Shown here: positions 1-64,000 of the stretch, piece after piece
How positions within the stretch are numbered: the first letter of the stretch is position 1
Layout of the letters: every line of letters starts with the position of its first letter
NCBI GenBank assembly: GCA_002708845.1
Contig: PAPI01000024.1
Location: forward strand, 434,001 to 498,000
From: Leeuwenhoekiella sp.
GTDB lineage: Bacteria; Bacteroidota; Bacteroidia; Flavobacteriales; Flavobacteriaceae
DNA length: 64,000 nucleotides
Reading direction: 5' to 3'
Made by a program: the position numbers and the translations under genes
The notes under the pieces: generated by a model
What the model was told of the DNA's origin: nothing
Seen by the model: the letters and a program-made list of their open reading frames with translations, nothing else
Databases searched by the model: none

Positions 1-471
1 CATTTAAAGCAAAGCGGAAAAGTGCTCAATTTTGGGGTCTCCAACTTTAGCCCGATACAGTTTGACAGCCTTCAGTCCTATCTCGATATGCCTTTAGCTA
101 CCAATCAGGTTGAACTTTCTGTTGCCTGCCTTGAACATTGGGAAAATGAGAATATTGAATTTTTCCAAAAACATAAAATCAAACCAATGGCCTGGTCTCC
201 CCTGGCCGGTGGAAAAATCTTCAAACCCGAAAGTCAGCGTGAACACCGCCTGCATTCGGTGCTTAAAGAAGTCACGGCAGAACTAGGTATTGAAGCCATA
301 GACCAAGTGATGTACGCGTGGTTATTGAAGCATCCGGTGGGTATTCTGCCAATCGTAGGCTCTCAGCACATCGACCGCATAAAAAGTGCTGTAGATGCGC
401 TTAAAATTGATTTAAGCCTGCAACAATGGTATAAAATCTGGATTGCTTCAAAAGGCGAAGATTTGCCTTAA
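1..471 (+). CDS. Aldo/keto reductase, 3' part (truncated by window start)
   Basis: The reading frame is open from base 1, so the GTG at 22 is internal and the gene begins outside the window. The visible residues match the C-terminal half of an NAD(P)H-dependent aldo/keto reductase of the YdhF type. They include a GVSNFSP strand, a NQVELS strand, an AWSPLAGG loop that contacts the cofactor and a LLKHPVGILPIVGS segment near the C terminus. The catalytic Tyr/Asp/Lys/His set would lie upstream and cannot be checked. The stop codon shares the palindromic TTAA at 468-471 with the stop of the convergent gene, and there is no terminator between them. The substrate is unknown. A link to the adjacent PUL is not supported by orientation. 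Confidence 0.85.
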   Translation, partial: HLKQSGKVLNFGVSNFSPIQFDSLQSYLDMPLATNQVELSVACLEHWENENIEFFQKHKIKPMAWSPLAGGKIFKPESQREHRLHSVLKEVTAELGIEAIDQVMYAWLLKHPVGILPIVGSQHIDRIKSAVDALKIDLSLQQWYKIWIASKGEDLP

Positions 472-3203
472 TCTTCAACCTTATATTCAAGCGATTTATA
501 ACCCAATTTACCATCATGGGAAATAACTTCTACAAGGATCGTTTTAGTTCCCGGGTTTTTAGTGTTGGGAAATGTAACCATAGCCGAAGCCTCACTTTTC
601 AGATTAATGTCGGGGTTCCAATATAAGGTAACCTCATTGTCTGCTGGCCCTAGAGATGCATCTTCCGAATCATATTTGGGAATGTAAAATTCTTTGGTAG
701 GCGTAAACAGCGGGATGCTGGTTTTTAAAATTCCTTTTGATTTATAAGCCGTGTAAAATCCGTTGCCACTGTAGGTATAAATGGCGAGAATACTTCCCTG
801 GGTTGGAGTCGTCCTCATATCCCTAAACGGATACACCCTGCGGTAAAGGGGCATAAAATTTTGAGTCACACCATCCAGAATTTCGACGCTTTTCACTTCA
901 CTGGGTGGCAAATTGGGCAAAAACTGATAGGCATCGGCCAATACGGGAATTCCGTCAACCAGAACTATAGTTTCCATACCACCGGTTACCATCGCTTTTT
1001 GATAGCGGACTCCGGTACTGTCCTGATATAATTGAAAACTAATTTTATCACCAAATGCCTGCCTGAGCACACCATAGAGTCCGTTGCTGTACTCATTTTC
1101 TTTACGCTCAATTTCCTGCCCGTCAATAACCACATCGGGCTTTCCGTAAGTGTCCATCACTTTTTGACGTTGCGGAGTAAGCTCGTAATTACTAATGAGC
1201 ACCTCGTCTAACTCGTTTATATTGGGATCGTATTCAAAAAAAGAATCTGGGCCGTCATTCTTTTCAACCGATTTTAATACCTGAGGTAACGAATCCTGAT
1301 CCTTAAAATACGCCCGGGTGCGGTCGTATGTGATTTTGGGTTTTGTAGGTTCATCAAGACTCAGCGTATAGTTCCTATTCTTACCTGCATCGCTTTTAGT
1401 TTGTAAAACCGCACGAACCCGCCTGCCTTCAAGTGAAGGCAATAGAAAATTAAAGCGTCCCAGACTATCGGTTTTTTGATAGTAAAAACGTTGTTCCTCA
1501 CCAAAAACCATAAGACTAACGTCCACGTCTTCTTTGGCTTTATCTTTATCAAAAAGCGCTGCGATCTCTCCCTGAACACCCAATCCAAATTCCGGTAAAA
1601 AGTCCATTGCTTTTGTATCTGGTGGGGTGTTAAAGGTATAACCCCGCCAACCCTGAGTTAAAAGCAGGTTATCCAGTTCGTTGGGTTTTACAAGCTGGGT
1701 GTCTTTAAAATAAAAAGACGGATTTTCAATCCTTCCTCGCAATTCCGAAGTAAGCATAAAATAGGTCCAGATACTTTGCTCCTCTTTCAATTCTTTAGGA
1801 ATTACCAAAACTGAAGCACTGGCAGACCAACTCGTATCCGCCGAGACTCCTGCTGTGGAAAGCTTCAGGCTTATTTCTTCATCTGACTTATAACCATCTC
1901 TGAGTAATTCCAGATTAAGATCAAGGGCCTCGGTTTCTAAATGATTGAAGTATAAACGCTCGGCTATCGGATTTCGATTTTGATTTTTAAGCGTAAAAAC
2001 CAGGATTCCGGCAGGTAAAGATTCATTTGAGAACACCAAGTCACGCTTTCCTCTTTCAAGTTTTCGGCCTACTTCACCGAGAGCCATACCCCGGCTACTC
2101 ACTTCCACATAAATAGAATCATTAATCAGTTGGGTCGAATTCACTTGCAAGGCTATATTTTTACCTACGCGGTTTACCGAAAGTGTACTACCTTTTTCAA
2201 CTACTTCAGGAAATGAATAAGTAAGCTTGATGTTTTCTTTTGGCTCTGCCAGCTCAACTTTATAGCTTGTTGATGCATTGGGAAACATATAAACCCGTCC
2301 CATTCCCAGTTTATTGCTTTTAAAGGCAGTTACGGGATTGTTTTGCGAATCGTAAATCGTTCCCTGAACCGCAACGCCTTTTCCGATCTCATCGATTGCT
2401 TTAAAGCCCAAAAGATTGTTCATCCCAACGATTAAGCTTCCGCCTTCGGGCAAAAACTGCATGTCTATCGCCGGTCTGGCAAGGGGTATGCTTTCGCTCC
2501 ATTGCTTGCCCGATTCGGTAGTCAGTTTAAAATGCACCCAGCTCGTCTCTTCCGGAAAATCTTCTTCCAATAAAAAATAATCAGAGGCATTTTTACGAAT
2601 TACCCGTTTTTTTACCTGATCATTATAAGCCAGTTCGAGCTCAAATTTTGAACCCACAGTACTGTCAATAAGCTTTGGATTGAATACAAAACGTAAAGCA
2701 TCCCGCCCTTCAACTTCCAGTTTGCGTACGACATCTTCCGCTATCCGATCTTCGGCAATCGTGAGATAGGTAGAAAATAAAAAATCAGAATCAAAATTTT
2801 GATCCCATTGGGTATATGCCCGGAGCTGATAGGTGCCGGGAGCATAAAAATCTTCAATACTGAAAAAATTGTTGCCAATGCCGTTATCGAGTTTGACCAA
2901 TTTCTCACCTACGATCGTCTCAAAGGGATCAATCAATTCAACCCGCAACACACCACTTAAAGTAGATGGCACATTATCTTTAGCCTGAGCGACAATTCCT
3001 TTAAACCAGATCGTCTCCCCTTTTGTATAGGCTTTGCGATCGGTTTGAATGTAGATCTTTTCGGCCAGGGCCTCGTGAGCAATTAGATTTTGCTGCGCGG
3101 AGGCCTGAGCGGCCACGAAGAATAGGATAAAAGCACAAAGGCCCGATTTAAATTTGATGAAGAAATTTGTTAGGGGGCTCTTCGGTACTTTTAAATATTG
3201 CAT
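468..3203 (-). CDS. MG2-domain / TonB plug-like secreted protein
   Basis: This is a 911-residue protein with an N-terminal signal peptide ending near ASAQ (residues 34-37). The first 300 residues contain a macroglobulin MG2-like region (KIYIQTDRKAYTKGETIWF). The C-terminal third contains a segment resembling a TonB-receptor plug (IVLVDGIPV, then PSEVKSVEILDG), but there is no 22-strand barrel, so it is not itself a receptor. Proteins of this build are common in Bacteroidota. Their function is not established; they may be envelope accessory proteins working with TonB-dependent transport. The gene starts 5 bases after the stop of the GH2 gene at 3209, so the two are almost certainly co-transcribed. 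It is the last gene of the PUL on this side. Confidence 0.65.
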   Translation of the reverse strand: MQYLKVPKSPLTNFFIKFKSGLCAFILFFVAAQASAQQNLIAHEALAEKIYIQTDRKAYTKGETIWFKGIVAQAKDNVPSTLSGVLRVELIDPFETIVGEKLVKLDNGIGNNFFSIEDFYAPGTYQLRAYTQWDQNFDSDFLFSTYLTIAEDRIAEDVVRKLEVEGRDALRFVFNPKLIDSTVGSKFELELAYNDQVKKRVIRKNASDYFLLEEDFPEETSWVHFKLTTESGKQWSESIPLARPAIDMQFLPEGGSLIVGMNNLLGFKAIDEIGKGVAVQGTIYDSQNNPVTAFKSNKLGMGRVYMFPNASTSYKVELAEPKENIKLTYSFPEVVEKGSTLSVNRVGKNIALQVNSTQLINDSIYVEVSSRGMALGEVGRKLERGKRDLVFSNESLPAGILVFTLKNQNRNPIAERLYFNHLETEALDLNLELLRDGYKSDEEISLKLSTAGVSADTSWSASASVLVIPKELKEEQSIWTYFMLTSELRGRIENPSFYFKDTQLVKPNELDNLLLTQGWRGYTFNTPPDTKAMDFLPEFGLGVQGEIAALFDKDKAKEDVDVSLMVFGEEQRFYYQKTDSLGRFNFLLPSLEGRRVRAVLQTKSDAGKNRNYTLSLDEPTKPKITYDRTRAYFKDQDSLPQVLKSVEKNDGPDSFFEYDPNINELDEVLISNYELTPQRQKVMDTYGKPDVVIDGQEIERKENEYSNGLYGVLRQAFGDKISFQLYQDSTGVRYQKAMVTGGMETIVLVDGIPVLADAYQFLPNLPPSEVKSVEILDGVTQNFMPLYRRVYPFRDMRTTPTQGSILAIYTYSGNGFYTAYKSKGILKTSIPLFTPTKEFYIPKYDSEDASLGPADNEVTLYWNPDINLKSEASAMVTFPNTKNPGTKTILVEVISHDGKLGYKSLEYKVED

Positions 3204-3208
3204 TTGGT

Positions 3209-6370
<3,162 letters not shown>

Positions 6371-6481
6371 CTATATCAAATAAAGAATGGATTGTTCATA
6401 ATTATTCTTTGTTTATTAAATACTAACCCGTTTATACAAGATTGAAAAAACCTTCCAGAACTGTTCAGTTTTTGTTCAAAA

Positions 6482-6531
6482 CCAGGCCTCAGGCAGGGCA
6501 ACTCCCAGGCAAAGGCATAGCAAAGCCTAGG
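6482..6531. repeat. GC-rich intergenic element, possible interspersed repeat
   Basis: This stretch of roughly 50 bases is clearly richer in G and C than the AT-rich sequence around it. It contains self-complementary pieces such as GCCTCAGGC and several AGGC/GCCT repeats. It lies between the DUF2264 gene and the first GH2 gene. It may be a short palindromic interspersed repeat, or debris that falls in a spurious 63-codon frame. The window contains no second copy that I could find, so the repeat call is only a suspicion. Confidence 0.2.
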
Positions 6532-6628
6532 ATAGAGTATAAATAGAGTATGAAAAGGCCTTTTCAAAAGAGAGAATTTAATATTTTATTAACAATCACG
6601 GATTAAGTCGTAGAAATCGTTTTTACAA

Positions 6629-8665
6629 TTAAAACTGAACGGTTTTGATTGAACCATCTGCCAATGTAACTTCAACGCCGGTTGATGTATTTTTTAATGC
6701 AACCGGCATCAACTCCTCATCCGTCCAGGCTTCTCCTGATTTTTTCCAAAGCATCAAGGTCGCGTAAATGTTGGTTTCAGCCTGCGGCGAAAAGCTTGCT
6801 GAAACATTGATGGTTTTGCTTTCATCAGAAACCGGGTTGAGACCTTCAGCAGAAACGAATTCGGTTTTCTCCCAACCCTGAACCGGTACTAAAGCCAGTT
6901 GGTATTCGCCGTTATCAACTATATAGGCTTCGGTATCCCCAACTTTTTGCCTGGATTGCTTCAGCTCTTTTCCTTCCAGTTTCGGTAAGGCATAATGTCC
7001 TAAACGCATCTCAACCGGCACCTGACTCGTCTGATGATCAACGCGTAATATTCCGTTAGGCAACGGAATATCTGCCAACTGCATGGTCACGTTATCGTTC
7101 GTTTCCAATACTGCATCCCGGCGATACACGCCGTTTTCAAAGCTCTTAAAGGTGTATAAGCGCCAGGGTTCCCATTCGTTTTTGGCATTTTTAAATACAT
7201 AGTTCATGGAGATTTCGCCATCTTCCCCATCTGCCTGCCACGGAAAAGCTGAATTGTACGATAGCTTGTTATAATTCTCGCTACTGCGAAAGCCCTGCCA
7301 GTCGTCTGCTTTTTTCTCGTGACACCAGGCGCGGATTTCGGCAGCGCCGATATCGGGATAATCGGTGATTAGAATATTGGATGCCGCCTGAAATTTATTG
7401 TAAACCTTGCCTTTTTCAAAGGTGGTATCCCAGGGACCTAAATTTTCGGTTGCGGTCCAAAACGGATTATCATCAGGAACCAAAAGACCCAAAAAGGCTT
7501 TCCCCATCCAGAATACACTTCCGCGGGCACTGTACACCTGTACGGCAGGCTCAAAATGTCCGTAAAAACCTAAAGTCGGAATACGATCTAACAAAAAGTC
7601 TTTATTCTGTAAAAACTGAAGTAAGGTACCTGAAGAGATGCGGCGCAACCAGCCAAAATTAATCGTGTCGTCCTGAAGGGTTCCTGTAAAGGGAAACGGA
7701 CTGATCGACCCAATGCGATAACTGATGCTTCGGCCCCACATAATCATCTCTCCATCTTCAGAAAACATATAGGGATAATGATAAACCAAATCCTGAAAAT
7801 TGGTTTTAAAGGCTTTTGCAATCTCCGGGTAATGCGTATCACCATAAACCGAAGCCCACATAGGCCCGTACACCTGAAAAGCCCACATACTGTAGTAATC
7901 GTAAGCCGGATTGTCATTATACCAGCCCTGACCACGATAATGATCCAGGGATTTTTGCAGGTACTCTTCCAATAAAGGTTTGTTTACTTCGTAACCCTGC
8001 GCGTCAAAAAAACTGAGTACAAATATGTTGAAGAATTTCCAGTTGGAAGGGACGGTAGGTCCGTCACCGTAACTCAGCATCGAAGCAGCCAATGCGTCTT
8101 TATCTTCCTGACTTAACGGATCCCAAAGAGTTTCCGGAGCAATAAACAGGGAAATCGCCAGCGCACCATATTCAACGAGATTCTGACTGGGACCACCATT
8201 CCCACGAGGTTTTATATAAGCTTCACTTTCCGGATCAGCCAATTTGGGTAATTGATGTTGATAATACTCGGCTACTTTGATTCCGTTTAAGGTGATATCA
8301 GGTTCTTTTTTGAGGAGTGGTGCTGCAACAAATAAAGTGCGCACGAGACCTTCCAGTTTTTCGGTAGGAACCCGGCTGATATCGTGCGGGTAGCTTTTTC
8401 CGGGAAGCTTTGGGAATTTCATAGGATCGTCCAGATTGTCGATATAACTAAAAGCTCCCGTTAATAAATATCGCGCGGCATCTTCCCAATGTTTTTTGGT
8501 CATACCGGTATACGGACTCGTTTTAAAATCGGGATTTTCTACCTGAAATAAGGGCATCTCACCATCTACTTTTTTTGCAGGTTTGATTTCCTGCGCTGTT
8601 AAGACAGAAAAACTAAGTAACCCTATAAATAAGCTTGTAAGAATACTTTTTTTATATAAAATCAT
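6629..8665 (-). CDS. DUF2264 family protein, putative GH154-type beta-glucuronidase
   Basis: This 678-residue protein has a signal peptide (cleavage near VLTAQ). It matches the DUF2264 family over its length: an alpha/alpha-barrel-like N-terminal domain with PRGNGGPSQNLVEYGALA, then GWYNDNPAYDYYSMWAFQVY and MWGRSISYR, followed by a beta-rich C-terminal domain. From memory, this family corresponds to CAZy GH154, which contains beta-glucuronidases acting on arabinogalactan fragments; I could not check this here. It starts 9 bases after the GH105 stop, so it belongs to block 2. Its probable role is periplasmic removal of uronic acid. The family assignment is firm and the activity is inferred. 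Confidence 0.8.
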   Translation of the reverse strand: MILYKKSILTSLFIGLLSFSVLTAQEIKPAKKVDGEMPLFQVENPDFKTSPYTGMTKKHWEDAARYLLTGAFSYIDNLDDPMKFPKLPGKSYPHDISRVPTEKLEGLVRTLFVAAPLLKKEPDITLNGIKVAEYYQHQLPKLADPESEAYIKPRGNGGPSQNLVEYGALAISLFIAPETLWDPLSQEDKDALAASMLSYGDGPTVPSNWKFFNIFVLSFFDAQGYEVNKPLLEEYLQKSLDHYRGQGWYNDNPAYDYYSMWAFQVYGPMWASVYGDTHYPEIAKAFKTNFQDLVYHYPYMFSEDGEMIMWGRSISYRIGSISPFPFTGTLQDDTINFGWLRRISSGTLLQFLQNKDFLLDRIPTLGFYGHFEPAVQVYSARGSVFWMGKAFLGLLVPDDNPFWTATENLGPWDTTFEKGKVYNKFQAASNILITDYPDIGAAEIRAWCHEKKADDWQGFRSSENYNKLSYNSAFPWQADGEDGEISMNYVFKNAKNEWEPWRLYTFKSFENGVYRRDAVLETNDNVTMQLADIPLPNGILRVDHQTSQVPVEMRLGHYALPKLEGKELKQSRQKVGDTEAYIVDNGEYQLALVPVQGWEKTEFVSAEGLNPVSDESKTINVSASFSPQAETNIYATLMLWKKSGEAWTDEELMPVALKNTSTGVEVTLADGSIKTVQF

Positions 8666-8674
8666 CTCGTGTGT

Positions 8675-9862
8675 TTAATTTGTTTTTACCAATCTGTACA
8701 TTTCGGAAGCAGCGAGTAAAAAGGCCCCCACTCCAAAGTCGGCAGTAGAATTTACATCAACCACCTGCCCGGGAATAGCTCTTTCGCCGATAGGCTGTAC
8801 ATAACCCACGGCTCCATTTTTCTGCAAGGCAACATCAGAAAGATACTTCCAGCTTTTTTCTACAACCGGCAGATAGGTTTTGGCGTCAAGAATACCGTTG
8901 TTAATACCCCATAAGTAGCCATAGGTAAAGAAGGCGGTACCGCTGGTTTCAGGTCCCGGGGCGTGCTCGGGATCAAGCATACTGCGCGTCCAGTACCCTT
9001 CGGGCTGCTGGGCCATTTTAAGGGCATGTGCCATTCTTTTATAACGGGCTTCAAAAGCTTTACGGTATTTAGAGTCCTGCGGCATATCTTGTAAAACTTT
9101 GGCTAAACCGGCAAAAACCCAGCCGTCACCACGCGCCCAGAAATCCTTTTTACCATTCAGGCTTTTGTGCTTGGGATAGACGTATTTCGCATCGCGGAAG
9201 TACAATCCCGTTTCTTCATCAAGCATGATACTGTCTGCATAGGTTAGGTACTCGTTGAGCTTGTCTAAATACTGCTCATTACCGGTCACCTGATAGAGTT
9301 TGGTCATTACCGGCATCACCATATACAGGCCATCTGCCCACCACCAGTAGTCGTTTTCAGGCGTGCTCATCTGGTATTCCATAACCTCACGGGCACGAGC
9401 GATTTTTGAAGGATCTTTAGAACCTTCTAGTGTGTACAAATCAATATAGGTCTGAAATGCGATCTGCCAGTCGCCAAAAAGTACGTGATCATCCGCTTCT
9501 CCATAATTGTATTTCCAGGCCGATTTATCATCAGATTTGGCACCTTTCCACTCGTTATGTTCTGCCCATGCGGTGGCGTAATCCAGAAAATCGTCATTTC
9601 CGGTTACTTTATACGCTTCGATATTCCCGGTTTGGTAGGCCGCAGGATGCCAGAATGCAGATGCGGGCTCGGGATGCGTTTCCTGCCAATGCGTGTTTAC
9701 TTTTTCAATACTAGCTAAAACCTGATCAGGCTTTGGAATCGAAGCATCTTTTAAAGCTGTATTACCGGATTTTGAAGCCCCGCACGAGGTCAACATTAGG
9801 GTTGAGACGAAAAGATAAATCGCCTGTGTTTTGAATGATTTGTGTTTCAAAGCGTATTTCAT
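8675..9862 (-). CDS. GH105/GH88-type unsaturated glucuronyl or rhamnogalacturonyl hydrolase, lipoprotein
   Basis: This 395-residue protein has a lipoprotein signal (LTSCGAS, Cys27). The (alpha/alpha)6 barrel motifs of the YteR/GH105 group are present: WWWADGLYM with Asp177 as the likely catalytic acid, WARGDGW at 243-249, ETSGTAFFTYGYLWG, and STADFGVGAF near the end. The family hydrates the double bond of a terminal 4,5-unsaturated uronic acid made by polysaccharide lyases; some members also accept saturated GlcA. The start codon overlaps the upstream GH16 stop in an ATGA arrangement, which suggests translational coupling. A GH105 implies that a lyase acts upstream. The neighbouring BNR propeller is the only candidate in this locus. 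Confidence 0.88.
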   Translation of the reverse strand: MKYALKHKSFKTQAIYLFVSTLMLTSCGASKSGNTALKDASIPKPDQVLASIEKVNTHWQETHPEPASAFWHPAAYQTGNIEAYKVTGNDDFLDYATAWAEHNEWKGAKSDDKSAWKYNYGEADDHVLFGDWQIAFQTYIDLYTLEGSKDPSKIARAREVMEYQMSTPENDYWWWADGLYMVMPVMTKLYQVTGNEQYLDKLNEYLTYADSIMLDEETGLYFRDAKYVYPKHKSLNGKKDFWARGDGWVFAGLAKVLQDMPQDSKYRKAFEARYKRMAHALKMAQQPEGYWTRSMLDPEHAPGPETSGTAFFTYGYLWGINNGILDAKTYLPVVEKSWKYLSDVALQKNGAVGYVQPIGERAIPGQVVDVNSTADFGVGAFLLAASEMYRLVKTN

Positions 9863-10734
9863 AATTGATTTTCTGTTTTCTGAAATACCCGTACATAGTC
9901 TACGAGGTATTCTTTGGGGAATTTCGTTTGTGACGGGTCACCACCATTGGAACCTATCGCCAGATTGAGTAAAATATAATGCGGTTGCTGAAAGCCATTA
10001 GAGCCATCCGGATTTTTAGTTTTGGCTAAATCAATGGTGTTTAGGAGTTCGTCATCGAGATACAATTTGATGAACTTTGGCGTCCATTCCATTTTCCAGA
10101 TGTGGAATTTTTCGGGCCATTGCGGGTCTTTCTTTAAAAACTCAGTAAAAGGAATTTTGGCACTGTCCCAGGAAACATTCTGCCAGTTAGGACCCCAGGC
10201 GGCATTTGCCAGGATATGTGGCTTTCCATCAATTTGGTAATATTCCATCATATCGATCTCGCCATTGGATGGCCAGCCCTTTTCAATACCCAAAGTCCAG
10301 ATTGCAGGCCACATTCCGCTTGCGGTATCAATTTTAGCCCGTACTTCTACAATACCGTACATAAACTCAAATCTATTTCGGGTATGAATACTTGAAGAAG
10401 TATACTGCGCTGTTTCCCGTTTCTTTATCCAATCATCATTACCTGCTTTATAAGGCAATTTTACGGGCTTTTCCCGTTTACCGGTTATAATTAGATTGCC
10501 GTTATCAACAGCAGCATTTTCCTCCTGATACCATTGCAATTCATTATTACGCACAAAACCGTGCTCATACGACCAGGAATCCGAATCCGGCTTAGTACCG
10601 GTATCAAACTCATCGTGCCAGATAAGCTCATAGCCATTAGGCGTTAGAATAGTAGAATCCCCTTTAGCTTTTGGCTTTGCGGATTTACAGGAAATCACAA
10701 AAACACATAAAAACAGGGAAACTATAATTCTCAT
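9859..10734 (-). CDS. GH16 endo-glycanase lipoprotein (candidate endo-beta-1,3-galactanase or laminarinase-like)
   Basis: This 291-residue lipoprotein (VISCKSA, Cys16) has the GH16 beta-jelly-roll. The catalytic stretch is NGEIDMMEYY, the ExDxxE form of the laminarinase-like branch, giving Glu159 as nucleophile, Asp161 and Glu164 as acid/base. ELIWHDEFD near the N terminus and LLNLAIGSNGG near the C terminus are also typical. It probably sits on the cell surface and makes the first internal cuts. GH16 of this branch includes beta-1,3-glucanases and endo-beta-1,3-galactanases. The rest of the locus favours a galactan, but the sequence alone does not decide. The stop overlaps the GH105 start by 4 bases. 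Confidence 0.88.
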   Translation of the reverse strand: MRIIVSLFLCVFVISCKSAKPKAKGDSTILTPNGYELIWHDEFDTGTKPDSDSWSYEHGFVRNNELQWYQEENAAVDNGNLIITGKREKPVKLPYKAGNDDWIKKRETAQYTSSSIHTRNRFEFMYGIVEVRAKIDTASGMWPAIWTLGIEKGWPSNGEIDMMEYYQIDGKPHILANAAWGPNWQNVSWDSAKIPFTEFLKKDPQWPEKFHIWKMEWTPKFIKLYLDDELLNTIDLAKTKNPDGSNGFQQPHYILLNLAIGSNGGDPSQTKFPKEYLVDYVRVFQKTENQL

Positions 10735-10743
10735 AATTTGGAT

Positions 10744-13700
10744 TTAATAGGTATACAGACCCGGACTGTCGTTATTTCGGGTTAGAAGCAATTCTTGCTT
10801 ACCGGATTTAAATTTTAAAATCTGAAGGGATTTTATATCGCCATCCAACCACAGATTAGCCGATTGGGGCTTTAGGATGAAATTACCGTCCTTAAAACTG
10901 AGTAATGATCCAAAAGAAGCATCAAGTGGTCCCTGACTCACCCGAAACGGATATAAATTACCCGCAGCAAGAACTTCTTCCTGGCCATCGCCATCAAAAT
11001 CGGTATACACAAAATCCTGAATGGGTGCATCCTGAACCGGCTTGGGTAAGGCTTTTATGCTGAACGTGCCATCGCCATTATTTTCGATAAATGCCGAAGC
11101 AAGCGTTTTGATTTCCAAAGTAAAACGCGGTTCTATATTATTCGTTTTCAAGAACTCGTCGGTATTGGTTTTAGCATAACTTTCATAAGACTTGTACTGC
11201 TTCTTTAAAGCGGAAACCTGCCCCATCAGTTCGTCGCGGGTAGGCCACGGATAACTAACCCCGTCGATGTAGTAGGTCAAAATAGGATCGATGCGCCCAT
11301 TGTTATCAATATCCTGAATATAATAGCGCATAGGCTCTTCAACCGAAGCTTTAAACTGATTGTTTTCGCCCAGATTGCCTGCTAAAAGGTCTATATCCCC
11401 GTCGCCGTCAAAGTCTCCGGATTGAAGGCTAAACCACCAACCGTTTGAATCTGCAAGTCCGGCTTCTTGTGTAACATTTTTTAAGGTTCCCTCGGTATTC
11501 TTAAAAATGCTAATGGGCATCCATTCTCCTGCTAAAACCAGGTCCGGCCAGGAATCGTTATCGATATCTACCCAGTCTGCATCAGTCACCATACCCAATT
11601 GTTGCAGGTCATAATTGCGAACTGGAACAAACTTTACCTCATCTTTAGTGCTTTCATTGCGTAATAGCGTACTTCTGGGCGACATTGGGTAATTTCCACC
11701 GGAAATCCTTCCTCCAACAAATAAATCCAGATCACCGTCCTTATCAAAATCTGCAGCTTTGACCACTCCCCCACTGAATTTCATATCAGGTAGCGCGTTT
11801 TCAGCTTTGCTGAACTTTCCACTACCGGAATTGAGGTATAAACGGTCCTGATAATACGCATCACCGTTAAACTCCTCATTACCGCCGCTTACCACATACA
11901 GATCTAAATCCCCATCGCCATCTGCATCAAAAAACAAGGCATCATAATCTTCGTGTACTAGGTCTTCGGCTGCAGTCCAGGGCTGCCCGGTATTGTTTAA
12001 TTTGAACTTCCCGTCATCAGTACCCAGATATAATTGGGAGGTCTGACCGCTGGCTCCGAGAAAGAAAATATCGTCGTTACCATCGTTATTCACATCACCT
12101 ACAGAGGCCTTACCACTTGTTTTTGACAGCTGATACGGGATAAGACTTTCGTAATTATAATCTACATAGTCATTCTCCTGATGTTTAAAATCGATATTTG
12201 AATTGGCAGTTATCTCTGTGAAAAAGCCTTCTCCCGGTTTGATGTTGTAGTCGTAAGTTTCGGTAGCTTCGGTCTCCTTTAAAATCAAAGTTTGATTTGC
12301 CTGAACATGTTCAAGACGGGTTAGTTTTTTAGAAGGCCAAATAACTTCAAGATTCTGAATAGTTTCGGCTTTGCCTAAACCAATAGTCATTTTAGGCTCT
12401 ACCGAAGACTGGTAACCGCGTACAAAATAAGCTTCCTGATAGATTTGCTTTCCATCTTCAAGCTGAAGCATTACTTTGGCACCTAAAGCCTGCGTATTTT
12501 TTGCTTCGCCTTTTAGCGTCAGCGATAAAAAATTATTTTCTAATTGTTCATTTTCACGATTCTCATAAACCAAAACCGGATCATTCAGGTTATTGATTAT
12601 TAAATCCAGATCTCCGTCATTATCTAAATCTGCATAAGCTGCAGCATTAGACACCGTTTTCTTGTCAAGTCCCCAGGCTTTGGTTTTATTCTCAAAAAGG
12701 AGTCCGTCTACATTTTTATAAATGTAATTGGAAACTTTAGTTGAAGGAATCTTGCTGATAAGTGCTCCCATATCAAGCTTCTCACCTGTTGCCTGTGCCC
12801 GCGCATTTGCTTCGTGTACCGTATAATTATTAAAGTCGAGATTGCTGTAATCGCGTAAATATCCGTTAGTTATAAAAATATCTTTGAAACCGTCGTTATC
12901 ATAGTCTGCAACTAGCGGTGCCCAGCTCCAATCTGTATTTGAAATACCAGAAAGTTGAGCTACCTCTGTAAAACGCAAATCGCCCTGTGGGTCAAGACCT
13001 TTACTTAAATGCAAATTATTGTGCATATACTGCGGGTGATAGCCGCTATCTATAAGTCTTTTGGATTTATTGTACTCATCAGGCCCTTTGAGCACTTTTT
13101 GACGGTAATTATCTTCAGGAAGCATATCAACCACAAACAAATCGGGATTGCTATCGTTGTTAATATCTGCAACATCAGAACCCATTGAGTATTTTGAAAA
13201 ATGCTCAAACGATTTCTTAGAAGTCTCTGTAAACGTACCGTCACCGTTATTTAAATAGCAAAAATCCTGTTCTGAATAATCATTGGTTACAAAAATATCA
13301 GGATACCCATCTTTGTTTAGGTCACTAATAGAAGCACTTAGGCCAAAATTAATTCCCGTACCGTTAATACCGGCTTCTTCTGAAACCTCAACAAATTTGT
13401 TATCACGGTTCTCATATAACTTGTTTCCGTAATACGGATGCCGTTTGCTGCGCAGCATCGTCACATTAAAAAAGATGTTGTAAAATTTATTAGCGTGATT
13501 GAGTAGAAACACGTCAAGATCTCCATCCAAATCATAATCTAAGAAATAGACTTGAGTGGTAAATGTACCTATGGCATCTAAACCATATTCTTTAGCTTGA
13601 TCTTTAAAAACAGGAATACTGTCTTTACCTACACCCTGATTGATAAAAAGTTGATTGGCCCGGGGTTTATAATCGCGAATAACAGGTTGTGTAAAACCTT

Positions 13701-14136
13701 CCTGTGGAGCATTCCCCGAGTAACAAACATAAATATCCAGTAAACCATCCCCATTAACGTCTGCCATTGCCGTACCGGTTTTCCATCCGTCTTTTTCGGT
13801 AATTGCCGCCAGGGTAGTAATATCTTCAAACCTGAAGCCACCTTTGTTTAAAAAAAGCTTGTTTTTAACCTGGTTACCGGCAAGGTATACATCGGCAAGT
13901 CCGTCATTATTGATATCTCCTACAGCTACACCACCCCCATTATAGATATACTCATAGGTCATTACATTCTCATCTTCGGTTTCAACAAGGGTATTTTCAA
14001 AATCAATACCTGTTTTTGAGGTGTCAAGAAGTGTAAATAAAGTAGAAGGATCCTGAGAGGAGGAGGACTCTTCTTTACCACAAGACGTCAAAAGCAAAAT
14101 CCCGATTAAATAAACTAGTGTAGGGTTAGATTTCAT
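10744..14136 (-). CDS. FG-GAP/VCBS repeat lipoprotein with ASPIC/UnbV domain
   Basis: This is a 1130-residue lipoprotein (LLLTSCGKE). It is built from many calcium-binding FG-GAP/VCBS blades, seen as repeated DxNxDGxxDxY or DxDxDGDxDL motifs such as DINNDGLADVY, DYDLDGDLDVF, DADGDGDLDLY and DKDGDLDLF. They are arranged in two halves of an integrin-like propeller. An ASPIC/UnbV domain of about 70 residues lies near position 540-610 (GYQSSVEPKMTIGLG, then VIWPS). No catalytic residues are recognisable. Proteins like this are frequent in flavobacterial PULs and are thought to bind surface glycans or scaffold other proteins; the exact role is unknown. It lies 9 bases before the GH16 and 55 after the GH97. 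Confidence 0.82.
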   Translation of the reverse strand: MKSNPTLVYLIGILLLTSCGKEESSSSQDPSTLFTLLDTSKTGIDFENTLVETEDENVMTYEYIYNGGGVAVGDINNDGLADVYLAGNQVKNKLFLNKGGFRFEDITTLAAITEKDGWKTGTAMADVNGDGLLDIYVCYSGNAPQEGFTQPVIRDYKPRANQLFINQGVGKDSIPVFKDQAKEYGLDAIGTFTTQVYFLDYDLDGDLDVFLLNHANKFYNIFFNVTMLRSKRHPYYGNKLYENRDNKFVEVSEEAGINGTGINFGLSASISDLNKDGYPDIFVTNDYSEQDFCYLNNGDGTFTETSKKSFEHFSKYSMGSDVADINNDSNPDLFVVDMLPEDNYRQKVLKGPDEYNKSKRLIDSGYHPQYMHNNLHLSKGLDPQGDLRFTEVAQLSGISNTDWSWAPLVADYDNDGFKDIFITNGYLRDYSNLDFNNYTVHEANARAQATGEKLDMGALISKIPSTKVSNYIYKNVDGLLFENKTKAWGLDKKTVSNAAAYADLDNDGDLDLIINNLNDPVLVYENRENEQLENNFLSLTLKGEAKNTQALGAKVMLQLEDGKQIYQEAYFVRGYQSSVEPKMTIGLGKAETIQNLEVIWPSKKLTRLEHVQANQTLILKETEATETYDYNIKPGEGFFTEITANSNIDFKHQENDYVDYNYESLIPYQLSKTSGKASVGDVNNDGNDDIFFLGASGQTSQLYLGTDDGKFKLNNTGQPWTAAEDLVHEDYDALFFDADGDGDLDLYVVSGGNEEFNGDAYYQDRLYLNSGSGKFSKAENALPDMKFSGGVVKAADFDKDGDLDLFVGGRISGGNYPMSPRSTLLRNESTKDEVKFVPVRNYDLQQLGMVTDADWVDIDNDSWPDLVLAGEWMPISIFKNTEGTLKNVTQEAGLADSNGWWFSLQSGDFDGDGDIDLLAGNLGENNQFKASVEEPMRYYIQDIDNNGRIDPILTYYIDGVSYPWPTRDELMGQVSALKKQYKSYESYAKTNTDEFLKTNNIEPRFTLEIKTLASAFIENNGDGTFSIKALPKPVQDAPIQDFVYTDFDGDGQEEVLAAGNLYPFRVSQGPLDASFGSLLSFKDGNFILKPQSANLWLDGDIKSLQILKFKSGKQELLLTRNNDSPGLYTY

Positions 14137-14191
14137 AAAATGATTTTAAATGAATACGCTCAATCACCGGATTGTTTTATGCCATAAAGCT

Positions 14192-16150
14192 TTATTTACT
14201 GATGATTATTGCACCACCTTCTCCGAGTAATTTGACTTTCAATTTACCATTTTTATTGATTTTCATTGGTTTTAGACCTGCTGTTCGGTCTGATTTATCA
14301 TAAATAAGTGTGATTTCTGCATTTTTAAGCATGGGCAAGTCGAGTTCGAGCGTTCGATCTTCCTTTTTTCCATTGGTTATTGCCACATACCATTGCTTTT
14401 CTTTTCGCCTTGCAATAGCTGCATAGTCACCAGGTTCTCCGCCAATATATCTGGTTTCATCCCAGGTTGCAGGCACTTCTTTTAAAAAATCGAGCACAAA
14501 TTGGGGTTGTTCTTCCAGATTATTTGGGGTTAAGCCAAAATGCTGAATGGGCGAAAAATACAAGACGCCGGTCGCTAACTCAAAGGCCTCGGTTGTTTTG
14601 CGTAAGGACCCTCCTTTTTGATCTTTGGTAAGGCGCTTATTGAGAAAAACCGGACCAAAATCCATCGCTCCCACGGTATTCCGGATAAATGGGTGCAGGG
14701 TGCTTTTAAATGCGTGCTGGTCTGAAGCTTCCTGAGTAAAAATCAGGTTTTCAGATGCCAAAACCGCTTCTGAAGACATATAATTGGGATACATACGCTC
14801 CCAGCCACGAGGCAAGGTACAGCCGTGAAAAACCACACCCAAACCATAATTATTGGCATCATTGAGAATATCTTCATAGAGCTGCATCGTGGTTTGCTTA
14901 TCACCACCAAAGAAATCTACTTTTATCCCTTTAACGCCTATCTCCTGCATCCAGGCCATCTCCCGCTGGCGTTTGTAAGCCGTGTTCATAAAATCCTGCG
15001 GCGTTTGCGGTGCATTACTCCAATAGCCGTTTGAGTTGTACCAAAGCAGCACAGAAACGTCTTTAGAGCGGGCATAGTCTACCAACTCTTTCATCCTTTC
15101 CCGGCCAATATTGGCATCCCACCAGTTATCGATAAGCACGTACTCAAAATTGAGGGCAGCAGAAAGATCAATGAATTTGATTTGATCTTCGTAATTGATG
15201 CTGCCATCCTGCCAAACAATCCAACTCCAGGTAGCCCTTCCGGTTTGATAGTCAATGGAAGGTTCATATTTTGGTTTTACCAAGTCAAAAGCCACTGTAG
15301 ACTCGACAATTGGTTTCAACGTCTTGCCCAGCGTAATGGTACGCCAGGGTGTTTGTGCAGGCATCGCCATCGCTGCATACACTTCTCCAATTCCATTATT
15401 CTCCCCTTCCTGCGGAAACAACAACGGGAACAAGCCACCTGTACCAGACTCACCCAAACGCGAACCGGGATAGGTGCCGTCTACTCCGGTTTCTGAAATC
15501 AATAACCAGCCTTTATTTTCATTTTTGAAAAGCGCCGGAAAGGTGTAACCTACCCCATATTGAGAAGGTTCTCCCAGAGGAGCATCAAACGTATAGCCTT
15601 CTTCATAAGAAGGTTTGGTCTGCTCCCAGCCGGTCATCGGCAAAGCCTGCGCGCTAAGAAATGTCGTAGCCTGATCAGGTAGATTAAACGCGGTAGCTTC
15701 GCTAAGAATCTTAACCCTTGTATTTAAGCTTTTTCCAATTAGCTTATACGAAAAGGCAACATCACGGTCACTCACCCTAAAAATCACTTGTAATGTGTCT
15801 TGAGCCTCATTTGTAAATGCTGCGACTAACTCGTTTGCCTGATATTCGACTTTACTTACTTTAGCGCGGTTTAACTCATAGGTTTCTGAGATATTCTGAG
15901 TTCTAACACCTGCAAAAGTGAGTCTCTCACTAAAATCACCAATTGAAGTTTTAAGGCCTAAAGGGGATTCTTCTAAAAATACTTTAGAATCTTGGGCAAT
16001 GCTGTAAAGCGGTTTTCCGTTTTGTAATGAAACGGTAACTGATATATGCCCATCTGGCGAACTCACTTTTACAGGAGTTTGCGCCAGTAAGACGTTTACA
16101 ATAAACAGGCTAAAAAAGAGTGGTATAAAAACTGAAAAACGCTTCTGCAT
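14192..16150 (-). CDS. GH97 glycoside hydrolase, retaining type (alpha-galactosidase or beta-L-arabinopyranosidase)
   Basis: This 652-residue enzyme has a signal peptide ending at LLAQ. The N-terminal beta-super-sandwich (to about residue 290) is followed by a TIM barrel with DNWWDANIGRERM and GIKVDFFGGDKQ, and a C-terminal beta domain. The Asp412 in KVDFF and Glu461 in MSSEAV sit where the characterised retaining GH97 alpha-galactosidase of Bacteroides has its nucleophile Asp and acid/base Glu. The inverting SusB-type glucosidases use Glu residues instead. Retaining GH97 enzymes include alpha-galactosidases and a beta-L-arabinopyranosidase, which share stereochemistry at the scissile bond. 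It would be periplasmic, trimming Gal or L-Arap caps. It sits 8 bases after the second GH2. Confidence 0.88.
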   Translation of the reverse strand: MQKRFSVFIPLFFSLFIVNVLLAQTPVKVSSPDGHISVTVSLQNGKPLYSIAQDSKVFLEESPLGLKTSIGDFSERLTFAGVRTQNISETYELNRAKVSKVEYQANELVAAFTNEAQDTLQVIFRVSDRDVAFSYKLIGKSLNTRVKILSEATAFNLPDQATTFLSAQALPMTGWEQTKPSYEEGYTFDAPLGEPSQYGVGYTFPALFKNENKGWLLISETGVDGTYPGSRLGESGTGGLFPLLFPQEGENNGIGEVYAAMAMPAQTPWRTITLGKTLKPIVESTVAFDLVKPKYEPSIDYQTGRATWSWIVWQDGSINYEDQIKFIDLSAALNFEYVLIDNWWDANIGRERMKELVDYARSKDVSVLLWYNSNGYWSNAPQTPQDFMNTAYKRQREMAWMQEIGVKGIKVDFFGGDKQTTMQLYEDILNDANNYGLGVVFHGCTLPRGWERMYPNYMSSEAVLASENLIFTQEASDQHAFKSTLHPFIRNTVGAMDFGPVFLNKRLTKDQKGGSLRKTTEAFELATGVLYFSPIQHFGLTPNNLEEQPQFVLDFLKEVPATWDETRYIGGEPGDYAAIARRKEKQWYVAITNGKKEDRTLELDLPMLKNAEITLIYDKSDRTAGLKPMKINKNGKLKVKLLGEGGAIIISK

Positions 16151-16158
16151 AGTTGACC

Positions 16159-19290
<3,132 letters not shown>

Positions 19291-20607
19291 TTATTCTGGT
19301 AATGTATTATACTCTAATATTTTTACAGGTGTAGGAGCGCTGCTTTGAAGCCCTTCGCCATCCACCTGATTCACCTGTTGTACAAAAAGGTGAAGCTTTC
19401 CTGTTTTTTTAAATAATTCTTTGTCAAAATTGGGTTCCCAATCCCCTACTGATTCTTTGGTTAGATCTATAACTTTCCAGGCTTCTTTTTTGGTTAAATC
19501 ACGTGAAGCCAGTGTGATTTTTGAACCCCGGTCTGCATCCCGAAATAGCAAGCAAAGTTTTTTACCCGAGGCCTCGTCAATGAATAGTTCGGGGCGGGAT
19601 ATGGGTATTTTTTTGGTGCCGCCACCACCCAGCTGAAAACCGGTAGTTCTAAAAGCGGTATTTTCTGTTAACCATTTACCTTCTTTGAGATAAACCACGT
19701 GATATTGCGTGGTGTTTCCTTCATTCCAGTAATTGGCGATATAAGGATTACCATCTCGATCTGCAGTCATCGCGGTCTGGTTAATAAGCGAGCTATTTTG
19801 AGGTATCATCGCCGCATACTCAGCACTAGCTTGAGTTATGGGTAGTTCGTATGAACTTCCGTCTGATTTTTCCCAGGTTTTACCTCCATCAACAGATTTC
19901 GCATAAGCTATATCGTGATTGGTAGATACGTCCCAGCTTTCGCGCCATACCCAGGATAGATGAATGGTTCCTGACTGATCAACATAAGCCTGCCAATAGG
20001 CATTACGCGCTCCCTCGCCATCAATGAGGTTGCTGTGCAGCTGATCCCAGTTGTGAGTACCTAAATTATACCTGTTTAGTACTAAAGTTCCGCTACCTGA
20101 TTGCCCGGATCGATACATGAAAATCAAATCCCCCGAAGGCAAATTATAAAACTGGGGATAAGAGACTTTATTCTCATCAATACCGGTCATGGGTTGCATT
20201 TCAGATAACTCGAGTCCGAGTGGTTCAAGACTTTTTGCATAGCGCAATGGATTGTCGTGATGATCCCAACTGATATGCAAAAACCCCTCACCATCAACGG
20301 CTATACTAATCGCATTATGAGCATCCTTAGCATTTCCTGTATACGGGGTTTTATGAATTTTCCTATTTCCCCGGGGTAGTTTGCGTTTAGCCAAAACAAC
20401 ATTTCCCTCCCCATCATAGTAAGCTGCAAATTGAATATCCTTGTGGGTCGTTACTGCATTTTGTCTAAAAATAACCGTGTTGACAGAATTTGAAGACCAG
20501 CCCTCACCCAGCACATTTTCTTTAGCATGATAAGCTAAAGGAATGCTGCTACAGCTTCCAAAAATGGAAAGCAGAATGATTGAAAAAATGCAGAATCTGA
20601 AATTCAT
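19291..20607 (-). CDS. BNR-4 type beta-propeller lipoprotein, candidate lyase or glycosidase
   Basis: This 438-residue lipoprotein (FGSCSS, Cys19) is the first gene of block 2. The sequence shows propeller blades of the BNR type with HISWDHHDNPLRYAKS (residues 111-126), AHNAIS at 96-101, TIHLSWVWRESWD and the Asp-box VDGGKTW. Seven-bladed propellers of this kind include the ulvan lyases PL24 and PL25, the L-rhamnose-alpha-1,4-glucuronate lyase PL27, and GH145. These use conserved histidines and an aromatic or arginine residue. His97, His111, His116 and His117 are candidates. Given the GH105 and DUF2264 partners, a role in removing Rha-GlcA or cutting next to glucuronate is plausible but not proven. 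It could also be only a binding protein. Confidence 0.65.
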   Translation of the reverse strand: MNFRFCIFSIILLSIFGSCSSIPLAYHAKENVLGEGWSSNSVNTVIFRQNAVTTHKDIQFAAYYDGEGNVVLAKRKLPRGNRKIHKTPYTGNAKDAHNAISIAVDGEGFLHISWDHHDNPLRYAKSLEPLGLELSEMQPMTGIDENKVSYPQFYNLPSGDLIFMYRSGQSGSGTLVLNRYNLGTHNWDQLHSNLIDGEGARNAYWQAYVDQSGTIHLSWVWRESWDVSTNHDIAYAKSVDGGKTWEKSDGSSYELPITQASAEYAAMIPQNSSLINQTAMTADRDGNPYIANYWNEGNTTQYHVVYLKEGKWLTENTAFRTTGFQLGGGGTKKIPISRPELFIDEASGKKLCLLFRDADRGSKITLASRDLTKKEAWKVIDLTKESVGDWEPNFDKELFKKTGKLHLFVQQVNQVDGEGLQSSAPTPVKILEYNTLPE

Positions 20608-20720
20608 AATAATTTTATAAATGTAATTAAAACATTTATAATAAGATTTGTTTACGCTCTAATCTTCGGTTGCTATACAACCTCTTATTTTGAAAACGTA
20701 ATAGTCTTTATACCACCTAC

Positions 20721-20778
20721 ACAAGTTTCCTAAAAAATGAATGTTTCCAGAGGGTATAAATTGACATATTAAGGGGGG
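20721..20778 (-). promoter_or_regulatory. Candidate HTCS operator/promoter of block 2
   Basis: Read on the minus strand, three elements occur in order: a CCCCCC tract (20773-20778), ACCCTCT (20749-20755) and GGAAACTTGT (20721-20730). The same three elements occur upstream of block 1 with nearly identical spacing. The last one lies 114 bases before the BNR start codon. The two C-rich boxes are about 23 bases apart, two helical turns, which is a common spacing for dimeric AraC-type binding. The regulator is inferred from proximity to the HTCS gene only. Confidence 0.4.
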
Positions 20779-20802
20779 CGGGGTGGTCAAAACTGAAGAT
20801 TA

Positions 20803-20816
20803 TTGGTTTTAACCAA
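20803..20816. promoter_or_regulatory. Palindrome TTGGTTTTAACCAA
   Basis: This 14-base element has 6-bp arms that are perfectly self-complementary (TTGGTT and AACCAA). It lies 25 bases upstream of the C-rich block of the candidate operator and between the peptidase-like lipoprotein gene and block 2. It could be a second regulator site or a weak hairpin. The AT-rich arms and the lack of a T-run argue against a terminator. Confidence 0.25.
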
Positions 20817-20866
20817 CGTACGACTTAATAATTCGTCACAAATAAAATCAAGTTAGATATATAATC

Positions 20867-22069
20867 TCAATTGATAGGCAATCCATCAGCACGCATTCCT
20901 TGAATAATTAGTGTGTTGATAATATATGTTATTTCCTTACCATCATCTTCATGGGCTCCATTTATTCCAAAAGGCCAAAAGTGTAAGCCATCTCCCTTTA
21001 CAGTTGCCTGCTCATCCTGCGTCAAAAGCCTTAAAATTTCATTTGCCCGCGTTCCCTGATAGACGCCATCTTTTAAGAGTTCATTCCATTTTGAATGAGT
21101 ACCCACACCTACAGTATGGGCTACCTCGTGCAAAGCAGTACCTGTTTGCTGATAGGATTGATTCGATCCAAAGCGAATCCACCCCTCAAAATTGGCATCT
21201 GCTGTAGTCACTCCGGGTACATAATTTACCCAAACGTGTTTCTTTATTGAGGTGTAGTTATTGTAATAGTATTTAACGTTTTCTATAGCTTCCTTCAATC
21301 TTACAAATACAGGATTATTTTCATCATATCCATTTATAGTATAGCTGAAATCACCGGAGGATATTGTACTAAATGTTGCTGGATCACTGTAATAAACATC
21401 ATCATTTTCAGTAATTGCATAAGCCTTGAAATAATAGCTTGTATTTCCTTCAAGTTCTGTAATTCGACTTAAATATTTAGATTTCACTTCATCCTGTTTA
21501 ACCACCTTGTCATTCTCAATATTTAAGTCACCTGTAATACCATAGACCAAACCCAACTCCTTAATAATAGCATCGCCATTCTCCACCAGGCTGGTTTCAA
21601 TCCAGATATCATGTACACCACTTACTTTGACTTCACCTATTTTAAATTTTGGGACATCCGCATTTAAGGTTTTAAATGACAATTCATTGCCATAGGCAAT
21701 TCCCTTAGCGTTTTTTGCAAATGCTTTGATGTAATAGGTGGTATTGTCCTTTAGACCCGATAGATTCACTTCGTATTCACCTGATCCTTTAAAAGAACTG
21801 GGAATTGCCTTCTGATTTTCATAATCAGGGTTCGTTTTTTCTGAATAACAGACTCCCCTTTCCTTTACGGAACTACCTCCATTATTTTCAATTTGGGCAG
21901 AAACAGTTGCCCTATAAGCATCTAGATCTGACACAGCAATAGTACTAACAGTAGCTAAATCAATCTCTATTTTAGGTTTTTCCTGACTCGTTTTTTCTGA
22001 ATCTTCTGGTGAACAGCTAAGACTCAAAAACGTAATTCCAGCTAAAAAAATGTTTTTGAAATAGTTCAT
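20867..22069 (-). CDS. Lipoprotein with FN3-like domains and HExxH zinc-peptidase-like domain
   Basis: This 400-residue lipoprotein (SLSCSPE) has two fibronectin-like domains (about residues 45-135 and 140-235; both end in an NTxYYxKAxA strand). A C-terminal domain of about 160 residues contains HEVAHTVGVGTH (His314, Glu315, His318, with a further His325). This is close to the metzincin signature, but the third histidine is one residue later than in HExxHxxGxxH. HFWPFGIN and a late GMRADG segment follow. It is presumably surface exposed. It lies after the block 1 terminator and before the block 2 promoter, so it is likely transcribed separately. Proteolysis of a glycoprotein core is an inference; the domain might instead bind glycans. 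Confidence 0.6.
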   Translation of the reverse strand: MNYFKNIFLAGITFLSLSCSPEDSEKTSQEKPKIEIDLATVSTIAVSDLDAYRATVSAQIENNGGSSVKERGVCYSEKTNPDYENQKAIPSSFKGSGEYEVNLSGLKDNTTYYIKAFAKNAKGIAYGNELSFKTLNADVPKFKIGEVKVSGVHDIWIETSLVENGDAIIKELGLVYGITGDLNIENDKVVKQDEVKSKYLSRITELEGNTSYYFKAYAITENDDVYYSDPATFSTISSGDFSYTINGYDENNPVFVRLKEAIENVKYYYNNYTSIKKHVWVNYVPGVTTADANFEGWIRFGSNQSYQQTGTALHEVAHTVGVGTHSKWNELLKDGVYQGTRANEILRLLTQDEQATVKGDGLHFWPFGINGAHEDDGKEITYIINTLIIQGMRADGLPIN

Positions 22070-22152
22070 TATGTTATGGTTAATTTTAAGACCTTCTTTA
22101 TAAAAGTTAAACTTTACGAAAGCGAGCCATTAAGCTCCATATTTTGATAAAG

Positions 22153-22186
22153 AAAAAGGGAAGATCTTTGTAGTTCTTCCCTTTTT
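22153..22186 (-). terminator. Rho-independent terminator of the SusC/SusD block
   Basis: A perfect 12-bp inverted repeat (AAAAAGGGAAGA at 22153-22164, TCTTCCCTTTTT at 22175-22186) has a 10-base loop. Read on the minus strand, the stem is followed by a T-rich run. It starts 10 bases after the stop of the last block 1 gene at 22196, so it closes that operon. Confidence 0.85.
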
Positions 22187-22195
22187 GTAACACAT

Positions 22196-23410
22196 CTAAT
22201 TCCTTACGACAATATCCCAAGACATTATCTTCCAATAACTTTGATCAATTGTAAAATCTGTAACCACACCTACAGAAACCATTTGCTCTTCAGTAGAGGT
22301 GAAATCAATTACGTAATCACCAGTTGCAGTCACTCTTTTGTAGCCCAAAACTGCATCGTTATTCTCAATATTGTCAACATTTGGCAAACCATCACCATTT
22401 ACAATGGTTAGATAAACTTTAGTGCCAGGCTCAGCCAGCTTATTACCGTTTCTAACAAAAACCCGTAGTGAATAATCCGCTTTCTTTAAAGCAACCTGTT
22501 GGTGTATCTTACCATTTCTAATTAATGGAGAACCCCAACTTTCCTGACCCATTGCATCAAGATTTTCATTATCATCAAATCCACCTACAGGAGGATCTCC
22601 AAACGTTTTAGCAGCGTCATTTGTAGTCCAATCTGCAAGAGTACCCCATCTGTTGTCTGCACCAACTTCTCCTCCTCTTACAGTAGTTTCAAATGGTGCT
22701 GAAGCATTTACCAGTATAGGCTTGGGAATTGGAGTAAAAGAAACATAATCTGTGTAAAAGGTATCAATAGCTGTTTCTTCCGGTAAGAACAGGGTCCTGT
22801 ACTTATAGCTACTATTTACAACATAATCGGAAATTTCATATTCCTCTGAATCTATCGGGACAAATATGGGCTCAGAGGCTCCGTCCAATAAAACTTCTGT
22901 TCCGATTACCCCAGTTGTAAGATCCATACTTGCGTATGAAATAGTTAATGTATTATTTACCAAATCGTTTGCCAGTACTGGTCTGTTGAATAACGTATTT
23001 TGATAACGTTCACCATATACCGAACCAGTTACATTAGAGATCAACGATTTATTACCGGCTGCGTCATAGGTACGCACTTGAAAATTGTATATGTTTTCAG
23101 GCATATCATCAATTGTTACGCTAAGTGTATCAACACCACCGCTCCGAGTTACTGGGACGGATATAGAGTCTCTTCCATCATTCCAAAACACACGGAATTC
23201 TGTAATTTTGGGATCTGCATCTATTATTCCCTCAAGCATAATTCTGTTTTTCCCGGAAAAGGCTTTCAAAGAATCTACTTTTTCAGTATAATTTATTTCA
23301 CCCCCATTGGCAAATTTCTTGTAATCGTCGTACTCCTGATCTGAACAAGACCAAAGGATTGTAAAACAGCTCAATAACGCTGCATATATATATAAATGTA
23401 AATTTTTCAT
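22196..23410 (-). CDS. DUF4998-type surface glycan-binding lipoprotein (SusE-position)
   Basis: This 404-residue lipoprotein (LWSCSDQ) has a DUF4998-like N-terminal region (GGEINYTEKVDSLKAFSGKN, then DGRDSISVPVTRSGGVDTL). The rest is a beta-rich C-terminal domain ending in SYWKIMSWDIVVRN. There are no catalytic motifs. Its place at the end of a SusC-SusD operon, after another non-enzymatic lipoprotein, is typical of surface glycan-binding proteins that help SusD capture the substrate. The family is recognised, but glycan specificity cannot be told from sequence. It ends directly at the terminator. Confidence 0.75.
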   Translation of the reverse strand: MKNLHLYIYAALLSCFTILWSCSDQEYDDYKKFANGGEINYTEKVDSLKAFSGKNRIMLEGIIDADPKITEFRVFWNDGRDSISVPVTRSGGVDTLSVTIDDMPENIYNFQVRTYDAAGNKSLISNVTGSVYGERYQNTLFNRPVLANDLVNNTLTISYASMDLTTGVIGTEVLLDGASEPIFVPIDSEEYEISDYVVNSSYKYRTLFLPEETAIDTFYTDYVSFTPIPKPILVNASAPFETTVRGGEVGADNRWGTLADWTTNDAAKTFGDPPVGGFDDNENLDAMGQESWGSPLIRNGKIHQQVALKKADYSLRVFVRNGNKLAEPGTKVYLTIVNGDGLPNVDNIENNDAVLGYKRVTATGDYVIDFTSTEEQMVSVGVVTDFTIDQSYWKIMSWDIVVRN

Positions 23411-23428
23411 CTTGCTATTTATTTAAGA

Positions 23429-24646
23429 TTAAAATTCTGTATTACCATAAACCTGAAGCTCAGCGATTCCCATTGAGTAGGTACCAGCCCAGTTATCAAT
23501 CATCTCTATCCGAATATATCTTACAGGTTCGGCGCTTGCATCAATATCCCAACTAAATCCGGAATTTGCCGTTTCAAAATCTTCACCGGTACTCTGCCCA
23601 TACGGTAATCCAGATGGCTTCACCTCTTTGTAGGTACCTAAAAGAGTCCACTTGTCCAGGTCTCCGGTAGTTTCTAATTCTGCGGAACCATAAATTTTAA
23701 ACTCTTTCATACAAACGTTATAATAATACGCTCTTCCGGTACCATTACCGCTATTGTAATATTCCGGATAGTCCCATATAACTATTCGACTTAGTTTGGT
23801 AAGTACCCCAATATCAAAGCTGGTAATGTGAGTATCGGCTATAAAATTACCCTGAGTTAGATAACAGCGTGGCCAGTTTATCAAGTCATTATCCCACATT
23901 CCACTCTTGGGAGTTGAATTGTGTCCCGGAGCATCGTTTGGCAAACGCAAATCTCCGTAACTCGATTTAGGTATCGCCTGTTCAAAAAGCGGCGTAATAG
24001 AAGTCACCAAGGTATCAGTATAATTAAGCCATCTGTCACGAATGGTAAATGCAAACTCTCTAGGTATAGTATCATAACCTCTTACCGTACGTCTAATTTC
24101 ATCTGTAGAAGTGTAGATACTATTGGGGTCTGCTACATAATCGCCTTCCTCGTTTTTGGTAAGTATTAAAATTGCAAGATCCTCTCGCTCCGGATTTTCG
24201 GCATTTACGAAAATACCACCAAATGCACTACCTACGCTCATACTTTCGTAAACGTCAAATATTGGAGACTGTAATGGCTTAACCGTTATCTGTACTGGTT
24301 CTGACTCGACCTCACTACGGTTTACAGCAACCACTTCTACGTCTACATCTTCATTACCACTAAATCCCTGTAAAACCATTGAATTAGAATACAAAGATGA
24401 TTTTACTTCCATCTTTCTTCCTGTAGGAAGTGTGTAGTTAGCTTTTACATATAACAGGTCCTGGTCTCCAGGGAGCGTAAAAGTAAGTTTAACTTTACCT
24501 GGTAAATTTTCAACATTTAGATTGCTCACAGGTGCTGGTGCAGTACTGTTAGATTCCAAAGGAACCTGCTCTACTTCTTCCGAGCAGCTCAGACCAATAA
24601 CTAAGAGTCCGAACAGAATAACTGATTTCATAATTTTTGTTCTCAT
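23429..24646 (-). CDS. DUF4959/DUF5000-type surface glycan-binding lipoprotein
   Basis: I place the start at 24646 (MRTKIMKS). The longer frame from 24670 overlaps the SusD stop and adds a charged stretch before the signal peptide. The lipobox is GLSCSEE. Two FN3-like domains (PAPVSNLNVENLPGKVKLTF at the start) lead into a middle DUF5126-like segment. A C-terminal F5/8-type discoidin domain follows (RYIRIEMIDNWAGTYSMG, IAELQVYG), which is the usual carbohydrate-binding module of this family. It is expected on the cell surface next to SusD. The gene lies 17 bases after the susD stop and 18 before the DUF4998 gene. Confidence 0.78.
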   Translation of the reverse strand: MRTKIMKSVILFGLLVIGLSCSEEVEQVPLESNSTAPAPVSNLNVENLPGKVKLTFTLPGDQDLLYVKANYTLPTGRKMEVKSSLYSNSMVLQGFSGNEDVDVEVVAVNRSEVESEPVQITVKPLQSPIFDVYESMSVGSAFGGIFVNAENPEREDLAILILTKNEEGDYVADPNSIYTSTDEIRRTVRGYDTIPREFAFTIRDRWLNYTDTLVTSITPLFEQAIPKSSYGDLRLPNDAPGHNSTPKSGMWDNDLINWPRCYLTQGNFIADTHITSFDIGVLTKLSRIVIWDYPEYYNSGNGTGRAYYYNVCMKEFKIYGSAELETTGDLDKWTLLGTYKEVKPSGLPYGQSTGEDFETANSGFSWDIDASAEPVRYIRIEMIDNWAGTYSMGIAELQVYGNTEF

Positions 24647-24663
24647 AATATTATTTTTTTTGA

Positions 24664-26631
24664 TTACCAACCTGGGTTCTGAACCAGATTTGTATTACGA
24701 ATTAGTGAAGTTTCACTTAAAGGCCAGAAATAATCACGAGGTGAAATAAAGTTTTGTAAATGAATAGTACGTATCTGATAATAAGAAGCCTCATCATCAC
24801 CTTTAATATTCCAACCCTGAATGTTATCATTAAACTCCTGAACAGCACGTTTCCAGCGTAAAAGATCCCAATAGCGCTGACCTTCAAAAGCAAGTTCTAT
24901 CATACGTTCCTGTTGTATTATACTTCTAAGACCTTCTTTAGATGTTGGCTTATTTGGGTTATTAGAATGTGCCGTCCAAGATTCTACAACACCATCTAAA
25001 CCAGCACGTTCTCTAATTTGATCTAAGTAGGAATATACCTCTTGTGAAGGTCCGGATACCTCATTAAGAGCTTCTGCATAGAGCAAATATAAATCTGCAA
25101 GACGCATTTCGGGCCAGGCATAGGTTTCAAAAGTTCCACCGTCATTACTAAAGGTCATTCTCCAATTCACCAGTTTTTTACAGTAATAACCGGTCTCGTT
25201 AAAATAGAATGGGTGATCACTTCCCGAATAGTCTCCAAATTTACCTTCTATATGCCATTTGGTCTCATCTCCCAATGCATCACGCTTATACCACATACTT
25301 CCATCAAAACCCAGATCTGCATAAAAACGAGGTTCTCTATCAAAATTTAATCTTGAGGTGCGGTAACCTTCTTCAATATTATAACGCTCATCGGGTTGAG
25401 CTTCTCTCAACTCCAGAATATTATTAAAATCGTAAGCCTTATCTTCGGTAATAGGCACTCCATTATCGGTATAAAATAATTTCGCCATCGTAATGGTAGG
25501 TGAGATTACTTTACGTGCTACCCGAGTATTATGACCAACTTCAAGAGGGGCCATAGCACTGGCTTGAAGACCATCTACTCCATCAGTAAGACTCTGAGTA
25601 TTAGGCCAAATTATTTCCAAACTTTCAGGATCTGTAATTGCATTACGAATACTCAACTTGGTAACGGTTGTATCTGTAAGGTCAAAACCGGTTAAAGCCT
25701 CATTGAATTCATACAATCTAAGCCCCGCAGCTTCAGCTGCATCAATAGCTTCTTTTGCCGCATTGGCTGCAATTTGCCATTTATTGGCCTCAAAAGTGGT
25801 ATTGTACAAAGGTGTACCATCGTTATTGATTACAACTGAAAGGTCTGGGTTACCATTATATAGCGGACTGGCGGCAGTCACCAAAACCCGTGCTTTTAAT
25901 GATCTTGCTATAACCGAAGTAATTCGACCATATTCTGTATTGATATCTGCGATCACTGGTGGCAATACCGCAGCCGCTTCATCTAATAGCTCAACTACAT
26001 ACGCAATTCCTTCATCATAGGGGTCACGCGGCAAATCAAATGCCGGCGTTGGAGCATCTACAGAAACATTCTCTTTAATGATGGGTATTGCCCCATAATG
26101 CCGCATTAAATAAAAATGATAATAAGCTTTTAAAAACTTTGCTTCGGCAATCCAGCGTTCTCTTTCTGTATCTGTAATGTCAGGTACATTACTAGGATCA
26201 GACATATTCTCAATAAAAATATTACAATGTCTGATACCGTCCCAAATTTCAGAACCGTCGAAAGGTAGACCTCCCTGATACTCTCCCTGCCATACATCAT
26301 AATATGGATTGGCAACGCGCTGTCTTCCTAGAGCTATTTCTAATGCAAAATAATCTCCATTTTCACGATTATCTGGAACCCACATTTCATCACCTGCCAG
26401 AAAGCCTGCGTTTCTACGCAAGTCTCCTAATCTCGGCATATACGAGTAACAGGTAAACAGATACTTTTCAGCTTCCTGTCTCAGGTTAAAAATCTTATCA
26501 ACTGTTGCCAGGCCATCAGGAACAACATCCAGATAATCATCCTGGCAGGCATTATAAATCATCACAAAGGGAAGTGCCAAAACAAGCACTAACTTTCGTT
26601 TAAGAGATTTTTTTAATATTATATTTTTCAT
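24664..26631 (-). CDS. SusD/RagB family nutrient-binding outer-membrane lipoprotein
   Basis: This 655-residue lipoprotein has its lipobox at IYNACQDD (Cys29) and the SusD start DDYLDVVPDGLATVDKIF. The TPR-rich helical core includes ERWIAEAKFLKAYYHFYLMRHYG. The C-terminal family signature ERMIELAFEGQRYWDLLRWK is present, and the protein ends with the usual RNTNLVQNPGW. It forms the lid of the SusCD transporter and binds oligosaccharide on the cell surface. It follows SusC by 14 bases. The length is at the long end for the family, reflecting insertions around the binding face. Confidence 0.95.
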   Translation of the reverse strand: MKNIILKKSLKRKLVLVLALPFVMIYNACQDDYLDVVPDGLATVDKIFNLRQEAEKYLFTCYSYMPRLGDLRRNAGFLAGDEMWVPDNRENGDYFALEIALGRQRVANPYYDVWQGEYQGGLPFDGSEIWDGIRHCNIFIENMSDPSNVPDITDTERERWIAEAKFLKAYYHFYLMRHYGAIPIIKENVSVDAPTPAFDLPRDPYDEGIAYVVELLDEAAAVLPPVIADINTEYGRITSVIARSLKARVLVTAASPLYNGNPDLSVVINNDGTPLYNTTFEANKWQIAANAAKEAIDAAEAAGLRLYEFNEALTGFDLTDTTVTKLSIRNAITDPESLEIIWPNTQSLTDGVDGLQASAMAPLEVGHNTRVARKVISPTITMAKLFYTDNGVPITEDKAYDFNNILELREAQPDERYNIEEGYRTSRLNFDREPRFYADLGFDGSMWYKRDALGDETKWHIEGKFGDYSGSDHPFYFNETGYYCKKLVNWRMTFSNDGGTFETYAWPEMRLADLYLLYAEALNEVSGPSQEVYSYLDQIRERAGLDGVVESWTAHSNNPNKPTSKEGLRSIIQQERMIELAFEGQRYWDLLRWKRAVQEFNDNIQGWNIKGDDEASYYQIRTIHLQNFISPRDYFWPLSETSLIRNTNLVQNPGW

Positions 26632-26645
26632 ATTTCAGTTTTTTT

Positions 26646-29600
26646 TTAAAAGTCAAATTGAACACCTAAATTGTAAGTAGATTGAATAGGATACCCTAAA
26701 CCATTTCCTCCCATTTCAGGATCCCAAAGCTTAAAGCTGCTCCACACGGCAAGATTAATCCCACTGGCATAAACCCGTAGTGAACGTAGACCTAAAGACT
26801 CTGTAAGTTTTTCTGAGGCGCGATACCCAAACTCGAGATTTTTAAGTCTTAAAAAGTCATTGTTTTGTAACCACCATGATGAGCTCTGCACATTATTCTC
26901 AATTTCTGTTGAGCTAAGACGAGGCCAAAAAGCATAAAGATCTCTATTATCTTCAGACCAGTAGCTGTCTGCAATAACTTTAAGCAAGCCATTTTGGCGG
27001 CCTAAGTTATCACCACTACCTAGAACAAATGGTGATATGGCGCCTGGATCGATTTGAAACGAAGATCGTGCCGATCCCTGAAAGAAAATACTCAAATCAA
27101 AATCCTTATAACCTACAGTACCTCCAAAACCGTAGATTAACTCAGGAGTTGTTGGTAGACCAATAGGTACACGGTCTAATGGAGTAATAACTCCATCACC
27201 ATTTACATCGCGATACTTGATATCTCCTGCTGAATAATTACCAAATTGAGTTGGTGAATTATTTACTTCTTCCTGATCTGTGAACAAACGCTCAGCAAGA
27301 TACCCATACATTTGAGAAGCATTATTACCTACTTGGGAGAGGTAACTTAAATCATCGGGATAGTTAAGCTCATTAGTTTGCTTCACTTCATTAGTAGCTA
27401 ATGTTAGGGTAGCTCTTGCCTGCGTCCACCATTCCTGATTAATCTGTCTGTTATAATCCAGTGATAAATCAATACCTTTTGATTCCAATTCTGCAAAATT
27501 CACCTGTGGATTAGCAGTAAGACCAATTACATCTCCTATTTCCGTACGTCTCTGAAGTATGTTTGAGCGGTTTTGTCGGTAAATTTCAGCGGTAATATTC
27601 AAATCTCTCCATAAACCTATATCGATACCAAAATTATACTGTTCAGAAATCTCCCAGCCAATATTTGGGTTCGCATATCTGTCAATTGAGATACCTGGTC
27701 TGTAGTAGTTGTAATCCTGACCGAATAGGGCTCCAAAACTTCCATTGTTTGCATTAACCCGGGATAAGTAGAAAAAGCGGTCTTCATCCTCATTACCTAT
27801 CTCATCATTACCCGCTTTACCATAAGTAAATCGAAGTTTGAGGTTAGTCACAGTTTCTTTAATTGGTTCAAAAAACGCCTCATTAGAAACTACGTAACTT
27901 ACTCCAAATGACGGAAAGAAACCATATCTGTTACTGCTGTCAAAACGTTCAGAACCATTATACCCGAAACTAAATTCAGCAATGTATCTTCTGTCAAAAG
28001 CATAGGTGAATCTTCCTGAGAATGTATGGTTACGATACTGTAATGATTGTTGCAGATTATCATAATCTGTAGTTTCAAAACTCTGCAAAACGTTAATTAA
28101 GAATGCCGACACGACGTGCTTTTCGTTAAAGGTCTTATCATAATTAAGTGTAAACTGGTTGTAAAGTCTGGAATTAGACTCATTGCCTCCTCCCGCTAAA
28201 TTGAGAAATTCAGTTCCTGGTGTTCCTATCGAGGATTGAGTTCCATCATTTAGCACCCTTAACATAATACTGTTATCGACGGGATTTCGGGAAGCCTGAT
28301 AGAAAAATGGATTATAAGCTCGACTTATTGAGTAGGTATTATAACGTCTTATGTAATTCATCGTTCCTATCTTGAGTCCATCAGTTATAAAATCAAGTTT
28401 TTGATCTAATAAAAGCTGAGCCTGCACCGTCGAGTTTTTTGTCGTACGGTATCCGCGAACCATCTCTGCGTATGGATTTCTGTATAAAGCATTACTTGAT
28501 AGAGATAAGGGTGCATTACCAAACAAAGGATGTTCTGCAATTGGGTAGAATTCTGAGGGAAAAATTGCAGGAAAGGCGACCGGATTTGAATTAACGGTTG
28601 AAGCAATGATATCTCCTCCACCGGCAATAGGACCATTATAATCGTCAAACTGACCGTATATGTTAACTGTTGCAAAAGTTGTAGGCGTCAGATCTATATC
28701 CAACTTACTTCTAAGTGAATAGTTCTGAAGTTTAATATTACTATTGAAGTTATTAATAGGATTTATATCCAAAATACCATTATCCACATTATAGGTTCCT
28801 GAAACATAATAACGCGCGCGCTCTGAACCACCACTGGCACTAATATTAAAACTTTGGTTAATTGTATAATCTTTCAAAATCTGATCTATCCAGTTATTGC
28901 TGGGGTATAAATACGGGTTATCCCCTGTTGCGGTGCGATCAATTTTTATTTGAGAATATGGTAATGCAGCTAAAGGATCACGTGTTAGTGCGGCCTCATT
29001 AGCCAAATTCATATAGGTGATATTATCTGCAAATTTGAAATTATCTGTGTTTGTAGAAATTCGAGTTGCTGCTCGTGCGCTAAATTTTGCTTTACCAGCC
29101 TTACCACTTTTTGTGGTAATAAGAATTACCCCATTTGCTCCACGTGCTCCATAAACTGAGGCCGCGGCCGCATCTTTGAGAACGGAAAATGTGTCTATAT
29201 CGTCAGGTTGTAAACGAGCAAGATCAGTAGACGTAGATTCAATATTATCAATTAATATAAGAGGATTTCGTTTACCACTACCAAAAGTGCTCAAACCTCG
29301 AATAAAAAAGTCAGAGTTATCAGCCCCAGGCTCACCAGATCTCTGAAAAGAAATCATTCCAGGCACCCTACCTGCAATCATATTCGTAAGGTTATTTGTC
29401 GGGCCTTTTAGTTCCGCAGGATTTATAGTTGCTATAGAACTCACCTGGCTTTCCTTTAGTTGCTTTCCGCCAAATGCAATTACAACGGTTTCTTCTAATG
29501 ATTCTGAACTAAGACTCAAAGTAACATTAATACTTTCCTGATCTGAAACCACAACCTCCTTGGTTTCAAAACCCACAAATGAAAATACCAAGGTAGCTCC

Positions 29601-29858
29601 AGGGGCAACCCGAATAGAATAATTTCCATCAAAATCTGTAGCAGTACCATTATTAGTACCTTTTTCAACAACTGTCACCCCAATTAAAGGCTGATTGTTA
29701 TCACTGTCATCATATACGGTACCCGTAACCACTTTCTGCAATGCAGTGTCTTCATGGTTATCAAGTCTTAAAGCATAAGTATTTAGACTCAATGTACAAC
29801 TCAGAACCAGCAGTATCAGTGAATAGGCTTGTTTAATATTAAAAATATTATGTTTCAT
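26646..29858 (-). CDS. SusC/RagA family TonB-dependent outer-membrane transporter
   Basis: This 1070-residue protein has a signal peptide, then a carboxypeptidase-regulatory-like domain (VVTGTVYDDSDNNQPLIGVT), a TonB-box region and a plug (AAAASVYGARGANGVILITT). A beta-barrel follows, ending in YNLGVQFDF with the terminal aromatic residue expected by BamA. It imports oligosaccharides across the outer membrane with energy from TonB/ExbBD. It is the second gene of block 1, 158 bases after the GH43 gene. No clear hairpin lies in that gap, so read-through from the GH43 promoter is likely. A separate promoter in the AT-rich gap is possible. Confidence 0.95.
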   Translation of the reverse strand: MKHNIFNIKQAYSLILLVLSCTLSLNTYALRLDNHEDTALQKVVTGTVYDDSDNNQPLIGVTVVEKGTNNGTATDFDGNYSIRVAPGATLVFSFVGFETKEVVVSDQESINVTLSLSSESLEETVVIAFGGKQLKESQVSSIATINPAELKGPTNNLTNMIAGRVPGMISFQRSGEPGADNSDFFIRGLSTFGSGKRNPLILIDNIESTSTDLARLQPDDIDTFSVLKDAAAASVYGARGANGVILITTKSGKAGKAKFSARAATRISTNTDNFKFADNITYMNLANEAALTRDPLAALPYSQIKIDRTATGDNPYLYPSNNWIDQILKDYTINQSFNISASGGSERARYYVSGTYNVDNGILDINPINNFNSNIKLQNYSLRSKLDIDLTPTTFATVNIYGQFDDYNGPIAGGGDIIASTVNSNPVAFPAIFPSEFYPIAEHPLFGNAPLSLSSNALYRNPYAEMVRGYRTTKNSTVQAQLLLDQKLDFITDGLKIGTMNYIRRYNTYSISRAYNPFFYQASRNPVDNSIMLRVLNDGTQSSIGTPGTEFLNLAGGGNESNSRLYNQFTLNYDKTFNEKHVVSAFLINVLQSFETTDYDNLQQSLQYRNHTFSGRFTYAFDRRYIAEFSFGYNGSERFDSSNRYGFFPSFGVSYVVSNEAFFEPIKETVTNLKLRFTYGKAGNDEIGNEDEDRFFYLSRVNANNGSFGALFGQDYNYYRPGISIDRYANPNIGWEISEQYNFGIDIGLWRDLNITAEIYRQNRSNILQRRTEIGDVIGLTANPQVNFAELESKGIDLSLDYNRQINQEWWTQARATLTLATNEVKQTNELNYPDDLSYLSQVGNNASQMYGYLAERLFTDQEEVNNSPTQFGNYSAGDIKYRDVNGDGVITPLDRVPIGLPTTPELIYGFGGTVGYKDFDLSIFFQGSARSSFQIDPGAISPFVLGSGDNLGRQNGLLKVIADSYWSEDNRDLYAFWPRLSSTEIENNVQSSSWWLQNNDFLRLKNLEFGYRASEKLTESLGLRSLRVYASGINLAVWSSFKLWDPEMGGNGLGYPIQSTYNLGVQFDF

Positions 29859-30016
29859 AATTATTGTTCTAATCTTAAAGTAGTTTTTATCGATAGTTTC
29901 ATAGTTTACAGTTAGATAGCTTAAAAAAGCAAAGACTCAAGGTGTCTGATTTTGTCATAATTTTATAGTTTTAATTGTTGATTAATGATTTACGATATCG
30001 ATTGAGTTATTTCAAT

Positions 30017-31177
30017 TTATTTTTCAGATTCCGTTTGACGAACGTATCTTCTTTCATTGAGATTCCATTCATCAATCCATTTAATTTCGGGACTATTATT
30101 CTTAATAGCTAAAGGTAACCACACGTACCGACCGTCCTTATGATTTTTTGGGTTCCAGCGATCAGCCATAAAAATAAATGTATCCTTTCTTCCTTCTACC
30201 GGCAATATGAAGGTACTTTGAGAATTAAATGTTACATCAGCGTCCTTACCCTTTGCTGGATTTCCAAGACTCTCCCAGGGACCAAGCATCGATTTTGCTC
30301 TGAATGATCTGGCGGCATTAGGGTCCCAGCCCGTCAGACCCGATGTGACCATATAATAATAATCACCACTTTTAAATACGGCTGGAGCCTCATTCTGCCC
30401 ACCGGGCTGAACTCGTACCCACGTATCTGTAAAGTCCAGATAGTCATCTGTTAAAAGTGATATATGCAACGTTTGGTTCTCTTCAGATGAGTGTATGTGA
30501 TAGGCTTTGTTATCGTCATCTACAAAGACAGTCATATCTCGTGACATCTGTCCTTCTTCAAAGTCTCTTCTCACGTATAAACCATCTTCTAAGGCCTTTC
30601 CCCATTCTCCTGTCCACCACTCATATCTTAACTCTGTAGCGTTTTCTTTTGTCTTCTGATGTTCTGAAAAATTTTGTGGCCAAACTCCGGCATTGGGTCT
30701 ATAAGATTTGACATACTCAAAAGGGCCTACCGGTGAATCACTTACAGCAACTCCGGTTCTTGCAGCTTCATACCCGCGATCTTTAAGTTCCAGATGAAAC
30801 CAGAGAACATATTTCCGGGTTTTCTTATTATAAATAACTTTAGGACGCTCTATTACTGAGCCACTTGTAATCTCAGAAGATGCATCGGTACTTACCGCCA
30901 AAGCAACACCTTCATTTTTCCAATTAAGCAAATCTTTAGAGCTGTACACACGTACACCTACTTCAGCCAAACTATTCCGGCTCTTATGCTCGCCATACCA
31001 ATAATAGATACCGTCTTGATAGTAAAAACCTCCTCCGTGAGCATTTATAGTATCACCATCTACATCATACCAAACTTTCCCCGGGAGAAAAGATTCCTTT
31101 TTAACACTTAGCTGTGCTTGAACCCCTGCGCTCGAGGCAAAAATTAGGATTAATAAAAAGACATTACTTATATACAT
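30017..31177 (-). CDS. GH43 subfamily-24-like exo-beta-1,3-galactanase
   Basis: This 386-residue enzyme has a signal peptide ending at GVQAQ. The five-bladed propeller begins with WYDVDGDTINAHGGGFYYQD, where most GH43 enzymes have the general-base Asp. Here it is replaced, which is the hallmark of the exo-beta-1,3-galactanase subfamily. Other expected residues are present: Glu110 (ERPKVIYN), Asp214 (SRDMTVF), Glu263 as the likely acid (QNEAPAVF), and Gln320 (FNSQSTF), which has been proposed to act in place of the base in a fungal homologue. The enzyme would release galactose, or Gal carrying a 1,6-side chain, from beta-1,3-galactan. It is the first gene of block 1 and diverges from the HTCS gene. 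Confidence 0.82.
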   Translation of the reverse strand: MYISNVFLLILIFASSAGVQAQLSVKKESFLPGKVWYDVDGDTINAHGGGFYYQDGIYYWYGEHKSRNSLAEVGVRVYSSKDLLNWKNEGVALAVSTDASSEITSGSVIERPKVIYNKKTRKYVLWFHLELKDRGYEAARTGVAVSDSPVGPFEYVKSYRPNAGVWPQNFSEHQKTKENATELRYEWWTGEWGKALEDGLYVRRDFEEGQMSRDMTVFVDDDNKAYHIHSSEENQTLHISLLTDDYLDFTDTWVRVQPGGQNEAPAVFKSGDYYYMVTSGLTGWDPNAARSFRAKSMLGPWESLGNPAKGKDADVTFNSQSTFILPVEGRKDTFIFMADRWNPKNHKDGRYVWLPLAIKNNSPEIKWIDEWNLNERRYVRQTESEK

Positions 31178-31260
31178 TTACGCCACTATTTTGAAAGAGA
31201 TCAATTGTAACTAACTTTAGATTTTTACTTTTTTAATAAATCTTTAGCAATTTTACATTT

Positions 31261-31318
31261 ACAAGTTTCCCAATATTATGTGAAGACACTAGGGGGTGGC
31301 TGGTGAAATTTTAGGGGG
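31261..31318 (-). promoter_or_regulatory. Candidate HTCS operator/promoter of block 1
   Basis: On the minus strand the order is CCCCC (31314-31318), ACCCCCT (31291-31297) and GGAAACTTGT (31261-31270). The outer C-tract is at exactly the same distance from GGAAACTTGT as in the block 2 upstream region, and the inner box is shifted by 2 bases. The site lies 84 bases before the GH43 start codon, in the 227-base divergent gap shared with the HTCS gene, so it could also serve autoregulation. Confidence 0.4.
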
Positions 31319-31404
31319 TATACTGTTCAAATAGCTGATGAAACAGGGCTTTCTCAACTTCAAATAGTAATTTTAGTACTAATACATAACTTAGAAGTTT
31401 TAAA

Positions 31405-34400
31405 ATGTTAACAAAAAGAACTGTTAAGACATTATTTATCTTTCAATTATTCAGCTTATTCATTTTTGGCCAAAATGAAACCCTTAGAACAAAACGTTTA
31501 TCTAATAGGCTAACCTTTTATCACATCAATACAGATCTTGGTCTATCTAACAATCAAGTAAAATCGATTGAGGAGGATAAACTCGGCTTTATTTGGGTAG
31601 GTACATCAGACGGGATAAACAGATACGATGGTAATCAATTTAAAGTATTTAGAAAAGAGACTTCAAATCTCACAAATAATTATATCCAACATATCGATAA
31701 GTCAAATTGCGGCAACCTGTTTATAGCAACAGATGGTGGATTAAATATTTTCAATCCGCGTAAGGAAGAATTTTCCTTTTTTCAGTCAGACCTGTCCTAT
31801 ATATCTAATAGTATAAATTCTGTACTTGAGCTCGCAAACCAAACAATACTAGTTGGGGCTTATGACGAAGGACTACACCTGTTTAAGGATAATAAGAGTA
31901 TTGGATTTTACGCTCATCTCGATGATCAGATAAACTCCCTTTCCTCAAACAAAATATCCTGCATGGTTAATCAGAATGATTCTATTGTATGGGTAGGCAC
32001 TTTTGATAACGGTCTTAACAGAATAAACATTAAAACTAAAGAAGTTTCCCGAATATCATTTAAATCAAAAGATGAGGCTACTATCAATGCTATTTTAATA
32101 GATCAAATGGGAAATACGTGGGTTGGGACGCATTCTGGCCTTAAAGTGTACACGACCTCTGGAAAACGATACGAATTAGACCAGAGAAACTCAGGAAAAG
32201 GGCTGAGTGATGATGTAATATTATCCCTTGAAGAAGATGATTTTGGACAAATTTGGGTTGGCACTCAATATGGCGGTTTAAATATTTTAGACCGTAATAG
32301 TTTTTTAAAAAATCCCGATGAGCCATTAATAAAATGGTATTCGCCAAAAGAAAATAATTCAAGTGTCTCAGATGCCACGATCTCTGCACTCTTTAAAGAC
32401 AGTTCTGGTAATATGTGGATAGGTACCAGCGCAGGATTAAATTTTGTTGACCCAAGTGGTGAAGCTTTAACATTGATAAGTAACGACCTATATAACTCTG
32501 AAAGAATTGCTCATAACCGCGTATTTGCCATCGAAGAATTATCTGAAAACAAACTAATTCTGGGTACGGATGGTGGAGGCCTTGACGTCTATGATTTGAA
32601 AACAGGTGACTTTGATTATGGTGTATACTCTTCCAGAAACAAACTTTCCACAAACTATATAAATACCTTATATAAAGACAGTAAGAGTAGAATATGGATT
32701 GGAACTTATAAAGGAGGTCTTTCCTGCGTTGATTTGAAAACTCAAAAATGGTCTTATTATTTGCAGGGAAGTTTAGGTAAGGGAAGTGATATAAGGGCGA
32801 TATTTGAGAATAAAGAGGGACAATTATGGGTTGGAACAAACCGCGATGGCTTTTTCAAATATTCAGAAAGTAAACAAGACTTTATAAATGAAGAACCTCT
32901 GGAGAAAGCCTTCGGAAAGATTGATGTGCGTGATATTACGCAGGATTCAAACGGAACTTTGTGGTTAGCAACTTATGGTAACGGTATTATAAGTTATAAT
33001 CTCAAAGATCAAAGTGCTTATTCTTATCACACCAATAACCTTGAAAATTTACGTGGTAATGTTGTTTACAGTATTACTGTTTTAAAAACCGGAGAAGTAG
33101 TAGCAGGGACCAAACACGGAGGACTAATTCGCTTCAATCCTAATTCAACAAAAGCAATTAGTATTACTGAAGCACAGGGATTAAGTAATAATACTATAAA
33201 TAGTATTATTAACTGGGATACTAATTATCTCTGGTTAGCTACTGATAAAGGAATTAATAAATACAATACTAAAAACAATACTATTGAAAGTATTAACCTG
33301 CCTAACAGTGTTCAAATAACCGAATTTAATATTGGTGCAATTTTAAAATCATCAACTAATAAATTATTTCTCGGGAGTAACAGAGGAATATTTGAATTTA
33401 ATCCAGAAGCTCTAGATCAAACTAGTTCTGCCGGGCCTATTGTTCTGGAAGACCTCCTAATTTTCAATGAGTCTGTACCTATATCAGGAGAAGATGGTAA
33501 AGGAATATTGAACAGCTCTATGCTTTATAAAGAACAAATAAATATTCCATTTGATAAAACGGTTTTTTCAATTGACTTTACAAGCCTCAGCTTCCCTTTT
33601 TCGGAAAATATCACCTATTCCTATATTCTCGAAGGATTTAACGACAACTGGATTGATCTCAAAAATGCAAATCGTATTAACTTTAGTAACATCCCACCAG
33701 GAAAATATACCTTGAAAATCAGGCAAAATAACCTAGCCGATTCCACTGATTTGAAAACCCTAGATATTAATATCCTACCCCCATTCTGGAGAACAATCCC
33801 TGCCTACTTATTTTATTTAGCAGTATTAATTATTTTCATTGTAAGTGCATTAAAATACTACTCAGAACGTATACACCTTAAAAACTCCCTGCTCTTTGAG
33901 CAAAAACAGCGCAAGCTGGAGCACGAACTTAACGAAGAACGGATTCGTTTTTATACGGGTTTTTCTCACGAATTAAAAACACCTCTTACCCTCATACTGG
34001 CACCGTTGGAAACTTTACTGGATGAGATCGTTCAAAAACGACATCGCAAAAGTTTAAAACTTATACGCCGTAATGCAGATAACCTGCTCAGTTTTATAAA
34101 TAAACTTTTAGAATTTAGAAAAAGTGAAGAAGGCCTCAGCAAACTGGAGCTTAATGAATACAATTTGAGCAAAAATCTTTCACAATGGCTTTCAGGATAT
34201 GAACCTCTCGTGAAGAAAAAAAGCATCAACCTGATGGTCACCATGCCTCAGAAAACGGTTAAAGTGTACTGCGACCTCGAAAAAATACACGTAATCGTAA
34301 ATAATTTGATTTCCAATGCTATCAAATACACACCCGAAGGCGGTAAGATTAACGTCATTCTGGAAGCGGATGAGTCTTATGTCAATTTTGTAGTTGCAGA

Positions 34401-35505
34401 TACTGGAAGCGGAATTAGAACCAGCGATCTCAATCATATTTTTGAGTGGTATTATCAATCTGAAAATAAGTTCAAAAAAGACGGAACGGGAATTGGTTTG
34501 GCTCTTTCCAGAAGGTTTGCGCATTTGCACAAAGGTTTTCTTCAGGTTGAGAGCAAAGCAAATCACGGCAGCACCTTTACCTTAAAAATACCTAATGATG
34601 ACACTTTACTCGATGCCTTTCTACAGCACGAAGAACGACCTCAAATCAATAAAAAGGAAGTTGAAAAACGCATCAATCAAACTGAACTTATAAACCCAGA
34701 AACTAAAGCCAACAGTGTTTATCTCAAGGCTGATAGCTCCAGAAAATTAGTGCTGCTGGTAGATGACAACCCTGATATTCTGGAGTTTCTGGAAAGCGCT
34801 CTGGGCGCCGACTATGATCTCATTCAGGCTGAAGATGGTGAGGAAGGCATTGGGCTGGCAGTTAAGTACATTCCTGATTTAATAATTAGTGATGTGATGA
34901 TGCCGGTTAAAAATGGACTCGATCTGTGCCATTTCATAAAAAACAAAAAGCAAACCTCACACATTCCGGTTATCCTGCTTTCTGCCAAAAGTAACTACGA
35001 AACCATTGAAACCGGCTATGACGAGGGAGCTGATGATTATATCGTTAAACCTTTCAACGTACAGGTACTTCGCGCCCGAGTCAAAAACCTGATTGAAAGT
35101 CGTGAATTCCTGCTCAAAAAGGTTCAGGAAACCCCTGTTGTATCTGCTGAAAATCAGGAAGATTCTAAAATTCTTGAAAACGAAAAAAAATTCCTGGCAG
35201 AATTAAAACAGCTCATATTTGAGCAAACTCAGGAAGGTGACGTTAGCGTAGAGACTATTGCCGAAAATATTGGGATGAGCCGATCTTCACTCTACCGTAA
35301 GGTAAAAGCGATCACGGGACAAAGTATAAATGAATACCTCAGAGACATCAGGCTTGAGAAAGCAGCTTACCTGATCGAAAAAGAAAGCTTTACGGTATCT
35401 CAGGCAGCTTATGAGGTTGGTTTTGGGGATGCCAAATACTTCCGGAAAATCTTTAAAGAGAAGTTTGGTAAAACACCTTCAGCTTTCAAACAGAATCCGC
35501 TGTAA
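31405..35505 (+). CDS. Hybrid two-component system regulator (HTCS) of the PUL
   Basis: This is a 1366-residue one-protein sensor and regulator. After a signal peptide (LFIFGQ) come about 14 Reg_prop blades forming two periplasmic propellers (repeats of IWVGTxxG, to about residue 720). A Y_Y_Y domain, a single membrane helix near 798-820 and a HisKA domain with His855 in FSHELKTPL follow. Next are HATPase_c (DTGSGI, GTGIGLALS), a receiver domain with Asp1163 in ISDVMMP, and an AraC-type DNA-binding domain (about 1270-1362). It probably senses an oligosaccharide in the periplasm and switches on the divergent GH43-SusCD operon and block 2. All core phosphorelay residues are intact. Confidence 0.95.
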   Translation: MLTKRTVKTLFIFQLFSLFIFGQNETLRTKRLSNRLTFYHINTDLGLSNNQVKSIEEDKLGFIWVGTSDGINRYDGNQFKVFRKETSNLTNNYIQHIDKSNCGNLFIATDGGLNIFNPRKEEFSFFQSDLSYISNSINSVLELANQTILVGAYDEGLHLFKDNKSIGFYAHLDDQINSLSSNKISCMVNQNDSIVWVGTFDNGLNRINIKTKEVSRISFKSKDEATINAILIDQMGNTWVGTHSGLKVYTTSGKRYELDQRNSGKGLSDDVILSLEEDDFGQIWVGTQYGGLNILDRNSFLKNPDEPLIKWYSPKENNSSVSDATISALFKDSSGNMWIGTSAGLNFVDPSGEALTLISNDLYNSERIAHNRVFAIEELSENKLILGTDGGGLDVYDLKTGDFDYGVYSSRNKLSTNYINTLYKDSKSRIWIGTYKGGLSCVDLKTQKWSYYLQGSLGKGSDIRAIFENKEGQLWVGTNRDGFFKYSESKQDFINEEPLEKAFGKIDVRDITQDSNGTLWLATYGNGIISYNLKDQSAYSYHTNNLENLRGNVVYSITVLKTGEVVAGTKHGGLIRFNPNSTKAISITEAQGLSNNTINSIINWDTNYLWLATDKGINKYNTKNNTIESINLPNSVQITEFNIGAILKSSTNKLFLGSNRGIFEFNPEALDQTSSAGPIVLEDLLIFNESVPISGEDGKGILNSSMLYKEQINIPFDKTVFSIDFTSLSFPFSENITYSYILEGFNDNWIDLKNANRINFSNIPPGKYTLKIRQNNLADSTDLKTLDINILPPFWRTIPAYLFYLAVLIIFIVSALKYYSERIHLKNSLLFEQKQRKLEHELNEERIRFYTGFSHELKTPLTLILAPLETLLDEIVQKRHRKSLKLIRRNADNLLSFINKLLEFRKSEEGLSKLELNEYNLSKNLSQWLSGYEPLVKKKSINLMVTMPQKTVKVYCDLEKIHVIVNNLISNAIKYTPEGGKINVILEADESYVNFVVADTGSGIRTSDLNHIFEWYYQSENKFKKDGTGIGLALSRRFAHLHKGFLQVESKANHGSTFTLKIPNDDTLLDAFLQHEERPQINKKEVEKRINQTELINPETKANSVYLKADSSRKLVLLVDDNPDILEFLESALGADYDLIQAEDGEEGIGLAVKYIPDLIISDVMMPVKNGLDLCHFIKNKKQTSHIPVILLSAKSNYETIETGYDEGADDYIVKPFNVQVLRARVKNLIESREFLLKKVQETPVVSAENQEDSKILENEKKFLAELKQLIFEQTQEGDVSVETIAENIGMSRSSLYRKVKAITGQSINEYLRDIRLEKAAYLIEKESFTVSQAAYEVGFGDAKYFRKIFKEKFGKTPSAFKQNPL

Positions 35506-35521
35506 ATACAGCAGCTAAAGT

Positions 35522-35557
35522 AAAAAGCCCTCTCTACTTATGTAAAGAGGGCTTTTT
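35522..35557. terminator. Bidirectional terminator between HTCS and double GH43 genes
   Basis: A perfect 12-bp inverted repeat (AAAAAGCCCTCT at 35522-35533, AGAGGGCTTTTT at 35546-35557) has a short inner TAC/GTA helix in the loop. The A-run and T-run on either side allow it to end transcription from both convergent genes. Confidence 0.88.
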
Positions 35558-35579
35558 AAAATTGGATACTTATTAATTA

Positions 35580-37763
35580 CTAGGGAAGATTAACCGGTTC
35601 AATACCTTTAAGCGTGGGTTTCACTGGAATGATTGACCCATCTTCAGTAAAACTGAGTTTGTCAATACACACTTCTCTGTTAAAGCCTGCGGCGCCTCCC
35701 ATGCTAATTCCTTTAGGCCGCGTAAAGCGATGATAAACAATATACCAGTCATCGGTTCCCGGTACGTTAATTACCGAATTATGACCAGTACCATAAATTT
35801 CCTGTTCCTCATCCTTCATAATAACCAGATTTTCTTCGGGAATATTCAAAGGTTCTAACGGACTGTCTGCAGTGGCGTAGCGCACGCGGTAATTAGGGCT
35901 TCGGGTATCGTCTTCAGACCACATAAAGTAGTAGGTTCCGTTTCTGAAAAATACTTCGGTTCCTTCCCTGTAGGTTCCGTCCGGAGTCATTTCGGTAATG
36001 GTTTCTTCCTTGAGGGAGCGCATATCTTCATTCAATTCGGCTCCAGCCATATAGCCATTACCCCAATAGAAATAGCTTTTTCCGCTTTGCGGATCTTGGA
36101 AAACATCCGGATCAATAATCTGGCCTCCTCCCCTTTTGATTGCCTCTGGTTTTTCACCTACAAAAGCCTTACCCGAATCGGTATACGGACCGGCAGGATT
36201 ATCGGCAACAGCCAGACCTATTTGTTGTGCGGCAGAAAAATAGTAGAAATACTGGTACTTTCCGTCAATCTTTCGCTCTGCGATACAGGGTGCCCAGGCA
36301 TTGCGATTTGCCCAGCTTACATCTTTAGTCAAATCAACGATCACACCTTCATCCTTCCAGTTTACTAAATCTGTAGATGAAAAGGTTTTAAAATACGTTC
36401 CTGCCCAGCCATCAAAACCATCACTGGTAGGATACAAATAAAATTTCTGGTCTTTATTAGAATAAATAATTTCAGGATCAGCATAGTAACCATCCAAAAC
36501 CGGATTTCCGGCTAGTTCTGCTTTTACTTCGTAGGTGGTTGTCGTTCCGTCAGGAAGGTTAAGCGTGTAGGAAACAGCATCATTTTCAAAATCGTAAGAC
36601 TCGTTTTGCTCAACCGTTACTCCCGGAAAAGTAAGGAGTCCCGGATTAAAACTACTCAGATCGCTGCCCGGGTAAACCGGTAGATATACGGTCTTTGCTT
36701 CTGCATCAACCTTAATATTCTGATTCCTCACAGCCTGATTGGTCGCACCTGTCACTAAAGGCAAATCTTTAGATGGAAATGCTTTTAACAAACGGTTAGC
36801 TTCCTGCTCTGTAATGGGAATAATCGTACCGTGACGCGGGTGAAAGTTCATCGAAATTTCAGCAGCACCCAGGGCTTCAAAATTACGCAGGTCTGTACTT
36901 TCAGCAAATTGATACGCTCCATCTATATACATATCATAAAGTAGAATGTATGTGTCACTATCTATCATTTTGAAGACGGAAGAACCTTCCACGGCTTTAT
37001 CAGTCTGATCTACGTAGCCTTCAACAGGCACATAACCGCCGGTAAGGCTGTCTGAAACTGCAACACGAATACCTTTAGTTGCTGTACCTTCGGTTTTGTA
37101 AAACATATAGAACTTTCCGTCTTTATTAATAATATCTGCATCAATACAGGATTTTTCATCCGGACTATAAAAGAGCTGTTTTGGTGCTGATTCTAAAGCT
37201 GTAAAATCGGCATTTGCGTAGGCATAATAGATTTTATCATAACTCCCCGGCTGCAGCATCGAGAAATACACCATGTATTTTCCTGCTTCCGCATCATAAA
37301 TCGTCTGGGGCGCCCAGGCACGGGTAATGTCTGAAAATTCTGGAAAAACCTCAGCAAGATTTATTTTACTGGTTTCCCAGGCTACCAGATCGCTTGATTT
37401 TGCCAGGATGATTTCCGTATTGCTCCATCCGTTTTGCGTTTTCAAATCGGTTAATACCATATAAAATATACCATCTTCTCCACGTAAAATATGCGGATCA
37501 CGTACCCCACCGGTATTGCTTATTTGTGCTGTTGGCACAATAGGTTTATCATCATTAAGCGCATAATAATCATAACCGTTGCGACTTAAAGCATAATGCA
37601 CAGCCTCTTCGCCAGGGCCATTACCGGTGAAATAAACAAACAGGTAGGCCGATTTAGGATCATCTTCTTCCTGAGATTTGACTTCAGATGTTTTACAGGA
37701 TGCTGCAACAATAAAAAGTCCGAAAAGGCTGAATAAAAGAAATTTGGAATAATAAGAATTCAT
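35580..37763 (-). CDS. Lipoprotein with two GH43-type catalytic domains
   Basis: This 727-residue lipoprotein (VAASCKT, Cys23) joins two five-bladed propellers. The N-terminal one (about 38-315) has Asp89 in GGVRDPHIL, Asp208 in CIDADI and Glu259 in AVEGSSVF. A beta-rich linker of about 70 residues (345-418) resembles a DUF5018-like segment. The C-terminal domain (about 422-720) has Asp429 in YYADPEI, Asp551 in IIDPDVF, Glu600 in YREGTEVF and His661 in GTGHNSV, like GH43_34-type enzymes. Both domains keep a plausible Asp/Asp/Glu triad, so both may be active. Likely targets are arabinofuranosyl or galactosyl side groups. It has its own promoter and lies at the PUL edge, facing the HTCS gene. 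Confidence 0.85.
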   Translation of the reverse strand: MNSYYSKFLLFSLFGLFIVAASCKTSEVKSQEEDDPKSAYLFVYFTGNGPGEEAVHYALSRNGYDYYALNDDKPIVPTAQISNTGGVRDPHILRGEDGIFYMVLTDLKTQNGWSNTEIILAKSSDLVAWETSKINLAEVFPEFSDITRAWAPQTIYDAEAGKYMVYFSMLQPGSYDKIYYAYANADFTALESAPKQLFYSPDEKSCIDADIINKDGKFYMFYKTEGTATKGIRVAVSDSLTGGYVPVEGYVDQTDKAVEGSSVFKMIDSDTYILLYDMYIDGAYQFAESTDLRNFEALGAAEISMNFHPRHGTIIPITEQEANRLLKAFPSKDLPLVTGATNQAVRNQNIKVDAEAKTVYLPVYPGSDLSSFNPGLLTFPGVTVEQNESYDFENDAVSYTLNLPDGTTTTYEVKAELAGNPVLDGYYADPEIIYSNKDQKFYLYPTSDGFDGWAGTYFKTFSSTDLVNWKDEGVIVDLTKDVSWANRNAWAPCIAERKIDGKYQYFYYFSAAQQIGLAVADNPAGPYTDSGKAFVGEKPEAIKRGGGQIIDPDVFQDPQSGKSYFYWGNGYMAGAELNEDMRSLKEETITEMTPDGTYREGTEVFFRNGTYYFMWSEDDTRSPNYRVRYATADSPLEPLNIPEENLVIMKDEEQEIYGTGHNSVINVPGTDDWYIVYHRFTRPKGISMGGAAGFNREVCIDKLSFTEDGSIIPVKPTLKGIEPVNLP

Positions 37764-37800
37764 AATAAAGCATTTAAAAACTAGCTAAAAACAAAGTAAA

Positions 37801-37831
37801 CAAAAATAAATGTATTTTTTACATTTTAAAA
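37801..37831 (-). promoter_or_regulatory. Candidate promoter of the double GH43 gene
   Basis: Read on the minus strand, TATTTTTG (37801-37808) matches the Bacteroidota -7 box TAnnTTTG. A TTTT (37828-37831) lies 19 bases upstream in the place of the -33 TTTG box. It is 38 bases before the start codon. The AT-rich context makes chance matches possible. Confidence 0.45.
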
Positions 37832-38003
37832 TTGAATTTTGACTTTATTGTTAAAATACAGCTTGATATCACCGTTAAATCCAGATATTAAAATAGACGC
37901 AACTTAATTTACCAACGATGTAGTTATCTCATTCTAAAAGTTTTATATTTCATTAAGAACTTTCTAAATCGGTTCTCTTAGCTTTAGGGAAATACCAAAA
38001 ACC

Positions 38004-39113
38004 ATGTTTAATTCCCTCGACTCCAAAACTTCAATTTTCCTGCTTATAACTCTTGCGGCCGGACTGATAGTTTTTACGATTTTCTTTTTTGTACTGCGCA
38101 AATTGGGTAAAAGTCCAAAGACGATGCTGCCGCTTAATTTTGCCGGTAAAATTCGAATTCCTCTGGCCCTGTTTATGCTCGCGCTAATCTTGCGTATTTT
38201 TAAAACAAACGATCAGCTTTTAAGCATAATTGACGAGAAGTTACTCTCCCACTCCAGTACCCTATTGTTTATACTAAGTATTACTTGGGCTCTAATTGTT
38301 ATTATTAAAGCCTTCAAAAGGCACATCCTTACCAAATACGATATGAGCGCGTCAGACAATATTCACGCGCGAAAGGCATACACCCAGTTTAATGTTCTGG
38401 AGCGTGTGCTTATATTCTTAATCGTGCTTTTTGCAGTAAGTATCGCTTTGATGAGTTTTGACAGCATACGCTCCATAGGGGTGAGTATGCTTACTTCTGC
38501 CGGTATTGCCGGTATCATCATTGGTTTTGCGGCGCAGAAAGCATTGGGTACCCTTATGGCGGGGATTCAGATCGCTTTTACCCAGCCTATTCGCATTGAT
38601 GATGTAGTGGTGGTTGAGGGCGAATGGGGACGCATTGAAGAAATATATCTCACCTATGTGGTGGTTAAAATCTGGGACAAACGCCGACTGGTTTTGCCTA
38701 CAACCTACTTTATCGAAAATCCCTTCCAAAACTGGACGCGCAACTCGTCTGATATTTTAGGGACTGTATTCATCTATACCGATTATAAAGTGCCTTTTGA
38801 TTCCCTGAGGGAGGAGCTAACACGAATTCTAAAAAGTACCGATCTTTGGGACGGCGAGGTCAATGTACTTCAGGTAACCAATGTCACCAATGGGACCATA
38901 GAATCTCGTGCGCTTATGAGTGCTAAAGACTCCCCTACCGCCTGGGACTTACGGGTTTTGGTACGTGAGAAACTCGTGGTTTTTATACAGAAAAATTATC
39001 CGGATAGCTTGCCGCGTACCCGTGTAGAAATGCAGGCCGAGGGCAAATCTGACTCCTCAATAACTCAAAAAAACGATCCCGGAATATCTGATTTGTTGAA
39101 GAAAGAGGATTAA
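38004..39113 (+). CDS. MscS-family mechanosensitive channel
   Basis: This 369-residue membrane protein has N-terminal hydrophobic helices at about residues 10-32, 48-65, 83-100, 130-150 and 157-185. The last is the pore-lining helix with SAGIAGIIIGFAAQKALG. It is followed by the MscS beta domain (PIRIDDVVVVEGEWGRIEEI, LPTTYFIENPFQNWTR) and a cytosolic alpha/beta domain. Such channels release solutes under hypo-osmotic stress, and some Bacteroidota paralogues may transport specific ions. It is a single gene diverging from the double GH43 gene. A PUL role is not suggested. Confidence 0.9.
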   Translation: MFNSLDSKTSIFLLITLAAGLIVFTIFFFVLRKLGKSPKTMLPLNFAGKIRIPLALFMLALILRIFKTNDQLLSIIDEKLLSHSSTLLFILSITWALIVIIKAFKRHILTKYDMSASDNIHARKAYTQFNVLERVLIFLIVLFAVSIALMSFDSIRSIGVSMLTSAGIAGIIIGFAAQKALGTLMAGIQIAFTQPIRIDDVVVVEGEWGRIEEIYLTYVVVKIWDKRRLVLPTTYFIENPFQNWTRNSSDILGTVFIYTDYKVPFDSLREELTRILKSTDLWDGEVNVLQVTNVTNGTIESRALMSAKDSPTAWDLRVLVREKLVVFIQKNYPDSLPRTRVEMQAEGKSDSSITQKNDPGISDLLKKED

Positions 39114-39312
39114 AAAACCTTTGCCTTACTTTTTACTTGGGAAGGGTTTCCTAAAAAAGGCTTCTAGACAAATAAATATATTGAGCATATTGATTAATTT
39201 GTTATCCAATCGAAACAGATTGTAAAATAGATATAACAGTATTTATTGTACGATTAACTGCTTCTTAGGAGTCATTACAAAACGAAACCAAAAATAAACA
39301 CCCTTAGAACTA

Positions 39313-39693
39313 ATGAAAAATCAAGAAATCAATGCTATCAACATACTGGAGAAATTCTCCCTGTTTGAAAAGCAATGGACTCCTCACATTATCGGAGAAC
39401 TTAACGGACAATATGTAAAACTTTGCAAACTTAAAAACGATTTTGTTTGGCACAGCCACAAGAACGAAGATGAACTCTTTATGGTATTCAAAGGGACTCT
39501 TTTGATGGACTTTAGAGATGGAAGAACAGTTAAAGTTAATGAAGGAGAAATTTTAATCGTTCCTAAAGGTGTTGAACATCGGCCACATACCAACGGAGAA
39601 ATTGTATTTAATCTGTTGTTTGAACCAAAGGCGACTGCCCATACAGGAACTGTTGAAAGTGAAATGACTGTAAACGAACTAGATTGGATTTGA
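39313..39693 (+). CDS. Small cupin-domain protein
   Basis: This 126-residue protein is a single cupin beta-barrel. Motif 1 is WHSHKNEDELFMVFKG, with two His and Glu as possible metal ligands. Motif 2 is VPKGVEHRPHTNGE, with a further His. The small size and absence of a signal peptide suggest a cytosolic protein. Cupins of this type are often of unknown function, perhaps isomerases or small-molecule sensors. A 199-base gap without a clear promoter precedes it, and the decayed hydrolase follows. The low-GC surroundings suggest a region of gene turnover. Confidence 0.78.
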   Translation: MKNQEINAINILEKFSLFEKQWTPHIIGELNGQYVKLCKLKNDFVWHSHKNEDELFMVFKGTLLMDFRDGRTVKVNEGEILIVPKGVEHRPHTNGEIVFNLLFEPKATAHTGTVESEMTVNELDWI

Positions 39694-39934
39694 TTTTAAA
39701 GAAGTGAGGATTTTTCCGAGAAATTATTGAATAATTGTTTTGGTAAATACAAACACATTAAGAGAATTGATTTGGATAATATAGAAAGCCTTAAATGGTA
39801 TTAGAGTGATTGCTATAAATACTTAATTCCAATAAAATATTTATAAAAAACGAAAAACTGCATTTACTTTAAATTTTAAATATAATTATCCTCTTCTAAA
39901 ATCTATAGTTAACGAAATTTTGTTTCATATTTGA
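39694..39934. other. AT-rich non-coding stretch between cupin gene and hydrolase remnant
   Basis: No intact gene, hairpin or RNA gene was seen here. A frame from about 39718 reads some 25 sensible-looking residues (KHIKRIDLDNIESLKWY) before a stop, which may be a gene remnant, but it is too short to assign. Together with the following pseudogene this marks an eroded segment. Confidence 0.4.
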
Positions 39935-40576
39935 CTTTTCTACAGACCGCATAAAGTTTCCAATTATAAAAGCATTGACAGCTCGTGCATGGGCATTCGC
40001 CGTCTAAGCCAAGGAGGTCGATTAGCACTCAATATGGCGATTAGAAGTCCGGAGAAAATAGCTTTTGTAAATGCAGTTTCCGGCCTTTTAGAGTCATTTA
40101 AAGACAATCATCATGCTATTGAAAATTATTTACACACGCAGCAGTAGTTAGATAGTGCGATAATTACTAAAACCCTGAACGTTTGGGATGCGTATTTTGA
40201 TGATGTTGCAAAAGGTGCCATCTCAAAAACGATGCTTGATAATGTCAAAAACCTCATCAATCTGGCGCCTAATTTAAGATACCGCCCAGATACCACCGGT
40301 GTTTTGACTTCCCGGCCGCTTTCAGAAGACATTCATTTTACCACCGAAGGAAACGTCGATACTATTACCTGCCAGGTACTGCTTCAGTACGGAGCATTAG
40401 ATGCGCGTGTTAACCCAAAAGCTTCGCTTTCCGCTATTCCCCAAGAATCTAATTTTGAAGTCAAAGTTTATGAGGGTACAGACCATTCTATGAGTCTCAA
40501 AAATGGAAAAACAAACCCATTATTTTTAGAAGACAAGTTGAGTTGGCTGCAACAAACTGGTTTTAATAATCAATAA
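39935..40576 (+). pseudogene. Decayed alpha/beta hydrolase (5' truncated, in-frame stop)
   Basis: One frame reads an alpha/beta hydrolase fragment. It has a nucleophile-elbow-like LSQGGRLALNMA near 40000, RSPEKIAFVNAVSG, then TCQVLLQYGALDARVNP with a candidate triad Asp, and YEGTDHSMS with a candidate triad His near the C terminus. The frame is broken by a TAG at 40145-40147 after LHTQQ. No start or N-terminal beta strands are recognisable upstream, where an in-frame TGA occurs at 39932-39934. The intact 3' piece alone (40232-40576, 114 codons) would lack the nucleophile. This looks like a gene remnant rather than a working hydrolase. A sequencing error could explain the TAG but not the missing 5' end. 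Confidence 0.65.
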
Positions 40577-40632
40577 TACCTCGTCCCTACCTGATTTAAA
40601 TTTTTCATCTTCGGCTTTAAGCTCAACCTGTA

Positions 40633-43068
40633 TTAATTGATCAAGAGCTTTCCGTCAAACTCCTTTCCAGAATCTGTGGTAAGTTTATATATATAAGCCC
40701 CGGCAGCGAGATCTGCTCGATCCAGGCGTAACAGACAGCCCTGATCGGTATTTTGCGTTGTAGAAACAACTAAGCGACCCAGCATATCAAATACCCTCAA
40801 CGAGACGCTTGTCGTCGTTTCTGGTATTTTAATAATAGTATAAGTGGTAAACGGATTAGGATAATTGACAGCGGTCGCCTGCTCTTCAGCTGCCACCAGT
40901 TCGTCAACAGAGAGCGTATTAGCATTGTTAAAAACAAGACCTGATACATTTAGAGTAACTTCTTTAAAGTCGCTATAATCACCTTGAATTGAGAAAACCA
41001 CACTGCGTATCGCTGTAACTGCCGCCGAGTTGCCTGTACCGTCTTTAAAAGCCTCAAAAGGTATGCTGTACGCAGATTTTCCGTCTATAGGCTGCAGTGC
41101 ATAACGCAAACGATCCTCCCAATTTTCAAGTGCTGCAGGAACAAGAATCACTTCTACTTGCTCATTACTCTCAAGATTAAATGCTATGGCTGAAAGATCG
41201 GAAACATCCAGTGTCAATTCACCGGCAAGCAAGTGTCTAAAAATATTAAGAGTACCTTTAACTTCAGCATTCAACGCGATGCCGCGCTCTACTGCATAAA
41301 CTGCATCCGTTTCCATTTGATTCATATCATTTGGAAAAATTTCAAAACTGGCAAGTCGTACGTTCTCCTCCTGATAATCTACACCCCATGGACCATCTGC
41401 AAGATACAATGCGTCGTAAAATCCGGTTTGCAAGTCAGTAATTGAGATACCTGCATCAAATAAGTAACCGGTAGCGATTTCCACTTCCTGATCGCTCTTA
41501 CCATTCAGACTAAGTTGTTCAACAAGTTCTGAAATCTCAGTGCTTTCCGTTTCACGGTATTGTACAGTGACTAATATTTCTCTGCTGCCCGTTTTATTTA
41601 AAATATTTAAATGCAAATTGCCATTTAAATAATAGCCGCTTTTTACAAAAACACCGGGAAGTTGAATGGCACTTTCAGTTTTTTGCAAGTAACCATTTAA
41701 TTCAAGTTGAGCCAGTGCGTGATTGATCAACGTACTCACCTGACCTACAGAAGTTCCCCAAATCTGAAAATTTAAATAATCACCTGCAGGATATTGATCG
41801 ATGTTCCAAAAACTATACAGGGATTGCGTATTTTCGCTTTGTGAAACGGAAAAACTTACAGCGTACTCCCGGATTCCGTCAGGCTTCAAAATTTTTACCA
41901 AAATAAACTCGTGACCCTCTAATCTAAATGTGCGTACATCTTCCAGAACAGCACCATTAAGACGGTCGCAAATAGTTTTGGTGTGATCGTAAACGTGATC
42001 TTTAGTTTCAATCAGCAAGCCTGCTGCCACGCGGTCATTTACTTCATAATAATCTACAGCTAGTAATGCAGATGCATTAGTAATATTCAGCAAATCTGAA
42101 GGCGTTGAAACATAAGAACTTTCGGTACCAAACATACCCGTTTCCGGAAAATAAGAAGCCAGTTTAGTTTGTCCTCCTTTGGTAAATTTCTTACCCGAAA
42201 AACGCTTTTGTGATTTTTTTTGATTTCCTTTTACACCATCTTTAACACGTTGCAAATTGCGTTGCGCGATTAAAGCGGCTAGATCACCATTGCTCTCCAA
42301 ACCACCGTCATAAGCCGATTTAACTGCAGCTGCTGAACTGACGTCTGCATAATTTTTGGTTGACAAAGCTGTATAAGGATTGGCCGTTACACAAAACAAG
42401 GCATCATTAAAATCATTATCGCAGGAGGCGTAATCGCGTCTGATGTCCTCAAATCCCAGAAGAATACGTTCGTTTTCAGGATCGTTGAGCAACACATTGT
42501 GAAATCGTAAATCAGTTTCTGACTCGGGATTAAAATCAGGATTAGAAAACAACTGCCACTGTCCCCAGGTTACTTGAGATTTCCAGCCATTGGCAAGCAA
42601 CACCCAGCCAATACCAGTACCTGCTTTAAACCGGCCTAGCTTTACTTTGTTTCCTGCTATCAAACCTCCACCAGAACCTTTAGCGGAAACATTAGGAAAT
42701 ACAATGGTTATCTCGTGATCGTAAGGAGCCCGGTCTTTAGGATTTTCAAGGTCATAGGTATAAAATCCCAGCACATTCTTATAACCCGCACCTTCAGCTA
42801 CAAAAGTCACATAAACATCTGCATCTTCATAAACCAAAATATCGGTATCATAACCACTTGAGATGTAATGTGGATTATAAGTAGGTACCGGAAAAGACTC
42901 CGGTAATGAATTTGAAATCAATTCTAAAGTTGAAGTGCTTATCTCATCATTTGGTTTTTCTAAATATAGCGGGGTACCTTCAGAATCATATTGCCCCAGG
43001 TACTGAAAATTCTGAGCCAATAGAAAGCCTGGAATAATGCAAATAAAAAATAGTAGTTTTAGTCTCAT
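40633..43068 (-). CDS. DUF4114-containing secreted protein with type A T9SS sorting domain
   Basis: I place the start at 43068 (MRLKLLFF), which gives a normal signal peptide ending at LLAQ. The frame from 43113 adds 15 residues that look untranslated. A DUF4114-like domain lies in the first 250 residues (VTFVAEGAGYKNVLGFY, then GFEDIRRDYASCDNDFNDAL). The middle part is a LruC-type beta-rich region with a carbohydrate-related fold. The last 80 residues are a type A T9SS C-terminal signal (VNYPNPFTTYTIIKIPE, LRVFDMLGRLV, ending DGKLLIN). It is exported across the outer membrane by the type IX system and either released or attached to the cell. Its function is unknown; adhesion or calcium binding is possible. 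Confidence 0.8.
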   Translation of the reverse strand: MRLKLLFFICIIPGFLLAQNFQYLGQYDSEGTPLYLEKPNDEISTSTLELISNSLPESFPVPTYNPHYISSGYDTDILVYEDADVYVTFVAEGAGYKNVLGFYTYDLENPKDRAPYDHEITIVFPNVSAKGSGGGLIAGNKVKLGRFKAGTGIGWVLLANGWKSQVTWGQWQLFSNPDFNPESETDLRFHNVLLNDPENERILLGFEDIRRDYASCDNDFNDALFCVTANPYTALSTKNYADVSSAAAVKSAYDGGLESNGDLAALIAQRNLQRVKDGVKGNQKKSQKRFSGKKFTKGGQTKLASYFPETGMFGTESSYVSTPSDLLNITNASALLAVDYYEVNDRVAAGLLIETKDHVYDHTKTICDRLNGAVLEDVRTFRLEGHEFILVKILKPDGIREYAVSFSVSQSENTQSLYSFWNIDQYPAGDYLNFQIWGTSVGQVSTLINHALAQLELNGYLQKTESAIQLPGVFVKSGYYLNGNLHLNILNKTGSREILVTVQYRETESTEISELVEQLSLNGKSDQEVEIATGYLFDAGISITDLQTGFYDALYLADGPWGVDYQEENVRLASFEIFPNDMNQMETDAVYAVERGIALNAEVKGTLNIFRHLLAGELTLDVSDLSAIAFNLESNEQVEVILVPAALENWEDRLRYALQPIDGKSAYSIPFEAFKDGTGNSAAVTAIRSVVFSIQGDYSDFKEVTLNVSGLVFNNANTLSVDELVAAEEQATAVNYPNPFTTYTIIKIPETTTSVSLRVFDMLGRLVVSTTQNTDQGCLLRLDRADLAAGAYIYKLTTDSGKEFDGKLLIN

Positions 43069-43186
43069 AATCTTGAATTTAAATTCAAAATTAAAAACCA
43101 AACCAAGCTTCAAAATTAAGAATCGGCAGATGAACTTTTACTGTAGACGAGCTGTAATCCTTAATCTATAAACTGCTCATCTGCAA

Positions 43187-43900
43187 CTACTCCACTCCCT
43201 TCCCCGCATCTTTATCTAAAAACCAAATCAGTTCGTCACTTTTGGGTGCTACCAGACTTGCGGGATAGTCTTTATAACCTTCGGTTTCATTAATGATAGC
43301 CGTTACTTTTTCGGCTTTGCTGGCTCCGGTAACTAAAAATGCTACCGTCTTGGCATTGTTAATCACTTTTCCGGTAATCGTAACGCGTTTTTGACCACTA
43401 TCAGGATGCGTGGCTACCCGGCAATTTTCAGGCATATCCCACAAAGCGATTTGATGCGGAAAAATAGAAGCCGTATGCCCATCATCACCCATTCCTAAAA
43501 TGACCAGATCAAAACAAGGTACGCCATTAGCCAACGGAATATTCTCCTGAAGTACATCACTGTATCGTTTAGCTTCTTCCTCCGGATCATTTTCTCCCTT
43601 TACACGGTAAATATTGGTTTTAGGAATTTCGATTTTTGATAACAAATGATCAACCGTCATTTTATAATTACTTTCGGTATCTGTAGGAGCCACGCAACGC
43701 TCATCACCCCAGTAAAAATAGACCTTAGACCAATCTATGTCTTTACCAAATTCTGAAGCCAACTGATCAAAAACAATCTTCGGCGTGCTTCCGCCGGAAA
43801 GCGCAATATGCACATCCTCCCCGCTCGAACAGGTCTTTTTAAAAAATTCAGAAAAATCTTCAGCTACTAACTGCTTGGTATCTTTTATGCGTAATTCCAT
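43187..43900 (-). CDS. pgl: 6-phosphogluconolactonase
   Basis: This 237-residue cytosolic enzyme is of the DevB/SOL type. It shows IALSGGSTPKIVFDQL near residue 33, VYFYWGDERCVAPTD, SNYKMTVDHLL and LVILGMGDDGHTASIFP. It hydrolyses 6-phosphogluconolactone to 6-phosphogluconate, the second step of the oxidative pentose phosphate pathway. It follows zwf on the same strand with a 135-base gap containing a pyrimidine-rich stretch, and is probably co-transcribed with it. Length and motifs are normal. Confidence 0.95.
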   Translation of the reverse strand: MELRIKDTKQLVAEDFSEFFKKTCSSGEDVHIALSGGSTPKIVFDQLASEFGKDIDWSKVYFYWGDERCVAPTDTESNYKMTVDHLLSKIEIPKTNIYRVKGENDPEEEAKRYSDVLQENIPLANGVPCFDLVILGMGDDGHTASIFPHQIALWDMPENCRVATHPDSGQKRVTITGKVINNAKTVAFLVTGASKAEKVTAIINETEGYKDYPASLVAPKSDELIWFLDKDAGKGVE

Positions 43901-44035
43901 CTTTTTAAATTCAAAGTTTACAATTCAATATTCAGGGTTGATTTGCGGCTTATAATAAGCGAGTAAATAATAATTCCTTCTTACCACTCACCTTTTACCT
44001 TTTACTTCTCACCCCTACATCACCATCAATAACCT

Positions 44036-45574
44036 TTAGATAATACAATATCCGGTTTCGTCTGTAAGCAATTCCCCGGGATTGCGCCATCCGTTTGCAT
44101 CTTCAATAAGATCATCAGAATTTTTAGGCCCCCAGGTTCCGGCAGGGTATCCGTAGGTATTTACATTCACATCTTTTGCCCAGTATTCTAGAATAGGATC
44201 TACAAATGCCCAGGCTGCCTCGACCTCATCGGCACGTGCGTAAAGTGTAGTATCACCCTGCATCGCGTCAAGCAACAAGCGCTCGTAAGCATCCATAATA
44301 TTCTTATCGCTTAAGCTACTGTAGTAAAAATCAAGATTGGCGCGTTCAACTTTAAAGCCTTGTCCGGGCACTTTTACGCCAAATTTGATCAATATTCCCT
44401 CATCGGGCTGTATCCGTATGACAAGCTTGTTGTCTTTATTGTTGATGTCCTGGTTTTTAAACACCTGATGATGCGGCGTTTTAAAATGAATCACCACTTC
44501 GGTTACCTTGGTTGGCATTCGCTTGGCGGTACGCACGTAAAACGGTACATCTTTCCAGCGCCAGTTGTCAACAAAAAACTTAACGGCTGCATAGGTTTCG
44601 GTCTTAGATTCCGGATCAACGCCCTCTTCTTCCCGATAACCTTTTACCCGCTTACCATCAATACTGGAGGCGATATACTGCCCTTTCATCGTATTGTCAA
44701 AAAGCGTCTTTTCATCACGCATAATACGCAGCGACTTAAGCGCTTTTACTTTTTCATTATGTATTTCTTCTGCATCAGAACTAATAGGCGGCTCCATCAC
44801 AATAAGCGACACAATCTGTAGCAAGTGACTTTGGAACATATCGCGTAACGCCCCCGATTTATCATAATAACCTCCACGCTTCTCAACTCCTACGGTTTCC
44901 GCATTGGTGATTTCAACGTGGTGGATGTAATTTCGGTTCCATAAAGGTTCAAAAATGGTATTTGAGAATCGGGTTACCATTAAGTTTTGAACGGTTTCCT
45001 TTCCTAAATAATGGTCTATGCGGTAAATCTGCTTTTCCTTAAAATACTTTTGCAAACCGGCATTGAGTTCTTTTGCGGTTTCCAGACTGTAACCAAAAGG
45101 CTTTTCAACCACTATCCTTCTAAAACCTTTATCAGTTCCGCTGCCTTTGGTCAGTCCCTGATCAGAAAGATTTTTTGCTATAGGTTCGTATAAACTGGGC
45201 GGTGTAGAAAGATAAAACGTATAATTTTCATCCGTCTTATATTCCTTATTTAAGGCCTCGATGCGCTTATTGAGCCCTTTATAGTCTGAATCATAATCAT
45301 CGCCGAGATCTTCATAGAACATCATATCGGCAAATTTCTTGATGAATTCTTTATCCTGCTTTTTTACTTCATCCTTTAAAAACGGACTGTCATAAACCAC
45401 CCGCTTTCTAAAATCCTCATCACTTAGATCGCTTCGGCTGGCTCCCAGCACCACAAAATTTTCGGGAAAATGCCCATCTGCGTAAATGTTGTAAAGTGCC
45501 GGTATTAATTTACGGGCGGTAAGATCTCCAGAAGCTCCAAATATGACCAGAAGCTGATTTGATGTAGATATCAT
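44036..45574 (-). CDS. zwf: Glucose-6-phosphate 1-dehydrogenase
   Basis: This 512-residue enzyme starts with the Rossmann fingerprint IFGASGDLTARKL. It carries the substrate-site signature RIDHYLGKETVQN, with the catalytic His in the following strand region, and GALRDMFQSHLLQ. It oxidises glucose-6-phosphate to the lactone with NADP+ and feeds NADPH and pentoses. The final GYPAGTWGPKNSDDLIED tail is typical. It diverges from gnd across 200 bases and precedes pgl, so all three oxidative pentose phosphate genes are together. All motifs look intact. Confidence 0.97.
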   Translation of the reverse strand: MISTSNQLLVIFGASGDLTARKLIPALYNIYADGHFPENFVVLGASRSDLSDEDFRKRVVYDSPFLKDEVKKQDKEFIKKFADMMFYEDLGDDYDSDYKGLNKRIEALNKEYKTDENYTFYLSTPPSLYEPIAKNLSDQGLTKGSGTDKGFRRIVVEKPFGYSLETAKELNAGLQKYFKEKQIYRIDHYLGKETVQNLMVTRFSNTIFEPLWNRNYIHHVEITNAETVGVEKRGGYYDKSGALRDMFQSHLLQIVSLIVMEPPISSDAEEIHNEKVKALKSLRIMRDEKTLFDNTMKGQYIASSIDGKRVKGYREEEGVDPESKTETYAAVKFFVDNWRWKDVPFYVRTAKRMPTKVTEVVIHFKTPHHQVFKNQDINNKDNKLVIRIQPDEGILIKFGVKVPGQGFKVERANLDFYYSSLSDKNIMDAYERLLLDAMQGDTTLYARADEVEAAWAFVDPILEYWAKDVNVNTYGYPAGTWGPKNSDDLIEDANGWRNPGELLTDETGYCII

Positions 45575-45670
45575 AGAAATTGGTTTGTTTTAATTTTAGG
45601 GATGTAACCCAATTATCACATTATAACATGAGTTTATAACTTTAACCCGTTAAATCTCGATGTTATCATT

Positions 45671-45678
45671 TAATTTTG
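45671..45678 (+). promoter_or_regulatory. Possible -7 box of gnd
   Basis: TAATTTTG matches the Bacteroidota -7 consensus TAnnTTTG exactly and would give a leader of about 90 bases. A -33 TTTG at the right distance is not evident (GTTA only), so the call is weak. Confidence 0.3.
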
Positions 45679-45774
45679 GCTATAACTGTCACAAAAATAA
45701 GGCATCTTAAGCGCACTAAAGAGGCTTTATAAAAACATTAGCGTGCAAATTTAAAAGAACAATATCTAATTATT

Positions 45775-47187
45775 ATGAAGCATACAGATTATGATTTTGG
45801 CCTGGTAGGTCTTGGAGTAATGGGACGCAATTTTATCTTAAACGTCGCAGACAACAATTTTAAAGCATATGGTTACGACCTGGATCAGGAAAAAGTAGAC
45901 GCGCTTAAAAAGGAAGGTGGCGACCTGGAGAAAGTAGATGCCTCAACAGATATTGAAACTTTTGTTGACGCTTTGGCTCAACCGCGTAAAATCATGCTTC
46001 TTGTACCGGCGGGTAAAATTGTAGATCAGGTTATTGAAAATCTTTTGCCGCATTTGGATGAAGGAGATATTATCATTGATGGTGGAAATTCCTTTTATAC
46101 AGACACCGATCGTCGCGAAGCCTATTTAAAAGAAAAAGGAATCAATTTCTTTGGTGCCGGTGTAAGTGGTGGTGCCGAAGGTGCCCGTAAAGGGCCCAGT
46201 ATTATGCCCGGTGGTGACGCCGATGCTTATGAGCACATCAAGCCTATCTTTGAAGCCGTGGCTGCTGATTTTAAAGGGCAGCCATGCGTTGCGCATTTAG
46301 GACCAAAATCTGCCGGTAACTATGTAAAGATGGTACACAACGGCATTGAGTACGGGATGATGCAACTTACTTCTGAAATCTATGATCTACTCCGAAAGTC
46401 TGTAGGTTTATCAAATGACGAACTGCATCACGTGTATGACCTATGGAATAAAGGACGTTTGCAATCCTTTTTAGTGGAGATCACTGCTGAAATATTTAAG
46501 CAGGAAGATGAGCTTACTGACGGAAGATTGATCGACATGATACTGGACAAAGCCAAACAAAAAGGTACCGGTAAATGGACCTCGCAAAATGCGATGGATT
46601 TAGGTATTCCTGTTCCTACCATTGATATCGCGGTAAGTATGCGTGAGATTTCAGCATTAAAAGACGAGCGTATCGTAGCCGATAAATTATACGACCGCCC
46701 GGAGCCTAAAGCGATTGACAAAGATAAAATCATCGCAATGGCCGAAGAAGGATTATACTTCTCCTTTATCATCGCCTACGCACAGGGCTTGCACCAGTTG
46801 GCAGAAGCTTCTAAAGAATACGAGTACGATCTGGATATGTCTGTCATTGCAAAAATCTGGAGAGCGGGTTGTATCATTCGTGCCGGGTTACTTGAAGACA
46901 TTTCTGATGCCTATACCAAAGATAAAAACTTACCAAACCTCTTACTCGCTCCTTCTTTTGTGCCTAAAGTGCAGGAAACGCTAGCTTCCGTTCGTGAACT
47001 GGTAGCGTATGCGGTAAGCAGTGGTATTCCGGTACCGGGATTGGCAAATTCGCTAAACTATTTTGAGGCGTATACTTCAAGTCATCTGCCGTTAAACCTG
47101 ATTCAGGCGCAGCGTGATAACTTTGGTTCACACACCTACGAACGACTGGATCGTGAAGGTATTTTCCATACCGAATGGGGCAAGTAA
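45775..47187 (+). CDS. gnd: 6-phosphogluconate dehydrogenase, decarboxylating
   Basis: This 470-residue cytosolic enzyme has the GLGVMGRNFILNVAD nucleotide-binding start. The substrate motifs are DGGNSFYTDTDRR, GVSGGAEGARKGPSIMPGG and SAGNYVKMVHNGIEYGMMQ, with the catalytic Lys and Glu. It converts 6-phosphogluconate to ribulose-5-phosphate with NADP+ reduction. The length and C-terminal AQRDNFGSHTYERLD are those of the dimeric long form. It is divergent from zwf-pgl and followed by a strong terminator. Confidence 0.97.
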   Translation: MKHTDYDFGLVGLGVMGRNFILNVADNNFKAYGYDLDQEKVDALKKEGGDLEKVDASTDIETFVDALAQPRKIMLLVPAGKIVDQVIENLLPHLDEGDIIIDGGNSFYTDTDRREAYLKEKGINFFGAGVSGGAEGARKGPSIMPGGDADAYEHIKPIFEAVAADFKGQPCVAHLGPKSAGNYVKMVHNGIEYGMMQLTSEIYDLLRKSVGLSNDELHHVYDLWNKGRLQSFLVEITAEIFKQEDELTDGRLIDMILDKAKQKGTGKWTSQNAMDLGIPVPTIDIAVSMREISALKDERIVADKLYDRPEPKAIDKDKIIAMAEEGLYFSFIIAYAQGLHQLAEASKEYEYDLDMSVIAKIWRAGCIIRAGLLEDISDAYTKDKNLPNLLLAPSFVPKVQETLASVRELVAYAVSSGIPVPGLANSLNYFEAYTSSHLPLNLIQAQRDNFGSHTYERLDREGIFHTEWGK

Positions 47188-47207
47188 GCCACAGAATCAA
47201 TATATTT

Positions 47208-47236
47208 AAAGAGCCTTATTTAAGGCTCTTTTTTTT
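47208..47236 (+). terminator. Rho-independent terminator of gnd
   Basis: The hairpin AAAGAGCCT / AGGCTCTTT (arms at 47208-47216 and 47223-47231) has a six-base loop and an eight-T run (47229-47236). It starts 21 bases after the gnd stop codon. Confidence 0.9.
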
Positions 47237-47270
47237 GCATTCTACTAAACCATCAATACCTCAGCACACG

Positions 47271-48680
47271 ATGATTAAAATGCTAAGTTCCACGCTCACG
47301 CTTTTATTGTTTTTGAGTTCCTGCAAGTCGCATAAACCCGAAGCAGACCTCTTGATTGCTCATGTAAATCGCATCGATCTAGAAACCGGTGATATTTACC
47401 CCAATCAGTTTGTCTATATCAAAGGAGATCGCATCAACGCGGTTTTAGATAGCTTGGAAGCAACAAAAATCACTGCTAAAGAAACTCTGGATGCGACAGG
47501 CAAATATCTGATGACCGGCCTTTGGGACAATCACGTGCATTTTAGAGGTGGCGACAGCCTTATTACTGAAAATAAAAATCTGCTCAACCTCTATATCGCA
47601 AACGGAATTACCAGCGTTCGCGATGCCGGTGGCGATCTAACCCTAGCGGTTCAGGACTGGCAAAATCAAATCGAATCCGGCGAACTCACCGGACCGGATA
47701 TTTACACCTCCGGACCTAAAATTGACGGTCCCGGTGCTACCTGGGCGGGTTCGCTTGAGGTTTCCAGCGAAGCCGAAATAAATGCAGCTTTAGATTCGCT
47801 GCAAGAACTAAACGTAGATTTTGTCAAGATTTACGACAGTAAAATTTCCGGCGAAAATTACCTAACGGTCATCGAGGAAGCCGAAAAGCGCGGACTCATC
47901 ACCAGCGGTCATATGCCGTATAGCGTGACGCTTGATGAAACCACTGCGGCGGGAATTGATGCGATTGAACATTTATATTATGTTTTAAAAGGCTGCTCTT
48001 CTGAAGAAGAAATTATAACCGAAGCGGTTAAAAATGGGGAAGCAGGATTTTGGTCTTCCTTAGATCGGGTAATGCAAAGTTATACCGATTCAATAGCGCA
48101 GAACACCTTTAAAACCCTTAAGGATCGAGATGTTTTTGTGGTGCCCACGCTTCATATTGGTCATACCCTGAGCTATCTGGATGAAGTAGATCACAGTAAT
48201 GATGAATATCTTAATTATATAGGTTTAAGAATTCAAAAAACCTATGCCGGGCGTATCAACAGCGCCAAGAATGCCTCGCCCGAGTTTGTCGTAATGCGCA
48301 AAAATCTGGACTCTGCTTTTGTAAAACTTACGGGGGATCTCAACCGCAACGGAGTGAAATTATTAGCCGGCTCAGACTGCGGGGCTTTCAACTCCTACGT
48401 GTATCCGGGGCAGTCACTGCATCAGGAATTAAAAGCTATGGTAGCTGCCGGCTTATCCCCGCTGGAAGCCCTTCAAACTTCAGCCTTAAACGGAGCCGAT
48501 TTTCTGCAAAAAACCAAACCGCTTATTCAGGCAGATGCCGTTGCCGATCTGATTTTACTGAATGCCAATCCGCTTGAAAATATACATAATACTCAGGATT
48601 TGTTCGCCGTAATCAAACGCGGTAAAATGTATTCCAGCGAAGAACTCCAAAAGTTACTTCAAGAAGTCAGTACTAAATAA
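47271..48680 (+). CDS. Amidohydrolase-family lipoprotein
   Basis: I take the start at 47271 (MIKMLSS), since the longer frame from 47175 runs through gnd and its terminator. The 469-residue product is a lipoprotein (FLSSCKSHK). It has the imidazolonepropionase-like amidohydrolase barrel: GLWDNHVHF as the HxH metal motif, a lysine-containing strand VDFVKIYDSK, TSGHMPYS, AIEHLYYVLKG and LLAGSDCGAF, with metal ligands at the expected strand ends. It probably hydrolyses a cyclic amide, dipeptide or similar substrate in the periplasm; the substrate is unknown. It precedes the S10 peptidase on the same strand with a 184-base gap. Confidence 0.85.
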   Translation: MIKMLSSTLTLLLFLSSCKSHKPEADLLIAHVNRIDLETGDIYPNQFVYIKGDRINAVLDSLEATKITAKETLDATGKYLMTGLWDNHVHFRGGDSLITENKNLLNLYIANGITSVRDAGGDLTLAVQDWQNQIESGELTGPDIYTSGPKIDGPGATWAGSLEVSSEAEINAALDSLQELNVDFVKIYDSKISGENYLTVIEEAEKRGLITSGHMPYSVTLDETTAAGIDAIEHLYYVLKGCSSEEEIITEAVKNGEAGFWSSLDRVMQSYTDSIAQNTFKTLKDRDVFVVPTLHIGHTLSYLDEVDHSNDEYLNYIGLRIQKTYAGRINSAKNASPEFVVMRKNLDSAFVKLTGDLNRNGVKLLAGSDCGAFNSYVYPGQSLHQELKAMVAAGLSPLEALQTSALNGADFLQKTKPLIQADAVADLILLNANPLENIHNTQDLFAVIKRGKMYSSEELQKLLQEVSTK

Positions 48681-48864
48681 GTTTTGTGATGCTGCTTTTT
48701 AAATTCAGTTTCTTCAACAAACCATATTACTTGTAAATTGTATTTTTAAACACATTCAGTAAACTACCTTGGCCAAGCCTTCGAGGTATTCGTTATATCC
48801 AAATTTTTAATTTCACTACGCGCCTTGGGATATTAAACCCGTTGGCGGTGCCAATAAAACTACC
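48681..48864. other. Intergenic gap with CTTGGCCAAG palindrome
   Basis: This 184-base gap precedes the S10 peptidase gene. It holds a perfect 10-base palindrome CTTGGCCAAG at 48768-48777, but no convincing TAnnTTTG box or hairpin with a T-run. It may hold the peptidase promoter. Confidence 0.25.
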
Positions 48865-50352
48865 ATGAAATATACCTTACTCGCTTTTTTCGCCTTGCTT
48901 ATTAGCACATCCTACGCCCAGCAGGTCAAAGCTCCTGTTGATACGACGATGATTTCCAAACATTCAATAAGTATAAAAGGGAAGACAGTTCCCTATAGCG
49001 CAGAACTGGGCTTTCAGCCGGTTTGGGACAAAAACGGAAATCCGGTAGCTACCCTCAATTATACCTATTACTCGCGCTCTGACGTTTCAGACAATCAGAC
49101 GCGTCCCTTACTCATCAGCTTTAACGGAGGCCCGGGCTCGGCTTCGGTCTGGATGCATATTGCATACACCGGCCCGCGTATTCTAAAAATTACAGACGAA
49201 GGTTATCCCGTTCAACCCTACGGCATCAAAGACAATCCCAATTCGGTTCTTGATGTGGCTGATGTTGTTTTTGTAAATCCGGTAAATACGGGCTACAGCC
49301 GTATGATCGCAGATGCAGAAGGCAAAATGCCTGAGCGCGAGCAGTTTTTTGGGGTAAATGCAGACATTTCGTATCTCGCCGATTGGGTAAACACATTTGT
49401 TACCCGGCACAACCGCTGGCGATCTCCTAAGTTTCTTATTGGTGAAAGCTACGGCACAACACGCGTATCTGGTCTTGCCAACGCCTTACAGCAAAAACGC
49501 TGGATGTATCTCAACGGGGTGATTCTGGTTTCCCCCACCGAAATAGGCTTTGAATTTGAAGGTCCGGTTGAGATTGCAAACCGCCTACCCTATTTCGCCG
49601 CTACGGCCTGGTATCATGATGCCCTGCCTCCTGCCCTTCAGAATAAAGATTTAACCGAAATGCTTCCGGAAGTTGAGGCGTACACCGTAAACGAATTGCT
49701 TCCGGTATTGGCAAAAGGAGGCTATGCCACAGCGGCCGAAAAAGAATCTGTAGCCGAAAAAATAGCATACTACTCGGGTCTTTCCGTAGAGACAGTGAAG
49801 CAAAACAACCTCGCAGTTCCTTTTAATTATTTCTGGAAAGATCTGTTGCGCAATTCTAAGGGTTTTACCGTAGGTCGACTGGACAGTCGCTATCGTGGTA
49901 TCGATATCGCTAATGCAGGTACTTCTCCCGATTACAACAGCGAACTCACCTCTTGGCTACACAGTTTTACTCCGGCAATCAACTACTATATGCGGGAAGA
50001 ACTAGGCTTTAAAACCGATCTTACTTATGATTTGTTTGGTGATGTACATCCCTGGGACCGCTCAAACAACCACGCCGGTGCAGATCTGCGCGAGGCGATG
50101 GCCATCAATCCCAATTTGCACCTTTTAGTGCAGTCGGGTTACTACGACGGTGCCTGCACCTATTTTAATGCCAAATACATAATGGGCCAGATCAACATCA
50201 ACGGCAAATTTGACGATCGTATGGATTTTAAAGGCTACCGCAGCGGACATATGATGTACCTGCGTGCTGAAGACCTCAAAGCTGCAAATGAAGACCTGCG
50301 TTTGTTTATTGAAAAAGCCTCGGAAAATATTGATCAGGGCGCGAAATATTAA
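48865..50352 (+). CDS. S10-family serine carboxypeptidase
   Basis: This 495-residue secreted protein has a signal peptide ending at SYAQQ. The serine carboxypeptidase alpha/beta-hydrolase motifs are FNGGPGSASVWMHI (oxyanion region), GESYGT with Ser195, SGYYDGACTYF with Asp428 and YRSGHMMYL with His462. Together they form an intact triad. It would trim C-terminal residues from peptides in the periplasm or outside the cell. Bacterial S10 enzymes are widespread in Bacteroidota and often stand alone. The 3' end is followed by the HAD gene after 70 bases. Confidence 0.92.
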   Translation: MKYTLLAFFALLISTSYAQQVKAPVDTTMISKHSISIKGKTVPYSAELGFQPVWDKNGNPVATLNYTYYSRSDVSDNQTRPLLISFNGGPGSASVWMHIAYTGPRILKITDEGYPVQPYGIKDNPNSVLDVADVVFVNPVNTGYSRMIADAEGKMPEREQFFGVNADISYLADWVNTFVTRHNRWRSPKFLIGESYGTTRVSGLANALQQKRWMYLNGVILVSPTEIGFEFEGPVEIANRLPYFAATAWYHDALPPALQNKDLTEMLPEVEAYTVNELLPVLAKGGYATAAEKESVAEKIAYYSGLSVETVKQNNLAVPFNYFWKDLLRNSKGFTVGRLDSRYRGIDIANAGTSPDYNSELTSWLHSFTPAINYYMREELGFKTDLTYDLFGDVHPWDRSNNHAGADLREAMAINPNLHLLVQSGYYDGACTYFNAKYIMGQININGKFDDRMDFKGYRSGHMMYLRAEDLKAANEDLRLFIEKASENIDQGAKY

Positions 50353-50387
50353 GCCTTCGATTTAAGATTCAATTAATATAAAATCGG

Positions 50388-50417
50388 TTTCAAGGCTAAA
50401 GCTTTAAAGTATCTTTG
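50388..50417 (+). promoter_or_regulatory. Promoter immediately upstream of the HAD phosphatase gene
   Basis: TATCTTTG at 50410-50417 is an exact match to the TAnnTTTG -7 box, with TTTC at 50388-50391 and an 18-base spacer. Only five bases separate the box from the ATG at 50423, so the mRNA would be leaderless or nearly so. Confidence 0.5.
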
Positions 50418-50422
50418 CCGCT

Positions 50423-51244
50423 ATGGATTTAACACAGGTAAAATTGGTCATTTCAGATATGGACGGGACGCTCCTAAATGATAAAGACCAGGTAAGCGAT
50501 CGTTTTTTTGAATTGTTTAAAGAACTACAGGCGCACGATATTCCCTTTGTAGCGGCAAGCGGCAGACAGTATTACAGCATCGTTTCTAAACTGGCTCCTA
50601 TTAAAGAGCATATTTACGTCATTGCTGAAAACGGAGGCATTACCGTGAAAGGTGAGGAAGTTTTGGACACCTGTACCATAGACACCGAAACGGTTCACAA
50701 CCTCATTAAGCGGATGCGAACTATTGAAGATGCACATATTGTGCTATGCGGAAGGGAGCAGGCTTATGTTGAATCTACCCACGAGGAATTCCTTGAGATT
50801 TTTAAAGAGTATTATACCAAATACAAAAATGTAGAGGATCTAACCGCCATCACTCAAGATTCCTTCTTTAAAATTGCGATTTACAGTTTTGGTGGTTCTG
50901 AAGAAACCACCTATCCACGGGTTCGGGATATTGAGCACGAAGTAAAAGTAAAAGTAAGCGGTGAAAATTGGTTGGACATCAGCCATCTGGATACCGATAA
51001 AGGCCGTGCCTTGAAGTTACTTCAGCAAAAACTGAATATTTCTAAAGCCGAGACCATGGCTTTTGGGGATTACAACAACGACCTGGAGATGATTGAACAA
51101 TCGGATTTTAGTTTTGCGATGCAAAATGCGCATCCAAATGTTGCAAAAGCAGCTGCTTACTCCACTAAAAGCAATGCCGAAAATGGTGTAGAACACATTC
51201 TGGAGCAATTGGTTTCTGCGAAAAACGAATTAAACGCCAAATAA
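50423..51244 (+). CDS. Cof-type HAD-IIB sugar-phosphate phosphatase
   Basis: This 273-residue cytosolic protein has HAD motif I ISDMDGTLL (Asp12 and Asp14), motif II VAASGR, a Lys-containing DKGRALKLL region, and motif IV FGDYNNDLEMI (Asp216 and Asp220). The C2B cap domain lies at about residues 85-190. These enzymes dephosphorylate sugar phosphates or nucleotide-related substrates, often with broad specificity. The last 15 bases overlap the convergent YjbQ gene, and no terminator lies between them. Confidence 0.9.
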   Translation: MDLTQVKLVISDMDGTLLNDKDQVSDRFFELFKELQAHDIPFVAASGRQYYSIVSKLAPIKEHIYVIAENGGITVKGEEVLDTCTIDTETVHNLIKRMRTIEDAHIVLCGREQAYVESTHEEFLEIFKEYYTKYKNVEDLTAITQDSFFKIAIYSFGGSEETTYPRVRDIEHEVKVKVSGENWLDISHLDTDKGRALKLLQQKLNISKAETMAFGDYNNDLEMIEQSDFSFAMQNAHPNVAKAAAYSTKSNAENGVEHILEQLVSAKNELNAK

Positions 51245-51652
51245 CGTCAGTACCACCTTGCGACTTCCGCCGTGATTGCGGTGCTCACACAGGTAAATTC
51301 CCTGCCATGTACCCAGATTCAGTCGGCCGTTAGTGACCGGTATGGTCACCGAAGTCCCCATTAAACTGGCTTTTATGTGCGCCGGCATATCATCGGGGCC
51401 TTCAAAAGTATGTTTATAATACGGTGCATTCTCGGGTACCATTTTATTCATATGACTTTCAAAATCCTCACGTACGGTAGGATCTGCATTTTCATTTATT
51501 GTAAGCGATGCCGAAGTATGCTTGATAAATACCTGTAACTGTCCGGTTTCTATTTCGCTTAATTCATCCAACTGAGCGGTAATCTCTGATGTAATCAGGT
51601 GAAAACCCCGGCGACGCGACTGCAAGCGTATTTCCTTTTGAAAAAATTTCAT
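51230..51652 (-). CDS. YjbQ/UPF0047 family protein
   Basis: This 140-residue protein has the family signature: GFHLITSEI at the N terminus, FIKHTSASLTINENADPTV and HIKASLMGTSVTIPV. The C-terminal metal-site region is LGTWQGIYLCEHRNHGG. The fold forms a trimer with a histidine-lined pocket. E. coli YjbQ has weak thiamine phosphate synthase activity, and the natural role is unclear. The gene is complete and overlaps the HAD gene on the opposite strand by 15 bases. Confidence 0.92.
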   Translation of the reverse strand: MKFFQKEIRLQSRRRGFHLITSEITAQLDELSEIETGQLQVFIKHTSASLTINENADPTVREDFESHMNKMVPENAPYYKHTFEGPDDMPAHIKASLMGTSVTIPVTNGRLNLGTWQGIYLCEHRNHGGSRKVVLTLFGV

Positions 51653-51788
51653 TCGTGTGTTGATTTATATGTGAAAAATACAAAACGCTTACTACACCGC
51701 GTAAGCAGGCTGTGAATAAGTGTTTATAATTACACTTTAGAAATTGAATGGTGGTGCCTATATTCGTTAGAACCAAAAAATCTACCTT

Positions 51789-52799
51789 ATGGCAGCTATT
51801 CAAAAAATTACCCGCCTGCAAGCGCAGTGGGATACACAAGACCCTTTTCTATTTTGTGCTTTTCACAATGATCGTTATCCTAAGGGTAATGGCAAGCTAG
51901 GTCCCGATGCTTCGCTTGCGGGACGTAGTATCGGTCAGGATTTTATACAAAAAGACGGTTGGGCGATGTACCATGGTTCAAAAGTACCGGGCTTCCCCTC
52001 CCACCCGCACGTAGGTTTTGAGACGGTTACTATTTGCGAAAAAGGCTTTGTAGATCATTCGGATTCTCTGGGTGCTGCAGGTCGATTTGGTGAAGGCGAT
52101 GTACAATGGATGACTGCTGGTAAAGGAGTTCAGCACAGCGAAATGTTTCCGCTATTGAATGAAGAAGAAGAAAATCCGTTATTGCTTTTTCAAATCTGGT
52201 TGAATCTTCCTGCAAAAAGCAAACAGGTAGATCCCTATTTTGGGATGATGTGGGATAAAAACATTCCTGTTGTTGAGAAAACAGACGCAGACGGTAACTC
52301 GATACAGGTAAAACTCATCGCCGGAAGCTATGACGGGCAGACGGCGCTAGACCCAGCTCCTGATTCCTGGGCGGCAAATCCTAAAAACGACATTCAAATC
52401 TGGCTTATCAGTATAGACGCTAATGCAAGTTTCACGGTACCTAAAGGAGCAGAAGGCTCAAATCGCTCGCTCTATTTTTATGAAGGAGAGCAACTGGAAG
52501 CTGAAGGTTTTGAAATCCCTCCAATGCATCACATTCGGGCAACAGCTACTGAAGAACTAACACTCAAGAATGGCTCAACTCAAGCCCAGCTTCTACTTCT
52601 GCAGGGAAAACCTATTGGAGAGCCTGTGGTTAAGCACGGTCCTTTTGTGGGCAATTCGCGTAAAGATATTGAAGATGCTTTTAAGCGGTTTCAGGATGAT
52701 GCTTTTGGAGGCTGGCCCTGGCCCTCTAATGAGCACACTCACGACCCTGAAAAAAAGCGTTTTGCGAAATATCCTGACGGAAAAGTTGAAAATCTATGA
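51789..52799 (+). CDS. Pirin-family bicupin protein
   Basis: This 336-residue cytosolic protein has two cupin domains. The first carries the pirin signature: FPSHPHVGFETVTICEKG, then GDVQWMTAGKGVQHSEMFP, with three His and a Glu as metal ligands. The second is a C-terminal cupin ending with FVGNSRKDIEDAFKRFQDD. Some pirins are quercetin dioxygenases and others influence transcription or metabolism. The function of this one is not known. It starts 136 bases from the YjbQ start, in the opposite direction. Confidence 0.93.
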   Translation: MAAIQKITRLQAQWDTQDPFLFCAFHNDRYPKGNGKLGPDASLAGRSIGQDFIQKDGWAMYHGSKVPGFPSHPHVGFETVTICEKGFVDHSDSLGAAGRFGEGDVQWMTAGKGVQHSEMFPLLNEEEENPLLLFQIWLNLPAKSKQVDPYFGMMWDKNIPVVEKTDADGNSIQVKLIAGSYDGQTALDPAPDSWAANPKNDIQIWLISIDANASFTVPKGAEGSNRSLYFYEGEQLEAEGFEIPPMHHIRATATEELTLKNGSTQAQLLLLQGKPIGEPVVKHGPFVGNSRKDIEDAFKRFQDDAFGGWPWPSNEHTHDPEKKRFAKYPDGKVENL

Positions 52800-52839
52800 T
52801 TGTAAATGATAAAAAATCTAAAAATTCAATTTATTATTT

Positions 52840-52847
52840 TACATTTG
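52840..52847 (+). promoter_or_regulatory. Possible -7 box of the adhesin operon
   Basis: TACATTTG fits the TAnnTTTG -7 consensus 60 bases before the adhesin start codon. A clear -33 box is lacking. A weaker TATACTTG lies at 52874-52881, closer to the gene. Confidence 0.3.
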
Positions 52848-52907
52848 GTCGATTTTATATGTAATTTATCGGCTATACTTGGATAAAATTTTACTAACCC
52901 AACTCTT

Positions 52908-55900
52908 ATGATTAAAAATTCTACGCTTCTTGGGAAAGCTGCGTTTACGCTTTTCCTTATTTTTTCTGTTGGTTTTTCTTCTCAAACCTTTGCGCAGTGT
53001 GCCGGAGATGACGGCACGACAAACCTGTGTGACAAAAGCACACAACAAATTGTAGATCTTTTTGATGCCCTTGAAGGAACTCCTCAGACCGGTGGTACCT
53101 GGACTGATGACGATAACAGTGGCGGTTTGAATACCACTAACGGTATGCTTAACACCTGGCAAATTGTGCGAGGCGGAACCTTTCGATACACCTATACCGT
53201 AGAAGGTGTTGCAGGCTGTACTGATAATTCTGCCACAGTAACCCTTGTTCTAGGAAGCTATCCGGGAACTGATGATATGAACGCGGTAGCCTGTGATGAC
53301 GATACCAGCGTAAACCTGTTTCAATTTACTGGAAGCTCTCCAAGTCCTACACTAGATGGTACATGGGCAGTTACCAGCGGTCCGGCAGATGCTTTACAAG
53401 GCAGTGTGTTTAACGCAGCTCAGGCTGGTTTTGGAAATTACGTATTCACCTATACCGTTCCGGCGCAGGGAATTTGCCCGTCTACTTCTTCAACAGTAAT
53501 GTTAGAAGTTATAGAGTCTCCAGAGGCAGGAACCGTTGACCCGGCAGTAGTCACTGCGTTTTGTTTTACCGATGATTTATCTAACCAAACCAACTTTAAC
53601 CTGAGAAATGCGATCGTTGGAGAAGATGATGGAGGTTTTTGGTCAGAAGGTTCTACTTCTGAAATCAACGGGGTTAATGATAATATCATTAACATTGAAA
53701 ACATCCGCAACACCTTTGGAGCGGGTACATACCCATTCACGTATCGCGTTTTCCCAATTAATCCAAATTGTAGCATCAGTGAAGTAACTGTAAGTATTAC
53801 TATCGAAGCTGTTGCTGACTTTACCGATGCGTCTTTGGAATTGACATTTCCTGCTGACGAAGAAGACATTATTTGCGAAAATGAATTACCTATAACTCCT
53901 GTTGCTACCATTACGGGAGACCCTGCTGTAATTTCAGATGGTGATTATGAGGTCTCTTACGAAGTTAGCCCTGCACCCAATAGCGGAAGTGAAACCGTAA
54001 TGGTTACCATAACAAATGGAGCGGGTTCATTTAATGTAAACCCAAACTTCTTTACTGCTGCTGGCGTTGCTGAATTAAACATAACCCAAATTATTGATCC
54101 CAATACTCAAGGTAGTTGTGAAGCGATCATAGATGTGCTTAGCGATACCCTAACCATTATCGCCCTTCCAGATGTATCAGATACACAGATAACTGTAAGT
54201 GAGCCCCTATGCTTTGGTGAAAATGCTACGCTTTCTATCGTAGATGCTGGTACTACTCCGGCAATAGAATTGATTGACGGTGATTACACATTTACCTACA
54301 CCCTAACCATGGAAGCTACCTCTCAGCAATATTCACAAAATGCAACGGTTAGTGGAGGCGCTGCATCAATTACTATAATGGCAAATGCATTACCGGCAGC
54401 TGGTGAGTACTCGGCTACCTTGAATTCCATTTCTAATGAAGCGGATTGTGTTACTCCAACTGATGTTGTTACCTCATTTACTATAGACCCACTTCCTGAT
54501 GCGCAAACGGTAAGCGTTAGCGTTGACAGCACCTGTGAAGGCGAAGAAGTCCTTGTTTCGATTACAGACACTTCAGATCCGGCTAATCTGGCAGATGGCA
54601 CTTATGACTTCACCTACGATCTTAGCGGTTCAATCAATGCTCCTGATCAGACCGTTACCAGTGTGGCAATTGCTAATGGTACGGGAACTTTTAGTATTCC
54701 TTCGGCTTTACTTGCAAACGGAGAAACTACACTTGCGCTTACTTCGGTAGCCAACACCATTAAAACCTGTGCGGCTACTATTGTTACAAATCCTACCGCG
54801 ACTTTTACTATCGTTGCTACGCCAGACCTTTCTGCAAGCACGATTACGGCTGACTCGATTTGTGAAGGAGAATCGGCAAGCGTAAGAATAAGTACCAGTC
54901 CTACACTAGTTGCAGATGGAAACTACAACCTAACCTATACACTTACCGGTGATAATACGGCAGGTGAAACAACTATCCCGATTACTTTTACTGCTGGCGA
55001 GGCCACTTTTCCTATTGATGCGTCGAATCTTGCTAATGTAGGTACAACAAGTATCGCGATAACCGCGCTTACAACCGAAAATCAGGAATGTCCAAGTGCG
55101 GGTCTACCAGCTTCAGTTGATTTGATAGTAAATCCTTTACCAAGTCTTGATAACACCACCTTAGGAACTGATGCATCTTGCGAAGGTGATGATGTCACCA
55201 TCACGCTTACTAATCCTGAGGTTGGAGACGGAACGTATGAAATCACATACCAGCTTAGCGGAGCCAATACACTTGCTGACCAACCCGAAACTTTGGTTTT
55301 TGTTTCAGGAGAAAGCAGTTTTTCAATTGCAGCAGCAGACTTAGCCAATACCGGAACAAATACCGTGAGTATCACCGCAATTACAGATCTAAATACACCA
55401 AACGCGTGTGAAGCTACGGTGACCGGTCTAAGCATTGATTTTACTGTAAATCCAAATCCTGATTTTTCAAACCTGAGCATCAATCAAATTCCCGGAACCT
55501 GCCAGGGAGATGATGTTTCGCTGGTTCTAACTGACGCTAACGGCACTTTAGCTGACGGAACCTATACCGTTACTTACGGCCTCAGCGGAGATAACAATCT
55601 GACCGCGCAGACCGCTTCAGTGACCATTGCATCAGGAACTGGTACACTAGTCATTGACGCTGATCTAATCCCTAATGCAGGTACCACAACTGTGAGTCTG
55701 ACATCATTTATTGATGCCGATACGCTTTGCGAAAGTACTAATGCACCCATGAGTGGAGATTTCACAATTGTTTCTCCCCCTGATTTAGAAAACGCAATGC
55801 TAAGTATTGATGATCTTTGTTTAAATGACTCGCCTGTAAATGTGATGCTCACTGCTCCTAATCTAAGTGATGGTAGTTATACGTTTACCTATGCACTGAG

Positions 55901-58526
55901 CAATGCCTCTACCTCTACCGAAACCGCGATTGTTAGCGCAGTCGCTGTTGTAAATGGGGAAGCTGTATTTGCAATTGATGACGCACTTCTGGAAAATACA
56001 GGACAGACAACACTAAGCATCAGCGAAGTGACTAATGATGACACGACCTGCGTTACAGGAAATTTGGATATTTCAGTTGATTTTGTTGTAAACCCATTAC
56101 CAAGTCTTGATAACACCATCTTAGCAACTGATGCGTCTTGCGAAGGTGATGATGTTACCATCACACTTACTAATCCTGAAGTTGAAGACGGAACGTATGA
56201 AATCACATACCAGCTTAGCGGAGCCAATATACTTGCTGACCAACCCGAAACTTTGGTTTTTGTTTCTGGAGAAGGCAGTTTTTCAATTGCAGCAGCAGAC
56301 TTAGCCAATACCGGAACAAATACCGTGAGTATCACCGCAATTACAGATCTAAATACACCAAACGCTTGTGAGGCTACGGTTACCGGTCTAAGCATTGATT
56401 TTACTGTTAATCCAAATCCTGATTTTTCAAACCTGAGTATCAATCAGATTACCGGTTCCTGCCAGGGAGACGATGCTTCATTGGTTTTAGCAGATACTTC
56501 CGGTACTTTAGCTGACGGAACGTATACCGTTACTTACGATCTCAGTGGGGATAACAATCAGAACGCCCAGACTGCTTCGGTGACCATTGAATCGGGAACC
56601 GGAACTCTGGTCATTGACGCTGATTTAATTGCAAATGCTGGTACCACAACCGTTAGTCTGACATCATTTATCGATGCCACCACGCTTTGCGAAAGTACTA
56701 ACACTCCTGTAAGTGAAGATTTTACCATTGTATCTCCTCCTGATTTAGAAAACGCAACACTAAGCCTTGATAATCTTTGTTTAAATGACTCGCCTGTAAA
56801 TGTGATGCTGACTGCTCCTAATCTAAGTGATGGTAGTTATACATTTACCTATGAACTTAGCAACGCTTCTACCGCAACCGCGATTGTTAGCGCAGTCTCG
56901 GTTGTAAATGGTGAGGCTTTATTTACAATTGATGACGCACTTCTGGAAAATACAGGGCCGACAACGCTAAGCATCAGCGAAGTGACTAATGATGACTCGA
57001 ATTGTGTTACCTCAAATTTGGATATTTCCGTTGATTTTGTTGTGAATCCGTTACCAGTAATTGAAAGCGAAAATCTTTCTGTATCTGATATCTGTTTAGA
57101 AGAAGGTACAACCGTTGAAATCAACGGGACTGACCTTGCTGATGGAGATTATGAAGTGAGCTATGAACTTACCGGAGCCAATACGTCTTCGGCTACCGAA
57201 ACTCTAACATTTGTTGATGGTAGTGCTTCAATCCTATTGGATGCGAGTATTCTTTCTGCTTCAGGTTCCAATGCATTCAATCTTACCCAGGTGATTAACC
57301 TTAGCACTTCGTGTGTGAGTACAAATGCGGCTACTGTAAGTTTTGTTGTAAATCCTATTCCTGATGTGGCTGATGGCCAACTGGAAACTTCAGACATCTG
57401 TCTCAATGAAGACGGATTTGTAAGCTTTACAAACGCTACCGGTCTTGCTGATGGAGAATATACCATTACATACGATCTTTCCGGAGCGAATACGGCAAAT
57501 GATGTTACTACTACTTTAAGTATAACTTCCGCAAGCGGAAGTTTTGAAATTCCTGCTGCATCACTTACTGAAACCGGCATTACAACTTTCACCCTAACCC
57601 TTGTAAGCAGCGCGGCGGGTTGTGATTCTGATCCATTAATTATTGCTGATGATTTTGAAGTGCTTCCGCTTCCGGATGCCGACGGACTTTCAATTTCAAT
57701 TGCTGATGTTTGTTTTGGTGAGCCTGCTAGCGTTAATCTATCTGGTGCGACACTTTTAGCTGATGCAGATTATTTTGTAACCTATGAATTAAGCGGAGCT
57801 AATACAAGCGAAGCAATTACAGAAACCCTTTCATTTACGGGAGGAGCTGCGACCTTGAATCTGGATTCAGTTCTCATAGCCAATAGCGGTAGTACTACAG
57901 TAACTATAGTTGATATACAAAGTTCTACAACTATATGCAGTGCCTTAAATATAGACCTTCCTGCAGATTCATTTATTGCTGAAGATCCTGCATTGCCTAC
58001 TTTGGCTTCAGGTAGCGAAGTTTTCTGTATCAATGACTCACCAACAGTGGCTGATCTCGAAGCTCGGGTAACCAGTTCATTTACAGTTGTAACCTATAAC
58101 GCAGCAACTGGTGGAACTGCTCTTAATGTTGGAACTGCATTAACAGATAACACCACGTATTATCTAGGAGTCATTAACGGAAATTCAGGATGCGAAAGCT
58201 CAGAACGCCTGGCCATAACCGTTGATTTAAGTGGTTGTGATTCGGTATTTATCCCTAACGGATTTTCACCAAATGGAGACGGTATCAACGATGTCTTTGA
58301 AATGAAAAATATCGACCTCATCTACCCGGATTACTCCATTGAAATCTTTAACCGAAACGGAAGCGTAGTTTTTAAAGGCAATGCATCAACCGGTTTTTGG
58401 AATGGTAAAGCAAACACCAACAACTTAGGTGGTAATACACTTCCAAACGGTGTTTATTTCTACATCATCAATTTTAATGACGGTCAGACCGGCCCAAAAC
58501 AAGGTAACGTATATCTCAACCGATAA
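52908..58526 (+). CDS. Large repetitive T9SS-exported adhesin-like protein (SprB-type)
   Basis: This 1872-residue protein has a signal peptide (FSSQTFAQ). About 300 residues of beta-sandwich segments come first. Thirteen tandem modules of roughly 100-110 residues follow, each with a pattern like P-D, SxCEGD, LADGTYxxTYxLSG and a terminal T-FTV-NP strand. An Ig-like domain near residues 1670-1760 leads to a C-terminal gliding motility-associated (CHU_C, type B T9SS) domain with IPNGFSPNGDGINDVF and LPNGVYFYII. It is expected to be exported and displayed on the cell surface for adhesion or gliding. Modules 5-7 and 8-10 are a recent duplication. The next gene encodes the PorP/SprF partner typical of such adhesins. 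Confidence 0.88.
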   Translation: MIKNSTLLGKAAFTLFLIFSVGFSSQTFAQCAGDDGTTNLCDKSTQQIVDLFDALEGTPQTGGTWTDDDNSGGLNTTNGMLNTWQIVRGGTFRYTYTVEGVAGCTDNSATVTLVLGSYPGTDDMNAVACDDDTSVNLFQFTGSSPSPTLDGTWAVTSGPADALQGSVFNAAQAGFGNYVFTYTVPAQGICPSTSSTVMLEVIESPEAGTVDPAVVTAFCFTDDLSNQTNFNLRNAIVGEDDGGFWSEGSTSEINGVNDNIINIENIRNTFGAGTYPFTYRVFPINPNCSISEVTVSITIEAVADFTDASLELTFPADEEDIICENELPITPVATITGDPAVISDGDYEVSYEVSPAPNSGSETVMVTITNGAGSFNVNPNFFTAAGVAELNITQIIDPNTQGSCEAIIDVLSDTLTIIALPDVSDTQITVSEPLCFGENATLSIVDAGTTPAIELIDGDYTFTYTLTMEATSQQYSQNATVSGGAASITIMANALPAAGEYSATLNSISNEADCVTPTDVVTSFTIDPLPDAQTVSVSVDSTCEGEEVLVSITDTSDPANLADGTYDFTYDLSGSINAPDQTVTSVAIANGTGTFSIPSALLANGETTLALTSVANTIKTCAATIVTNPTATFTIVATPDLSASTITADSICEGESASVRISTSPTLVADGNYNLTYTLTGDNTAGETTIPITFTAGEATFPIDASNLANVGTTSIAITALTTENQECPSAGLPASVDLIVNPLPSLDNTTLGTDASCEGDDVTITLTNPEVGDGTYEITYQLSGANTLADQPETLVFVSGESSFSIAAADLANTGTNTVSITAITDLNTPNACEATVTGLSIDFTVNPNPDFSNLSINQIPGTCQGDDVSLVLTDANGTLADGTYTVTYGLSGDNNLTAQTASVTIASGTGTLVIDADLIPNAGTTTVSLTSFIDADTLCESTNAPMSGDFTIVSPPDLENAMLSIDDLCLNDSPVNVMLTAPNLSDGSYTFTYALSNASTSTETAIVSAVAVVNGEAVFAIDDALLENTGQTTLSISEVTNDDTTCVTGNLDISVDFVVNPLPSLDNTILATDASCEGDDVTITLTNPEVEDGTYEITYQLSGANILADQPETLVFVSGEGSFSIAAADLANTGTNTVSITAITDLNTPNACEATVTGLSIDFTVNPNPDFSNLSINQITGSCQGDDASLVLADTSGTLADGTYTVTYDLSGDNNQNAQTASVTIESGTGTLVIDADLIANAGTTTVSLTSFIDATTLCESTNTPVSEDFTIVSPPDLENATLSLDNLCLNDSPVNVMLTAPNLSDGSYTFTYELSNASTATAIVSAVSVVNGEALFTIDDALLENTGPTTLSISEVTNDDSNCVTSNLDISVDFVVNPLPVIESENLSVSDICLEEGTTVEINGTDLADGDYEVSYELTGANTSSATETLTFVDGSASILLDASILSASGSNAFNLTQVINLSTSCVSTNAATVSFVVNPIPDVADGQLETSDICLNEDGFVSFTNATGLADGEYTITYDLSGANTANDVTTTLSITSASGSFEIPAASLTETGITTFTLTLVSSAAGCDSDPLIIADDFEVLPLPDADGLSISIADVCFGEPASVNLSGATLLADADYFVTYELSGANTSEAITETLSFTGGAATLNLDSVLIANSGSTTVTIVDIQSSTTICSALNIDLPADSFIAEDPALPTLASGSEVFCINDSPTVADLEARVTSSFTVVTYNAATGGTALNVGTALTDNTTYYLGVINGNSGCESSERLAITVDLSGCDSVFIPNGFSPNGDGINDVFEMKNIDLIYPDYSIEIFNRNGSVVFKGNASTGFWNGKANTNNLGGNTLPNGVYFYIINFNDGQTGPKQGNVYLNR
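55131..56090 (+). repeat. Tandem duplication, copy 1 (960 bp)
   Basis: This block encodes three consecutive adhesin modules (320 residues). It is repeated immediately downstream in the same frame at an offset of exactly 960 bases. By eye, 10 of the first 240 aligned positions differ. Confidence 0.9.
56091..57044 (+). repeat. Tandem duplication, copy 2 (954 bp)
   Basis: This is the second copy of the three-module block. It is 6 bases shorter because of an in-frame two-codon loss near 56870 (NASTATAIV against NASTSTETAIV). Several silent and missense differences show it is not a collapsed or duplicated read artefact. Confidence 0.9.
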
Positions 58527-58541
58527 AAAAGGATTATTTCG

Positions 58542-59486
58542 ATGAAAATTTCAACTTCAATATTCACAGTATTTGCAGCTCTTGTCCTTTTTTGCGGTAG
58601 CATATATGGACAACAGGATCCTGAGTATACTCAGTATATGTATAATATGAGCGTAATCAATCCAGCTTACGCCTCAGTAAACAAAGCCAAAGTAGGCGCA
58701 CTTTACCGCTCGCAATGGGTGGGCATAGATGGTGCACCCACAACAGCCAGCTTCTTTGGTCATTTACCTATGTCAGATAAAGTAGAACTGGGTCTTAACC
58801 TTGTTCACGATGAGATTGGAAACGTGGTTCAGGAAACCAATCTCAATGCTGATTTTGCCTATAAGCTACAGGTTCAAAAAGATGCAACCCTCTCTTTAGG
58901 TATAAAGGCTGGTGCTTCTTTTTTTAGCACTGATTTTAGCAATATTCAGCTCGGCACTGGCGGACCGGCAACAGACCCTTCATTTCAGCAAAATATCAAT
59001 CAAACCTACCCTACCATTGGGATAGGTGCCTATTATTTTTCTGAAAACTATTATCTGGGGCTTTCTACACCCAATCTTATTGCTTCAAAACACATAGAAG
59101 ATCAGGATGGTGTGCAACGTCTGGGAAGTGAAAATACCCATTACTTCCTCACCGGAGGTTATGTTTTTGAACCTTCAGAAAATCTTCAATTTAAACCCTC
59201 ATTTATGGCTCGCTGGGTAAACGGTGCGCCGGTAAGTGTGGATGTAAATGCCAACGTGCGCTTCAATCAGCGCTTTGAGGCAGGTATTGGTTATCGTATT
59301 GATGATGCTGTGACCGGTATGGTTAATTTTGAAGTTACTCAGGGAATACGAGTGGGTTATGCCTATGACTATACTACCTCAAATCTTGGACAATACAACA
59401 ATGGAAGCCACGAAGTGATGGTGCTATTTGATTTTGATATATTCAATAACATCCCATCTTACCGTAAATCTCCCCGATTCTTCTAA
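58542..59486 (+). CDS. PorP/SprF family T9SS membrane protein
   Basis: This 314-residue protein has a signal peptide (GSIYGQQDPEYTQYMYN). The sequence that follows is the PorP/SprF start (NPAYASVNKAKVGALYRSQWVGIDGAP). A beta-barrel follows, rich in alternating strands, ending in VMVLFDFDIFNNIP. SprF in Flavobacterium johnsoniae is needed to export or stabilise the SprB adhesin, and type B C-terminal domains usually pair with a nearby PorP/SprF. Here it lies 15 bases after the adhesin gene, so they form a natural pair in the outer membrane. Confidence 0.93.
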   Translation: MKISTSIFTVFAALVLFCGSIYGQQDPEYTQYMYNMSVINPAYASVNKAKVGALYRSQWVGIDGAPTTASFFGHLPMSDKVELGLNLVHDEIGNVVQETNLNADFAYKLQVQKDATLSLGIKAGASFFSTDFSNIQLGTGGPATDPSFQQNINQTYPTIGIGAYYFSENYYLGLSTPNLIASKHIEDQDGVQRLGSENTHYFLTGGYVFEPSENLQFKPSFMARWVNGAPVSVDVNANVRFNQRFEAGIGYRIDDAVTGMVNFEVTQGIRVGYAYDYTTSNLGQYNNGSHEVMVLFDFDIFNNIPSYRKSPRFF

Positions 59487-59503
59487 ATTACAGCACCTTA
59501 ACT

Positions 59504-61384
59504 ATGAAAAATCTTACCCTCTTCGTTATTCTGCTAGCTGTTTGCCAAGTAGGATATACTCAAACCAAAAACCTGCAGCAGGCTCATAAGCTCTTTGCCA
59601 ATCAGGCATACGCCGAAGCCATCGAAGCGTATACAACCGAAGCCGAAAATGAAAGTCTGGATACGCTGGCTACTCGCAATCTGGCTGATGCCTACTATTA
59701 CACGCAAAATGCGGCTAAGGCTACAGAAACTTATGCTGATTTATGGGAATTAAATTCTGAACAGGACAAAGCTGTTTTGTATAGATATGCCGATGCAGCA
59801 AAACGCAGCAGTGATTACGAAAAAGCCAATGAGCTACTATCTTCCTATACCAGCGAAGAAGTAAACGTTTTAAAAGATATGGAAGCTCACGATGAAACTG
59901 TTGAGCAGTTTTTCTTTCCTGAAATTCTGGATGCAAGCTCTGCTTACAATGATTTTGGCGCTGCCTATTACGATCGTCAAATTATTTTTGCTTCAGACCG
60001 AAATGCCGCCCGCCCTATTTACCCCTGGACCGGCAGACCGTATCTTGATCTGTACTATGCTAACGTGAACGGAAGCGCCATTACAGATGATGGTGAATTT
60101 CCGGGAATGATCAATACCGATACGCACGAAAGTAATGCGGTTTTCAGCCCCGACGGGAAGAAAATGTATTTTACACGTACTAGCAATGATTTTACGCGTA
60201 TTCGCGGTGCTAAGGTGGCCGTATTGCAAATTTACAGCGCCGAACTGGTAAGTGGCCAGTGGGGTAATATTCAACTTTTACCTTTCAGTTCAGACCAGTA
60301 CTCTGTAGCGCACCCTGCCATAAGTCCAGATGGTAAGGCTATTTACTTCAGTAGTGATATGCCGGGAGGTTTTGGGAGTTTTGATATTTATAAAGTAACA
60401 CTAAATGACGACGGTTCGTTCTCTGCTCCTGTCAATTTAGGTAATCGCATTAATAGTGATAAGCTGGAGCAGTTCCCATTCATTTCTGATGCAGGAAGCC
60501 TTTATTTTGCTTCTAATCGTGCCGAAGGTTTGGGCGGTCTTGACCTGTATCGCAGTAAAGCCTCTGGTGAGGCCTTTGCAGATGCCTATAATCTAGGTAC
60601 TTCTATCAATTCAAACGCAGATGATTTTGCCTTGATTATGAAAGAAAATCAGAGTACCGGTTTCTTCTCTTCTAATCGAACCGGTAAAGACAAACTATAC
60701 CGCTTTGAAACATTACCTAATATCAATTATCAAATCATAGGTAATGTAGACAACAAAAAAACACTTGAGCCAATTCCGGGAGCAAAAGTTACCTTGTTCA
60801 GACCAGAAACAGGAACGCTGGTTACCGCAACTACCGATGAAGAAGGAAGCTTTAAATTTGAGGTACGCCCTAATAGTTTGTATAAGGTAAAAGCTTCAAA
60901 AGAACTTTTTGTACCTATCGAAAAAGATGTGCGTATTGAGTATTCACGCAATACAAAGACCGCTTTAAGATTGTATATGGAAGCTTATGCCGATACCGAA
61001 GAAATTGTTATGGTTAATGAGCGTAACCAACTTACCCAGATCAACCTCGAAAAGATTTATTTTGATTTTGATAAAGCAAACATAAGACCGGATGCTGCTC
61101 TTACACTCAATAAACTGGTGAGCATTATGCAGAAATATCCCGAAATGAAAGTAGAGATTGGATCGCATACCGACTTACGTGGTCCGGAAAGTTACAATCA
61201 GGAGTTGGCTGAACGTCGTGCACAGGCTACCCGCGACTATGTGATTTCAAAAGGAATTGATGCAGATCGCCTAACCGCAAAAGGATACGGTGAATCTGAC
61301 CCGATTAACGATTGTGATGAAATGAAGTGTACAGATGAGCAGCACGATGAAAACCGTCGCAGTGAGTTTACCATTATCAATTAA
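59504..61384 (+). CDS. OmpA-family protein with TPR and PD40 repeats
   Basis: This 626-residue protein has a signal peptide (VGYTQ). TPR-like helices come first (about 25-130), then PD40/WD40-like propeller repeats such as FSPDGKKMYF and SPDGKAIYFSSDMPGGFGS. A carboxypeptidase-regulatory-like domain (about 405-475) and an OmpA C-terminal peptidoglycan-binding domain (IYFDFDKANIRPDA, SHTDLRGP, NRRSEFTI) follow. The architecture resembles PorE-like anchors of the type IX machinery, linking outer-membrane components to peptidoglycan. It is the third gene of the adhesin operon, 17 bases after the SprF-like gene, and is closed by the hairpin at 61401-61438. Confidence 0.9.
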   Translation: MKNLTLFVILLAVCQVGYTQTKNLQQAHKLFANQAYAEAIEAYTTEAENESLDTLATRNLADAYYYTQNAAKATETYADLWELNSEQDKAVLYRYADAAKRSSDYEKANELLSSYTSEEVNVLKDMEAHDETVEQFFFPEILDASSAYNDFGAAYYDRQIIFASDRNAARPIYPWTGRPYLDLYYANVNGSAITDDGEFPGMINTDTHESNAVFSPDGKKMYFTRTSNDFTRIRGAKVAVLQIYSAELVSGQWGNIQLLPFSSDQYSVAHPAISPDGKAIYFSSDMPGGFGSFDIYKVTLNDDGSFSAPVNLGNRINSDKLEQFPFISDAGSLYFASNRAEGLGGLDLYRSKASGEAFADAYNLGTSINSNADDFALIMKENQSTGFFSSNRTGKDKLYRFETLPNINYQIIGNVDNKKTLEPIPGAKVTLFRPETGTLVTATTDEEGSFKFEVRPNSLYKVKASKELFVPIEKDVRIEYSRNTKTALRLYMEAYADTEEIVMVNERNQLTQINLEKIYFDFDKANIRPDAALTLNKLVSIMQKYPEMKVEIGSHTDLRGPESYNQELAERRAQATRDYVISKGIDADRLTAKGYGESDPINDCDEMKCTDEQHDENRRSEFTIIN

Positions 61385-61400
61385 TAAACAAACCTCTATA

Positions 61401-61438
61401 ACTAAAAAATCCCATCAACATTGACGGGATTTTTTAGT
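61401..61438. terminator. Bidirectional terminator after the adhesin operon
   Basis: A perfect 13-bp inverted repeat (ACTAAAAAATCCC at 61401-61413, GGGATTTTTTAGT at 61426-61438) has a 12-base loop. A-run and T-run arms serve both the OmpA gene and the convergent AAA+ gene ending at 61454. Confidence 0.88.
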
Positions 61439-61453
61439 TTGTAGCGCTATGCA

Positions 61454-62917
61454 TTAAAGTCCTTTAATATAACTTCCGTAGAGGTCATTAAAACGCATTC
61501 CGTCAGAAAGGCGGTATTTGCTCAACTTTTTATACTCTACCAATGCCCAAAGCACAAACTCTTTCATAAAGTATTTGTCTTTTGGTTCCAGATCGGGTTG
61601 GTGGCTATTAATCAATTCTTCAAGCGGAGTGATCGAATCTAAAGTCTTTTTATATTCCGCTTCGCTTAAATCATCCAGTAATCTGAAATCGGCCTGATCA
61701 AAAAACCAGGATACAATATCATCATAAGGACTTTTTTCGCTTTCTTTCTCCAGCTTTTTGATTTCAGGGAAATAGGTGATAAATAACGTTTTAATAGCAT
61801 CTCCAACTAAGGTCTGGGCAACATTTGCAGCTCCCTCCTGCTCTCCTTCATAAACCAGCTCAACCTTACCGGTAATCGCGGGAATCATTCCCATAAAGTC
61901 TCCTAAACGTACCTGAGTATCTTCTTCACCGGCCAAAAGCGCTCTACGCTCAGCCGTACTGAGCAGATTTTCAAAAGCAGTTATACTCATACGGGCACTA
62001 ACCCCACTTTTTGCATCTATATATTCGCTGTTACGAGCTTCAAAACTAATTTGCTCCAGCAAATCTTTAGCTAACGAAGGCACATAAATACGATCTGCTG
62101 CACGCTCATCACTTTTAGCCTCCTGCTGGGTGATCGTTCGTGCTATCTCAATATTTTCGGGATAGTGCGTGAGAATTTGAGAGCCTATTCGATCTTTAAG
62201 CGGAGTAACAATGCTTCCGCGATTGGTGTAATCTTCGGGGTTTGCGGTAAAAACAAATTGAAGGTCTAAAGGCAAACGCAACTTAAATCCACGAATTTGA
62301 ATGTCTCCTTCCTGTAAAATATTGAATAATGCCACCTGAATGCGGGCCTGTAAATCGGGTAATTCATTTATCACAAAGATGCAGCGATTGGCACGAGGAA
62401 TCATACCGAAATGAATCACGCGGTCATCAGCATAACTCAGTTTGAGATTTGCAGCTTTTATGGGATCTACATCCCCTATCAAATCGGCTACGGTTACATC
62501 TGGAGTAGCCAGTTTTTCGGCGAAACGCTCATCCCGGTGCAACCAGGTAATTGGGGTGTCATCGCCTTTTTCTGCAATAAGCTCTTTTGCATAACGCGAT
62601 AATGGTTTTAAAGGATCGTCATTTAATTCAGACCCCTCCACTACCGGAATCCACGCATCAAGTAATTGAACCATCAAACGTGCCAGACGGGTTTTTGCCT
62701 GCCCACGCAGTCCCAGTAAATTGATATTGTGTTTCGAAAGGATAGCTCGTTCAAGTTCAGGAATTACGGTGTATTCATATCCGTGAATACCCTCAAATGA
62801 ATTGACTTTATTTTTTATGTTTTTCAGCAAATTTGCGCGTAACTCATCCTTAATACTTCGGCTTACGTAGCCTGATTTTTTAAGTTCGCCCAATGTTGAA
62901 CTAGTTGGTTTACTCAT
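61454..62917 (-). CDS. ChlI/MoxR-like AAA+ ATPase with atypical Walker motifs
   Basis: This 487-residue cytosolic protein resembles magnesium-chelatase subunit I/MoxR ATPases. The P-loop is GLRGQAKTR (residues 69-77), with Ala74 where the usual Gly stands. The Walker B region is CIFVINELPDL, with Asn184-Glu185 rather than Asp-Glu. FTANPEDYTNRG (sensor 1 region) and a helical C-terminal lid follow. Such ATPases work with a VWA-domain partner as a chelatase-like or chaperone-like pair. The VWA gene lies two genes upstream in the same direction, separated by a sulfurtransferase gene. The substrate is unknown. It is not a tetrapyrrole gene by context. Confidence 0.82.
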   Translation of the reverse strand: MSKPTSSTLGELKKSGYVSRSIKDELRANLLKNIKNKVNSFEGIHGYEYTVIPELERAILSKHNINLLGLRGQAKTRLARLMVQLLDAWIPVVEGSELNDDPLKPLSRYAKELIAEKGDDTPITWLHRDERFAEKLATPDVTVADLIGDVDPIKAANLKLSYADDRVIHFGMIPRANRCIFVINELPDLQARIQVALFNILQEGDIQIRGFKLRLPLDLQFVFTANPEDYTNRGSIVTPLKDRIGSQILTHYPENIEIARTITQQEAKSDERAADRIYVPSLAKDLLEQISFEARNSEYIDAKSGVSARMSITAFENLLSTAERRALLAGEEDTQVRLGDFMGMIPAITGKVELVYEGEQEGAANVAQTLVGDAIKTLFITYFPEIKKLEKESEKSPYDDIVSWFFDQADFRLLDDLSEAEYKKTLDSITPLEELINSHQPDLEPKDKYFMKEFVLWALVEYKKLSKYRLSDGMRFNDLYGSYIKGL

Positions 62918-62932
62918 TTTTCAATTTTTATT

Positions 62933-63760
62933 TTACTTTTTCAAATTTTTTAATTCTGCCCACTCGGTCCAGGAACCGTCGTAAAGCTGCAGACCTTTTT
63001 GACCTGCTAGTTCTCCTGCAAGTAAGATTATACATGCGGTGAGCCCCGAACCACAACTGTAAACAAGATTTTCATCTAGTAGCGAGCGCTTCTCAAATAT
63101 GGATTTTAGTTCTGTAGGAGATTTAAATTTTCCGTTTTCTAAAACCTCCTCAAACGGGATGTTAACTGAATGAGGTATACTACCACTCTGTAATGATGGA
63201 CGAGGTTCCGGCTCAATGCCCTTAAATCTTCCGGCTGAACGAGCATCAACAATCATAAAATCCTGCTTTTCCACATTCTGTTCTACATCTTCGAAAGATT
63301 TGAAACAAGTCGAATCGAATTCCGCCTTAAAATTACCAGGCTCAAAATCTTCCTGAAATTGTTCCGCCAATAGTAAATGTTGTTCAATCCAAGCCGGTAG
63401 CCCTCCATCTAAAACAACGGTGTTGGGATGGCTCATTACCTGAAACATCCACCAAACACGAGGACTTGAATAAATGCCCATAGCATCAAAAACCACGATC
63501 TTTGAATCCTGATTGATCCCTAATGCTCTGGCCTCTTGTTCCAAATCTTCCGGTGCGGGTAAAGTGTTAGGAAATGCGCTTGATGTATCGCTAAACTTGT
63601 TCTTGAGGTCAAAAAAACGAGCACCGGGAATTGTCTTTCCGCTAAATGCAGACTGCTTCCCCGAAACACTTTGGCCTAAACTGCAATCAAGCAATACCAA
63701 ATCGGGATCGTCAAGTATTTCCTTTAGATCTGCTACCGAAATAAGCTTCTTACGCTCCAT
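62933..63760 (-). CDS. Two-domain rhodanese-type sulfurtransferase
   Basis: This 275-residue protein has an inactive N-terminal rhodanese domain (LLDCSLGQ, IPGARFFDL) and a catalytic C-terminal one with Cys236 in YSCGSGLTA. The CGSGLTA loop is like that of 3-mercaptopyruvate sulfurtransferases rather than thiosulfate sulfurtransferases, which have a CRxG/KxT loop. It transfers sulfur to cyanide, thiols or proteins. The start codon overlaps the stop of the VWA gene by one base (TAATG), so translation is probably coupled. It precedes the AAA+ gene by 15 bases. Confidence 0.92.
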   Translation of the reverse strand: MERKKLISVADLKEILDDPDLVLLDCSLGQSVSGKQSAFSGKTIPGARFFDLKNKFSDTSSAFPNTLPAPEDLEQEARALGINQDSKIVVFDAMGIYSSPRVWWMFQVMSHPNTVVLDGGLPAWIEQHLLLAEQFQEDFEPGNFKAEFDSTCFKSFEDVEQNVEKQDFMIVDARSAGRFKGIEPEPRPSLQSGSIPHSVNIPFEEVLENGKFKSPTELKSIFEKRSLLDENLVYSCGSGLTACIILLAGELAGQKGLQLYDGSWTEWAELKNLKK

Positions 63761-64000
63761 TATCGAATTCTCTTTTTACGATTGGTTTCATAATCTTCAA
63801 AAATCATTTCGCCAAGTCCCTGCAAGCCGGTATAGAAAGCTTTACCCTGGTTGGCCTGGGTAAACTCACGCACAAACCGCATCAAATACGGATCCTGTGC
63901 GATCATAAAGGTTGTAATAGGAATTTTGAGTTTACGAGCCTGGCTGGCCATACTGTAGCATTTGTTAACGATATACTCGTCAAGACCTACGCTGTTTTTG
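63760..64000 (-). CDS. VWA-domain protein, 3' end (runs off window)
   Basis: The minus-strand frame is open from 64000 to the stop at 63760 (about 79 residues). It reads VGLDEYIVNKCYSMASQARK, then IPITTFMIAQDPYLMRFVREF and a basic tail, KKRIR. This fits the last part of a von Willebrand factor A domain of the kind paired with MoxR/ChlI-like ATPases. The MIDAS residues lie outside the window and cannot be checked. It is probably the first visible gene of an operon with the sulfurtransferase and AAA+ ATPase. Confidence 0.75.
   Translation of the reverse strand, partial: KNSVGLDEYIVNKCYSMASQARKLKIPITTFMIAQDPYLMRFVREFTQANQGKAFYTGLQGLGEMIFEDYETNRKKRIR

Follow-up and report, generated by a model that had tools for sequence, protein, structure and literature searches.

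We conclude, with a probability of roughly 0.85, that a gene cluster in the window (a 64,000-nucleotide stretch of a Leeuwenhoekiella sp. contig) would serve to take up and break down a type II arabinogalactan with side chains terminating in alpha-L-rhamnose-(1,4)-beta-glucuronic acid. The original prediction had named an acidic type II arabinogalactan as the target, and our analysis, which draws on sequence only, supports and sharpens that proposal. ORF calls and Pfam searches identified positions 468–37,763 as a SusCD/HTCS polysaccharide locus containing every gene class listed in the original prediction. The activities and cellular locations given below, as well as induction of the locus, are predictions; they are read from the genes present, from the residues and linkage that are conserved, and from the clades to which the proteins belong. 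The genes are as follows:

468–3203, minus strand: MG2/Plug-like protein, possibly the last operon gene (Pfam MG2 below cut-off, weak Plug)
3209–6364, minus strand: GH2 a, beta-galactosidase-type with LacZ architecture (Pfam GH2/LacZ domains)
6629–8665, minus strand: long-form DUF2264, predicted beta-glucuronate dehydratase of GH154 type, with a C-terminal beta-rich domain (Pfam, PDB, residues, model)
8675–9862, minus strand: GH105, predicted unsaturated glucuronyl hydrolase, lipobox-like signal (Pfam Glyco_hydro_88, 5noa)
9859–10734, minus strand: GH16, predicted endo-beta-1,3-galactanase, lipobox-like signal (Pfam, clade, linkage to AGP markers)
10744–14136, minus strand: FG-GAP/UnbV_ASPIC lipoprotein (Pfam)
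14192–16150, minus strand: GH97 of retaining type, predicted beta-L-arabinopyranosidase/alpha-galactosidase (5xfm, KVDF Asp)
16159–19284, minus strand: GH2 b, beta-galactosidase-type (Pfam)
19291–20607, minus strand: PL42 (former GH145, BNR_4 propeller), candidate Rha-alpha-1,4-GlcA lyase/rhamnosidase (GH145 structures, residues)
20867–22069, minus strand: HExxH lipoprotein, Fn3-like domains and a C-terminal domain with an HExxH motif
22196–23410, minus strand: candidate surface glycan-binding protein 2 (SGBP2; DUF4998/DUF5013), lipoprotein (Pfam)
23429–24670, minus strand: candidate surface glycan-binding protein 1 (SGBP1; DUF4959/5126/5000), lipoprotein (Pfam)
24664–26631, minus strand: SusD (Pfam)
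26646–29858, minus strand: SusC TonB-dependent transporter (Pfam, TIGR04056)
30017–31177, minus strand: GH43_24, predicted exo-beta-1,3-galactanase (6eug, 7/7 residues)
31405–35505, plus strand: hybrid two-component system regulator, HTCS (Pfam)
35580–37763, minus strand: double GH43, possibly an alpha-L-arabinofuranosidase, lipobox-like signal (3qz4 is close to the C-terminal domain)

The locus thus combines SusCD, GH43_24, a predicted Rha-GlcA decapping enzyme, GH105 and beta-galactosidase-type GH2s, the gene set expected of a polysaccharide utilization locus (PUL) for arabinogalactan-proteins (AGPs). Leeuwenhoekiella parthenopeia keeps the order GH43_24-SusC-SusD-SGBP1-SGBP2-PEP-PL42-GH2-GH97-FGGAP-GH16-GH105, with 64–97% identity over the 21 kb compared, indicating that the grouping is not due to chance. 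The MG2/Plug-like gene, a candidate member of the PUL, runs in the same direction as the adjoining GH2 gene after a 5-base gap, and a weak homologue in another locus (L018) is placed between SGBP2 and GH43_24. The N-terminal part of the double GH43 scored 92 bits against the NCBIfam arabinofuranosidase model, far below its 500-bit cut-off.

The GH43 had been expected to fall within subfamily 24, which is recognised by the lack of an Asp base and by a Gln base, a Glu acid, a Glu for the C4-OH and subsite -1 residues (PMC7939473). It matched the structure 6eug (BT3683) with 438 bits, and all seven substrate and catalytic residues, E63, E110, R111, D214, E263, W284 and the Gln base Q320, match in an alignment to BT3683 whose numbering was checked with E367, W541 and Q577, placing the enzyme in that subfamily. 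The expectation that the GH16 lies outside the laminarinases also held. In a tree whose high- and lower-scoring rows were chosen by similarity to the query, it falls in a 26-row clade (100/100) that also contains the seven GH16s neighbouring PL42 genes; this clade excludes both solved laminarinase-type chains of the tree, 4crq and LamCAT, and the three other GH16s of the same genome all fall on the laminarinase side. AGP markers were near 7/16 high-scoring GH16 regions versus 0/18 lower-scoring ones (Fisher p 0.0021), with none of the four markers near the remaining nine high-scoring regions. By association, and in a tree that holds no characterised endo-beta-1,3-galactanase sequence, we predict that the GH16 is an endo-beta-1,3-galactanase. 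Ten proteins scanned in eight of the nine marker-free regions (L112, L114, L116–L120 and L127; not L122) formed a mixed set that is neutral in this respect, including a GH5-like protein, a galactokinase, an MGH1-like glycosidase, an esterase-GH16 fusion, a subtilase and an ABC transporter.

The original prediction also described the locus as having neither a sulfatase nor a classical lyase. There were 0 sulfatase matches among the 17 locus proteins (Pfam); the absence of a classical lyase holds in name only, because the BNR_4 protein is nearest to structures of GH145, a family with a lyase anterior site. It scored 458–477 bits against four GH145 chains and 23 bits against the ulvan-lyase chain Uly1. 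GH145 was to become PL42 owing to this lyase-type site (PMC8377490), and is described as having dual sites, with an anterior triad common to PL25 ulvan lyases (PMC8406133). The reference residues are His90, His110, Tyr143 and Arg333 at the anterior lyase site and, in part of the family only, His48 at the posterior rhamnosidase site. All four lyase residues are intact in the window protein (H97, H117, Y150 and R338); among 30 relatives, both His and the Tyr are present in every one and the Arg in 29, the remaining sequence being cut by a contig end. The window protein also has the posterior hydrolase His (H55), found in 4/30 relatives. This position is Tyr in the nearest orthologue, suggesting that the His may be of no importance, and the second active site of Leeuwenhoekiella propellers carries His, Tyr or Phe. 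The protein scored 606 bits against the NCBIfam BT3686 rhamnosidase equivalog, short of the 700-bit cut-off, which speaks against its being a BT3686 equivalog but not against family membership. The lyase site of characterised GH145 enzymes is reported to be active on wine AGP and inactive on gum arabic AGP (PMC8406133); the window PL42 is a candidate Rha-GlcA-cleaving enzyme.

A 2025 proposal casts GH154 enzymes as glucuronate dehydratases (PMC12269599). The DUF2264 protein had 9o4u, 8oi4 and 9nwf as PDB matches and matches 9/10 active-site residues of BcGDH; the exception, N176, corresponds to Ser207 and is Ser, Thr or Met in 16/16 relatives. The dehydratase base, acid and Arg are kept in all 15 complete relatives. 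An apparent loss of the base Tyr in the phmmer alignment (Met at 260) was ruled out by a multiple alignment, which puts Tyr258 there with a two-residue gap. For a structural model with a pLDDT of only 68.6, the top Foldseek matches were the GH154 structures 9o4u and 8oi4 (E about 1e-9, TMt 0.69–0.73, TMq 0.42–0.44); two-domain lyases, among them PL17 Alg17c, were similar to the model as well. Some Leeuwenhoekiella have a second, short dehydratase and others lack it. The GH105 is 67.6% identical to 5noa over 364 aligned residues (576 bits; 5noa is named a family 88 glycosyl hydrolase), its third PDB match is 4ce7 (173 bits), named an unsaturated rhamnoglycuronyl hydrolase, and YteR scored 49 bits; its closest solved relatives are thus unsaturated uronyl hydrolases. 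PL42 and the dehydratase should both yield the unsaturated uronate that GH105 needs, which would answer why the locus has a GH105 but no classical lyase, and the presence of the residues of both enzymes strengthens the reading of a Rha/GlcA-capped galactan. It is possible, if unlikely, that elimination by the long two-domain DUF2264 is not limited to water and releases methanol at terminal 4-O-methyl-glucuronate, or Rha at Rha-GlcA; the locus would then be directed at seagrass AGPs, with the HExxH surface lipoprotein binding or cutting the protein core. Seagrass AGPs are described as having much terminal 4-O-methyl-GlcA (PMC7237498).

The suggestion that a retaining GH97, an FG-GAP lipoprotein and a peptidase-like lipoprotein make this locus an unusual variant was weakened. 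The GH97 scored 773 bits against 5xfm, which we take to be B. thetaiotaomicron BT_3661, a retaining arabinopyranosidase/galactosidase; the next PDB match scored 135 bits. The Asp of its KVDF motif aligns with an Asp of the solved alpha-galactosidase 3a24. With 5xfm as its nearest solved relative, we dropped the idea that the GH97 is unusual. Both lipoproteins, FG-GAP and HExxH, appear to be accessory: they occur in 1/30 and 2/30 stretches around PL42 genes, respectively, and the HExxH domain was not found in the L. palythoae genome. The FG-GAP lipoprotein is present in L. parthenopeia; the stretches from L. palythoae and L. marinoflava showed none. A profile search of the HExxH lipoprotein C-terminal domain against the PDB gave chance matches only (best E 0.038, HIV envelope chains), and a model of the protein built with three sequences (pLDDT 46.7) was too poor for use. 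In the same 30 stretches we found GH105 in 13, GH16 in seven and GH43_24 in five, and DUF2264 in 14 by profile and nine by single-sequence search. GH105 was not found in 17 of the 30 loci within the stretches searched, and eight had none of the 12 other scored window genes at the cut-offs used; six of these eight (L006–L009, L027 and L029) have full flanks.

As the substrate we propose AGP glycans from the debris of seagrass, algae or plants. PL42 would strip terminal Rha, either by beta-elimination at the anterior site, giving unsaturated GlcA, or by hydrolysis at the posterior site, giving saturated GlcA that DUF2264 would dehydrate to the 4,5-unsaturated form. Both routes would meet at GH105, which would remove the unsaturated uronate. 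Arabinofuranose and beta-arabinopyranose/alpha-galactose would be released by the double GH43 and GH97, leaving the GH2 pair and GH43_24 to finish the side chains and backbone. Sulfated chains would probably be handled elsewhere: the genome has sulfatases beside a paralogous SusCD on another contig (C20), and GH43_24-like genes on C20 and C27. We accordingly dropped the idea that the host is unable to handle sulfation.

Pectin, as rhamnogalacturonan-I bearing type II arabinogalactan side chains with GH105 acting on unsaturated galacturonate, is a very unlikely target. Pectin loci often carry GH105 and GH43. Growth of Maribacter on larch arabinogalactan is described as accompanied by four expressed GH105s (PMC11036162). 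However, the locus contains no match to a pectate or RG lyase, GH28, GH78 or GH106, and its GH105 is far closer to 5noa than to YteR. We give still less credence to ulvan or another Rha-GlcA algal polysaccharide, with the propeller as an ulvan-type lyase feeding GH105, despite the anterior triad shared with PL25 and the match of GH105 to 4ce7. The propeller is far from Uly1, and ulvan would leave GH43_24, a beta-1,3-galactan enzyme, and the two beta-galactosidase-type GH2s with no evident role. Ulvan PULs are marked by PL24/25/28/40 lyases together with sulfatases; here no locus protein matched a sulfatase and the sole propeller is GH145-like.

Least probable is a laminarin-like beta-1,3-glucan with the GH16 as laminarinase. 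Of the ten PDB matches that the GH16 has below 1e-28, six carry the name laminarinase, LamCAT, ULam or endo-1,3-beta-glucanase, but the best match is 6t2n, a GH16 from a gut mucin O-glycanase study, the tree parts the window GH16 from the laminarinase side, and GH43_24 and the uronate enzymes would have no evident role.

We take BT3677, BT3683 and BT3686 to lie in one B. thetaiotaomicron AGP locus, with 5noa as its GH105. Like the B. thetaiotaomicron PUL-AGPs, the window has counterparts of BT3683 (GH43_24), BT3686 (GH145/PL42) and BT3677 (GH154 dehydratase); it differs in having GH16, GH97 and two GH2s in one block with the HExxH and FG-GAP lipoproteins, in a comparison of genes rather than of gene order. 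Bacteroides plebeius PUL5 and PUL13, for sulfated AGPs, are similar in the GH43_24, GH145 and GH105 of PUL5; their AGP apparatus is described as including a sulfatase and a GH145 without the posterior His (PMC8406133), whereas the window PL42 has this His and the sulfatases of its genome sit with the paralogous SusCD. The dehydratase shares its fold and active-site residues with GH154/BcGDH (PMC12269599) but is a long, two-domain protein (678 aa) whose aligned part shares 21–23% identity with the solved chains. The proposal of GH154 as a dehydratase can explain GH105 beside a Rha-GlcA propeller in AGP loci, both routes leading to the same unsaturated uronate, and Leeuwenhoekiella, with its variable propeller second site and variable short dehydratase, is a natural test set. 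Among the matches listed in a literature search that covered mainly open-access sources, none described an AGP locus from Leeuwenhoekiella. Until 2024, descriptions of arabinogalactan pathways are said to have come solely from gut and plant-associated bacteria (PMC11036162); marine arabinogalactan degradation has been little studied, and the locus is a compact marine case. PULs 1, 7 and 8 of Maribacter sp. MAR_2009_72, another marine flavobacterium, likewise have a double GH43 and GH105, but GH16, GH97 and GH154 are absent from the main text of that report (PMC11036162). Judged by its predicted functions, the locus is made of parts mostly familiar from gut bacteria and is a near-complete AGP-degrading set in a marine bacterium.

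We find good evidence for assigning the locus at 468-37763, a SusCD/HTCS-type polysaccharide utilization locus (PUL), to acidic type II arabinogalactan, as in arabinogalactan-protein (AGP); its novelty is modest. ORF calling and Pfam searches recovered there every gene class named in the original prediction. A single long minus-strand block, in which 10 of 14 intergenic gaps are shorter than 60 bases, runs from the GH43 gene through an MG2/Plug-like gene, with a plus-strand HTCS gene and one more minus-strand gene, a double GH43, besides. The block is syntenic with Leeuwenhoekiella parthenopeia over the 21 kb compared; the host assembly totals 4.35 Mb in 39 contigs. MG2/Plug-like proteins recur in AGP-type loci (468-3203 here; 3743-6322 in compared locus L018), and ordinary oxidative pentose phosphate genes (6PGL, G6PD, 6PGD; 43187-47187) adjoin the PUL. 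The main genes discussed are:

6629-8665, minus strand, long two-domain DUF2264 protein
9859-10734, minus strand, GH16
10744-14136, minus strand, FG-GAP lipoprotein
19291-20607, minus strand, BNR_4 propeller (PL42, formerly GH145)
20867-22069, minus strand, HExxH lipoprotein
30017-31177, minus strand, GH43_24

The GH43 (386 residues) scored 438 bits against BT3683 (6eug). Its predicted membership of subfamily 24 was borne out at 7/7 residues checked, including the Gln in place of the usual Asp base, using diagnostic residues from an extract of PMC7939473. We compared the GH16 with 296 Bacteroidota genomes, 154 of which had some match at 1e-20; 16 genomes besides the host's own had matches of at least 241 bits, and the best in the remaining genomes reached at most 176 bits. 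AGP markers (GH43_24, PL42, GH105 or DUF2264, within about 10 kb) lay near 7 of the 16 high-scoring regions versus none of 18 lower-scoring ones (Fisher p = 0.0021), the latter being 17 picked from this comparison plus the host's own C19 cluster, with contig ends truncating a few of the regions in each set. A tree of 50 rows placed the window GH16 inside a fully supported 26-row clade with all seven GH16s found near PL42 among at least 30 PL42 loci. This clade leaves out the endo-1,3-glucanase 4crq, LamCAT 6jh5, 6xof and 6t2n, setting the GH16 apart from the solved laminarinases as anticipated, in a tree whose rows include no characterised galactanase. The host's three other GH16s also fell outside; one lower-scoring row (L135) was placed inside on a very long branch. 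Similarity partly guided the choice of tree rows, so marker linkage and where the solved laminarinases fall carry more weight as evidence.

For cap removal, the BNR_4 protein scored 458-477 bits against four GH145 structures, about 120 bits against a fungal Rha-GlcA lyase and about 23 bits against an ulvan lyase; its nearest NCBIfam model, the BT3686 rhamnosidase, gave 606 bits, under the 700-bit cut-off. Members of GH145, a family due for renaming to PL42 according to an excerpt of PMC8377490, may have a posterior active site that contains His48 and acts as a hydrolase, as well as an anterior one that acts as a lyase (PMC8406133, in part). We confirmed at least 30 PL42 loci and counted residues over 30 relatives, the closest among the matches listed being from Leeuwenhoekiella (L. 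parthenopeia, 80% identity; L. palythoae and L. marinoflava, 65%). The anterior-site His, His and Tyr were invariant in 30/30, and the Arg was present in 29, the remaining sequence being cut by a contig end. The posterior His occurred in the window enzyme and four relatives (L. marinoflava, Aestuariibaculum, Arcticibacter and a Balneolaceae MAG); its position holds Tyr in the nearest orthologue and Phe in L. palythoae. This scarcity is in line with the literature, where the His is described as rare beyond gut bacteria. Because it has the posterior His, the window enzyme is a candidate for dual action as lyase and hydrolase, with lyase action the safer bet. Eight of the 30 PL42 loci gave no hit to any of the 12 further window genes scored, six of these eight having complete flanks (four from Flavobacterium, one each from a Sphingobacterium and a Pedobacter); PL42 is therefore not confined to such loci.

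DUF2264 corresponds to GH154, the solved chains of that family being the only significant PDB matches of the window's DUF2264 protein. Its model (mean pLDDT 68.6, 12 sequences) matched GH154 structures first, with two-domain lyases for alginate, heparin and chondroitin next. Glucuronate dehydratase activity, which primes terminal GlcA for GH88/GH105, was shown in 2025 for GH154 members BcGDH and BT_3677 (PMC12269599, in extract). Of 10 active-site residues tested, nine are retained in the window protein (E105, R109, N208, W209, F212, Y258, R312, Y316 and Y378), the one departure being Ser207 for N176. Fourteen of the 30 PL42 loci supplied 16 relatives for alignment; these conserve the other five N-terminal positions, and all 15 complete sequences keep the base, Arg, acid and last Tyr. 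The window GH105 is 67.6% identical to 5noa. GH105 was seen at 13 of the 30 loci; for DUF2264 the figure was 14 with a profile search and 9 with a single-sequence search. PL42 lyase action would leave an unsaturated uronate for removal by GH105, and PL42 hydrolysis followed by dehydration would leave the same product; if both routes operate, the apparent puzzle of a GH105 without an obvious lyase is resolved. L. palythoae (L004:17331-18554) and L. marinoflava (L005:17350-18564) have a second, short DUF2264 gene, with GH16 on one side and GH105 on the other; the window genome, which lacks the short copy, and L. parthenopeia have one DUF2264 each.

Matches to the sulfatase family number 16 in the host genome; 14 are strong, and 12 of the strong ones lie on its contigs C20 and C27. 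Paralogues of window genes on C20 (SusC, 59-61% identity; SusD, 54%; SGBP1, 45%; SGBP2, 37%) stand alongside a GH43_24-like gene (54%), GH2, GH35, two GH30, four sulfatases, a GH43 with F5/8 and secretion-tail domains, and several esterase-like genes; a distant BNR_4 there aligns Gly in place of the anterior Arg. C20:1-50000 (L071-L073) is likely a sulfated type II galactan PUL. On C27, a GH43_24-like gene (51%) is flanked by sulfatases. Given these sulfatases and the paralogous SusCD and GH43_24-like genes, gene content indicates that the host most likely divides labour, with the window locus serving unsulfated, Rha-GlcA-capped chains and the other loci sulfated galactan. The sulfatase-rich C27 cluster (52000-78000; L074, L075) also carries an HTCS gene and a more distant SusCD.

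The HExxH lipoprotein combines Fn3-like domains with a C-terminal domain whose H-E-x-x-H is invariant in five aligned sequences. This domain occurred in 3 of 395 Bacteroidota genomes, a count that includes a weak match (E 9e-4) and the host's own genome. One distant genome has it after SusC-SusD-SGBP1-SGBP2, the same order as in the window. L. parthenopeia and L. marinoflava both carry the domain, and L. palythoae lacks it. Beside the HExxH lipoprotein in L. marinoflava is a lipoprotein (L005:7516-8685) with an Fn3-like start and a C-terminal part that is GH16-like by eye; in Bacteroidota genome G476 (L066), a region resembling a ricin-B lectin by eye precedes the domain, and an HTCS gene adjoins. 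Of the 30 PL42 loci, one contained the FG-GAP lipoprotein, and relatives of this protein (43-44%) lie in two of the GH16 regions.

Zostera AGP is described in an extract of PMC7237498 as a branched beta-1,3/1,6-galactan with terminal Araf, terminal GlcA with 4-O-methyl-GlcA, 1,4-GlcA and some terminal Rha. This structure fits the enzyme list of the locus, and AGPs of plant litter or algae would fit as well, the sequence giving no choice among sources. Among the side-chain enzymes, the GH97 scored 773 bits against 5xfm, which we take to be BT_3661, and 135 bits against the next chain; the Asp of its KVDF motif aligned to the Asp of a solved alpha-galactosidase. The C-terminal domain of the double GH43 is close to 3qz4, and in layout the protein resembles the GH43_19+GH43_34 protein of Maribacter described in part of PMC11036162.
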